From the NCBI RefSeq assembly GCF_900113545.1, contig NZ_FOPS01000015.1, positions 1-40,352 on the forward strand: 40,352 nucleotides of DNA, read 5' to 3'. Shown one piece after another: positions 1 through 40,352 of this stretch (its first letter is position 1; each line of letters begins with the position of its first letter). The notes below the pieces were generated by a model that did no database searches, was not told where the DNA came from, and saw only the letters and a program-made list of their open reading frames with translations. The translations under genes and the position numbers were made by a program. This DNA is from Neisseria elongata subsp. elongata (GTDB taxonomy: Bacteria > Pseudomonadota > Gammaproteobacteria > Burkholderiales > Neisseriaceae).

Positions 1-278
1 AAACGGCAAAACAGGTTGAAATCGATGCGGGTGATGAGGCTGTGTTCGAGTTCGGGATCGGAGAGGCTGTGCCATTGGCCGAGCAGGACGGCTTTGAACA
101 TAGACAACAGGGAATAGGCGGGACGGCCGCGGTGGTCTCTAAGGTAACGGGTTCTTTGACGATTCAGGTATTGCTCGATCGGTTGCCAATCAATCACCTG
201 ATCCAACTTCAATAGTGGGAAGCGGTCGATGTGTTTGGCAATCATGGCTTGTGCGGTTTGTTGGAAGAAGGTGCTCAT
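1..278 (-). CDS. IS5-family transposase, N-terminal part (continues beyond window)
   Basis: The reading frame begins at ATG 278 on the minus strand and runs off the window edge; 92 codons are visible. The protein begins MSTFFQQTAQAMIAKHIDRF and continues with the DUF772-like N-terminal region of IS5 transposases, including YLRDHRGRPAYSLLSMFKAV and the LLGQWHSLSDPELEHSL segment. The DDE catalytic domain lies outside the window, so activity cannot be judged. Nothing is broken in the visible part. Confidence 0.85.
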   Translation of the reverse strand, partial: MSTFFQQTAQAMIAKHIDRFPLLKLDQVIDWQPIEQYLNRQRTRYLRDHRGRPAYSLLSMFKAVLLGQWHSLSDPELEHSLITRIDFNLFCR

Positions 279-342
279 GAGAAATCCCCTAAATGTCTTG
301 GTGGGAATTTAGGGGATTTGGGGGGGATTTTGCAAAGGTCTC
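1..342 (-). mobile_element. IS5-family insertion sequence (IS1106-like), left part cut by window edge
   Basis: One end of an insertion sequence. The outer terminus reads GAGACCTTTGCAAAAT inward from position 342 on the minus strand, the type of end I associate with Neisseria IS5-group elements such as IS1106 (from memory, unverified). The transposase starts 64 bases inside it. The other end and the target duplication lie outside the window. The insertion sits just upstream of the small membrane-protein gene at 363 and may have replaced that gene's original promoter and start. Confidence 0.85.
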
Positions 343-362
343 AGAACAGGAGATTATTTAAA

Positions 363-644
363 TTGGACACACAGGAAAAACTCAAACACATCGGCATGTT
401 GGCTGCCATTTGGTTGGTCATTTACATCCTATGGAAAGCCACGGCCAATTCCGGCGGCATGATGTCATACATCATTACACAGCTGAGTATGTTTACTATT
501 TTTTGGAGTATTTTTGCCGCCATATATTCCTTGATTTCAGTGATGCAAACACTGGCCGGTAAACCCAGCCCGGCATGGAAAATAATCCTGCTGCCCACAC
601 TTGGCCTGTGGTTGTTCCTCTGCGCCCATTCCTACCTTTTTTAG
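363..644 (+). CDS. small three-helix inner-membrane protein, unknown function
   Basis: A 93-residue hydrophobic protein with three likely membrane segments: roughly residues 12-28 (MLAAIWLVIYILWKA), 38-60 and 72-93. I chose the TTG at 363 because an AGGAG ribosome site (348-352) lies 10 bases upstream and no ATG is available before codon 12 (position 396). The frame stays open leftwards into the IS end at 342, so the original start may have been lost when the IS inserted. I recognise no family. An inverted DUS pair follows at 705-741. Confidence 0.55.
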   Translation: MDTQEKLKHIGMLAAIWLVIYILWKATANSGGMMSYIITQLSMFTIFWSIFAAIYSLISVMQTLAGKPSPAWKIILLPTLGLWLFLCAHSYLF

Positions 645-704
645 TTAGCCCTCCTTAGGCCTCAACGTACATCTGAAAAGCTGACGGCCTTTTTTAATCT
701 GATC

Positions 705-741
705 AAACAGGCCGTCTGAAAACTTTTCAGACGGCCTGTTT
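705..741. terminator. inverted DUS pair, bidirectional terminator
   Basis: Perfect inverted repeat AAACAGGCCGTCTGAAAA / TTTTCAGACGGCCTGTTT with a one-base loop, between the small membrane gene and hrpA. Its right arm abuts the hrpA -10 element. Confidence 0.8.
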
Positions 742-749
742 GCTATAAT
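741..749 (+). promoter_or_regulatory. extended -10 promoter of hrpA
   Basis: TGCTATAAT (consensus -10 at 744-749 preceded by TG) lies 34 bases before the hrpA start at 784. No good -35 is visible at the right distance, where the DUS arm lies, as is common for extended -10 promoters. Confidence 0.6.
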
Positions 750-783
750 TCCGCTTTATCTTCATCCATCACGCACACCAATC

Positions 784-2178
784 ATGCCCCATCCCGATTT
801 CTCCCAAACCCTCTCCAAAGACCGCCACTTCCTGCAATCCGCCTTCAAAAATCCCAACAAATACGGCGGCTTGTCCAAAGTCGAAGAAAAATACCGAAAA
901 TCGCACGAAATCTTTTTGAAGCGTTTGGCCGCCTTGCCCAAACCCGAGTTCGACAACACCCTGCCCGTTCACGAGAAGCTCGAAGAAATCAAAAAAGCCA
1001 TTGCCGAAAATCAGGTAACGATTATTTGCGGCGAAACCGGTTCGGGCAAAACCACACAGTTGCCCAAGATTTGTTTGGAACTCGGACGCGGAGCGGCGGG
1101 GCTGATCGGGCATACCCAGCCGCGCCGTTTGGCCGCGCGCTCGGTGGCGGAGCGGATTGCCGAAGAGCTGAAATCGGAAATCGGCAGCGCGGTGGGCTAT
1201 AGGGTGCGCTTCACCGACCACACCTCGCGCGATGCCTGCGTCAAGCTGATGACCGACGGCATCCTGCTGGCGGAAACACAGACCGACCGTTATCTCGCCG
1301 CCTACGACACGATTATCATCGACGAAGCGCACGAACGCAGCCTGAACATCGACTTCCTGCTGGGCTACCTGAAACAGCTCCTGCCGCGCCGCCCCGATTT
1401 GAAAGTCATCATCACCTCGGCCACGATAGACGCAGAACGCTTTTCCCAACACTTCAACGGCGCGCCTGTACTGGAAGTGAGCGGGCGCACCTATCCCGTC
1501 GAAATCCTCTACCGCCCGCTGACCAGCAAAGACGAAGACGACGCGGAAGTGGAGCTGACCGACGCGATTGTCGATGCGGCGGACGAATTGGCGCGACACG
1601 GCGAAGGCGATATTTTGGTGTTCCTGCCGGGCGAACGCGAAATCCGCGAAGCCGCCGAAGCCCTGCGCAAATCCACGCTGCGCCGCAACGACGAAATCCT
1701 GCCCCTGTTCGCACGCCTGTCGCACGCCGAGCAGCACAAAATTTTCCACCCTTCAGGCGCGAAACGCCGCATCGTGTTAGCAACCAACGTCGCCGAAACC
1801 TCGCTCACCGTGCCGGGCATCAAATACGTCATCGACACCGGCCTGGCGCGCGTCAAACGCTATTCCGCACGGGCGAAAGTGGAGCAGCTTCATGTCGAAA
1901 AAATATCCCAAGCCGCCGCCCGCCAACGCTCCGGCCGCTGCGGACGCGTCTCCGCAGGCGTATGTATCCGACTGTTTTCAGAAGAAGATTTCAACAGCCG
2001 CACCGAATTCACCGACCCCGAAATCATCCGCAGCAACCTGGCCGCCGTCATCCTGCGCATGGCATCGCTGAACTTGGGCGACGTGGCGGCATTCCCGTTT
2101 TTGGAAATGCCTGACTCGCGGTATATCAATGACGGGTTTCAGGTGTTGTTGGAATTAGGGGCGGTGGAGGCCGTCTGA
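784..2178 (+). CDS. hrpA: ATP-dependent RNA helicase HrpA, N-terminal helicase core only (split gene)
   Basis: A 464-residue protein carrying both RecA-like domains of the DEAH-box helicase HrpA. Walker [10 protein letters not shown] is at residues 83-91, DEAH at 180-183, motif III SAT near 212-214, and motif [10 protein letters not shown] at 381-388. In E. coli HrpA unwinds RNA and resolves collided ribosomes. The family is normally about 1300 residues, with winged-helix, ratchet, OB and long C-terminal regions after the core. Here the frame ends at ELGAVEAV, where GAGGCCGTCTGA, a DUS, supplies the stop. The missing remainder, starting at the equivalent point (YRLTKLGEQ), is at 33268-37311 on the opposite strand. 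The ATPase core looks intact, but without the C-terminal domains normal function is doubtful. It is effectively half of a rearranged gene. Confidence 0.9.
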
Positions 2179-2208
2179 AAAGTGTTTGATGATGTTTTAG
2201 GAGCTACA

Positions 2209-2817
2209 ATGAAAATCCACTATCAATTGACAGCAGCAGAATTCAGCAAAGGCTCTTCCGACGGGCAAATACTCTTTATCAAGAAACAAAAGAAAGTGCC
2301 CGTCCTGCGTTGGGTAATAACCATCCTTCTGATTGCCTTCTATTCAATTTTTTTCGTTTTATTCTACAAGCAGCATAGCCTGGTTTTAAATTTATTGGCT
2401 GCGCTTGCCAATGGTTCATACGATTTTTCTGGCTATGGCGGTTATGAATATTTCCGCTTCGGCATTACATTTACTTTTTGGGGATTCGTCGTTGCTGGAC
2501 TTATTTTACTCGGACGGTTTTCTTTCCTGAGAGCTTCCCGAGGCATTTTTTCATTCGATAAGCTGTATCAGGATAAATCGCCGCTATTTTCCCAAAATAC
2601 AGTGGAACTTCGCGATAACGGTATTTATCACGAGACAGAAGCCTTCCAAAGTTTGCACTTCTACAAACATATTTGCAGCGTGGAAGAAACAAAGGATTGG
2701 ATTTTCATTTTTCTAGAAAAAAGTATTTTCAAATTCCTGCCCAAAAGTGCATTTCAAGATACACAACAAATACAGCACTTTATCAATCAGATTAAAGAAA
2801 ATATAAACAAAAAATAA
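2209..2817 (+). CDS. YcxB-like membrane protein
   Basis: A 202-residue protein with two membrane helices: about residues 34-56 (VLRWVITILLIAFYSIFFVL) and 92-113. A cytosolic C-terminal domain follows whose pattern (VELRDNGIYHETEAFQSLHF, then FKFLPKSAFQ) matches the YcxB-like domain. Function is unknown. I chose ATG 2209 because AGGAG (2199-2203) lies five bases upstream; a longer frame from GTG 2182 has no such site. It starts 30 bases after the hrpA fragment and is AT-richer than it. If an inversion split hrpA, this gene lies just inside the left breakpoint. Confidence 0.7.
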   Translation: MKIHYQLTAAEFSKGSSDGQILFIKKQKKVPVLRWVITILLIAFYSIFFVLFYKQHSLVLNLLAALANGSYDFSGYGGYEYFRFGITFTFWGFVVAGLILLGRFSFLRASRGIFSFDKLYQDKSPLFSQNTVELRDNGIYHETEAFQSLHFYKHICSVEETKDWIFIFLEKSIFKFLPKSAFQDTQQIQHFINQIKENINKK

Positions 2818-2873
2818 ATCTTTATTGAGTCTCTATTCAGCATCAAAAGCAGACTGATTGCCTGAAAATAAAA

Positions 2874-2903
2874 GGGGCTGTCCCAGATAACCAGGACAGC
2901 CCC
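2874..2903. terminator. palindrome GGGGCTGTCC/GGACAGCCCC, probable terminator or repeat end
   Basis: A perfect 10-base inverted repeat with a 10-base loop, between the convergent YcxB-like gene and purH. A near copy occurs at 37572-37602. It could be an ordinary terminator or the remnant end of a mobile element; from memory it resembles the ends of IS1016-type (IS1595 family) elements, unverified. Confidence 0.55.
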
Positions 2904-2975
2904 GAAATTTAAACTTCAGCGCAGTTTCAATCCGCCTGTTCTTCTTTTCAGACGGCCTTTCTATGCCTTTCCGAA

Positions 2976-4556
2976 TCAATGCCTAAAATGGCGCACGCCC
3001 GTTACTACCATCGCAATACCGTGTTCGTCCGCCGCGTCGAAGACTTCCTGATCGCGCATCGAGCCTGCGGGGTGGATGATGGCTTTGATGCCTTGCTCGG
3101 CAATCACGTCCACGCCGTCGCGGAAGGGGAAGAAAGCGTCGGAGGCGGCACACGCGCCGTTTAAGTCTAGACCTGCGTCCTGCGCTTTGCGGGCGGCGAT
3201 GCGGGTGCTGTCCACGCGGCTCATTTGGCCTGCGCCGATGCCGTAGGTTTGGCCGCCTTTGCCGAATACGATGGCGTTGGATTTGACGTATTTGGCGACG
3301 TTCCAGACAAACAGCAAATCGTTCCACTCCTGCTCGGTCGGTTGGCGTTTGGAGACGACTTTCAAATCGGCGCGGCTGATGCTGTGGATGTCAGGCGTTT
3401 GTACCAACAGTCCGCCGCCGACGCGTTTGAGTTCAAAGCGGTTCGCGCCTGCTTCCAAAGGCACTTCCAACACGCGCACGTTTTTCTTGGCGGCGGCGAT
3501 TTCGAGTGCTTCGGCGGTGAACTTCGGCGCCATCAAGACTTCCATAAATTGGTTGTCGGTAATTTGTTGCACGGTTGCGCCGTCTACTTCACGGTTGAAG
3601 GCGATGATGCCGCCGAACGCGCTGGTGGTGTCGGTGGCGTAGGCGAGTTTGTAGGCGGTCAATGTATCGGCTGCAACGGCGACGCCGCACGGATTGGCGT
3701 GTTTCACAATCACGCAGGCGGGCGCATCGAAGGATTTGACGGCTTCCCAAGCGGCATCGGCATCGGCGATGTTGTTGTACGACAATTCTTTGCCTTGCAG
3801 TTGTTTGTAGGCGGCGAGGCTGCCTGCGGCGGGGTACACATCGCGGTAGAACGCGGCGCGTTGGTGCGGGTTTTCGCCATAGCGCATGTCTTGCACTTTA
3901 ATCCAGCTTTGGTTGAACTGGCTGGGGAATTCGCCGATTTCGGGCGTGCCGCTCAAGACGTCGTCTGAAAGCGAGGTCAGGTAGTTGGAAATCATGCCGT
4001 CGTATTGGGCGGTGTGGCTGAACGCTTTGCGCGACAGGTTGAAGCGGGTTTTGTCGCTCAATGCGCCGCCGTTGGCTTCCATTTCGGCGGCGATGGCGGG
4101 GAAGTCGGCGGTGTCGGTAACGATGGCGACGTGTTTCCAGTTTTTCGCGGCGGAGCGCACCATAGTCGGGCCGCCGATATCGATGTTTTCAATCGCGTCT
4201 TCCAGCGTGCAGTTTGGTTTGGCGATGGTGGCGGCGAAGGGGTAAAGGTTGACGCAAACGAGGTCGATGTTGCCGATGCCGTGTTCTTCCATCTTGGCGA
4301 CGTGTTCGCCCAAATCACGCCGACCCAAAATACCGCCGTGGATTTTCGGATGCAGCGTTTTCACGCGACCGTCGAGCATTTCGGGGAAACCGGTATAGTC
4401 GGCGACTTCAATCACGGGAACGCCCGCATCGGCAAGCAGCTTCGCCGTGCCGCCGGTGGAGAGGATTTCGACACCGAGTTTGTGCAGGGTTTGGGCAAAT
4501 TCGACTGCGCCGTTTTTGTCGGACAGGCTGATCAGGGCGCGTTTGATGGAAGGCAT
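2976..4556 (-). CDS. purH: bifunctional AICAR transformylase / IMP cyclohydrolase PurH
   Basis: Catalyses the last two steps of purine synthesis: formylation of AICAR with 10-formyl-THF, then ring closure to IMP. The 526-residue length is normal. Residues 1-150 form the MGS-like IMP cyclohydrolase domain (begins [20 protein letters not shown], contains [11 protein letters not shown] and [14 protein letters not shown]). The rest is the transformylase domain, with the catalytic Lys-His pair in [10 protein letters not shown] and the C-terminal [11 protein letters not shown] segment. The start ATG 4556 is preceded by AAGGAAT. A single DUS lies just past the stop (about 2948). It is monocistronic as far as visible. 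Confidence 0.97.
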
Positions 4557-4668
4557 GGGGATTCCTTTTTTTGAAGGTTTAATCGATACACGCTGCTAGC
4601 GCAAAAATGAAACAAAATTTGATGAGATGTTTAGCTCCGATGGCGTTCTCTTGGGCAATTCAATAAAT

Positions 4669-5148
4669 TTATACCTTGCGGCAAGCAATATCTTGTCTAT
4701 CACCCTGCATACGGACGCTTAGGCTGTCATTCCCGATTTTTTTAACCTGCATTTGCCATTTATCTGATTTACCAATGTCGTTTCTCATCTGGGCAAACAT
4801 TTCCTTATCCACTTTACGCCACGGGATGGTGCGAATTTTAGCTGTGCTATGTTGTCTTTGAACATCGGTGGTTTTAACGTTCAAACCAATTTTTTCTCCA
4901 TTCAACGTCCAAGTGCCATCTGTAAACACCCGATAAACTAGGGTTTCATCATCAGGTGAAGGAATATTCAAATCCACAATCACGCTTACTTTTTGCTCAC
5001 TGCCAAAAGTAAACGTCATCGGCGTTTTATTAGTGGCAGCGCACTGCCATTTACCGAGCAGTTGCGCTTCTTGAACAACAACAGGTTTTGCCAACACAGG
5101 CGCAGCAGCAAAGGCAGCAAGAAGAAAAATCAGGTGTTTTTTTTGCAT
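4669..5148 (-). CDS. secreted protein of unknown function
   Basis: A 159-residue protein with a clear Sec signal peptide (MQKKHLIFLLAAFAAAPVLA, cleavage near residue 20). The mature part has a LLGKWQC motif near its start and alternating strand-like segments, resembling small lipocalin-like or stress-type periplasmic proteins in which the G-x-W motif opens the barrel; this is a weak analogy. Two cysteines remain in the mature chain (LGKWQC and DIAC), which could form a disulfide joining the ends. The gene is AT-richer than purH downstream. I do not recognise the family. Confidence 0.7.
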   Translation of the reverse strand: MQKKHLIFLLAAFAAAPVLAKPVVVQEAQLLGKWQCAATNKTPMTFTFGSEQKVSVIVDLNIPSPDDETLVYRVFTDGTWTLNGEKIGLNVKTTDVQRQHSTAKIRTIPWRKVDKEMFAQMRNDIGKSDKWQMQVKKIGNDSLSVRMQGDRQDIACRKV

Positions 5149-5455
5149 AACAGTTTCTTTCTATAAAATCGGGAGTGAATAAGCTACTTTCTTAGTTTTC
5201 CAACTGCCTTATACAAGTTTGAAGACACTGGCGGTCAGTTTGACAGAATACGTCTTCAATCTTGGCAAAACATTATGGGATGAATTTTCAGGGCGGTATT
5301 ATCCTCTAGTTTCAGCTTTTTGGCTGCAGTTTTCAAACGACCTTTACTGCTTGAAAGCCTATTTCCTTGCCGTTTTCAATCAGTCTTTCACAAGGATTCC
5401 GTTTTCAATACGGAATGCGCGGTTTTAAGCGTTTTTCGACAGAAATCAACCTGCC
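5149..5455. other. AT-rich stretch without a convincing gene
   Basis: Upstream region of the secreted-protein gene. A plus-strand frame exists at 5219-5428 (TTG start, 69 codons), but it has no ribosome site, a biased composition and no recognisable motif. No DUS or RNA gene is visible here. Confidence 0.4.
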
Positions 5456-5721
5456 TCAATGTTGAACATTGAGCGGATAGCTTTTTGGCGCAACGTGCGT
5501 CTTGCCGTTGAAAGGAATCACATACTTCTGATTTTTATAACGCTTTCTACCATCCACCCCCTTCACCGTTACGCTTAATACCCATACACCTGAGGCTGAA
5601 GGACGGTTTTTATCAAAAGCAATTTTTGCATCGATGCTGGTATAGCAATCTTCACAATCACGTTTCTCCGCCCTTTGTATTCATCACAATTGCCATAATA
5701 GCGGAAGATGTTTCGGCGCAT
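5456..5721 (-). pseudogene. remnant of a small cysteine-containing protein gene, frameshifted
   Basis: On the minus strand an ATG at 5721 opens a frame encoding MRRNIFRYYGNCDEYKGRRN, which soon stops. The adjacent frame from about 5670 reads DCEDCYTSIDAKIAFDKN, then GVWVLSVTVKGVDGRKRYKN and ends VAPKSYPLNVQH at a TGA (5456-5458). Joining the frames with one indel gives a plausible protein of roughly 85 residues with several Cys, so I read this as a decayed gene. No family was recognised. The alternative is a short intact ORF with a start I could not identify. Confidence 0.4.
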
Positions 5722-5787
5722 ATTATCGGCCTTTTTCGGCGTTTATGCAGCATGATAGAACAGGAAATGTTTACAATTTTGCAAAAA

Positions 5788-5832
5788 GCCGTCTGAAAAA
5801 CATATAAACCGAGAAACGGTTTTTCAGACGGC
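5788..5832 (-). terminator. inverted DUS pair after the HAD gene
   Basis: GCCGTCTGAAAAAC (5788-5801) and GTTTTTCAGACGGC (5819-5832) form a 14-base stem. The stop codon of the HAD phosphatase gene (5824-5826) is inside the right arm. Confidence 0.8.
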
Positions 5833-6480
5833 CTCTTGCGCCCATGCGGCCAGCGCAGCCATATCGGGTGCGGCGCAATCGACGAAGGGCAAGAGATGGC
5901 TGCCGCTGCCGAACCAAACGGTTTTCATGCCCAGCTTTTTTGCGGCGGCGAGATTGTCGGCGGAATCGTCCACCATCACGCAGTCGGCCGGGTCGGCCTT
6001 CATGGCGGCGCATACGGTGAGGTAGGCCGCTTCGGCGGGTTTGTAGAGCAGGCCGAAATCGTCCGTGCCGAACAATGCGTCGAAGCAGTCGGACAAACCC
6101 AGTTCGGCCGCCAAGCCGCGCACATAAAACGACGGTGCGTTGGAAAATACGGCTTTACGCCCTTTCAGACGGCCTAGAACGTCTGCCGTGCCTTGCACGG
6201 GGCGGACTTTCGGCAGGATTTCGTCCATCGGGTGGCTGTGGCGCAGGAAGTCGGCGATGTCAGTTTCGGGATGGTGCAGCCGCAGCCCGGCCAACGTCGC
6301 GCCGTAGCGGTGCCAATAGTCGCGGCGCAGGTGGTCGGCTTCCGATTCGGTCAGCTTCAAATGCCGCATCAGGTAAGCGGTCATGCGGCGGTTGATCAGG
6401 TAGAAAATGCCTTCGTCGGCATGATGCAGCGTATTATCCAAGTCAAACAGCCAGACAGTTGTTTTCGGCTCTTTATTCAT
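5824..6480 (-). CDS. HAD-superfamily pyrimidine 5'-nucleotidase-like phosphatase
   Basis: A 218-residue haloacid-dehalogenase hydrolase. Motif I is WLFDLDNTLH (nucleophile Asp near residue 13), motif II the FSNAP segment near 117-121, motif III the Lys in YKPAEAAY, and motif IV MVDDSADNLAAA. The cap and overall pattern match the Sdt1/YjjG-type pyrimidine nucleotidase group, so the substrate is probably a small phosphorylated metabolite such as UMP; this is inferred from family only. Translation ends EAV with the DUS-derived stop GAGGCCGTCTGA. It is divergent from thiB with 52 bases between starts. Confidence 0.88.
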   Translation of the reverse strand: MNKEPKTTVWLFDLDNTLHHADEGIFYLINRRMTAYLMRHLKLTESEADHLRRDYWHRYGATLAGLRLHHPETDIADFLRHSHPMDEILPKVRPVQGTADVLGRLKGRKAVFSNAPSFYVRGLAAELGLSDCFDALFGTDDFGLLYKPAEAAYLTVCAAMKADPADCVMVDDSADNLAAAKKLGMKTVWFGSGSHLLPFVDCAAPDMAALAAWAQEAV

Positions 6481-6532
6481 ATCGTTTTCGGCGGTATCAT
6501 TACCGCGATTATAGCCAAAGGGAGATTATGGT

Positions 6533-7537
6533 ATGAAACGGATTTTACTTGCGGTGGCAACAGCCGCCCTTTTGATGCCTGCCGTACAGGCGCAGACGGA
6601 AGTCCGGCTGGCGGTGCACAAATCGTTCAGCCTGCCGAAAGACGCGTTTGCCGCCTTCGAGCGCGCCAACGATGCCAAAGTATCGGTGATTAAGGCGGGC
6701 AGCGGCAACGAATTGGTGAACAAGCTGGTATTGAGCCGCGCACAGCCGATTGCCGACGCGGTGTACGGCCTGGACAACACCACCGTGCTGAAAGCGAAAG
6801 AAGGCGGCATCCTCGCCGCCGCCCAACCGCCCTCGGCAGCCGTAACCGCCGCCCTGCCCCATGCGGCGGCGGTGGACACGGGCTACATTGCCGTCAACTA
6901 CGACAAAGCCTGGTTTGCCAAAAACAAACTGCCCCTGCCGCAGAGCCTCGAAGATTTGGCCAAACCGCAATATAAAGACCTGCTGGCCATGCCCAATCCC
7001 GGACTGTCCAGCACAGGTTTAGGCTTCCTGTTGGCCAACATCCAAGGCATGGGTGAGAAGCAGGCTTTCGACTGGTGGGCGAAAATGCGCGCCAACGGCG
7101 TGAAGGTAACAAAAGACTGGAGCGAAGCCTACTACACCGAATTCAGCCGCAACGGCGGCTCGCGCCCGCTGGTGGTGGGTTATGCTTCCAGCCCGGCGGC
7201 CGAAGTGCATTACGGCAAGGGCAAATTCGATACCCCGCCCACCGGCGTATTGTTCCTGAAAGGCGGCGTATTCCGCCAAGTGGAAGGCGCGGCGGTGCTC
7301 AACGGAGCGAAACAGCCCGCCTTGGCGGCCAAACTGGTGCAATACCTGCAAAGCGCGCCGGTGCAGAAAGCGGTACCGACCGAAATGTGGGTTTACCCCG
7401 CCGTGAAAAACACGCCGCTGCCCGACGTGTTCAAACACGCCCGCGCGCCGCAGCACAGCGACAACCCGTCTGAAGCGGCCATCGCGAAAAACCAACGCCG
7501 CTGGGTCAGCCAATGGATACGGGTAGTATTGAAATAA
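6533..7537 (+). CDS. thiB: thiamine ABC transporter substrate-binding protein ThiB
   Basis: A 334-residue periplasmic binding protein with signal peptide [20 protein letters not shown]. The mature N-terminus [20 protein letters not shown], the [15 protein letters not shown] segment and the [10 protein letters not shown] loop are typical of the thiamine/TPP-binding ThiB (TbpA) family. It captures thiamine compounds in the periplasm for the ThiPQ permease/ATPase. No thiP or thiQ is next to it; the following gene is pdxA, so the transporter's other parts must be elsewhere if present. The start is preceded by GGGAGA. An alternative is another member of the same solute-binding cluster (iron- or sulfate-type). 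Confidence 0.88.
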
Positions 7538-7556
7538 AATAACCGCCGCAGCGAAC

Positions 7557-7596
7557 AGGCCGTCTGAAAATCCGAAAACGGGGTTTCAGACGGCCT
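7557..7596 (+). terminator. inverted DUS pair between thiB and pdxA
   Basis: AGGCCGTCTGAAA (7557-7569) and TTTCAGACGGCCT (7584-7596), 20 bases after the thiB stop and 20 before the pdxA start. Confidence 0.8.
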
Positions 7597-7616
7597 CAAC
7601 CCATCAAGGAACCATC

Positions 7617-8612
7617 ATGCCCCTTCCCGTTATCGCCGTAACCGGCGGCGAACCTGCCGGCATCGGCGCCGACATCTGCCTCGACCTTGCCGCCGCCAAA
7701 CTGCCCTGTCGCCCCGTCGTCCTCGCCGACATCGGCCTGCTCCGCCAACGTGCGGCGCAGTTGGGCAAAACCGTCGCCCTGCGCGACTTTTCCTCCAATC
7801 TCCCGCCGCAGCCCGGCACGCTCGACGTTTGGCACATCCCGCTGGCCGCCCCGTGCGAGGCAGGCCGTCTGAACGCCGCCAACTCGCCCTATGTGCTGCA
7901 ACTGCTCGACACCGCCTATCAAGGCATTCAAAACGGTATGTTTGCCGCCATGACCACCGCCCCCCTGCACAAGGGCATCATCAACGACGCGGGCGCGGGC
8001 GGCGGATTTTTCAGCGGCCACACCGAATATCTGGCCGAAAAAAGCGGCACGCCCCGCGTCGTCATGATGCTGGCGGGCGGCGGCCTGCGCGTGGCATTGG
8101 CCACCACCCACCTGCCGCTGAAAGACGTGGCCGCCGCAATTACCCGCGAAAGCCTGCTGGAAACCGCCCGCATCCTGCACCGCGATTTACAGCACAAATT
8201 CGGCCTTGCGCACCCGCGCATCCTGGTTGCCGGCCTCAACCCGCACGCGGGCGAAGGCGGCCATTTGGGGCATGAGGAAAACGACGTCATCATCCCCGCG
8301 CTGGAAGAGATGCGCGCCGCCGGACTGGACATCCGAGGGCCGTATCCGGCCGACACGCTGTTTCAGCCGTTTATGCTCAAAGATGCCGATGCCGTGCTGG
8401 CGATGTATCACGACCAAGGCCTGCCGGTGTTGAAATACGCATCCTTCGGCCAAGGGGTGAACATCACGCTCGGCCTGCCCTTCATCCGCACTTCGGTAGA
8501 CCACGGCACGGCCCTCGATTTGGCCGGCACGGGCCGCGCCGACAGCGGCAGCCTGATGGCGGCCGTTCGGACGGCCTGCGAAATGGCGGCTGCCGGCTTG
8601 GCAGGGGATTAA
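7617..8612 (+). CDS. pdxA: 4-hydroxythreonine-4-phosphate dehydrogenase PdxA
   Basis: Oxidises 4-phosphohydroxy-L-threonine in the DXP-dependent pathway to pyridoxal phosphate, using NAD and a divalent metal. The 331-residue length is normal. It begins [20 protein letters not shown]. The metal-binding histidines occur in [22 protein letters not shown] and [19 protein letters not shown], followed by the conserved [17 protein letters not shown]. The start has AAGGA upstream. It is convergent with the DUF4124-like gene, with a shared DUS hairpin between them. Confidence 0.96.
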
Positions 8613-8665
8613 GCTGCCCCGATACCGCCTTATATCCGTTTGAAGCAAAGGCTTGCCCGCCAATG

Positions 8666-8712
8666 AAAAGGCCGTCTGAAAAACCGATTTTCAGGTTTTC
8701 AGACGGCCTTTT
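8666..8712. terminator. inverted DUS pair, bidirectional terminator
   Basis: AAAAGGCCGTCTGAAAA (8666-8682) and TTTTCAGACGGCCTTTT (8696-8712) between the convergent pdxA and DUF4124-like genes; T-runs are present on both strands. Confidence 0.85.
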
Positions 8713-8731
8713 CCATGGATTGCCATCGGAT

Positions 8732-9352
8732 TCAGCGTTTCATCTCCCGCTCGATGGCGCGGATGTTGGCTTCGCGGTCGGCCACCGCTTGTTTCAGCGC
8801 ACCAATGTCGCCGCCTTTTTGCCGCGTCAGTTCGAGTTGGCCGCGCGTGCGGGCAAGGGCGGCGCGTTCGTTGTCGATTTCCTTTTGCAGGATTTGGTTG
8901 CGGCTGAGCTTGGGCTTGGACGGTGCCGCATTATAGATGGGTGCGGCAGTCCGAATCGGCGCAGGGCCGGCAGGGGCGGTTTTCAGCGGTGCCTTCGGCT
9001 GGTTGCGGAGTTTGACTTCCAGCTTGGGGGCGGCACTGTTGGTCGGGCCGTCGCTGACACGCGGCAGGATTTTGATGTCGTCGTAAGTGCCGTAGGTGGC
9101 CTCTTCCCAAATTTCGCTGATGTCGTCGCGGTCGGTGTTTTCCACCGCCACATCGGAAGCCGCGCCCGTTTGGGCTTTTTGTTTCGGCCGCTCTTCGCTG
9201 ATGCCGTCCATTTGCGACTTTTGGCAGCTCGAATTGATTTTCACGCTGGAATAGGCGGCTTTGCCGTCGATTTTGCAGATATAGGTAACGGCCTGCACGG
9301 GATGGCAGAAGAATGCCGTGCCGAGCAGAATGCCGAGATAAGGCAGTTTCAT
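8732..9352 (-). CDS. secreted DUF4124-like protein with C-terminal coiled coil
   Basis: A 206-residue protein. I start it at ATG 9352 because this gives a signal peptide (MKLPYLGILLGTAFFCHPVQA); the frame is open further upstream but without signal or ribosome site. The first mature segment, VTYICKIDGKAAYSSVKINS followed by SCQ, resembles the DUF4124 domain. A proline/alanine-rich linker follows, then a charged helix of about 60 residues (from QILQKEIDNERAALARTR to the end) likely to form a coiled coil. Probably periplasmic; function unknown. Confidence 0.75.
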   Translation of the reverse strand: MKLPYLGILLGTAFFCHPVQAVTYICKIDGKAAYSSVKINSSCQKSQMDGISEERPKQKAQTGAASDVAVENTDRDDISEIWEEATYGTYDDIKILPRVSDGPTNSAAPKLEVKLRNQPKAPLKTAPAGPAPIRTAAPIYNAAPSKPKLSRNQILQKEIDNERAALARTRGQLELTRQKGGDIGALKQAVADREANIRAIEREMKR

Positions 9353-9476
9353 GGTTGGATGTGCGTTTTGATAATGGGCGGGATTATAGCGGTCGCCGCG
9401 TAAATTTAGGTTTGGACGGTTTAAACACTGCAGCCGCTTTGGCAAACTTTTCAGACGGCCCGGCATCAGGACAAGC

Positions 9477-10043
9477 CTATGCCGCCACGCCCGCAAGGGT
9501 CAGTACGCCGAGAAGGCAGAACAGCAGGCAGGCAGCACGGCGGACGGCGGCGGCAGGTACTTTCGCCATAATTTTTTCGCCCAGATAGGCAACCGGCACG
9601 TTGGCCAGCATCAGGCCGAGTACGCTGCCTGACACGACCCATGCCAAATCGTTGTAGCGGGCGGCCAGCAGCACGGTGGCGATTTGCGTTTTATCGCCGA
9701 TTTCGGCCAGGAAAAACAACACCAGCGTGGCGGCAAACGCGCCGTATTTCAACCAGCGGCCGTTGTCGCCGTCGTCGTCTTTATCGGGTTTCAGCAGCCA
9801 GAGGCCGACGGCGATAAAGCTGAGGCCGACAATCCATTTCACCAAAACCGGCGATACCGAGGCGGCCAGCCATACGCCCAACCAGGCCGATACCAGATGA
9901 TTGAGCAGCGTGGCGGCGAAAATGCCTGCGATTACGGCGTTTTTCTGTGCAAAACGGGCGGCGAGAAACAAAGTGAGCAACTGGGTTTTATCGCCGATTT
10001 CGGCAATGAACACCCCGAAGGTTGAAGAAAGGAAGGCTTCCAT
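9477..10043 (-). CDS. TMEM165/GDT1 (UPF0016) family membrane cation exporter, probably Mn2+
   Basis: A 188-residue integral membrane protein with two internal repeats, each carrying the family signature E-x-G-D-K-T: FIAEIGDKTQLLTLFLAARF near the N-terminus and FLAEIGDKTQIATVLLAARY after residue 110. About six helices are likely. Bacterial members move Mn2+ (or Ca2+) out of the cytosol. The 5' leader contains a yybP-ykoY type manganese riboswitch, which strongly supports Mn as the substrate. It is transcribed alone, away from the YdcF-like gene. Confidence 0.9.
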   Translation of the reverse strand: MEAFLSSTFGVFIAEIGDKTQLLTLFLAARFAQKNAVIAGIFAATLLNHLVSAWLGVWLAASVSPVLVKWIVGLSFIAVGLWLLKPDKDDDGDNGRWLKYGAFAATLVLFFLAEIGDKTQIATVLLAARYNDLAWVVSGSVLGLMLANVPVAYLGEKIMAKVPAAAVRRAACLLFCLLGVLTLAGVAA

Positions 10044-10057
10044 AATCAGGCTCCGAA

Positions 10058-10100
10058 CCGTGCGGGCAACAAAAAAGACACACCGCCCGTCCCCGCACGG
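10058..10100 (-). promoter_or_regulatory. hairpin between riboswitch and start codon (expression platform)
   Basis: CCGTGCGGG and CCCGCACGG (10058-10066 and 10092-10100) form a 9-base stem whose loop includes a run of T on the transcribed strand. It ends about 15 bases before the exporter start and overlaps the ribosome-binding region, so it could act as expression platform for the upstream aptamer. Confidence 0.5.
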
Positions 10101-10112
10101 AACAGACGATAT

Positions 10113-10240
10113 GCCTTAAGTCTTGCCAGTCTTCGGTTGGAGAAGATACCCGCACCATGCCGCGATTGCCGGCAAATATGTTGATACGGGTTCCGGCGGC
10201 AATTGAAACGCCGCGCGGACGGCTACTCCCTCAAGAGCGG
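10113..10240 (-). promoter_or_regulatory. yybP-ykoY manganese riboswitch
   Basis: Read on the minus strand the leader contains the two diagnostic internal-loop sequences of this aptamer. The first is TTGAGGGAGTAGC (10222-10234), the second GCAAGACTTAAGGC (10113-10126), with a CAACA element between them. A closing P1 helix is visible: CUUGAG (10230-10235) can pair with CUUAAG (10115-10120). The known class senses Mn2+ and controls MntP, Alx and GDT1-type exporters, and here it lies directly upstream of a GDT1-type gene. Confidence 0.85.
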
Positions 10241-10245
10241 GCGCG

Positions 10246-10274
10246 ATTATAGCCGAATACATACGGCCGGACAA
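10246..10274 (-). promoter_or_regulatory. sigma-70 promoter of the riboswitch-exporter unit
   Basis: On the minus strand, TTGTCC (10269-10274) and TATAAT (10246-10251) are separated by 17 bases, placing the transcript start just before the aptamer. Confidence 0.6.
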
Positions 10275-10335
10275 TCCGCTGCGGCCCGGCCTTGTGCTAT
10301 TATGGCCGGCCCGAAACCCGACAAAGGCCGACCCG

Positions 10336-10926
10336 ATGAAACGCCGACTGATACTCTCCGCCATCGTTTTCCTAACCGGCTGGGCGGCCGCGCTGGCACA
10401 ACTGCATCTTTGGGCACTCAAGGCAGAAAGCAGGCCGTCTGAAAATCCAACGCCCGCCGACATCGCCGTCGTCTTGGGCAACTCGGTAAACCGCAAAGGC
10501 GCACCCAATCCCTGCCTGCGTTCGCGGGTGGAGGCGGGAGTCGCCCTATACAGGCAGGGCTTGGCCGGCGGGCTGCTGATGAGCGGCGGTACCGACGGCG
10601 ACGGCAGCAACGAAGCCGAAGCCATGCGCGATATGGCCGTATCCATGGGCGTGCCTACGGACAAAATCCGCATCGAACCGCGTTCCGAAAGCACTTACGA
10701 AAACATCGCCTTCAGCGCGCCCCTGCTGCACGATGCCGAACAAATCATCATTGTCAGCGATGCCTTCCACCTCGCCCGTGCCGAATGGCTGGCCAAACGG
10801 CATTGGCTGGGCAAAACCGTCCGCCTTCATGCTTCGGGCTTCTGCGGCGATTCTACGCCGAACTACCTGCGGAAACTGTCGCGCGAAATACTGGCCTGGC
10901 TGAAAACCGCCACACTGCACCGTTAA
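10336..10926 (+). CDS. YdcF/SanA-like (DUF218) membrane-anchored protein
   Basis: A 196-residue protein with an N-terminal membrane anchor (residues 2-25, LILSAIVFLTGWAAALA) and a DUF218 domain: DIAVVLGNSVNRKGAPNPCL, the LLMSGGTDGDGSNEAEAM loop, IRIEPRSESTYENI and IIIVSDAFHLARA. These motifs define the YdcF/SanA/ElyC group, linked to envelope integrity and peptidoglycan precursor handling. ATG 10336 was preferred over 10294 because it places the positively charged MKRRL directly before the anchor. A DUS is embedded in the coding region (around 10433), translated as RPSEN. Confidence 0.82.
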   Translation: MKRRLILSAIVFLTGWAAALAQLHLWALKAESRPSENPTPADIAVVLGNSVNRKGAPNPCLRSRVEAGVALYRQGLAGGLLMSGGTDGDGSNEAEAMRDMAVSMGVPTDKIRIEPRSESTYENIAFSAPLLHDAEQIIIVSDAFHLARAEWLAKRHWLGKTVRLHASGFCGDSTPNYLRKLSREILAWLKTATLHR

Positions 10927-10933
10927 ACCCGAA

Positions 10934-10961
10934 AGGCCGTCTGAAAGGTTTCAGACGGCCT
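10934..10961 (+). terminator. inverted DUS pair between YdcF-like gene and ubiX
   Basis: AGGCCGTCTGAAA (10934-10946) and TTTCAGACGGCCT (10949-10961) with a two-base loop. Confidence 0.8.
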
Positions 10962-10983
10962 CTAAAACAAAAAAGGAATATTC

Positions 10984-11559
10984 ATGGCAAAACAACGCAT
11001 CGTCGTCGGCATCAGCGGCGCCAGCGGTTTCCAATACGGCCACACCGCGCTTCGGCTTTTGCGGCAGGTGGCGGATGTGGAAACGCACCTGGTAGTGTCC
11101 AAAGGGGCGGAGCTGACAAGGGGGCAGGAAACGGATTTGTGCCGCGAAGAAGTGTACGCGCTGGCCGACGCGGTGTATCCGGTCGGCAACCTGGCCGCCC
11201 CGATTGCCAGCGGTTCGTTTCAAACGCTGGGAATGCTGGTCGCCCCCTGCTCGATGCGGACGCTGGCGGCCGTGGCGCAGGGCTGGGGCGACAACCTTTT
11301 GACGCGGGCGGCGGATGTCGCCCTGAAAGAGCGGCGGCGGCTGGTGTTGATGGTGCGCGAAACGCCGCTGAATCTGGCACATCTGGACAATATGCGGCGG
11401 GTAACGGAAATGGGCGGCATCGTATTCCCGCCCGTCCCCGCCTTTTATCACAGGCCGCAAAGCGTGGACGATATTTTGACCCACAGCGTCGGCCGCGCCT
11501 TGGAATTGTTCGGATTGGAAATCCCGAACCTTCCCCATTGGGGAGAGTCATCCGAATGA
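10984..11559 (+). CDS. ubiX: flavin prenyltransferase UbiX
   Basis: A 191-residue enzyme that attaches a dimethylallyl group to FMN, making the prenylated cofactor needed by the ubiquinone decarboxylase UbiD. Family motifs are the N-terminal [14 protein letters not shown], the [19 protein letters not shown] segment, and [20 protein letters not shown]. The start is preceded by AGGAA. No ubiD is in the window. The stop TGA overlaps an ATG of a small doubtful frame (11556). Confidence 0.95.
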
Positions 11560-11976
11560 TGGCTGAAAAACAAATGAAATCAGAAGCATCAAATAATTCA
11601 CACGTCAAAGCAAACAACCCGTTCACACCCGACCGGCAGAAATTCCAAAGTTTGCCGAAACGCTGCGAAAAAAGCGGGAAACTGCAAATTTGTCGGCCTG
11701 TTCGGTTATTAAGATGGAAAGATACTGAACGGAAGCCGCAGCAGGCAAGTCAGGCCGTCTGAAAGTATGGATATCAAACTCATGATTTTTGGAACAGCCG
11801 CTTGGCCTGAGCATGTCCATACAAAAGTCGGTAACGATACAAACAGCCTGCTTATTGTAAATACGGCTCCGCACAAACCGCCTTGTTCCAAGCAACAGTC
11901 GCATGAATAAAGCATTTCTCCTGTTGCCCGGTATTCATGACAACGAACCTCATCTTCGCTACGGCAAGACAAACAA
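11560..11976 (+). other. intergenic region with two doubtful small frames
   Basis: Between ubiX and the tsf terminator. One frame, 11556-11762 (68 codons, ATG overlapping the ubiX stop), encodes a basic peptide and ends QAV on a DUS-derived stop. A second, 11767-11910 (47 codons), encodes MDIKLMIFGTAAWPEHVHTK and onward. Neither has a good ribosome site or recognisable family. They may be remnants of larger genes. The A-rich sequence shows no RNA gene I can identify. Confidence 0.3.
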
Positions 11977-12003
11977 AAACACCCGCTTGAATGCGGGTGT
12001 TTT
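11977..12003 (-). terminator. terminator of the rpsB-tsf operon
   Basis: AAAACACCCGC / GCGGGTGTTTT stem with a five-base loop, followed on the minus strand by a T-rich tail, 19 bases after the tsf stop. This one is not made of DUS. Confidence 0.85.
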
Positions 12004-12021
12004 CTATTATGCAAAGCGATA

Positions 12022-12876
12022 TTACACTTTAGCAGCAGCGGCAACTTCGGCTGCGTAGTCGACAGCTTTTTTCTCTATGCCGTCGCCTACTTTGTAGCGT
12101 ACGAAGCTAACCACTTCGGTGCCGTTTTCTTTAGCGAATTGGGCAACGGTTTGGTCAGGGTTCATGACGAATGCTTGGCCGTTCAGGGTGATTTCGGCCA
12201 AGAACTTGCGGATACGGCCTTCCACCATTTTAGCGGCGATGTCGGCAGGTTTGCCGGAAGCGATGGCTTGCTCGGTGTAGATGTGGCGTTCTTTCTCAAC
12301 GGTTTCGGCATCCACTTCGGCTTCGGTAACGCATTGCGGTTTGGCGGCAACGATGTGCATACCGATTTTACGCGCTACGTCTTCAGAGCCTTTGAACTCA
12401 ACCAATACGCCTTCGGTAGCCAATGCACCGTGGATGTAGGCAACCAGTTGGTTGGCAGTGTCGATGACTTGGAAGCGGCGGACAGACATGTTCTCGCCCA
12501 ATTTGGCAATGATGGCTTTGCGTTCTGCTTCAACCAGTTCGCTCAGTTCTTCAACGGTAGCCGGTTTTTTCTCGGCAGCGGTTTTGGCAACGAAGTTGGC
12601 GAATTCTACGAAGCCTGCGTCTTTGGCAACGAAGTCGGTTTCGCAGTTTACTTCAACCAATGCTCCGACATTGCCGTTGATGGCATAAGCCAATACGCCT
12701 TCGGCAGCGGTACGGCCGGCCAGTTTGCCAGCTTTTGCGCCGGATTTGATGCGCAGGATTTCTTCGGCTTTTTCGAAATTGCCTTCTGCTTCAACCAATG
12801 CTTTTTTGCATTCCATCATGCCCAAACCGGTGGCGGCGCGCAGGTCGGCAACCATTTTTGCTGTAATTTCAGCCAT
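12022..12876 (-). CDS. tsf: translation elongation factor EF-Ts
   Basis: Nucleotide exchange factor that regenerates EF-Tu-GTP. The 284-residue length is normal. The UBA-like N-terminus ([20 protein letters not shown], then ALVEA) and the TDFVAKD motif that contacts EF-Tu are present, followed by the duplicated core domains. It follows rpsB in the universal order. The 70-base spacer holds an inverted DUS pair, so tsf may receive reduced read-through or have its own promoter. Confidence 0.97.
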
Positions 12877-12901
12877 GTTTTATCTCCAATTATTAAGGTT
12901 T

Positions 12902-12932
12902 CAGGCCGTCTGAAAGGTTTTCAGACGGCCTG
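12902..12932 (-). terminator. inverted DUS pair inside the rpsB-tsf operon
   Basis: CAGGCCGTCTGAAA (12902-12915) and TTTTCAGACGGCCTG (12918-12932) between rpsB and tsf. It lacks a downstream T-run on the minus strand, so it may only attenuate. Confidence 0.6.
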
Positions 12933-12946
12933 CCGTGCAAACGGGT

Positions 12947-13678
12947 TTATTCGGCAGCAGCAGCGGCCTGTGCAGCGGCTACGGTTTCGGCCAGAGCTTG
13001 GTTTTTACCTTCCAGAACCGCGTCGGCGATGCCTCGGCAGTACAGGCGGATGGCTTTGGCTGAGTCGTCGTTGCCCGGGATAACGTGTTTCACGCCTTCG
13101 GGGCTGTTGTTGGTATCGACAACGGCGATAACGGGGATGCCCAGTTTGGCCGCTTCAACCAAAGTGCCGTGCTGATAACCGGTGTCGATGACGAAAATGG
13201 CATCAGGCAGGCCTTTCATGTTTTTGATACCGCCCAAAGAGCGTTCCAGTTTTTCCACTTCGCGGGTCATGTCCAGCAATTCTTTTTTGCTGTAACCGCT
13301 GGTTTCGGCGTTGGCCAAAACGGCAGTTTTTTCTTCCAAGCGTTTGATGGACTGTTTAACGGTTTTGTAGTTGGTCAGCATGCCGCCCAACCAGCGGTGA
13401 TCCACATAAGGCATACCAGCGCGCTCGGCTTCTTCGCGGATGATTTCGCGGGCCTGACGTTTGGTGCCGACAAATAGGATGTTGCCTTTGTTGGCAACCA
13501 GGCGGCGTACGGCTTCTTGGGCTTCCAAGAACAGCGGCAGGGTTTTTTCCAGGTTGATGATGTGGATTTTGTTGCGCGAACCGAAAATGTATTGGGCCAT
13601 TTTCGGGTTCCAGAGGCGGGTTTGGTGGCCGAAGTGTACGCCGGCTTCCAGCATTTGACGCATTGTAACTTGAGACAT
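12947..13678 (-). CDS. rpsB: 30S ribosomal protein S2
   Basis: A 243-residue S2 protein. It begins [20 protein letters not shown] and continues with the conserved [33 protein letters not shown] and [20 protein letters not shown] signatures. It ends in an alanine-rich tail. A promoter is visible about 125 bases upstream, leaving a leader that could host the S2 autoregulation known for rpsB in other proteobacteria. Confidence 0.97.
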
Positions 13679-13802
13679 TTGTTTTCCTTTAAAAGGGTTA
13701 TTGCAGACACCCGCGCAAGAATCCCGTCATGGGACACCCTTTAAGGCGCGAAGTGCGAGCGTTGGGAAAAATAAAAAAATGCTTTTAGAAAAAAGCTGCG
13801 GG

Positions 13803-13831
13803 ATTATATAGGGAACGGTTTATTCGGGCAA
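13803..13831 (-). promoter_or_regulatory. promoter of rpsB-tsf
   Basis: On the minus strand TTGCCC (13826-13831) and TATAAT (13803-13808) with a 17-base spacer. It overlaps the 3' end of the small membrane-protein gene and gives an rpsB leader of roughly 115 bases. Confidence 0.6.
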
Positions 13832-14023
13832 GGTTCTGTCGTTTTCTTCTTCCTCACGCTTCATTTTTTTGTTGCGCAAACGGATAAAAGCGGCCCAAAA
13901 CATAAACAGTGTGGGCAAAATGGTAAAAAACGTCAGATAAATCAACTTCCGTGCCAAGCCGGGCTGGGCAATGGAAAACATCAGGGTAACGAAAATATAG
14001 CCGATGGCGACGATATGCCACAT
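13820..14023 (-). CDS. small membrane protein with charged tail
   Basis: A 67-residue protein from ATG 14023: two hydrophobic helices (residues 3-20, VAIGYIFVTLMFSIA, and 27-48, LIYLTFFTILPTLFMFWAAF) followed by a strongly charged tail (RLRNKKMKREEEENDR). I chose 14023 because the frame upstream is the reverse of the ppa 5' end. Function unknown. Its 3' end overlaps the rpsB promoter. Confidence 0.6.
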   Translation of the reverse strand: MWHIVAIGYIFVTLMFSIAQPGLARKLIYLTFFTILPTLFMFWAAFIRLRNKKMKREEEENDRTLPE

Positions 14024-14104
14024 GGCGGGTTCTTTCTGCAAACGTAAACAGGGGGCGATTATACCGCGCGGCATGAGATTATTCGGCCGTTTTTTCAGAC
14101 GGCC

Positions 14105-14113
14105 TGCTATAAT
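14105..14113 (+). promoter_or_regulatory. extended -10 promoter of ppa, fused to a DUS
   Basis: TGCTATAAT follows TTTCAGACGGCC directly, so the last bases of the reverse DUS context (GCCTG) supply the TG of the extended -10. It lies 38 bases before the ppa start. Confidence 0.6.
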
Positions 14114-14150
14114 CGGCCGCTTTGCAAACCCGATTGAAAAGGACGATAAA

Positions 14151-14681
14151 ATGGCTGACTTCAACCAGATTCTCGATGCAGGCGATGTAGACGGCGGCAT
14201 CATCAACGTGGTGGTCGAAATCCCCGCAGGCTCAAACCACAAAATCGAATGGAACCGCAAACTGGCCGTGATGCAGCTTGACCGCGTCGAGCCTTTGGCC
14301 TTTGCCAAACCGACCAACTACGGCTTCATCCCGCAGACGCTGGACGAAGACGGCGACGAGTTGGACGCGCTCATCATCACCGACACCCCGCTGCCGACCG
14401 GCATTTTCCTCGAAGCCAAAGTTATCGGCGTGATGAAATTTGTCGATGACGGCGAAGTGGACGACAAAATCGTGGTCGTTCCCGCCGACGACCGCCACAC
14501 CGGCAACGCTTACAACAGTTTGGCTGACCTGCCGCAGCAGCTGATCAAGCAGATCGAGTTCCACTTCAACCACTACAAAGACCTGAAAAAACCGGGCACG
14601 ACCAAAGTGGAACACTGGGGCGACATTGAAGAAGCCAAAGCCGTCATCCGCGAATCGCAGGCCCGCTGGAAAGCACTGTAA
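14151..14681 (+). CDS. ppa: inorganic pyrophosphatase
   Basis: A 176-residue type I soluble pyrophosphatase that hydrolyses PPi to drive biosynthetic reactions. The metal-binding signature DEDGDELDALII (DGDELDA core) is present, together with KIEWNRKLAV, PTNYGFIPQT and VPADDRH. ATG 14151 follows AAAAGGACGATAAA. The frame continues upstream, but those codons are not conserved. An inverted DUS pair separates it from the next gene. Confidence 0.97.
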   Translation: MADFNQILDAGDVDGGIINVVVEIPAGSNHKIEWNRKLAVMQLDRVEPLAFAKPTNYGFIPQTLDEDGDELDALIITDTPLPTGIFLEAKVIGVMKFVDDGEVDDKIVVVPADDRHTGNAYNSLADLPQQLIKQIEFHFNHYKDLKKPGTTKVEHWGDIEEAKAVIRESQARWKAL

Positions 14682-14688
14682 CCGTTTC

Positions 14689-14715
14689 GAGGCCGTCTGA
14701 AACTCAGACGGCCTC
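14689..14715 (+). terminator. inverted DUS pair after ppa
   Basis: GAGGCCGTCTGA (14689-14700) and TCAGACGGCCTC (14704-14715) with a three-base loop, followed by TTGTTT. Confidence 0.8.
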
Positions 14716-14740
14716 TTGTTTCATCAACAGGACAGACATC

Positions 14741-15331
14741 ATGGATCAAACCGTCAGACAGCAAAAAAAAGAATTGCGCCGCCTGTTCCGCACTGAGCGC
14801 AGCCGCTTGGGGCGGAACGAACGCCGGCGTGCCGAACAGGCCGTCATACGCCGTCTGAAACCGCTGGTCAGACGGGGCAAAAAAATCGCCGCCTACTGGG
14901 CAATGGGCAGCGAACTGAACCTCTCCGCCCTCTTTCAGACGGCCTCAGAACGCGGCGCAACCGTTCACCTGCCCTATATCGAACCGGGCAGGAAACGGAT
15001 GTGGTTCACACCTTATCGCGCAAACGCACAGGCGGAACGCAAACGCGGCCGCAGCCGCCTGCATGTGCCGCAGTTTGCCGGGCGCAAAGTCCGCGCCGAC
15101 CGGCTTGACGTGATGCTGCTGCCCGTGGTTGCCGCCGACCGGCAGGGTTACAGGCTGGGGCAAAACGGCGGCTATTACGATGCCACACTCTCGCGCTGCC
15201 GTTTCGGACGGCCGCTGTGCATCGCCGTCGGTTTTTCCTGCCAGCTTACCGACAACCTACCGCACGAAGCACACGATATGCCGCTGCACGGTTTTGTGTC
15301 GGAACGGCATAATTTGCGTTTTACACGGTAG
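14741..15331 (+). CDS. 5-formyltetrahydrofolate cyclo-ligase
   Basis: A 196-residue enzyme converting 5-formyl-THF to 5,10-methenyl-THF with ATP. Family motifs: the basic N-terminus ending in KKIAAYWAMGSELNL, the VHLPYIEPGRKRMWF strand region, LDVMLLPVVAADRQGYRLG, and the nucleotide/folate loop GQNGGYYDATLSR. A DUS is embedded at about 14850 (RRLKP reading). The protein is unusually rich in arginine. The symbol ygfA/fau is used elsewhere. Confidence 0.93.
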   Translation: MDQTVRQQKKELRRLFRTERSRLGRNERRRAEQAVIRRLKPLVRRGKKIAAYWAMGSELNLSALFQTASERGATVHLPYIEPGRKRMWFTPYRANAQAERKRGRSRLHVPQFAGRKVRADRLDVMLLPVVAADRQGYRLGQNGGYYDATLSRCRFGRPLCIAVGFSCQLTDNLPHEAHDMPLHGFVSERHNLRFTR

Positions 15332-15345
15332 GGCAGATAAATGAT

Positions 15346-15381
15346 TTGAGGCCGTCTGAAAACATTTTCAGACGGCCTCAA
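15346..15381. terminator. inverted DUS pair, bidirectional
   Basis: TTGAGGCCGTCTGAAAA (15346-15362) and TTTTCAGACGGCCTCAA (15365-15381) between the convergent cyclo-ligase and pilU genes. Confidence 0.85.
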
Positions 15382-15398
15382 ATTCAAATTACAACAGC

Positions 15399-15427
15399 AG
15401 GCGGCCTGTCGAAAAAGCAGGCCGCCT
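15399..15427 (-). terminator. second hairpin downstream of pilU
   Basis: AGGCGGCCTG (15399-15408) and CAGGCCGCCT (15418-15427), not DUS-derived, lying 19 bases past the pilU stop. Confidence 0.6.
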
Positions 15428-15446
15428 ATGGATTTGTACAACCAGA

Positions 15447-16679
15447 CTAAATCAGGTTCAAATCGCTAACACGGTCGAAGATGTGCTCGGTTTTATTGCC
15501 TTCTTCGTACAACTGGATGCGCAGACGCAAGTCGTTGGCAGAATCGGCCTGGCGGATGGCTTCATCATAGTCGATGGTGCCGGCAACATAAAGGTCGAAC
15601 AAGTGCTGGTCGAAAGTTTGCATGCCGTCACCCTGGCCGCGAGTCATCAGGTCTTTAATGCCCATCAGATCGCCTTTGAATACCAAGTCTTGCACGGCAG
15701 GTGTGTTAATCATCAAATCGACAATAGCCGTACGCCCTTTGCCGCCTTTTTTCACCACAAGACGCTGGCCGATAATGCCCACCAGGTTCATCGCCAAATC
15801 AATCAATACCTGTTTATGCCGCTCTTCGGGATACAGGTTCATGATACGTTCGATGGTTTGGTTGGCCGTGGTGGCGTGGATGGTGAAGATACACAGGTGG
15901 CCGGTTTGCGCCAGCTGCAGGGCGTATTCCATACTATCTACGGAACGCACCTCACCCACACAGACTACATCCGGCGCCTGACGCATCGCACTTTGCACGG
16001 CAATTTCCCAATTCGCGGTATCGATGCCGATTTCGCGTTGGGTGATAATAGAGCGGCGTGGAACGTGCAGGTATTCAATTGGGTCTTCGATGGTGATGAT
16101 GTGGCCGGCCAGGTTGCGGTTGCGGTGGTCAAGCATGGCCGCCATCGAAGTGGATTTACCCGAACCGGTGGCACCGGCCAAAACCAACAGGCCGCGCTTC
16201 TGCATGACCAACTCTTTCAGTTTCAACGGCAGGGCCAAGTCTTCCACAGAAGGGATATCGGTATTGATGCGGCGCATTACCAAGCCGCAGCGGCCTTGCT
16301 CGTGATAGGCGTTGACACGGTAACGCACGTTGCCTTTGGATTGGACGGAATAGTTGATTTCCAATTGTTCTGCAAAATCGGCCTGTTGCTGCTCATTCAT
16401 GGTGGAAGCAACAATTTTTTCCGTATCGATGGCGGTTAATGCAGGCAGCGGTACGGGAATCAAATTACCATCAATTTTAATCGACGGTGGGAAGCCGGAG
16501 CTGATAAAAATATCCGAAGCACCACGTTTTTCCGCTTCCTCGCACATTCGTGCTAAAAGTGGGTGCAGATGTTTACCGATTTCTGCCGGACTGCCCTTAC
16601 TCAAATGCGGATTATCACCGGTAGAGTAATCCGCCACGATTTCGTTTAACAGATTGTTTAAATTTTGTGTTTCGCTCAT
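15447..16679 (-). CDS. pilU: type IV pilus retraction ATPase accessory PilU
   Basis: A 410-residue PilT-like ATPase. Walker A GATGSGKST is at residues 169-177; the Asp box (IITIEDPIEYLH) and Walker B region (VVCVGEVRSVDSMEYA) follow. Compared with PilT it has the longer N-terminal extension usual for Neisseria PilU. It acts at the cytoplasmic base of the type IV pilus and modulates retraction with PilT; pili also take up DUS-bearing DNA. It is 20 bases downstream of pilT in one operon. Confidence 0.95.
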   Translation of the reverse strand: MSETQNLNNLLNEIVADYSTGDNPHLSKGSPAEIGKHLHPLLARMCEEAEKRGASDIFISSGFPPSIKIDGNLIPVPLPALTAIDTEKIVASTMNEQQQADFAEQLEINYSVQSKGNVRYRVNAYHEQGRCGLVMRRINTDIPSVEDLALPLKLKELVMQKRGLLVLAGATGSGKSTSMAAMLDHRNRNLAGHIITIEDPIEYLHVPRRSIITQREIGIDTANWEIAVQSAMRQAPDVVCVGEVRSVDSMEYALQLAQTGHLCIFTIHATTANQTIERIMNLYPEERHKQVLIDLAMNLVGIIGQRLVVKKGGKGRTAIVDLMINTPAVQDLVFKGDLMGIKDLMTRGQGDGMQTFDQHLFDLYVAGTIDYDEAIRQADSANDLRLRIQLYEEGNKTEHIFDRVSDLNLI

Positions 16680-16699
16680 GATGGTTCTCCGTCCGTGAA

Positions 16700-17737
16700 T
16701 TACATAAAGTCGGCGTTTTGTGCTTTGGCGCGGGCGGTCTCTTGGGAGATGACGCCGGTGCGTACCAAGGCCTGCAAAGATTGGTCGAGGGTTTGCATGC
16801 CATGCGATTGGCCGGTTTGCAGGGCGGAACCGATTTGGGCGATTTTGTTTTCGCGGATCAGGTTGCGCACGGCAGCGGTGGAAATCAGGATTTCATGGGC
16901 AGCAACACGGCCTTGTCCGTCGCGCGTCTTCAGCAAGGTTTGCGAAATGACCGCACGCAGGGATTCGGACAGCATCGAACGCACCATTTCTTTTTCGCCG
17001 GCAGGGAATACGTCGACGATACGGTCGACGGTTTTGGCCGCGCCGGTGGTATGCAGCGTACCGAATACCAAGTGGCCGGTTTCGGCGGCGGTCAGTGCGA
17101 GGCCGATGGTTTCCGGGTCACGCATCTCGCCCACCAGAATCACGTCCGGGTCTTCACGAAGCGCGGAACGCAGGGCGTTGGCGAAGCTGTGGGTATGTTC
17201 ATGCAGCTCACGCTGGTTGATCAGACATTTTTTACTTTCGTGCACAAACTCGATCGGGTCTTCGATGGTCAGGATGTGGGATGAATGGGTTTCGTTGATA
17301 TAGTTGATCATCGCCGCCAGAGTGGTCGATTTGCCTGAACCGGTCGGGCCAGTTACCAACACCAGCCCGCGCGGATTTTCGGAGATTTTTTGGAAAATGC
17401 GCGGGGCTTTCAGTTCTTCCAACGTTAGTACTCTACTCGGAATGGTACGGAATACGGCGGCAGGGCCGCGGTTGGTGTTGAACGCGTTCACACGGAAACG
17501 GGCCACGTTGGGCAGTTCGAAGGAAAAGTCGGTCTCCAGATTTTGCTGGTAATTTTTACGTTGCAGGTCATTCATCACCGAGGTGATCATGTGGCCGACT
17601 TCTTCGGCATTCATTTCGGGCAGGTTGATGCGGCGAACGTCGCCGTGTACGCGGATCATCGGAGGCAGACCGGCAGAGAGGTGTAAGTCGGATGCTTTGT
17701 TTTTCACGCCGAACGCGAGTAAGTCGGTAATTTGCAT
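16700..17737 (-). CDS. pilT: type IV pilus retraction ATPase PilT
   Basis: A 345-residue hexameric motor that depolymerises the pilus. It starts MQITDLLAFGVKNKASDLHL. Walker A GPTGSGKSTT is at residues 130-139, the Asp box is ILTIEDPIEFVH, Walker B is DVILVGEMRDPETI, and the His box is FGTLHTTGAAKTVDRI. The start is divergent from yggS across a 129-base AT-rich spacer holding promoters for both. First gene of pilT-pilU. Confidence 0.97.
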   Translation of the reverse strand: MQITDLLAFGVKNKASDLHLSAGLPPMIRVHGDVRRINLPEMNAEEVGHMITSVMNDLQRKNYQQNLETDFSFELPNVARFRVNAFNTNRGPAAVFRTIPSRVLTLEELKAPRIFQKISENPRGLVLVTGPTGSGKSTTLAAMINYINETHSSHILTIEDPIEFVHESKKCLINQRELHEHTHSFANALRSALREDPDVILVGEMRDPETIGLALTAAETGHLVFGTLHTTGAAKTVDRIVDVFPAGEKEMVRSMLSESLRAVISQTLLKTRDGQGRVAAHEILISTAAVRNLIRENKIAQIGSALQTGQSHGMQTLDQSLQALVRTGVISQETARAKAQNADFM

Positions 17738-17866
17738 AATGTGGCCTTTGTCTTTTTACGTTACAATTTCTTGCAAAAAATAACATGGTATTTTAAATAA
17801 GAATAACGCTTTATTCCATGTAAATCTGCGTATTTTTTAAAAAATCACGAATAACAGGCAGTTAAG

Positions 17867-18562
17867 ATGACAACCCTGCAACAGAATTACCGAAATGTAT
17901 GTTCGGACATTGCCCGTGCCGCCGCCGAGGCAGGCAGGCCGTCTGAAAGCGTGCGGCTGGTGGCGGTGGGCAAAACCTTCCCCACCGGCGACATCCGTGA
18001 AGTGTACGCCGCCGGACAGCGCGATTTCGGCGAAAACTATATTCGGGAATGGTATGAAAAAACCGAGGATTTGGCCGATTTGTCCGACATCGTGTGGCAC
18101 ATCATCGGCGACGTGCAGTCGAATAAAACCAAATTCGTGGCCGAACGCGCCCACTGGGTGCATACCATAGGCCGTCTGAAAACCGCCCGGCGCCTGAGCG
18201 CGCAGAGGCCGTCTGAAATGCCGCCGCTACAGGTGTGCATCGAAGTGAACATTGCGGGCGAGGCGGCCAAACACGGTGTCGCGCCGGATGAGGCGGTTGC
18301 GCTGGCCTGCGAAGTGGCGAAGTTGCCGAACCTCAAAATGCGCGGGTTGATGTGCGTGGCGAAAGCCGATGCCGGCGAGGCGGAACTGCGCGAAGCATTT
18401 GGCCGGATGCGGGTGCTGTTGGCGGAATTGAATGCGGCAGGCGTGGCGGCGGACGTGTTGTCGATGGGCATGTCGGGCGATATGGAGATTGCCGTCGCAT
18501 GCGGTGCAACCCATGTCCGCATCGGCAGTGCGATTTTCGGCCGACGGGATTACAGCAAATAA
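17867..18562 (+). CDS. yggS: YggS-family pyridoxal phosphate homeostasis protein
   Basis: A 231-residue alanine-racemase-like barrel without known enzymatic activity that binds PLP and buffers its level. The PLP lysine is K36 in VAVGKTFP. Other motifs are DFGENYIREW, WHIIGDVQSNK, the MRGLMCVA strand, LSMGMSGDMEIAV and HVRIGSAIFG. Three complete DUS lie inside the coding sequence (17936-17947, 18169-18180, 18206-18217), read as RPSE or GRLK, which is dense for one gene. Part of the conserved yggS-proC-yggT cluster. Confidence 0.94.
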   Translation: MTTLQQNYRNVCSDIARAAAEAGRPSESVRLVAVGKTFPTGDIREVYAAGQRDFGENYIREWYEKTEDLADLSDIVWHIIGDVQSNKTKFVAERAHWVHTIGRLKTARRLSAQRPSEMPPLQVCIEVNIAGEAAKHGVAPDEAVALACEVAKLPNLKMRGLMCVAKADAGEAELREAFGRMRVLLAELNAAGVAADVLSMGMSGDMEIAVACGATHVRIGSAIFGRRDYSK

Positions 18563-18568
18563 ATCGTG

Positions 18569-18605
18569 ATGAGGCCGTCTGAAAATGTTTTTCAGACGGC
18601 CTCAT
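18569..18605 (+). terminator. inverted DUS pair between yggS and proC
   Basis: ATGAGGCCGTCTGAAAA (18569-18585) and TTTTCAGACGGCCTCAT (18589-18605), a 17-base stem. Confidence 0.8.
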
Positions 18606-18633
18606 GAATAGAACAGGATAGGAGGGTTGCAAA

Positions 18634-19431
18634 ATGAACATCTATTTCTTGGGTGGCGGCAATATGGCTGCCGCGATTGCGGGCGGATTGGTCAGGCAGG
18701 GCGGCCATCGGGTGCACATTGCCAACCGAGGCAAAGAAAAACGCGAACGTCTGGCAGAGGAGTTGGCCGTGTCCGTATCTGAAAAGCTGCCCGAACTGGC
18801 AGCGGACGACGTGCTGGTATTGGCGGTCAAACCGCAGGACATGCAGGCCGCCTGCCAAGGCGTGCAAACCAACGGCGCGCTGGTATTGTCCGTCGCCGCC
18901 GGATTGAGTATCGCCACCTTAAGCCGCTATCTGGGCGGAACGCGCCGCATTGTCCGCGTGATGCCGAATACGCCGGGAAAAATCGGTTTTGGGGTGTCGG
19001 GGATGTTTGCCGACGACAGTGTTTCCGACCAAGACAAAGCCGTGGCAGACAGCATTATGCGTGCGGTCGGCATCACCGTATGGCTCGACGGCGAAGAGCG
19101 GCTGCATGATATTACCGGCATCAGCGGCAGCGGGCCGGCCTATGTGTTTTATCTGCTGGATGCGCTGAAACAGGCGGCCCGACAGCAGGGTTTCGGCGAA
19201 AAAGAGGCGCACAGGCTGAGTTTGGCAACCTTCAAAGGAGCCGTCGCGCTGGCCGAGCAGACGGGGGAGGATTTCGCCGTATTGCAGCAAAATGTTACCT
19301 CCAAAGGCGGCACCACCCACGAGGCCATCGAAACCTTCAAGGCCGGGCAGGTTGCCGAAACCGTTGTAAAAGGCGTGGCGGCGTGCGTCAACCGTTCGCG
19401 GGAGTTGGCCAAACAGTTTGAGGCCGTCTGA
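18634..19431 (+). CDS. proC: pyrroline-5-carboxylate reductase
   Basis: A 265-residue enzyme making L-proline from P5C with NAD(P)H. The N-terminal Rossmann motif is YFLGGGNMAAAIAGGLV, and the middle part has RIVRVMPNTPGKIGFGVSG. The C-terminal dimer domain contains DITGISGSGPAYVFYLLDAL and LLQ-type VTSKGGTTHEAIETF, the signature of the family. A GGAGG site precedes the start. It ends EAV with the DUS-derived stop TGA, one base before the yggT start, so the two are probably translationally coupled. Confidence 0.97.
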   Translation: MNIYFLGGGNMAAAIAGGLVRQGGHRVHIANRGKEKRERLAEELAVSVSEKLPELAADDVLVLAVKPQDMQAACQGVQTNGALVLSVAAGLSIATLSRYLGGTRRIVRVMPNTPGKIGFGVSGMFADDSVSDQDKAVADSIMRAVGITVWLDGEERLHDITGISGSGPAYVFYLLDALKQAARQQGFGEKEAHRLSLATFKGAVALAEQTGEDFAVLQQNVTSKGGTTHEAIETFKAGQVAETVVKGVAACVNRSRELAKQFEAV

Positions 19432-19432
19432 A

Positions 19433-19984
19433 ATGTGGGTTCGCGCGGTATTGCTGGCCGCCTGCCTGTTTGCCACCTTGTGCTGGATAAGGTTTCTGCT
19501 TCAGGCCGCAAAGCTGCCGCATTCCCATCCGTTATTGCGGCTGTGCCGCCGCGCCACCGACTTCCTAGTTGAACCGCTGCGCCGGGTCGTCCCGCCGCTG
19601 CACCGTTGGGACGGTGCCTGCCTGCTGGCCGCCGCGGCCGTCGATTATGCCGCCTGCACCGCCCTGTTATGGCTGAACAACGAAACCTTGTTCTCCGGCG
19701 GCAAAGGCTTTGCCGCTGCCTGGCTGTTTGCCGTGCTGGCTTTTTCCGAAGCGGCGGCATACGCCCTGCTCTGCTGCCTGCTCCTCCACGCCCTACGGCA
19801 GACGGAAAACGATGCTTTGGCCGACAGCCTAAACCGCATCTGCCGTCCCATATGCCGCCCGTTTTCCGGCCTGCACCTGCCGCGCAAACTTTCTGCCCTG
19901 CCGCCGTCGGTGCTGCTGTGGCTCTGGCTGACGCAAGCCCTGCCCACACTGACCGGCAGGCTGAACTTATGGCTGATTTGGTAA
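19433..19984 (+). CDS. yggT: YggT-family membrane protein
   Basis: A 183-residue membrane protein with the family's repeated pattern: a helix, then HPLLRLCRRATDFLVEPLRR, and again LADSLNRICRPICRPFSGLH after two further helices. About four membrane spans. The YggT group is linked to osmotic tolerance and cell division protein positioning in other bacteria; no enzymatic role is known. ATG 19433 starts one base after the proC stop, which fixes the start. No hairpin follows immediately. Confidence 0.88.
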   Translation: MWVRAVLLAACLFATLCWIRFLLQAAKLPHSHPLLRLCRRATDFLVEPLRRVVPPLHRWDGACLLAAAAVDYAACTALLWLNNETLFSGGKGFAAAWLFAVLAFSEAAAYALLCCLLLHALRQTENDALADSLNRICRPICRPFSGLHLPRKLSALPPSVLLWLWLTQALPTLTGRLNLWLIW

Positions 19985-20048
19985 TGCGGCAACGCCCATG
20001 ATTAAAAAATGTAATAAAATGAAAAATAAAGGTTAAATCGGCAAATCA

Positions 20049-20057
20049 TGCTATGAT
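20049..20057 (+). promoter_or_regulatory. probable dksA promoter (extended -10)
   Basis: TGCTATGAT gives an extended -10 about 155 bases before dksA; no clear -35. It implies a long leader that includes a 37-codon frame (20079-20192). Confidence 0.45.
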
Positions 20058-20078
20058 GCCGCCTCTCATTTGGCGCGG

Positions 20079-20192
20079 ATGCGGCTGTTTATGACGAAAA
20101 CCGAAGTCATTACAAGCAATTGGCAGCCGGAAATCCATCTGTACCGAATCCTGCGGCAGCCGATTTTGCGGCGCGGCGATTTCAGACCATAA
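20079..20192 (+). CDS. 37-codon frame in the dksA leader, possible leader peptide
   Basis: An ATG frame starts 22 bases after the presumed -10 and ends 19 bases before the dksA start. The basic peptide runs MRLFMTKTEVITSNWQPEIH and continues LYRILRQPILRRGDFRP. There is no strong ribosome site (only GCGCGG before it). It could be a leader peptide or chance. No family was recognised. Confidence 0.25.
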   Translation: MRLFMTKTEVITSNWQPEIHLYRILRQPILRRGDFRP

Positions 20193-20211
20193 AACCAAAA
20201 GAGGAACCGTT

Positions 20212-20628
20212 ATGGCCAAACTGACCGAACAAGACATCATCAACTGGAACGGCCCGGAAGAGGAATACATGAATGAAGACCAGCTGGCGTTTTTCCGCGA
20301 GTTGCTGGTCAAACAACAGGACGAACTGATTGAAAACGCGTCCAACACCGCCACCGAGCTGAAAAAGCACGAAACGGCTCCCGATCCGGCCGACCGCGCC
20401 ACACAGGAAGAAGAATACGCGCTCGAACTGCGCACCCGCGACCGCGAACGCAAACTGCTGGGTAAAATCCAGGCCACCATCCGCCTGATAGACGAAGGCG
20501 AATACGGCTACTGCCAAGACACGGGCGAGCCCATCGGCCTCAAACGCCTGCTGGCACGCCCGACCGCCACCCTGTCCGTTGAAGCGCAGGAACGCCGCGA
20601 ACGGATGAAAAAACAGTTTGCCGACTGA
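20212..20628 (+). CDS. dksA: RNA polymerase-binding transcription factor DksA, single-cysteine form
   Basis: A 138-residue protein that binds the RNA polymerase secondary channel and, with ppGpp, resets promoter activity during stress. The coiled-coil tip acidic pair occurs in APDPADRATQEEE. The C-terminal globular domain reads GYCQDTGEPIGLKRLLARP followed by TATLSVEAQERR. In E. coli DksA four Cys bind zinc (CxxC...CxxC); here only the first Cys remains, the others being Thr, Ser and Ala. This resembles zinc-independent DksA variants known in Pseudomonas (DksA2) and alphaproteobacteria. The start follows AGAGGAACC. Confidence 0.95.
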   Translation: MAKLTEQDIINWNGPEEEYMNEDQLAFFRELLVKQQDELIENASNTATELKKHETAPDPADRATQEEEYALELRTRDRERKLLGKIQATIRLIDEGEYGYCQDTGEPIGLKRLLARPTATLSVEAQERRERMKKQFAD

Positions 20629-20644
20629 GTGCCGCCCATTTCCC

Positions 20645-20677
20645 AGGCCGTCTGAAAAACCTTTTCAGACGGCCTTT
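20645..20677 (+). terminator. inverted DUS pair after dksA
   Basis: AGGCCGTCTGAAAA (20645-20658) and TTTTCAGACGGCCTTT (20662-20677). Confidence 0.85.
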
Positions 20678-20704
20678 ATCCCGTTTTAAAGCCCTCCCCC
20701 GACC

Positions 20705-22549
20705 ATGAACATATTTTACGAAGAATCCGGCCAATTCAAAGTGGCCGCCGTCATCCAGAAAAACGACTCCACCTATCAGGCCGACACCCAACACGGCAAG
20801 CGCACCAAAGTCAAAGCCGCCAACGTTTTTGCCGAGTTTGACGGCGACATGGCCGCCTTTCTCGAAAAAGCGCAAAACGAAGCCGCCGAAATCGACACCG
20901 ACCTGCTGTGGGAAACCTGCGGCGAAGAAGAATTCACCGCCGCCGCCGCCGCCGAAGAATATTTCGGACACGCCCCGTCCAAAACCGAACTCGCCGCGAC
21001 ACTGATCGCCCTCTACGCCGCGCCGATGTACTTCTACAAAAAAGCCAAAGGCGTCTTCAAAGCCGCGCCGGAAGAAACCCTGAAACAGGCACTGGCCGCC
21101 ATCGAGCGCAAAAAACAACAGGAAGTCCTGATGGAGGAATGGACAAGCCGTCTGAAAAACGGGGAACTACCACCCGAAATCGCCGCCGACCTGCCGACCA
21201 TCCTCCACATGCCGGACAAACAGTCGCTGACCTACAAAGCCTTTGCCAAAGCCGCCGACAGCCTGAAACTCTCGTTTTACGAACTGGCGAAGCAAACAGG
21301 CGGCATCCAATCCCTGCCGCAATACCTGCTCGACGGCTTCAAACTGCGGCATTTCCCGCGAGATTGCGCCGCACCGCCCGCTCCCGACACCGCCGACCTG
21401 CCGCAGGCCGAAGGCATCGCCGCCTTTTCCATCGACGACGACTCCACCACCGAAGTGGACGACGCGCTTTCCGTGCAAAACCTGCCGGACGGCGGCCGCC
21501 GAATCGGCATCCACATCGCCGCCCCCGCGCTGGCCGTGCAGCCCGGCGACGCCATGGAAAAAATCATCTTCCAACGCCAAAGCACCGCCTATTTCCCCGG
21601 CGGCAAAATCACCATGCTGCCCGACGAATGGGTTGCGGCCTTCAGCCTGGACGAAGGCAAAACACAGCCTGCCGTCAGCATCTATTTCGACGTCGATGCC
21701 GAGTGGCGCGCGGGCAAGCCCGAATGCAAAATCGAGCGCGTCGCCATTGCCGACAACCTGCGCATCCAAACCATAGAACCGCACTTCAACCGCGAAACCG
21801 GTCTGGAGGGCGGCAACGCCTTCCCGCACCACGACGACTTGGCCTGGTTCTACCGCCTGGCCGTCGAATTGCAAAAACAGCGCGGCAAATACGAACCCGA
21901 CCGGCCGCCGCAATACGACTACGGCATCGAACTGCTTTCAGACGGCCAAGTGCAAATTAGCAGGCGCGAACGCGGCTCGCCCATCGACACACTGGTGAGC
22001 GAAATGATGATTCTGGCCAACAGCACCTGGGCGGAAATGCTGCACGACAACGGCCTGCCCGCCCTGTTCCGCGTCCAGCCGGCTTTGGGCAAAGTGCGGA
22101 TGAGCACCAAATCCGAACCGCACATCGGCATGGGCGTGCAGCACTACGGCTGGTTTACCTCGCCCCTGCGCCGCGCCGCCGACTATGTCAATCAAAAACA
22201 ACTCATCAGCCTGATCGACCCCGCCACCGAAGCCCGCTTTAAAAACGGCGATCCCGGCCTGTTTGCCGAAGTCGGCAACTTCGAAGCCGCCTACACCGCC
22301 TATCAGGATTTCCAACGCGACTTGGAAAGCTATTGGAGCCTCGTCTGGCTGGAGCAGCAAAACGTCGTTGAAACGCAGGCGCAAATCTTGAAAGAAGACC
22401 TTGTCCGTATTGACGGCCTGCCGCTGGTCGTCCGCGCGACCGGCATCCCGCCCGAACTGCCGCCGCGCACCACGGTCAAACTCAAAATTGCCGAAATCGA
22501 CAGCGAAAAACGCTTTATCGCCCTCTCCTACCTGAACGCCGTCGTCTGA
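20705..22549 (+). CDS. RNase II/R-family 3'-5' exoribonuclease (RNB domain)
   Basis: A 614-residue protein. Residues 1-210 form an N-terminal region with an alanine/glutamate-rich part. The RNB catalytic domain starts around residue 240 with AFSIDDDSTTEVDDALSV, supplying the catalytic acidic residues, and continues with GRRIGIHIAAPALAV, TAYFPGGKITMLPDEW and YGWFTSPLRRAADYVNQKQL. A short C-terminal S1-like region ends the protein. It degrades single-stranded RNA processively. Size is near RNase II, but canonical CSD motifs at the N-terminus are not obvious to me, so I give no symbol. It lies 76 bases after dksA. Confidence 0.88.
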   Translation: MNIFYEESGQFKVAAVIQKNDSTYQADTQHGKRTKVKAANVFAEFDGDMAAFLEKAQNEAAEIDTDLLWETCGEEEFTAAAAAEEYFGHAPSKTELAATLIALYAAPMYFYKKAKGVFKAAPEETLKQALAAIERKKQQEVLMEEWTSRLKNGELPPEIAADLPTILHMPDKQSLTYKAFAKAADSLKLSFYELAKQTGGIQSLPQYLLDGFKLRHFPRDCAAPPAPDTADLPQAEGIAAFSIDDDSTTEVDDALSVQNLPDGGRRIGIHIAAPALAVQPGDAMEKIIFQRQSTAYFPGGKITMLPDEWVAAFSLDEGKTQPAVSIYFDVDAEWRAGKPECKIERVAIADNLRIQTIEPHFNRETGLEGGNAFPHHDDLAWFYRLAVELQKQRGKYEPDRPPQYDYGIELLSDGQVQISRRERGSPIDTLVSEMMILANSTWAEMLHDNGLPALFRVQPALGKVRMSTKSEPHIGMGVQHYGWFTSPLRRAADYVNQKQLISLIDPATEARFKNGDPGLFAEVGNFEAAYTAYQDFQRDLESYWSLVWLEQQNVVETQAQILKEDLVRIDGLPLVVRATGIPPELPPRTTVKLKIAEIDSEKRFIALSYLNAVV

Positions 22550-22556
22550 CGCAAAA

Positions 22557-22627
22557 AGGCCGTCTGAAAAAGCACCAACGCTTTGCCGGACGGCTTTCAT
22601 TCGGCAAAACCTGTTTTCAGACGGCCT
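22557..22627 (+). terminator. long DUS hairpin with nested inner stem
   Basis: AGGCCGTCTGAAAA (22557-22570) pairs with TTTTCAGACGGCCT (22614-22627). The loop contains a second stem TTTGCCG/CGGCAAA (22582-22588 and 22602-22608). Confidence 0.65.
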
Positions 22628-22665
22628 GAAAGCCTTATTTTCCCACTGACAAGAAAGGAAGCATC

Positions 22666-22992
22666 ATGACCCTGATTATTGAAGATATTGAAACCGGCAG
22701 CGGTAAAACCGCCGAGAAAGGCAAGGAAATCACCGTGCATTACAGCGGCTACCTGACCGACGGCACCAAATTCGATTCCAGCCTCGACCGCCACCAGCCG
22801 CTGACCATCACGCTGGGCGTCGGACAAGTGATACGCGGCTGGGACGAAGGCTTCGGCGGCATGCGCGAAGGCGGCAAACGCAAACTGACCATTCCGCCGG
22901 AAATGGGCTACGGCGCACGCGGCGCAGGTGGTGTGATTCCGCCGAACGCCACGCTGGTGTTTGAAGTGGAACTGCTGAAAGTACACGACTGA
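22666..22992 (+). CDS. fbp: FKBP-type peptidyl-prolyl cis-trans isomerase
   Basis: A compact 108-residue FKBP without signal peptide, so cytosolic. Active-site segments are [36 protein letters not shown], and [16 protein letters not shown] followed by [16 protein letters not shown]. The length and sequence match the small FKBP described in pathogenic Neisseria. The start has AAGGAAGC upstream. A strong DUS hairpin follows. Confidence 0.95.
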
Positions 22993-23014
22993 TTGCACCG
23001 CATCCATAGGCAAG

Positions 23015-23065
23015 AGGCCGTCTGAAAACAGGGATTTTTTCGCCAATCCCGTTTTCAGACGGCCT
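23015..23065 (+). terminator. DUS hairpin after fbp
   Basis: AGGCCGTCTGAAAAC (23015-23029) and GTTTTCAGACGGCCT (23051-23065), extended inwards by GGGATT/AATCCC and followed by TTTTT. Confidence 0.85.
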
Positions 23066-23337
23066 TTTTGCCAAACGGAACTTTTACCCCGAATAAATCA
23101 CGAATCAGCTTGAAACCGACGCATCATCCATTCCGCCATGCCGTTTTATTTAGATTTCAACCCGCGTCTTCCGTGCATGTAATAAAGTTTAATAAATCTG
23201 CCATATTGGCGGCCGCAATCGGTTTTTAGGTAGTTATTGAGAAATATAATCGTAGTTTACTTACAAATGATGCCGGTCGGCGTATAGTAGCGTTGTTTGC
23301 TTTCCATATGTTGTCGATTCAGAAAGGAGTGCAGGTT

Positions 23338-24837
23338 ATGAACAAAATCGGTTTCAAACCCATCCCCGCTGCGATTGCGCTGGGCTTAGCATTATTGATT
23401 TGGTTCGTCATCCCCGTTCCTGACGGCGTGACGCCGCAGGCTTGGCATTTGTTGGCGATGTTTGTCGGCGTGATTGCGGCGATTATCGGCAAGGCGATGC
23501 CGATCGGGGCATTATCGATTATCGCCGTGATGCTGGTGGCGGTAACGCAGGTAACGGTGCCGGAATTGGGCGCGGACGGCAATCCGATTAAAAAACCGGC
23601 GGAAATGGCGATTAAGGACGCATTAAGTTCGTTTGCCGACCCGCTGATTTGGCTGATCGGTATTTCGATTATGATTTCGCGCGGGATTTTGAAAACCGGC
23701 CTGGGCGCGCGCATCGGCTATTATTTTATTTCGCTGTTCGGCAAGAAAACGCTGGGCATCGGCTACAGCCTGGCCCTGTCGGAGCTGATTCTCGCGCCGG
23801 TCACGCCCAGCAACACCGCGCGCGGCGGCGGCATCATCCACCCCGTGATGAAGGCGATTTCGTCCAGCTATGATTCCGACCCCGAAAAAGGAACGCAAGG
23901 CCGAATCGGCCGCTATCTGGCTTTGGTGAACTACCACAGCAATCCGATTACTTCGGCGATGTTCATCACCGCCACCGCACCCAATCCGCTGGTGGTCGAT
24001 TTGATTGCCAAAGCGACGAACAGCGAGATTCATTTGAGCTGGGGCACTTGGGCTTTGGCGATGCTGCTGCCGGGCTTGGTGGCGATGTTCCTGATGCCGC
24101 TGGTGCTGTATTTTGTTTATCCGCCTGAAATCAAAGAAACCCCCAACGCGGCGCAGTTTGCCAAAGACCGCCTGAAGGAGCAGGGGCCGATGAACCGCGG
24201 CGAGAAAATCATGTTGGCGATTTTTGCAGTGTTGCTGGTTTTGTGGGCGGGCATTCCGGCCATGATTTTCGGCAAGGCTTTCGCCGTCAACCCCACCGCC
24301 ACCGCCTTTATCGGCCTGTCGCTGCTGCTTTTGTCGGGCGTGCTGACTTGGGATGACGTATTGAAGGAAAAAGGCGCGTGGGATACGGTGGTATGGTTTT
24401 CCGCGCTGGTGATGATGGCCTCTTTCTTGAACAAGCTCGGCCTGATCGGCTGGTTTTCGGATATGCTGGGCAATGGCATTAAAAATACCGGCATGGGCTG
24501 GGTCGGCGCGTCGGCCTTGCTGCTGCTGATTTATATGTACGCGCACTATATGTTCGCCAGCACCACCGCCCACATCACGGCGATGCTCGGCGCGTTTTAT
24601 GCCGCAGGGCTGTTTTTGGGTGCGCCGCCAATGGCTTTCGGCCTGATGATTGCCGCCGTATCCAGCCTGATGATGACGCTGACCCACTACGCCACCGGCA
24701 CCGCGCCCGTTATTTTCGGTTCGGGTTATACGACGCTGGGCGAATGGTGGAAGGCGGGCTTTGTGATGAGCGTGGTAAACCTGCTGGTGTTTGTGGTTGT
24801 CGGCGGAATATGGTGGAAGGCTTTGGGTTATTGGTAA
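23338..24837 (+). CDS. DASS (SLC13) family sodium/dicarboxylate-type anion transporter
   Basis: A 499-residue membrane protein with about 12-13 helices. The DASS substrate/sodium motif SNT occurs in APVTPSNTARGGGIIHPV, and the second half contains the paired motif region ATAPNPLV and the C-terminal ATGTAPVIFGSGY. The family moves citrate, malate, 2-oxoglutarate or related anions across the inner membrane. I start at ATG 23338 because AAGGAG (23324-23329) lies eight bases upstream; the frame is open to 23293 without support. An AT-rich 270-base upstream region probably holds its promoter. The substrate is not deducible here. Confidence 0.92.
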   Translation: MNKIGFKPIPAAIALGLALLIWFVIPVPDGVTPQAWHLLAMFVGVIAAIIGKAMPIGALSIIAVMLVAVTQVTVPELGADGNPIKKPAEMAIKDALSSFADPLIWLIGISIMISRGILKTGLGARIGYYFISLFGKKTLGIGYSLALSELILAPVTPSNTARGGGIIHPVMKAISSSYDSDPEKGTQGRIGRYLALVNYHSNPITSAMFITATAPNPLVVDLIAKATNSEIHLSWGTWALAMLLPGLVAMFLMPLVLYFVYPPEIKETPNAAQFAKDRLKEQGPMNRGEKIMLAIFAVLLVLWAGIPAMIFGKAFAVNPTATAFIGLSLLLLSGVLTWDDVLKEKGAWDTVVWFSALVMMASFLNKLGLIGWFSDMLGNGIKNTGMGWVGASALLLLIYMYAHYMFASTTAHITAMLGAFYAAGLFLGAPPMAFGLMIAAVSSLMMTLTHYATGTAPVIFGSGYTTLGEWWKAGFVMSVVNLLVFVVVGGIWWKALGYW

Positions 24838-24861
24838 GGCCGTCTGAAATCCGCTAAAACC

Positions 24862-24893
24862 AAAGGCCGGCAGGGGTATTTCTGCCGGCCTTT
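24862..24893 (+). terminator. terminator after the DASS transporter
   Basis: AAAGGCCGGCAG (24862-24873) and CTGCCGGCCTTT (24882-24893). A single DUS precedes it at about 24838. Confidence 0.8.
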
Positions 24894-24991
24894 CCGTAAC
24901 CTTGTATAATTTGCGTTGCAACCTTCCTTCAAACCTGCGCCATAGCGGATGAAGCCCAATCCGCCGTCATTGGCCGCACTCCGGATAATTC

Positions 24992-25891
24992 ATGAATCAC
25001 TCTGCCGACGAAACACGCAAAGGCCTGTTCTACGCCCTCGGCTGCTATGCTATTTGGGGGCTTTTCCCGCTTTACTGGTATCCGCTCAACCACGCCCCCA
25101 TCGGCGCAGACCAACTGTTGGCGCAGCGCATTGTATGGTCGGCGGCGTTTGCCGTTTTGTTTTTGGCATTCAGCAGACAGAAAGCCGATTTCTTCCGCGC
25201 ATGGGGGCAGCCGAAAACCATCGCCTTGTTTGCCGTCAGCGCGTTTTGCATCGCCATGAACTGGTTGATTTACCTTTGGGCGATTACCAACGGTCATGTA
25301 TTGGATGCCAGCTTGGGTTATTTTGTCTCACCGTTGTTCAACATCCTGCTCGGCCGGCTGGTGTTTGGCGAAAAACTCAACCGCCGTCAGGCCGCCGCCG
25401 TCGTATTGGCCGTGGTCGGCATCCTCTGGCTGGCCGTACCCGTCGGACAAATCCCCTGGGTCGCCCTCCTGCTCACCTTCAGCTTCGGCCTCTACGGGTT
25501 GGTGCGCAAACTCGCCCCGTTGGGCGCATTGCCGGGCTTGGTATTGGAAACCCTCCTGATGCTGCCTTTTGCCGCCGCCTATCTGCTGTATGCCGGCCGG
25601 CACGGCGGTTTGGTTTTTGCCGAGTTGAACCTGCTGCAAACCGCCCTGCTGGTCGGCTCCGGCATCGCCACCACCGTACCGCTCATCCTGTTTGCCTCTG
25701 CCGCACGGCGCATCCCGCTGTCCACCTTGGGCGTCATCCAATACGGTTCGCCCACGCTCCAGCTTCTGCTGGGCTTGGTGCTGTTCGGCGAATCCTTCGA
25801 TACCGGCCGCCTCATCGGCTACGGCTGGGTATGGCTGGGGGTGGCGCTGTATTTCTCAGGCATTCTGCAAACAGGCAAAAAGGCCGTCTGA
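24992..25891 (+). CDS. rarD: EamA-family transporter RarD
   Basis: A 299-residue permease with ten predicted helices and two EamA-like halves. It opens GLFYALGCYAIWGLFPLYWY, typical of RarD, and contains the LLAQRIVWSAAFAVLFLAFS segment and the C-terminal LGVIQYGSPTLQLLLGLVLF. RarD was named for chloramphenicol sensitivity; its substrate is unknown. The end KKAV uses the DUS AAGGCCGTCTGA as stop, and the same DUS is the left arm of the terminator. Confidence 0.92.
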   Translation: MNHSADETRKGLFYALGCYAIWGLFPLYWYPLNHAPIGADQLLAQRIVWSAAFAVLFLAFSRQKADFFRAWGQPKTIALFAVSAFCIAMNWLIYLWAITNGHVLDASLGYFVSPLFNILLGRLVFGEKLNRRQAAAVVLAVVGILWLAVPVGQIPWVALLLTFSFGLYGLVRKLAPLGALPGLVLETLLMLPFAAAYLLYAGRHGGLVFAELNLLQTALLVGSGIATTVPLILFASAARRIPLSTLGVIQYGSPTLQLLLGLVLFGESFDTGRLIGYGWVWLGVALYFSGILQTGKKAV

Positions 25892-25909
25892 AAAGTTTTC
25901 AGACGGCCT
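25881..25909. terminator. inverted DUS pair, bidirectional
   Basis: AGGCCGTCTGAAAA (25881-25894) and TTTTCAGACGGCCT (25896-25909), single-base loop, between convergent rarD and the following minus-strand gene. Overlaps the rarD stop. Confidence 0.85.
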
Positions 25910-25919
25910 CTCTTTACAA

Positions 25920-26540
25920 TTAAGTCGATGTGGAACGCTGCGGCTTCAACAGCAAGATGCTGAGTATCACCCAACACACACCGACTAAAACCAAAATACC
26001 GACCATACGCTTCAAAATCAGTATGCCCCGCTTTACCGACCACTCGGCATAAGCCTGCCATTCGGCAAACTGTAAAACCGTTTCACTGCCGTTGTCGTCG
26101 TAGGCAATCTTAGTCAGCACGCTTTCATGATTCGTAACGCGGTACAATTCGGCATAACGCAGCGGCAGAATTTCTTCAGACGGCCTTTCGGCATTGTAGC
26201 GGCACAAAGGCGTATCGTAATATCCGGTGCACGGTAAAACCTTCCATTCCGGCGGCTCGACGTCGGCCAGACAGGAAACATCGTCCGCCCGGCAGGACGG
26301 GGTTTGCACAACGGCCTTTTCCGGCAGGCGCAAAGAAACCGACACCGTGGCGGAATCGTTTTCCTCATCGTAAAACTGCTCCCTACGCAATACCGTATTC
26401 TCATAACGTTCGACGATACCCAGCGGCCGGCCGTCGGCATATACGTCGCGCAATCCGAACCATTGCCCCAAAACAGTAACGGCCAGGGCAAAACCGCCCA
26501 GCAAGGTAAACAGCCAAATGGCGGGGGCGGGCAACTTCAT
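25920..26540 (-). CDS. two-helix membrane protein of unknown function
   Basis: A 206-residue protein. Helix 1 is residues 6-25 (AIWLFTLLGGFALAVTVLGQ), then a large extracytoplasmic domain of about 140 residues with four Cys (two in PSCRADDVSCLADVEPP, then LPCTGYYDTPLCRY), and helix 2 near the C-terminus (MVGILVLVGVCWVILSILLL). The architecture resembles DUF3592-type proteins, in which a loop domain follows the first helix, but I am not certain. ATG 26540 is preferred to the TTG two codons upstream. It follows cyaY on the same strand by 57 bases. Confidence 0.7.
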   Translation of the reverse strand: MKLPAPAIWLFTLLGGFALAVTVLGQWFGLRDVYADGRPLGIVERYENTVLRREQFYDEENDSATVSVSLRLPEKAVVQTPSCRADDVSCLADVEPPEWKVLPCTGYYDTPLCRYNAERPSEEILPLRYAELYRVTNHESVLTKIAYDDNGSETVLQFAEWQAYAEWSVKRGILILKRMVGILVLVGVCWVILSILLLKPQRSTST

Positions 26541-26596
26541 AGCCAACCGCTCCGAGGCCGTCTGAAAAACAACGGGAGCAACCGCAACATCCCGTT

Positions 26597-26926
26597 TCAG
26601 CCCTCAAACGGCTCGATGGAGGCCGTTTCGCCGCACGCCGCCGACAAAGCCTCGGATAAAACGGCGAAAAATTCCCGACCGTCGCGCGTAGCCAGCCATC
26701 GGCCGCCCTGCTCCGCAAAATGATAGCCGCCGCTTTTGGCTGCAATCCACAATTCCTGATTCGGCGTATGGCGGTTGACGATAATCTGCGTACCGTCGTC
26801 TGCCTCTATGGTTAAAACATTGCCGCTGCGCTGGCAGTCGAAATCCAAACCCTGCTCGTCGATTTGGTCTTCAATATAGGCAAACAGGCCGTCTGAATGC
26901 TGCAAAAATTCGCTTTCGGTCATCAT
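26597..26926 (-). CDS. cyaY: iron-sulfur cluster assembly protein CyaY (frataxin)
   Basis: A 109-residue frataxin that binds Fe2+ and regulates the IscS desulfurase. The first helix is acidic ([20 protein letters not shown]), forming the iron-binding ridge, followed by the sheet with [32 protein letters not shown] and the conserved C-terminal helix region. It is divergent from lptM-lysA, an arrangement widespread in proteobacteria. Confidence 0.95.
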
Positions 26927-26982
26927 GATCGGTTAGATTGGGTTAAAATGGCGCATCTTGCCATATTCAAAGCAAAAAAACC

Positions 26983-27153
26983 ATGAAAACACCTTTCACG
27001 GCCGCCGTCGCAGCCGCCTTACTGCTCTCCGCCTGCGGCTTCAAAGGCAGCCTCTACCTGCCGAAAGAGTCCGACAAAGCCAAATTCGGTGCGGTGCAAA
27101 CCGGCCTGCAACTCGAAAACCAACCCATCACCATCCAACCGGAAGCCGAATAA
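26983..27153 (+). CDS. lptM: LPS translocon maturation lipoprotein LptM (YifL)
   Basis: A 56-residue lipoprotein directly before lysA, with no bases between its stop and the lysA ATG. Signal peptide MKTPFTAAVAAALLLSAC ends in the lipobox LSAC (lipid Cys at residue 18), followed by the family motif CGFKGSLYLP. In E. coli the homologue helps the LPS transporter LptD mature at the BAM complex. The frame is short but well supported by its position between cyaY and lysA and by its motif. Confidence 0.9.
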   Translation: MKTPFTAAVAAALLLSACGFKGSLYLPKESDKAKFGAVQTGLQLENQPITIQPEAE

Positions 27154-28374
27154 ATGTCCCTCCACTGCGAAAACATCAGCTACACGGAACTGGCCGAACG
27201 CTTCGGCACACCTTTATATGTGTACAGCCAAGCCGAACTTGATTCGGCCTTCGCCCGTTATCAAACCGCCTTTGCCGCACTCGACCCCTTAATCTGTTAT
27301 GCCGTCAAAGCCAACGGCAACCTGAGCGTCATCCGCCGTTTCGCCGAACTGGGCAGCGGTTTCGACATCGTATCCGGCGGCGAACTCGCGCGCGTCTTGG
27401 CGGCGGGCGGACGGGCGGAAAAAACCATTTTTTCCGGCGTGGGCAAAAGCGCGGCGGAAATCGAATTCGCTCTGAAATCAGGCATCAAATGTCTCAACGT
27501 CGAAAGCCTGCCCGAACTCGACCGCATCAACGAAATAGCAGGCCGTCTGAAAACCGCCGCCCCCGTCTCCCTGCGCATCAACCCCGATGTGGACGCACAA
27601 ACCCACCCCTATATCTCCACCGGCCTGAAAGCCAACAAATTCGGCATCGCCATGGAAGATGCCGAACGCGCCTACCTGCACGCCGCATCCCTGCCGCACC
27701 TGAACATCATCGGCATAGACTGCCACATCGGCTCCCAACTCATCAAACTCGAACCGCTGGTTGAAGCCTGCGAACGCCTGTTACCGCTCATCGACAAGCT
27801 GGCCGCACATGGAATCGGCTTGCAGCACATCGACTTAGGCGGCGGCGTCGGCATCCTCTATCAAAACGAAGAAACGCCCGATTTGACCGCCTACGCCGCA
27901 GCCGTGCAAAAACTCTTGGGCGGCCGCAGCCTGAAACTGATTTTGGAACCCGGCCGCAGCCTGGTCGGCAATGCGGGCGCACTGCTGACCCGAGTAGAAT
28001 TCGTCAAACAAAACGGCGACAAAAACTTCGTCGTCGTCGATGCCGCCATGAACGACCTGATGCGCCCGGCCCTCTATCAGGCCTACCACCATATTGAAAA
28101 CGCCGAACCAAGTCCTGTTGCGCCGTTTGCTGCCGACATCGTCGGCCCGATTTGCGAAACCGGCGACTTCCTGGCTAAAGACCGCATGATTTCGGCACAG
28201 GCAGGCGATTTACTGGTCGTCCGAAGCGCGGGCGCATACGCTTCCAGCATGGCGGGCAACTACAACACCCGCCCGCGCGCGGCCGAAGTATTGGTAACCG
28301 GCAGCGAAGCCAAAATCGTCCGCCGCCGCGAAACATTGGAAGAAATGCTGGCCAACGAACGGGATTGCCTGTAA
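27154..28374 (+). CDS. lysA: diaminopimelate decarboxylase
   Basis: A 406-residue PLP enzyme of fold type III giving L-lysine from meso-DAP. The PLP lysine is K52 in CYAVKANGN. Other motifs are SGGELARVLAAG, IGIDCHIGSQL (His stacking on PLP), HIDLGGGVGI, LEPGRSLVGNAG and the C-terminal CETGDFLAKDR with the substrate-side Cys, then SAGAYASSMAGNYN. It follows lptM immediately and is followed by a strong DUS terminator. Confidence 0.97.
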   Translation: MSLHCENISYTELAERFGTPLYVYSQAELDSAFARYQTAFAALDPLICYAVKANGNLSVIRRFAELGSGFDIVSGGELARVLAAGGRAEKTIFSGVGKSAAEIEFALKSGIKCLNVESLPELDRINEIAGRLKTAAPVSLRINPDVDAQTHPYISTGLKANKFGIAMEDAERAYLHAASLPHLNIIGIDCHIGSQLIKLEPLVEACERLLPLIDKLAAHGIGLQHIDLGGGVGILYQNEETPDLTAYAAAVQKLLGGRSLKLILEPGRSLVGNAGALLTRVEFVKQNGDKNFVVVDAAMNDLMRPALYQAYHHIENAEPSPVAPFAADIVGPICETGDFLAKDRMISAQAGDLLVVRSAGAYASSMAGNYNTRPRAAEVLVTGSEAKIVRRRETLEEMLANERDCL

Positions 28375-28432
28375 CCCTGTCTGACAGATTCACTTAATTT
28401 GCCAGTCCGGCCGTGAAACACACCATCACGCG

Positions 28433-28476
28433 AAAAGGCCGTCTGAAAACCGAAAATGGCTTTCAGACGGCCTTTT
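28433..28476 (+). terminator. inverted DUS pair after lysA
   Basis: AAAAGGCCGTCTGAAA (28433-28448) and TTTCAGACGGCCTTTT (28461-28476), followed by T. Confidence 0.85.
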
Positions 28477-28511
28477 TGATATTGGAAACGGAAACCCGCT
28501 TCCGAAAATCA

Positions 28512-28586
28512 TGGCCCCGCCGACAGGAATCGAACCTGTATTTTACGCTTAGGAGGCATACGTTCTATCCGTTGAACTACGGCGAG
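28512..28586 (-). tRNA. tRNA-Arg (anticodon CCT)
   Basis: Folds by eye on the minus strand. Acceptor arm CTCGCCG/CGGCGGG (one T-G pair). The D-arm region is GTTCAACGGATAGAAC. The anticodon stem TATGC/GCGTA carries loop CTCCTAA, so the anticodon is CCT, reading AGG. The T-arm is ACAGG-TTCGATT-CCTGT. Discriminator G and an encoded CCA complete it. Confidence 0.93.
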
Positions 28587-28623
28587 GACTTAAAACTTAG
28601 AAAACAAAGCACAACGCTTAAAT

Positions 28624-29598
28624 TTACATCACCCTGGCTACCGACACTTCCGCCAGCTGGCGCATGGCGCGGGTAGCCTCGTTATCGGGCAGCACATCCA
28701 AACAGGCTGCCGCTTTGCCCGCCGCCGCCTTCGCCTGTTCGATACAATAAGACAGCGCGTCGGATGCGGCCACATGGGCATGAATTTTTTCAAAATAATT
28801 GCGATCGGCATTTTGCAGTGCGGCGCGCACATCCGCCGCCGCCTCCTGACTGCCTTGGTTCATCAGATAAATCAACGGCAACGTCGGCTTGCCTTCGGCC
28901 AAATCATCGCCGACATTTTTGCCTATTTGTTCGGGATCGCCGGAATAGTCCAGCACATCGTCAATGATCTGGAAGGCCGTGCCGACATACATACCGTAAT
29001 CCCGCAACGCGGCCTCCTGCCCTGCCGAAGCACCCGCCAAAATAGCGCCAACCTGCGCCGCCGCTTCAAACAACTTGGCAGTTTTATATTGGATAACTTG
29101 CAGATACTGCGCCTCGGTAATATCGATATTGCCGATATTCATCAGCTGCATCACTTCGCCTTCGGCAATAATATTGGTCGCATCGGCCATCACTTCCAAA
29201 ATCTTCATGCTGCCGGAGCCGACCATCAACTGGAACGCGCGGGTATAAAGGAAGTCGCCCACCAATACGGCGGCTGCATTACCGAATAAATTGTTTGCCG
29301 TTTTCCGTCCGCGCCGCAGCTCGCTTTCGTCCACCACATCATCATGCAGCAGGGTAGACGTATGGATGAACTCCACCATCGCCGCCAACGAATACAGGCC
29401 GTCGTTATCGCAACCCAACGCCCTGCCGGACAAAATGGTAATTACCGGCCGCAGCCGCTTACCGCCCGCACTGATAATATAAGTACCGATTTGGGAAATC
29501 AGTGCCACTTCCGACTGCACCGCCCGATTGATAACCACATCGACACGGCCTAAATCGGCTGCTAAATTTTGTTGGAAATAGGGCAGGTTTTCAAGCAT
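28624..29598 (-). CDS. ispB: octaprenyl diphosphate synthase (trans-polyprenyl synthase)
   Basis: A 324-residue enzyme making the side chain of ubiquinone from FPP and IPP. The two aspartate-rich motifs are LLHDDVVDES (DDVVD at residues 86-90) and IIDDVLDYSG (213-217), with GGKRLRP before the first and KTAKLFEAA between. I start at ATG 29598 (MLENLPYFQQNLAADLGRVD), which gives normal length; the upstream open frame runs into the DUS near 29657 and is not conserved. It is divergent from rplU. Confidence 0.95.
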   Translation of the reverse strand: MLENLPYFQQNLAADLGRVDVVINRAVQSEVALISQIGTYIISAGGKRLRPVITILSGRALGCDNDGLYSLAAMVEFIHTSTLLHDDVVDESELRRGRKTANNLFGNAAAVLVGDFLYTRAFQLMVGSGSMKILEVMADATNIIAEGEVMQLMNIGNIDITEAQYLQVIQYKTAKLFEAAAQVGAILAGASAGQEAALRDYGMYVGTAFQIIDDVLDYSGDPEQIGKNVGDDLAEGKPTLPLIYLMNQGSQEAAADVRAALQNADRNYFEKIHAHVAASDALSYCIEQAKAAAGKAAACLDVLPDNEATRAMRQLAEVSVARVM

Positions 29599-29723
29599 GA
29601 CGGACTCGGCACGACAGACGGTTTTACAGAAAAACAAGCCCGTGATTATAGCATCAAAGGCCGTCTGAAAAAACACCGCAAACATCCCGCATCTCCGCCC
29701 GCATACCAAAACGCCGCCAAAGC

Positions 29724-29752
29724 TTGACAAAACAGCCCCTTAGCAATAGAAT
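29724..29752 (+). promoter_or_regulatory. promoter of rplU-rpmA
   Basis: TTGACA (29724-29729), a 17-base spacer and TAGAAT (29747-29752): a near-consensus sigma-70 promoter, with about 55 bases of leader before rplU. Confidence 0.85.
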
Positions 29753-29813
29753 GCCCCGTTTCGCGCATGGTGCGCGGAATTTTCTTTAAACCAAAATCCT
29801 TATGGAGTTGAGT

Positions 29814-30122
29814 ATGTACGCGGTCGTAAAAACCGGCGGCAAACAATATAAAGTTTCCGTTGGCGAAAAATTGAAAGTAGAACAGATACCTGCCGAACTC
29901 GACAGCCAAATCGAACTGACCGAAGTTCTGATGATTGCTGACGGCGAGTCTGTAAAAGTAGGCGCTCCCTTTATCGAGGGCGCGAAAGTAACGGCAAAAG
30001 TAGTTGCCCACGGTCGCGGCGAAAAAATCCGCATCTTCAAAATGCGCCGCCGCAAACACTACCAAAAACGCCAAGGCCACCGCCAGAATTTCACCCAAAT
30101 CGAAATCGTGGCAATCGCCTAA
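29814..30122 (+). CDS. rplU: 50S ribosomal protein L21
   Basis: A 102-residue L21: [20 protein letters not shown] at the start, [20 protein letters not shown] in the middle and the [20 protein letters not shown] signature at the end. ATG 29814 is preceded by GGAG and matches family length; an upstream in-frame ATG (29802) adds four residues absent from the family. First gene of rplU-rpmA. Confidence 0.97.
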
Positions 30123-30147
30123 TTTTTAAAACTTAGGAGTATTACAA

Positions 30148-30420
30148 ATGGCAAGTAAAAAAGCAGGCGGTAGCACCCGCAACGGTCGCGATTCAGAAGC
30201 CAAACGCTTGGGCGTAAAAGCCTACGGCAACGAACTGATTCCCGCAGGTTCCATCATCGTCCGCCAACGCGGCACCAAATTCCACGCCGGCGACAACGTA
30301 GGCATGGGCAAAGACCACACCCTGTTCGCCAAAGTGGACGGCTATGTTGAATTCGCGGTTAAAGGCCGTCTGAACCGCAAAACCGTCAGCGTCCGCCCCT
30401 ACACCGGCGCAGAAGAATAA
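30148..30420 (+). CDS. rpmA: 50S ribosomal protein L27
   Basis: A 90-residue L27 whose N-terminus reaches the peptidyl transferase centre: [20 protein letters not shown], then [20 protein letters not shown]. It lies 25 bases after rplU with an AGGAG site, and is followed by a T-tailed hairpin. Confidence 0.97.
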
Positions 30421-30449
30421 ACAGACGTTTATCCTAACGCAACCAAAAG

Positions 30450-30472
30450 CCCGCCTTATCAGGCGGGTTTTT
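30450..30472 (+). terminator. terminator of rplU-rpmA
   Basis: CCCGCCT (30450-30456) and AGGCGGG (30461-30467) followed by TTTTT, 30 bases past the rpmA stop. Confidence 0.9.
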
Positions 30473-30638
30473 ATATTTGGCATGACCTCTCCCCTTTCAA
30501 TTCAACTGCCCGACAAGCAACGATGCCATCAGCAAAGGTAAACAGAATGAGACCATATCAACCAATACACAATGCACCTGATGAAGTGAAAACAATAACA
30601 CCAATCTTGATGGATTAGATTTGTGATACCCGAACAAA

Positions 30639-30679
30639 AGGCCGTCTGAAAGATTCCATAGGGATGTTTCAGACGGCCT
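30639..30679. terminator. inverted DUS pair
   Basis: AGGCCGTCTGAAA (30639-30651) and TTTCAGACGGCCT (30667-30679), just beyond the 3' side of the SWIM-domain remnant. The 150 bases to its left (30480-30630) hold nothing recognisable. Confidence 0.8.
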
Positions 30680-30697
30680 CTATCATTGGAATAAAAA

Positions 30698-31140
30698 CTA
30701 CAGCTTACTGAACCCCAAATCGGCGGCTTCATGGCAATCATAATATCCGGGTTCGGGAAAAGATTTTAGAGAGTTGCTGCCAATACGGATTGCCGCCCTT
30801 TTTAGGCTGTTGCGTGTCGGGTTTGTCAGGCTGCTCGTCCGGCGTTTGGGCGCGCACCACGGTATCACAACGCCGCCATATGCTTGCACGCACCGCCATA
30901 AGGACAATCGCAGCCCCCGTCCTTAATGTGCAAATCACTATCCAGCTTCAGCCATACCGAATAGTTTTCCGAACCGAACACCTCCGCCCGATAACGCCCG
31001 GCGGAAGTTTTTTGGACATCGCGAACCTTGCCCTGCTGGAAATACAGCAGTCCGCGTTCGGCGATGTGGGGCGGAAATAGGCGGGGTAGGTAGATACCAG
31101 ATATGGTTTGCTTCCAATAAGTTGTTGAAACATGGGGAGT
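30698..31140 (-). pseudogene. remnant of a SWIM zinc-finger protein gene
   Basis: On the minus strand, one frame from about 31140 to 30867 reads PHIAERGLLYFQQGKVRDVQ, then GRYRAEVFGSENYSVWLKLD and GGCDCPYGGACKHMAAL before a TGA. The CxCx(n)CxH pattern is a SWIM zinc finger, found in Mod5/helicase-associated SWIM proteins. The frame has no start codon: two stop codons (TAG TAA) lie upstream near 31143-31148. After the stop, a shifted frame continues RAQTPDEQPDKPDTQQPKKG and ends near 30738. The gene has therefore lost its start, suffered a frameshift and kept only a piece. SWIM proteins are usually much longer. Confidence 0.7.
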
Positions 31141-31203
31141 TTACTAGTTCGGGCGACGTTTGGGGAGAGGGTGGTGGGAAGATTTGTTTAGCAAAAGGGC
31201 AAG

Positions 31204-31235
31204 AGGTCGTCTGAAAATTTGGTTTCAGACGACCT
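31204..31235 (-). terminator. inverted pair of variant DUS (AGGTCGTCTGAA dialect)
   Basis: AGGTCGTCTGAAA (31204-31216) and TTTCAGACGACCT (31223-31235), downstream of the malic enzyme gene. The T in place of C is the dialect associated with the N. mucosa/sicca group, unlike the dominant AGGCCGTCTGAA of this window. Confidence 0.75.
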
Positions 31236-31288
31236 TTTAGGTGCTTGAAAGGAGACGATAATTTATTTGGAATGCAATGATTGGATAA

Positions 31289-32926
31289 TCAGCGGTATAC
31301 AGGCTGCCACATCACATCCTGCACGGCCTGTACCCAGTTTTCAGGCTGTTTGGTCGCTACACTGTCCTTGACCGCCTGTTTCGCCACGGCAACTGCCACG
31401 GTAGCGGATGACGCGCGCAGGTTGTCCACTGGCGGCAGCAGGGATGCGCCTGTATCTTGCGGGTTCACTTGTGATGCTACGGCTTCGGCGGCGGCAAGTA
31501 GCATACCATCGGTAACTTCTTTCGCGCCAGAAACGATAACGCCCAAGCCCAGGCCTGGATAAAGCATGGCGTTGTTGGCTTGTCCAATGTGGTAGTTCAC
31601 GCTTTTATAAGGAACGGGCGGAACGGGTATGCCGACGGAAATTAACGCTTTACCGTCCGACCATTGAACCGCGTCGGCAGGCATGACTTCGATTTTCTCC
31701 GTCGGATTGGACAGCGGCAGCAAAATAGGTCGTTCAACGCCCGCACACAGGGCTTTTACCACATCTTCAGTAAACGCGCCGTGATCGGTGGATGTGCCGA
31801 TTAAAATGGTCGGTTTGACCTGTTTGACCACTTCCAACAAGCCGATTTTTCCATCGTTTTTCGTCCAGGAGGCAACTTCGGCAGCGGGGCGGGCGTATTC
31901 CTGCTGATAATCCGGCAGATTCGGCATATCGTCGGTAACCAAGCCATTGATGTCTATCAGCCATACGCGTTTCTTGGCTTCTTCGCGGGAGAGTCCGTCG
32001 CGCTGCATGGCCGCGCTGATTTGGTCTGCCATGCCTGTTCCCGCCGTACCCGCTCCATAAACAACCAAACGCTGTTCGGCAAAATCCTGTTTGGTTACTT
32101 TCAAACCCGAAAACACGGCCGCCATGACAATTGCGCCCGTGCCCTGCATATCGTCGTTGAAAATACGGTAGCGTTCGCGGTTTTCCACCAAAATGCGGCG
32201 CGCGTTGGACGGGCCAAAATCTTCAAAGTGCAGCAATGCATTCGGGAACAGCTCTGCCGCTGTTTTCAAGTATGCAGCAATCAGTGCGTCGTAGCGTTCG
32301 CCGCGCACGCGGGCGTGGCGGTTGCCGAGGTAGGCGGGGTCGTTGAGCAAGGCTTCGTTGTCTGTACCAACATCAAGATTGACGGCAATGGTGCGCGCTG
32401 GATCGATGCCTGCGGCAGCGGTGTAAACCGCCAGTTTGCCGACGGAAATATCCGTACCATTCACGCCCCAGTCGCCGATGCCGAGTATTTCTTCCGCGTC
32501 CGACACCACAATCAAATCCACATCGTCCGCACCCAGCCCCAAAGATTCAAGGGATTCGCGAATGGCTTCGGGGTGGTTGATATCCAAATACACCGCGCGC
32601 GAACGGCGGTAGTCACGGCTCCATTTCTTAATTGCTTCGCCTACGGTCGGGTCGTACACAATCGGCAGCATCTCCGCCAAATGGTCGGTCAGCAGTTTGT
32701 AATACAGCACTTCGTTGCGGTTGTGCAGCTGGTCGAGAAAAATATATTTTTCAATATTTTCGGCATATGAAGCGTATTGGCGGTAGGCGCGTACGGCTTG
32801 TTGGTCAAGCGTTTCCACCGCTGCGGGCAGGCGGCCGATTAGGCCGTATTTCTTACGCTCTTCAACGGTAAACGCCGTGTCTTTGTTGGTCAGCGGGTTT
32901 TGCAGGATTTCAGGGATGTCGCTCAT
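31289..32926 (-). CDS. NAD-dependent malic enzyme
   Basis: A 545-residue enzyme converting malate to pyruvate and CO2. Motifs: YDPTVGEAIKKWS, ISVGKLAVYTAAAGIDPART (lysine region), LHFEDFGPSNARRIL and RIFNDDMQGTGAIV (metal site), the NAD-binding LVVYGAGTAGTGMADQI, and PLSNPTEKIEVMPADAVQWS. It is of the large maeA/sfcA class, without the C-terminal phosphotransacetylase domain of MaeB. ATG 32926 has TAGGAG upstream, better than the longer frame to 32968. Its terminator uses a foreign DUS dialect, suggesting it arrived with the neighbouring DNA. Confidence 0.93.
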   Translation of the reverse strand: MSDIPEILQNPLTNKDTAFTVEERKKYGLIGRLPAAVETLDQQAVRAYRQYASYAENIEKYIFLDQLHNRNEVLYYKLLTDHLAEMLPIVYDPTVGEAIKKWSRDYRRSRAVYLDINHPEAIRESLESLGLGADDVDLIVVSDAEEILGIGDWGVNGTDISVGKLAVYTAAAGIDPARTIAVNLDVGTDNEALLNDPAYLGNRHARVRGERYDALIAAYLKTAAELFPNALLHFEDFGPSNARRILVENRERYRIFNDDMQGTGAIVMAAVFSGLKVTKQDFAEQRLVVYGAGTAGTGMADQISAAMQRDGLSREEAKKRVWLIDINGLVTDDMPNLPDYQQEYARPAAEVASWTKNDGKIGLLEVVKQVKPTILIGTSTDHGAFTEDVVKALCAGVERPILLPLSNPTEKIEVMPADAVQWSDGKALISVGIPVPPVPYKSVNYHIGQANNAMLYPGLGLGVIVSGAKEVTDGMLLAAAEAVASQVNPQDTGASLLPPVDNLRASSATVAVAVAKQAVKDSVATKQPENWVQAVQDVMWQPVYR

Positions 32927-33234
32927 GATGCAGTCTCCTATGAGGTGAGGTGGTTGGGGAATTCCCAATTCATTTTATACTCAATTTCATAAATTAGTAA
33001 ACAGATGAAAAATAAAGCGGAATAACGTACTTGGATATGAGAATACAGGTAAGCAATGACAAATCAGGTAAAAGAATATGAAAAAACGGTTGAATTTTTT
33101 GTACTCAAAATTACGTCTTACTTTCTGAAAACAAGAAAGGGGGTGCAGGCTGCTTTGGAATTGGTTAAAAAGGATAGTAGTTAGAAAGACCACATTCCAT
33201 GCATTATTTTTTGAAATATAAAATTTAAATGTTT
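32927..33234. other. AT-rich intergenic stretch
   Basis: A notably A+T-rich spacer between the malic enzyme and hrpA C-terminal genes. It contains the palindrome GGGAATTCCC near 32971 and one small frame (33056-33184, listed separately). No DUS or RNA gene is visible apart from the hairpin starting at 33235. Confidence 0.5.
33056..33184 (+). CDS. possible 42-residue protein
   Basis: ATG frame encoding MTNQVKEYEKTVEFFVLKIT, then SYFLKTRKGVQAALELVKKD. It could form a helical peptide with lysine-rich ends. A weak AGGTAA lies upstream. No family was recognised; it may be chance in AT-rich DNA or a remnant. Confidence 0.25.
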   Translation: MTNQVKEYEKTVEFFVLKITSYFLKTRKGVQAALELVKKDSS

Positions 33235-33264
33235 AAGGCTACCTGAAAATTTTCAGGTAGCCTT
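33235..33264 (-). terminator. perfect palindrome of an Eikenella-type DUS (AGGCTACCTGAA)
   Basis: AAGGCTACCTGAAAA (33235-33249) and TTTTCAGGTAGCCTT (33250-33264), no loop. It lies directly at the 3' end of the hrpA C-terminal gene. This dialect is the one associated with Eikenella rather than Neisseria. Confidence 0.8.
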
Positions 33265-33267
33265 CAT

Positions 33268-36200
33268 TTATTTCAACCTCTCCCACTCCTTCAACAACCT
33301 CTTCACCGACACCGGATACGGCGTCTTCAACTCCTGTGCAAACAGCGACACTCTCAATTCTTCAATCATCCATTTAAACGCGGCGAGGTCGTCTGAAACG
33401 GGTAGTCCTTGTTTCACTAAGCCGTCGGTTTTTTCCTGCCACATCTGTTCCAATTCTTGAATATCGGCTTCGCGGGCTGCGTCGCAGGCGGGGTTGCCGC
33501 TGTATTTTTCAAGGCGCAGGGTCATGGCTTTGAGGTAGATGGGCAGGCGCGGCCATTGTGCCCATGGAGTATGGCTGGCAAAGCCGGCAGCGAGTAGGGT
33601 TTGCAGGCGTTGGCGCAGGAGGTGGGTGAGCGGGTGTTTGCCGAGTTTGCCGTTCAGTTCGGCGTAGGCAGCGGCGGTTTCCTGCAGGTAGCGGCTGAGG
33701 GATTCTTTGACGGCGGGCAGGCGGCTGCGGGCGCGTTTGATTTGTTCTTTGAAGGCTTTTTCGTTGCGCGGCAGCTCGTCTTCGCCGATAAAGGCGCGGT
33801 CGCAGACGGCTTGGGTGAGGTCGTCGCGCAGGGTATCGGCGTTGATGTGTTTGAGCAACATGGCGGCTTGGGTGAAGCCTTGGATGCCTTTGTTCAGGTC
33901 TTTAACTTGTTCTTTTAGTTGTAGTTTCATGAGTTCGATGACGCCTAGCCTGTGGGCTTGTTCGGCGGCGGCAGATGTGTCGAACAGGCGCAGGGCGATG
34001 CGGCCGTCTTTTTCTTTTTGCAGGCCGAGGTAGCCGGTGAGCTGTTGTTTGCCGCGGGCGAATTTGATGGATTCGGGCAGGGTGCCGATGTCCCATGCGG
34101 TAACGTTGTCGCGCTCGAATTCTTGGGTGTTGTCGCGGAAGGTGGTGGCGGCAGCTTTGCCAAGTTGTTGTTTGATTTGGATTAAATCGCGCCCCATGGC
34201 TAATTCTTGCCCGCCGTCGTCGATGATGCGGAGGTTGAAATAGCAGTGTTCGGGCAGCCTGAACGCGGCCCATTCGTCTTGGTTGATTTGCTCCAGTATG
34301 CGGATGTCGCCTGCGGTTTTGGCGATGGCTTGGGCGAGCTGGGGCAGGATGGGGGCGTTGCGGTCGGGGTTTTGGCTTAAAAATTGGGTGATGAATTCGG
34401 GCACGGGCACGCAGATGCGGCGGATTTGTTTGGGCAGTATTTTGATTTGTAACTGAATTTTTTCGCGTATCATGCCGGGCACGAGCCATTCGAGGGCGGC
34501 GGGGCTGATGCGGTTGAGGACGGTGAGCGGCAGGGTGAGGGTAACGCCGTCGAGCGGGTGGTGCGGCTCGAAGCGGTAGCTGAGTTTGAATTTGCCGTCT
34601 GCGGTTTGCCAGTGTTTGGGGAATTGTTCTTCGGTGATGTGCGCGGCGGCGTGCTGCATGAGGTCGTCGCGGCTGAGGAACAACAGGCGCGGGTTGTCGC
34701 GCTCGGCGGTTTTGAGCCAGGCTTGGAAGGTGCGGATGTCGGCGAGGGGTTTTTCAGACGGCGTTTGGGGTTTCAGGCTGCCTGAAAGGCGTGTAGGTCG
34801 GATACTCGTATCCGACGTTTGTGCAGCGTCAAAAGTTTTGTCGGATTCAAGAATCCGACCTACGGTTTCAGGCTGCTTTTGGGCATGGTTTGCCTGACGA
34901 ACCATGCGGTAATTGGTCAAAACCAAGCCGTTGCGCGGGATTTGGTTTTCGTGTTGCCGCACAAAGCCTTGTTTTTGGAAAAATGCCGATGCGGCTTTGG
35001 ACACGTCTGCCGTTATGGTTTTGCCGCTGTCTGCCGATGGCAAAACGGCATTCAGCAGCGCGGTGGCAATACCTTGCCGCTGGTGGCTCGGGTCGGTAAA
35101 GAGACAGTTTAGGTGGCTTTGTTCGGGCTGGTATTCAATAAAACCGAGCATGCGCCCGTTATGCGTTGCCACGCGGACATTACCGCCGTCAATGCGTTTT
35201 TGCCAGAAATCGGCATTGTCCGCGCCTTGCAGCCATGCGTTTTTTTCCTGCTCGCTGTAATGGCTGTTTGAAATATGTTTGACGGCGCGGCGGAATAATT
35301 CGGCAACGGCGGTGGCATCGCTAGTTGTGGCGGGGCGGATATGGGGTTTCAGGCTGCCTTTGAGGTCGTCTGAAACGCATGTAGGTCGGATTCTTGAATC
35401 CGACGTTTGTGCAGCGTCAAAAGTTTTGTCGGATTCAAGAATCCGACCTACGGTTTCAGGCTGCTTTTGGGCGTTTTGTTGGGTCGCGACCCAACCTACT
35501 TTGTTTTCAGACGGCGTTTGGGCTTCAGGTAGACGGCGCGACATGGCAATCAGGCGGGCTTCGCCGTCTTGTTCGGGTTCGTCGGTTTCGCCTGTTTCTT
35601 GGTAGCCGTTTTTCAGCCAGAAGGCGCGGCTTTGGGCGTTGCCTTCGGCGTAGCTTAGGATGATTTCGCGGTAGCCCAGCTCCGCCGCAACTGCCGCGAG
35701 TTTTTGCGCAATGGTGGTGCCGATGCCTGCGCCTTGGGCGGATTTGTCCACCATCAGCAAACCGAGCAACACGGTTTCTTTATCGGGATAGGCGAAGATG
35801 ATTTCCAGCGCGGCTTTCAGGCTGCCTTGCTGCCAGAAGCCGATGAAATGTTTGTTTTCGCGACGGGCAGCGGGCGGCAGGGCGGCAAGGCTGCGGGTGA
35901 GTTTGTCGCGCGTGAGCGGCTCGCCCAAGTGGCGGTAGTAGTCGGGCTGGCTTTGGCACAGGGCGTAGAGCGCGTCTAGGTCGGCGGCGGTAAGGGCGCG
36001 GGCGGTGAAGCCCTGCGGCGCGAGACGGGCGGCGTGGAACGGGGTTTCAGGCTGCCTTTGGGCTTTCAGGCTGCCTGAAAGTTCGTTTGCGCCATACACT
36101 CCGCCATCGCCCGCAACAAACACCGTTTCAGGCAGCCTTTGGTTGTAAAACTCAAACAAAATCTCATCGTCCACCAACACATCTTGGCGGCGCGATTTGT

Positions 36201-37311
36201 GTTCCAGCTCGGCGACTTCGCGGATCAGTTTTTGGTTGTGCACGAAAAACGGCGCGTTGAAACTGCCCATTTCTTGGGCGACCAATGCGCTGCGGATAAA
36301 GATTTCACGGGCTTCGGCGGGGGCGATTCTGCCGTAGGCGACGGGGCGGCGCGGCAGCACGGTCAGGCCATAAAGCGTAACGCGTTCGCTGGCGACGACT
36401 TCGCCGCGCTTTTGCTCCCAATGCGGCTCAAAATAATGATATTTCACCAAATGCGGCGCTTCCTGCTCAATCCATTCGGGCTGAATCGCCGCCACATCGC
36501 GCGCGTACAGGCGCGTGGTTTCGGTAAGCTCCGCCGCCATCACCCATTTGGGCTTGGATTTGAACAGCGCGGACGCGGGAAACAGATGAAAACGGCTGCC
36601 GCGCGCGCCCGTGTAATCGTTGCCGTCGGGCGATTTCATGCCGACATTGGCAATCAGCCCCGTGAGCAGGGCGCGGTGGATTTGCTCGTAACTGGCTTCT
36701 TTGGCGGCGCGGCGCTCGGCGCGGGCGTGTTTTTTGGCGAGCTCTTTTTGTTTCAGGCGGGCGGCAAGGTCGGCGGATTGGCTTGTAGGTCGGATACTGG
36801 TATCCGACATTTGGGCGGCACGGTTTTTGTCGGGTTCAGGTCGTCTGAACGCGCTTTCCTTGTCGGTCAAACCCATCTCAATCACAATCTGCGCCAACTG
36901 CGCGTGCAGCTCGCGCCATTCGCGCATCCGCAGGTGCGACAGGAAATACTGATGACACCACGCCACCATCTGGCGGTTCGACAAACCCTTGTCGCGCTCG
37001 CGTTGGAAGCTGTCCCAAATATTCAGGTAGGCGAGAAAATCCGACTGCTTGTCGGCAAAACGCTCATGCGCCTTGGCGGCGGCATCACGCGCTTCCAGCG
37101 GCCGTTCGCGCGGGTCTTGAATCGACAGCGCGGACGCAATCACCAATATTTCCGCCATGCAGTCGTGCTTCTTCGCCGCCAACAAAATGCGCGCGATTTT
37201 CGGGTCGATGGGCAGGCGCGCCATTTGTTCGCCGAGTTTGGTCAGGCGGTAGCGGGGAATATTGAATGAACGGGATTGCAGGCCGTCTGAAAGAATTTGG
37301 GTCTCTTGCAT
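33268..37311 (-). CDS. hrpA: HrpA C-terminal part with two nested GNAT acetyltransferase domains (split gene)
   Basis: A 1347-codon frame. It starts with the HrpA sequence that should follow the helicase core (NIPRYRLTKLGEQMARLPID, SALSIQDPRERPLEARDAAA), then LFPASALFKSKPKWVMAAEL and RRQDVLVDDEILFEFYNQRL. After residue about 395 two GNAT domains interrupt it. GNAT1 (about 433-592) has acetyl-CoA loop QGAGIGTTIAQKL; GNAT2 (about 656-804) has RQGIATALLNAV. HrpA resumes near residue 855 (IRTFQAWLKTAERDNPRLLF) and ends normally (FKWMIEELRVSLFAQEL). Linkers are translated palindromic repeats and DUS variants. The ATPase domains are missing and lie at 784-2178. ATG 37311 has no ribosome site and lies in breakpoint sequence, so expression is doubtful. 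Confidence 0.88.
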   Translation of the reverse strand: MQETQILSDGLQSRSFNIPRYRLTKLGEQMARLPIDPKIARILLAAKKHDCMAEILVIASALSIQDPRERPLEARDAAAKAHERFADKQSDFLAYLNIWDSFQRERDKGLSNRQMVAWCHQYFLSHLRMREWRELHAQLAQIVIEMGLTDKESAFRRPEPDKNRAAQMSDTSIRPTSQSADLAARLKQKELAKKHARAERRAAKEASYEQIHRALLTGLIANVGMKSPDGNDYTGARGSRFHLFPASALFKSKPKWVMAAELTETTRLYARDVAAIQPEWIEQEAPHLVKYHYFEPHWEQKRGEVVASERVTLYGLTVLPRRPVAYGRIAPAEAREIFIRSALVAQEMGSFNAPFFVHNQKLIREVAELEHKSRRQDVLVDDEILFEFYNQRLPETVFVAGDGGVYGANELSGSLKAQRQPETPFHAARLAPQGFTARALTAADLDALYALCQSQPDYYRHLGEPLTRDKLTRSLAALPPAARRENKHFIGFWQQGSLKAALEIIFAYPDKETVLLGLLMVDKSAQGAGIGTTIAQKLAAVAAELGYREIILSYAEGNAQSRAFWLKNGYQETGETDEPEQDGEARLIAMSRRLPEAQTPSENKVGWVATQQNAQKQPETVGRILESDKTFDAAQTSDSRIRPTCVSDDLKGSLKPHIRPATTSDATAVAELFRRAVKHISNSHYSEQEKNAWLQGADNADFWQKRIDGGNVRVATHNGRMLGFIEYQPEQSHLNCLFTDPSHQRQGIATALLNAVLPSADSGKTITADVSKAASAFFQKQGFVRQHENQIPRNGLVLTNYRMVRQANHAQKQPETVGRILESDKTFDAAQTSDTSIRPTRLSGSLKPQTPSEKPLADIRTFQAWLKTAERDNPRLLFLSRDDLMQHAAAHITEEQFPKHWQTADGKFKLSYRFEPHHPLDGVTLTLPLTVLNRISPAALEWLVPGMIREKIQLQIKILPKQIRRICVPVPEFITQFLSQNPDRNAPILPQLAQAIAKTAGDIRILEQINQDEWAAFRLPEHCYFNLRIIDDGGQELAMGRDLIQIKQQLGKAAATTFRDNTQEFERDNVTAWDIGTLPESIKFARGKQQLTGYLGLQKEKDGRIALRLFDTSAAAEQAHRLGVIELMKLQLKEQVKDLNKGIQGFTQAAMLLKHINADTLRDDLTQAVCDRAFIGEDELPRNEKAFKEQIKRARSRLPAVKESLSRYLQETAAAYAELNGKLGKHPLTHLLRQRLQTLLAAGFASHTPWAQWPRLPIYLKAMTLRLEKYSGNPACDAAREADIQELEQMWQEKTDGLVKQGLPVSDDLAAFKWMIEELRVSLFAQELKTPYPVSVKRLLKEWERLK
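34793..34863. repeat. 71-bp palindromic repeat, copy 1, inside hrpA
   Basis: Two inverted ends, each itself palindromic (GTAGGTCGGATACTCGTATC and GATTCAAGAATCCGACCTAC), around a core of about 20 bases. Nearly identical to the copy at 35381-35451. Read in frame on the minus strand as VGRILESDKTFDAAQTSDTS and onward. Flanked by an AGGCTGCCTGAA DUS (34775-34786). Resembles REP/MITE-like elements. Confidence 0.85.
35381..35451. repeat. 71-bp palindromic repeat, copy 2, inside hrpA
   Basis: Same structure as copy 1, differing at a few bases in the left end (TTCTTGAATC instead of TACTCGTATC). It lies in the linker between the two GNAT domains, is preceded by an AGGTCGTCTGAA DUS (35363-35374), and is also translated in frame. 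Confidence 0.85.
35478..35495. repeat. 18-bp perfect palindrome
   Basis: GTTGGGTCGCGACCCAAC, in the same GNAT1-GNAT2 linker, another small palindrome translated in frame. Confidence 0.7.
36785..36835. repeat. partial copy of the palindromic repeat
   Basis: One full palindromic end (GTAGGTCGGATACTGGTATC then CGAC) and a degenerate second end, followed by an AGGTCGTCTGAA DUS (36838-36849). Located inside the HrpA ratchet/OB region, translated as MSDTSIRPT. Confidence 0.65.
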
Positions 37312-37571
37312 GATGTGTTTCTGAAATAATGGTTTGAAATAACAGGCTGCTCAAACTTAGTGGCAATTACTTTTTAGGGTTTAGCGTGCGGAGGCATTGT
37401 AGGAATATCGTAGATTTTAGGCAATGGGCTTTCAGACGGCCTCCTATAAGCCCAGACGGCATTTGAAAAAGGAAATGCTGCCAGATGTGGAAATGACACT
37501 GAGTTGGCTGATCTGCCGTTATTTGAAATCCACCACCTGTTCAATCCAAAAGCCAACCGGAAAAATAAAAA
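37312..37571. other. breakpoint-side region with decayed sequence
   Basis: AT-rich spacer between the hrpA C-terminal start and a palindrome at 37572. It has one DUS (about 37429-37441). A start-less plus-strand frame (about 37457-37609) reads DTELADLPLFEIHHLFNPKA and continues through the palindrome to a TAA; this looks like the tail of a lost gene. No intact gene is visible. Confidence 0.4.
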
Positions 37572-37602
37572 GGAGCTGTCCCAAATAATCAGGACAACCC
37601 CC
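37572..37602. terminator. imperfect copy of the 2874-2903 palindrome
   Basis: GGAGCTGTCC and GGACAACCCC arms with a 10-base loop, near-identical to the hairpin at 2874-2903. Serves as terminator for pgpA (stop 37618) or is a mobile-element end. Confidence 0.55.
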
Positions 37603-37617
37603 ATTTTCTAAATCGAT

Positions 37618-38121
37618 TTAGGCAAATAACCAATGCAGTGCTTGCACGACTAAGATGGCATAAATAGCGGCAATCGCATCATCAAGCATGACACCCAATC
37701 CGCCTTTAATCTGACTATCCGCCCATTTCACCGGCTGTGGTTTTAAGATATCAAACAGCCGAAATAATAAGAAGGAAAGTAACCACCAACCCAGCCCTTG
37801 CGGCACGCAGGATAATACAAGGAGCATGGCGACAAATTCGTCCCAAACAATGCCGTGATGATCATGTGTTCCCAATTCCCGGCTCAAAATATCGCAAATC
37901 CGAACCCCAAGCAAAAACAGGGCAGCCGCTACAATCAGCAATGTCAGATGACTCATGCCCATGCCGAACAACAGGCCGGCAACAAAAATGGCAGGCAAGG
38001 TACCCACAGTACCCGGAGCACTTTTCGTCAAGCCTGTACCAAATCCAAAACCTAAAATACGGACTACACGGGCCGTCATCCATGACCATGACGGGATGAC
38101 GGCGTTTTGAGTTTGCGACAT
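37618..38121 (-). CDS. pgpA: phosphatidylglycerophosphatase A
   Basis: A 167-residue membrane phosphatase converting phosphatidylglycerol phosphate to phosphatidylglycerol. Family motifs: GFGTGLTKSAPGTVGTLPAI, the HDHHGIVWDEFVAMLL segment with catalytic acidic residues, FRLFDILKPQPVKWADSQIK, and GGLGVMLDDAIAAIYAI. Three or four helices. A single DUS lies upstream (about 38146-38157). Confidence 0.95.
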   Translation of the reverse strand: MSQTQNAVIPSWSWMTARVVRILGFGFGTGLTKSAPGTVGTLPAIFVAGLLFGMGMSHLTLLIVAAALFLLGVRICDILSRELGTHDHHGIVWDEFVAMLLVLSCVPQGLGWWLLSFLLFRLFDILKPQPVKWADSQIKGGLGVMLDDAIAAIYAILVVQALHWLFA

Positions 38122-38282
38122 AGATATTCCTTCCGTAAAAAATGTTTTTCAGACGGCCTCATATACTCAATCTGCCGACAAACAATATTTTGAGTATTGA
38201 GGAAAACGACGCTTCCGATTATAACTTTTTCAAGCCGCAAGACAATGACTATGGACAATATTCGCTTCTTTAAATCATCTTT

Positions 38283-38711
38283 TTAGAGGATTTCGAGTAC
38301 AAAATACGTTTTTAATTTTTCATACACCTCGTCATGAACATTGATACAGCCATTAGTCATAATTCGATCTGCAACCAACGGGGATCGAATGCGTTCCAAT
38401 CGACGCTCTGACGGCTTCAACGTCCAAACACGGTGCAAGGCAAACAAAAAGTCTTTTTCTTGTTTGAAGCCAATCACGTCGCCGCCATAACCGGCCTTTT
38501 CCGTACTGTATAGCTGCAGGTCAAACCGGCCTTTGGGTGTCGTTTTCCCAATCAACACAGGATGGCATTCCCTTGTATCAGCAAAACACAATTCGGCTTT
38601 ATCGGTATAGACAATTACTTTTTTACTTTGCATAAAAGTATCAATGCTGCCAGAAGCGGAAGCAGCAACGCTCGCCCCTGACAGCATTAACAAGCATAAA
38701 GCTTTTAACAT
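38283..38711 (-). CDS. YkuD-type L,D-transpeptidase-like secreted protein
   Basis: A 142-residue protein from ATG 38711 (a TTG directly before is the alternative). Signal peptide MLKALCLLMLSGASVAASAS. The mature part matches the L,D-transpeptidase fold: IGKTTPKGRFDLQLYS (the substrate-loop TP-x-G), H93 in FALHRVW, and catalytic Cys122 in TNGCINVHD. Such enzymes crosslink peptidoglycan or tether proteins to it. It is smaller than most LDTs and has no LysM or other binding domain. It starts 9 bases after the BamE-like lipoprotein and probably shares its transcript. Confidence 0.8.
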   Translation of the reverse strand: MLKALCLLMLSGASVAASASGSIDTFMQSKKVIVYTDKAELCFADTRECHPVLIGKTTPKGRFDLQLYSTEKAGYGGDVIGFKQEKDFLFALHRVWTLKPSERRLERIRSPLVADRIMTNGCINVHDEVYEKLKTYFVLEIL

Positions 38712-38720
38712 CAAACTGAC

Positions 38721-39236
38721 CTATTGCCGAATTTTCTGAGGAGCAGGCACTATCTCACGAATAATTACCTGAGGCTCAGCTTTGGGCTCTTTGGGAGGGC
38801 AAACCGCATCGGCCGGATAAACCGGATTCCAATGGAAACTCCGTGCAAATTTGTGCTTGTCATAAATAACTTTATATTGGCAAGTCGTAATATCTGGCAC
38901 GCCCGATGTATTATCTGGATCAGTACCTACACCCGGAGTATAAAAATGGAACAAATAATCCCATTCGCGCACACCGTATAATCCTTCATCATAGTGAGGG
39001 CGGCCTAAGATTTTATACACATCATCCTTAGTCAAACCGGGACGCATTTTGTCTAACTCTGCCTGGGTAGGGAAAGTACCCCGGTTTTTATTAAATGTCA
39101 GTGAGTAAGGTTTCGGGAAAACCGGATTATCTGTTGTGCCGTCGGCAGTAATCTTACTTTTGGTTGCACAAGCAGACAGAAGGCAAACAGCTGCCAATGC
39201 AGCACCCGTTTTTAACCATGAAGTACTTATTTTCAT
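38721..39236 (-). CDS. BamE/SmpA-like lipoprotein
   Basis: A 171-residue lipoprotein; lipobox LLSAC with lipid Cys at residue 23. The BamE/SmpA-OmlA pattern follows: NRGTFPTQAELDKMRPGLTK, DDVYKILGRPHYDEGLYGVR and EWDYLFHF. The C-terminal tail (EPQVIIREIVPAPQKIRQ) is Pro/charged rich. It lies 72 bases downstream of the trimeric adhesin on the same strand. BamE-type domains occur in TpgA, a periplasmic partner of the Acinetobacter trimeric adhesin AtaA, so a role in adhesin anchoring is plausible but inferred. True BamE is elsewhere in most genomes. Confidence 0.85.
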   Translation of the reverse strand: MKISTSWLKTGAALAAVCLLSACATKSKITADGTTDNPVFPKPYSLTFNKNRGTFPTQAELDKMRPGLTKDDVYKILGRPHYDEGLYGVREWDYLFHFYTPGVGTDPDNTSGVPDITTCQYKVIYDKHKFARSFHWNPVYPADAVCPPKEPKAEPQVIIREIVPAPQKIRQ

Positions 39237-39256
39237 ATATTCATCCTTTCGATTGT

Positions 39257-39297
39257 CGATTTCAGACGGCCTCTTATCTTACTGCCGTCTGAAATCG
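39257..39297 (-). terminator. inverted DUS pair after the adhesin gene
   Basis: CGATTTCAGACGGC (39257-39270) and GCCGTCTGAAATCG (39284-39297) with a 13-base loop, between the adhesin stop and the lipoprotein start. There is no strong T-run, so read-through into the lipoprotein gene is possible. Confidence 0.65.
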
Positions 39298-39308
39298 ATT
39301 TGATTAAC

Positions 39309-40352
39309 TTACCACTGATAACCTACTGCTGCCGTAGCACCGTAGTGACCACGGGAGTTACCTGTTGCAGTACCTTTGACAATCCAGTTACCACCATCGG
39401 AAATAGTGGAATAACCAATTGCATAGCCACTTTCACCGCGATAAACGCTGCCACCGACAGCCATCATGCTCTTACCGGGCAGATAAGCCTGAGGCAAACC
39501 TGCAACTGCCATCGCAGCAGCAGTGCCGGCTTTGGCATCAGCAGCTACTTCATTAACTTTGTTGTTTAAAGCTGTGAAATTAGCTGTGTTTGCTCCGGTA
39601 ATTGCACCTAGTGCTTGATTCAGCTGGCTGATATTAACCGCATCTGTACCGGCCGTACCCGCAGCAACATTGGTAATCTTGTTGCCGCCGTTGTTCAATC
39701 CGCCTGTGGTCAGGCTGACAGGATTGCCGGACGCCGGAGTGATGGTCACGCCGCTGCCGTTGGTAACGGTTTTGTTACCCGCCACATCGGTGGTGGTCAC
39801 GCTGGTTACGTTCAGGTTCGGGTTCAACGCCAACTGTGCGCCGCCGGCTACGGTGGTGCTGGTGATGTTGCTGTCACCTTTCACGTTGATGGTATCGCCC
39901 AGCTGGTAGTTGTTGCTACCGGTAGTACCGCCGAAATTGATGCCTTTGGCGATGTTGGCCGCATTATTGGCAACATTCTGGTTCGTAGCATGCAGCTGGC
40001 TACCATTCACAGCTTCTTTGCTGCCTGCAGCAACAGTACCGTCAGCCACGTTACCCAAAGTAACCGGGCTGCCTGCCGTACCGCCTACCAGGTTCACCTT
40101 GTTGCTCGGAGTGCCGGTGGGGTTGCCTGATGCATCAGCATACGTCATCGGGGTATCAAACTTAACGGTAGTCACGCCATTGGCGCTCGTTACGTTGGCT
40201 ACTGTACCTTGGCCGTTGGCAAAGTTAATGATGTCGCCGTGGGTAACGAAGTCTTTGTCCTGACCGTTACCTTGTACGGTAAAGCCGGAATTCAGTACGT
40301 CATTAACGGTAGCGGCATTGTTGCCCTTGCCTGCCAAATCGGTGCGGCTGTT
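39309..40352 (-). CDS. trimeric autotransporter adhesin (YadA/Hia type), C-terminal part
   Basis: A 3' partial gene, 347 codons visible and open at the right window edge. Stalk/neck repeats are visible: VTSANGVTTVKFDTPMTYAD, KEAVNGSQLHATNQNVANNA and GNKITNVAAGTAGTDAVNIS followed by QLNQAL. The C-terminal 75 residues form the YadA anchor, NKVNEVAADAKAGTAAAMAV then LPGKSMMAVGGSVYRGESGY, ending in aromatic GATAAVGYQW typical of outer-membrane beta strands. The anchor trimerises into a 12-strand pore that exports the passenger. Protein length and binding target cannot be judged here. Confidence 0.95.
   Translation of the reverse strand, partial: NSRTDLAGKGNNAATVNDVLNSGFTVQGNGQDKDFVTHGDIINFANGQGTVANVTSANGVTTVKFDTPMTYADASGNPTGTPSNKVNLVGGTAGSPVTLGNVADGTVAAGSKEAVNGSQLHATNQNVANNAANIAKGINFGGTTGSNNYQLGDTINVKGDSNITSTTVAGGAQLALNPNLNVTSVTTTDVAGNKTVTNGSGVTITPASGNPVSLTTGGLNNGGNKITNVAAGTAGTDAVNISQLNQALGAITGANTANFTALNNKVNEVAADAKAGTAAAMAVAGLPQAYLPGKSMMAVGGSVYRGESGYAIGYSTISDGGNWIVKGTATGNSRGHYGATAAVGYQW

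Follow-up and report, generated by a model that had tools for sequence, protein, structure and literature searches.

Minimal mobile elements, one of the two closest known kinds of locus to the one described here, were reportedly introduced by Saunders and Snyder in 2002 and by Snyder et al. in 2007. In excerpts of PMC3082526, these elements of Neisseria are described as different whole-gene cassettes, with restriction-modification genes in the cargo, that lie between conserved flanks and are apparently swapped through transformation followed by homologous recombination. The other kind, the core defence hotspots of Pseudomonas aeruginosa, are presented in excerpts of PMC10250203 as fixed sites with conserved flanks that hold diverse anti-phage systems, Mokosh among them, with no single mobilising element. 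The fixed site, the conserved flanks, the diverse anti-phage systems (Mokosh included) and the lack of a single mobilising element recur at the hrpA locus of Neisseria, where whole-gene cassettes, some with restriction-modification genes, would likewise be exchanged by recombination. Unlike the minimal mobile elements of PMC3082526, as excerpted, the hrpA locus is flanked by two parts of a single gene, which is interrupted within a protein domain, and has a cargo rich in anti-phage genes, and here the comparison runs across species rather than strains. Relative to the P. aeruginosa hotspots in the excerpts of PMC10250203, which lie between genes, the hrpA site falls within a single gene or directly behind it, it is genus-wide, and its cassettes are smaller (1.0-10.5 kb, where cDHS1 has a median of 26 kb). 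What sets the locus apart is that the apparent docking site is internal to a conserved gene, which persists as two genes.

The two halves of hrpA

The DNA analysed, hereafter the window, is a stretch of 40,352 nt from Neisseria elongata subsp. elongata (assembly GCF_900113545.1, contig NZ_FOPS01000015.1, positions 1-40,352), whose genome is a draft in 23 contigs. Two hrpA halves had been reported in it, and the HrpA equivalog profile TIGR01967 (1284 positions, cut-off 722.75 bits) confirmed both of them:

784..2178, plus strand: hrpA-N, 464 aa, with RecA1, RecA2 and the first ~50 winged-helix residues; stop codon within a DUS
2168..2180, plus strand: DUS AGGCCGTCTGAAA, the sequence of which provides the TGA stop of hrpA-N
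33268..37311, minus strand: hrpA-C, 1347 aa, with the winged-helix end, HA2, OB, a variable linker holding two GNAT domains, and DUF3418
34903..36000, minus strand: two GNAT acetyltransferase domains (35599-36000 and 34903-35265), in frame within the hrpA-C linker

hrpA-N, in which the helicase Pfam domains are present, covers profile positions 17-466 and hrpA-C accounts for the rest; each half singly passes the cut-off (769.9 and 760.5 bits, respectively), which places both within HrpA. As in the DEAH-box RNA helicase HrpA of E. coli, the halves match in order, both against the profile and against chains 6zwx and 9ggr; hrpA-N aligns as far as residue 475, and the cut falls between E. coli positions 475 and 482. 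The window's hrpA-N keeps its helicase motifs, SAT among them, and motifs I, II and III are exact in 42 of the 43 genomes surveyed, the 43rd being the intact but partly extracted G034. The Neisseria form differs from the known helicase in that it is predicted to consist of two polypeptides and in that some copies carry GNAT in the linker (6/43 genomes, the window's copy among them), which ranges from 11 to 641 aa in length. In the window the N side ends in EAV-stop and the C side, itself a mosaic, opens with a new start and leader. A second intact hrpA, which the preliminary description had allowed for, was not found in the window's own genome, where each half gave a single match.

The split and its cassettes across Neisseria

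Comparing species, one genome each, we resolved the hrpA locus in 43 Neisseria genomes, the window counted. In 34 of these hrpA is split at one common point and in nine it is a single intact ORF; outside Neisseria, HrpA was continuous in 79 of 79 loci among the matches listed in one scan. In split alleles, hrpA-N stops 3-8 residues past LELGAV and hrpA-C restarts ahead of RYRLTKLGEQM, and intact relatives have different residues between LGAV and LTKLG (NEHNG in G036, for example). The EAV-stop followed by a new start and leader is the usual state in the 33 other split genomes, all of which keep the halves on one strand, 1.0-10.5 kb apart, and both halves were found in all 34 split genomes. A two-piece gene in a single genome can reflect the ordinary condition of most of a genus, and not damage. 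Recent import from distant intact species is not supported for the intact alleles of G036 and G002, as each resembles its split relatives over the whole gene. A search of titles and abstract openings, in which subscription journals are thinly covered, returned no description of an hrpA split in Neisseria. Many meningococcal papers use the name hrpA for an unrelated gene, that of the TpsA protein secreted by a two-partner system (excerpts of PMC12748263).

A variable cassette lies between the halves in each of the 33 other split genomes, with a GC content below that of hrpA-N in every case and with different whole-gene contents when species are compared. Restriction-modification, Mokosh, PARIS, DarTG, GmrSD, Septu-like and retron-like genes are found in the cassettes alongside unknowns, and the cassette proteins fall into 44 clusters, 33 of them singletons. 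In PADLOC, 352 families were matched by 46 cassette proteins and none by a control set of 46 upstream-flank ORFs. Constant conserved flanks enclose many different anti-phage systems, as in a core defence hotspot. Recognised defence genes occur in 14 of the 33 cassettes; the other 19, like the window's, have none, which speaks against the docking-site model. Downstream of hrpA-C is a second variable region, also rich in defence genes. At these two places the window has:

2182..2817, plus strand: YcxB-like cassette gene (PF14317; GC 0.37), probable ATG start at 2209
31289..32968, minus strand: malic enzyme gene, an ORF named in the preliminary description, which stands where the second variable region would follow hrpA-C

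The YcxB-like gene had no PADLOC match and is present in 1 of 46 Neisseria genomes, the window's own. The malic enzyme is matched strongly in 9 of the 45 other Neisseria genomes and was beside hrpA in none of the 42 fetched loci.

Stray hrpA ends are found inside the cassettes of three genomes (G005, G024 and G045), and these pieces, together with the mosaic hrpA-C of the window, point to probable exchange of cassettes via homologous recombination. No integrase was seen among the 38 of 44 cassette-cluster representatives examined, one of which held a RAYT-type Y1_Tnp. Cassette exchange may be pictured as integrase-free, driven by transformation with the help of DUS and by homologous recombination in the flanking arms, hrpA-N and hrpA-C. 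Against help from the DUS is its patchy occurrence: the N-half stop lies inside the 10-base DUS in only 17 of the 33 other split genomes, and a DUS stands within 200 bp ahead of the C match in only 13 of 33.

Selection on the halves

Both halves are under purifying selection, much like purH, with dN/dS values in close split pairs of 0.054 for N, 0.070 for C1 and 0.060 for purH. The N-halves are open in 33/33 other split genomes, and the C-half is open through its end in 32/34, the exceptions being G022 and G042, where it is broken in DUF3418 and where both genomes are drafts or incomplete. We therefore find it unlikely that hrpA, where split, is decaying as a pseudogene in most Neisseria, with its conservation owed to short time or to import of fresh alleles and its cassettes merely tolerated. 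At equal dS, dN/dS of N is indeed somewhat higher in split pairs than in intact pairs (0.128 versus 0.093), that of the window's C1 is higher still (0.161), and the two broken C-halves and the long, variable linker would suit decay; but the closeness to purH holds across many pairs, the frames are open and the helicase motifs are exact, so that the relaxed selection and interrupted frames expected of a pseudogene were not the pattern observed. Separate selection would give the same dN/dS if the N-half and C-half were two proteins with separate functions rather than one reassembled helicase, and the window illustrates that the halves can be unlinked, the cut taking part of the winged helix from each. 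Each half nevertheless retains its HrpA domains in order, and no split genome with a resolved locus has one half without the other, and we hold two separate functions to be improbable too. The likeliest product would be a two-polypeptide HrpA cut within the winged-helix domain.

Taken as a whole, Neisseria hrpA is probably a docking site for exchangeable cassettes within a conserved gene, the halves of which would reassemble as a working HrpA. In an ancestral fission, one turn of the winged-helix domain would have been replaced by a stop and a new start, and the halves, made as separate polypeptides, would reassemble through their common winged-helix domain. If this is right, new Neisseria defence systems should be looked for between hrpA-N and hrpA-C, and after hrpA-C; HrpA would be a DEAH-box helicase that nature has cut within a domain, and hrpA a conserved gene broken into an insertion site with both pieces kept. 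Only tentatively, and with slightly more doubt than confidence, do we suggest that HrpA is kept as two subunits since the cut is useful, as a permanent integrase-free port for phage-defence cassettes in competent cells, with selection on the halves guarding the homology arms; the window would then be a natural experiment in which one transcript is not needed.

Rearrangement in the window's genome

The window alone, among the 34 split genomes, has one half on each strand, with 31 kb between them. That a rearrangement with one breakpoint between the halves occurred in this genome is well supported by the loci compared, because 33/33 other split genomes keep the halves no more than 10.5 kb apart on the same strand. 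The rearrangement came later than the split, which is common to most of the genus, and did not cause it. Of the large inversion with a breakpoint in hrpA that was originally proposed, what survives is the breakpoint, now placed between the halves; the split is not its product, and a single clean inversion is not established, because hrpA-C keeps a remnant of its old neighbour by rpmA-rplU and the arrangement of purH and ispB differs in relatives. The features around the joints are:

2818..2873, no strand: left rearrangement joint, flanked by the cassette gene and the purH terminator; the breakpoint should fall here or close by
2874..2903, minus strand: terminator-like palindrome downstream of purH
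30717..31086, minus strand: truncated remnant, adjoining rpmA-rplU, of the 501-aa gene that follows hrpA-C and the second cassette in G007, G018, G023 and G026
37312..37570, no strand: spacer with the right joint inside, from the hrpA-C start to the terminator of a pgpA-like gene
37571..37602, minus strand: terminator-like palindrome downstream of the pgpA-like gene, related to the copy at 2874..2903

Resemblance to the region around purH in G021 and G004 starts at 2945, none of the matches listed from the 42 oriented loci falls in the spacer, and the remainder of the 501-aa gene was not found in the window's genome. The halves stop short of the joints, with the YcxB-like gene after hrpA-N and about 260 bp separating the right joint from the start of hrpA-C. 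Both breakpoints had been placed at DUS, and DUS AGGCCGTCTGAAA does encode both ragged ends (from 2168, and near 37280-37292). Because 17/33 other split N-halves likewise stop in it, we regard the DUS at both ends as part of the split alleles, not of the breakpoints, and the joints lie beyond. As for synteny, the expected continuous hrpA exists in nine genomes, but 33 others are split like the window, and gene order in the genus is heavily shuffled; in G004, purH shares a strand with hrpA at a distance of 18 kb, with different genes intervening. For this reason we abandoned the positions of the pgpA-like gene, purH, maeB and ispB as a guide to the ancestral order.

According to the docking-site model, the YcxB-like gene would be the cassette of the window's genome, and a later rearrangement, broken at one end within that cassette, would have moved hrpA-C to the other strand, 31 kb off. 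Undoing the rearrangement would yield N-half, cassette and C-half, still two genes; the preliminary expectation that flipping 2170-37290 would restore one continuous gene with almost nothing missing fails, as a stop, a new start and leader, a gene and a spacer intervene. The window's halves, open and conserved though apart, would fit a trans-assembled protein that needs neither co-transcription nor adjacency.

An assembly error could also place the halves on opposite strands, given a draft of 23 contigs and related palindromes at both joints. We judge, however, that palindromes that differ and span about 30 bp, and a DUS that is shorter, should not mislead an assembler, and regard such an error as quite unlikely. 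It is very improbable that a recent 35-kb inversion at DUS broke an intact hrpA and left fragments: the opposite strands, the DUS at both ends and an unusual arrangement absent from other split genomes would suit it, but identical ends in 33 genomes without the inversion refute it as the cause of the split, and the cassette gene and spacer separate the halves from the joints. A programmed invertible element controlling hrpA, suggested by the opposite strands and the related palindromes at both ends, is scarcely credible, as no recombinase was recognised among the window's ORFs read by eye and the joints offered terminators and DUS in place of paired inverted sites. The palindromic repeat, which may still be a recombination site, was set aside as the inversion site, a role no longer needed: its motif has four copies in the window's genome, and the two at the joints look like ordinary terminators ending purH and the pgpA-like gene.

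Two parts of hrpA and a shared split point

As the preliminary description had noted, the RNA helicase gene hrpA lies in the window as two opposite-strand parts, and Pfam domains and profile matches show that these together span TIGR01967:

784-2178, + strand: hrpA-N, helicase domains; TIGR01967 17-466 of 1284
33268-37311, - strand: hrpA-C, HA2, OB, two GNAT and DUF3418 domains; the remainder of TIGR01967

A second intact hrpA was sought in the window's own genome, where each half gave a single match and no further copy was found. In alignment with E. coli HrpA, for which the structures are single chains and larger entries, the window's hrpA-N ends at 475 and hrpA-C begins at 482. A paper on Prp2 (PMC6038383) places the start of the C-terminal domains at a Pro-Glu immediately after RecA2. 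A motif like it, DPEIIR, begins 54 residues before the end of hrpA-N, so the gene is cut inside the winged-helix domain, and we infer that the position is the wing turn.

We searched 46 Neisseria genomes (the window's, G000, and G001-G045) with each half and read 42 oriented loci: 33 have a split hrpA whose halves share a strand, and nine have an intact single ORF (G002, G015, G017, G029, G032, G034, G036, G038, G043). The window's genome has the opposite-strand split, versus the same-strand form in the 33 others. Contig ends cut the locus in G031 and G033, and neither half found a match in G030 (68% complete). That the split was caused by an inversion in one genome, as first proposed, is thus contradicted by the same split point in 33 genomes with halves on one strand. 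The N-half stops 3-8 residues past LGAV in all 33. A short leader, variable and containing ATGCA in 28 of 33, begins the C-half, ahead of (R)YRL(T)(K/R)LGEQM; intact alleles have different residues at the split point (NEHNG in G036). These shared ends suggest that the split allele arose once.

Outside named Neisseria, 79 of 79 loci were continuous across the split point, among the matches listed (80 loci). In 37 genomes from other genera of the family, some of which may also occur in the 79-locus scan, 33 are continuous there (open frames of at least 1290 aa, plus G052 and G057, read individually), G048 and G082 show the split at this point with the C-half downstream, in G049 the frame stops there and the remaining 8.4 kb of the contig hold no C-half, and G073 (60% complete) gave no hrpA match. 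Switches between the split and intact states number at least six on a purH tree and at least four on an hrpA-N tree, so the alleles were probably transferred between lineages. Intact copies inside split groups occur in G036 and G002, whose whole gene is closer to split relatives than to any other intact genome. In intact G034 (locus L091), the helicase core contains an in-frame addition of about 300 bp near hrpA-N residue 220-230, where G038 (L095) has a small insert.

Selection on the two halves

Pairwise dN/dS (NG86) was compared for hrpA-N, for two alignment parts of hrpA-C (C1 and C2) and for purH, without P values, since the pairs have branches in common and undergo recombination. Among split pairs that are close (dS 0.05-0.3), the values were 0.054 for N (106 pairs), 0.070 for C1 (56), 0.130 for C2 (87) and 0.060 for purH (62). 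At dS 0.7-1.5, split and intact values were 0.128 and 0.093 for N, 0.098 and 0.087 for C1, 0.190 and 0.228 for C2, and 0.090 and 0.079 for purH; the window's C1 gave 0.161 against split copies. Beside purH, these values indicate strong purifying selection on both halves, with N relaxed mildly at most. In 32 of the 34 split genomes the reading frame of the C-half runs uninterrupted to the end, and in G022 and G042 it is broken within DUF3418; an automatic flag in G012 and G028 was due to extra hrpA-C tail pieces. Given selection on both halves, the simplest reading would be that the two HrpA chains reassemble.

The variable linker before DUF3418 ranges from 11 to 641 aa across genomes, and includes GNAT in six of 43 (G000, G004, G007, G018, G020, G026). 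The window's linker has two in-frame GNAT acetyltransferase domains, at 34903-36000.

Cassettes between the halves

From the N-half stop to the C-half match, the 33 split loci hold 958 to 10516 bp (median 2317). The GC content of this cassette (median 0.41, versus 0.58 for hrpA-N) is the lower in 33 of 33. Mechanically called ORFs of at least 70 aa form 44 clusters, 33 of them singletons. Pfam was run on 38 of the 44 cluster representatives, and PADLOC on a set of 46 proteins made up of 42 representatives, three other cluster members and the window's YcxB-like protein, ten of the set in detail. By our own assignment, 14 of 33 split-locus cassettes have recognised defence genes.

Cassette contents by Neisseria genome, defence genes first
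Type II restriction-modification: HindVP-like, G005; LlaMI-like, G009; NgoBV, G016; BpuJI-like, G024; D12 methyltransferase, G012
Mokosh MkoA and MkoB: G040; G041 and G045 by cluster
PARIS AriAB: G006
DarT with macro-domain partner: G010
GmrSD: G021
TIR effector of PADLOC candidate PDC-S35: G001
Septu-like pair PDC-M01A and B: G044
HTH gene beside a reverse transcriptase nearest retron type VI: G020
Other contents, Fic: G003
PIN7 proteins: G011; G018, G019 and G039 by cluster
Sulfatase, present or as a remnant: 11 genomes
Thioredoxin, SDR and OsmC genes: G008
Also AAA_14-DUF4143 proteins, hydrolases and unknowns

At the same threshold, the cassette set matched 352 PADLOC families and a control of 46 upstream-flank ORFs (42 nearest, four next) matched 0, the control being mechanical calls of which some are probably spurious and some mutual orthologues. 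An AAA_14-DUF4143 gene stands beside differing defence cassettes in six genomes (L070, L066, L097, L098, L101, L102).

Cassettes may be added as units of N-tail, cassette and C-head through homologous recombination in hrpA. Scars of hrpA would be expected from such exchange, and pieces of this kind occur inside the cassettes of G005 (N-tail) and G024 (C-head); in G045 a C-head piece and then an N-tail piece lie between two cassettes (L102 11544-11925), the order expected for stacked units. G012 and G028 also carry pieces of the hrpA-C tail, downstream of hrpA-C itself. The window's hrpA-C is itself a mosaic, in which the mean identity to the close group is 43-87% over C1 alignment 240-1190 and 94-96% in the blocks beside it (C1 120, C2 0); its GNAT2 is found at 96% identity in G004. 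The DNA uptake sequence (DUS) is frequent in the window (59 ten-base copies) and fits uptake by transformation, but a DUS at the N-half stop is not required, since just 17 of the 33 N-halves have their stop in one.

The site resembles a core defence hotspot and probably works as a minimal mobile element (MME) does, but unlike either it lies inside a conserved gene, both parts of which are kept. We found no description of split hrpA in Neisseria in the literature searched, beyond whose reach lay key MME papers, and an earlier listing of the site is possible.

Rearrangement in the window and a second variable site

The region directly 3' of hrpA-C (L061-L102) is a second variable, defence-rich site. 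The first downstream ORFs (40, from 40 of 42 genomes) matched 284 PADLOC families, AriA, Old and GajA among them, and Pfam added ApaLI, HamA, RloB and GmrSD. Close relatives share upstream and farther downstream genes, yet differ in content directly after hrpA-C. The window's occupant is a malic enzyme gene (maeB, 31289-32968).

In relatives the order is hrpA-N, cassette, hrpA-C and second variable region, followed in G007, G018, G023 and G026 by a 501-aa gene. In the window, the YcxB-like gene, which is absent from the other 45 genus genomes, comes after hrpA-N and precedes purH, which lies on the opposite strand; after hrpA-C come maeB, a remnant of the 501-aa gene and rpmA-rplU:

30717-31086: 501-aa gene remnant, truncated and frame-broken; four relatives have the gene complete beside hrpA

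The rest of this gene was not found in the window's genome. Upstream of the hrpA-C start lie about 260 bp and then the terminator of a pgpA-like gene. From the gene order around both halves, one breakpoint lies within the cassette, and on its far side the hrpA-C block suffered one or more additional breaks or deletions. Of the large inversion first proposed, with one breakpoint in hrpA, a breakpoint between the halves stands, placed in the cassette; an inversion is the natural way of placing hrpA-C on the other strand, but a single 2170-37290 inversion is not established.

The pgpA-like gene (37618-38121) is unusually diverged, with a best genus match of 66% (G004) and about 50% in most others. 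The contig start (1-342) resembles an insertion sequence, presumably IS5/IS1106-like, and shares 90% identity with sequence close to hrpA in G041. In G024, purH and ispB occur twice with equal spacing near both ends of a single contig (G024:C1:2657-23767 and 2184925-2206071), perhaps a terminal overlap of the assembly.
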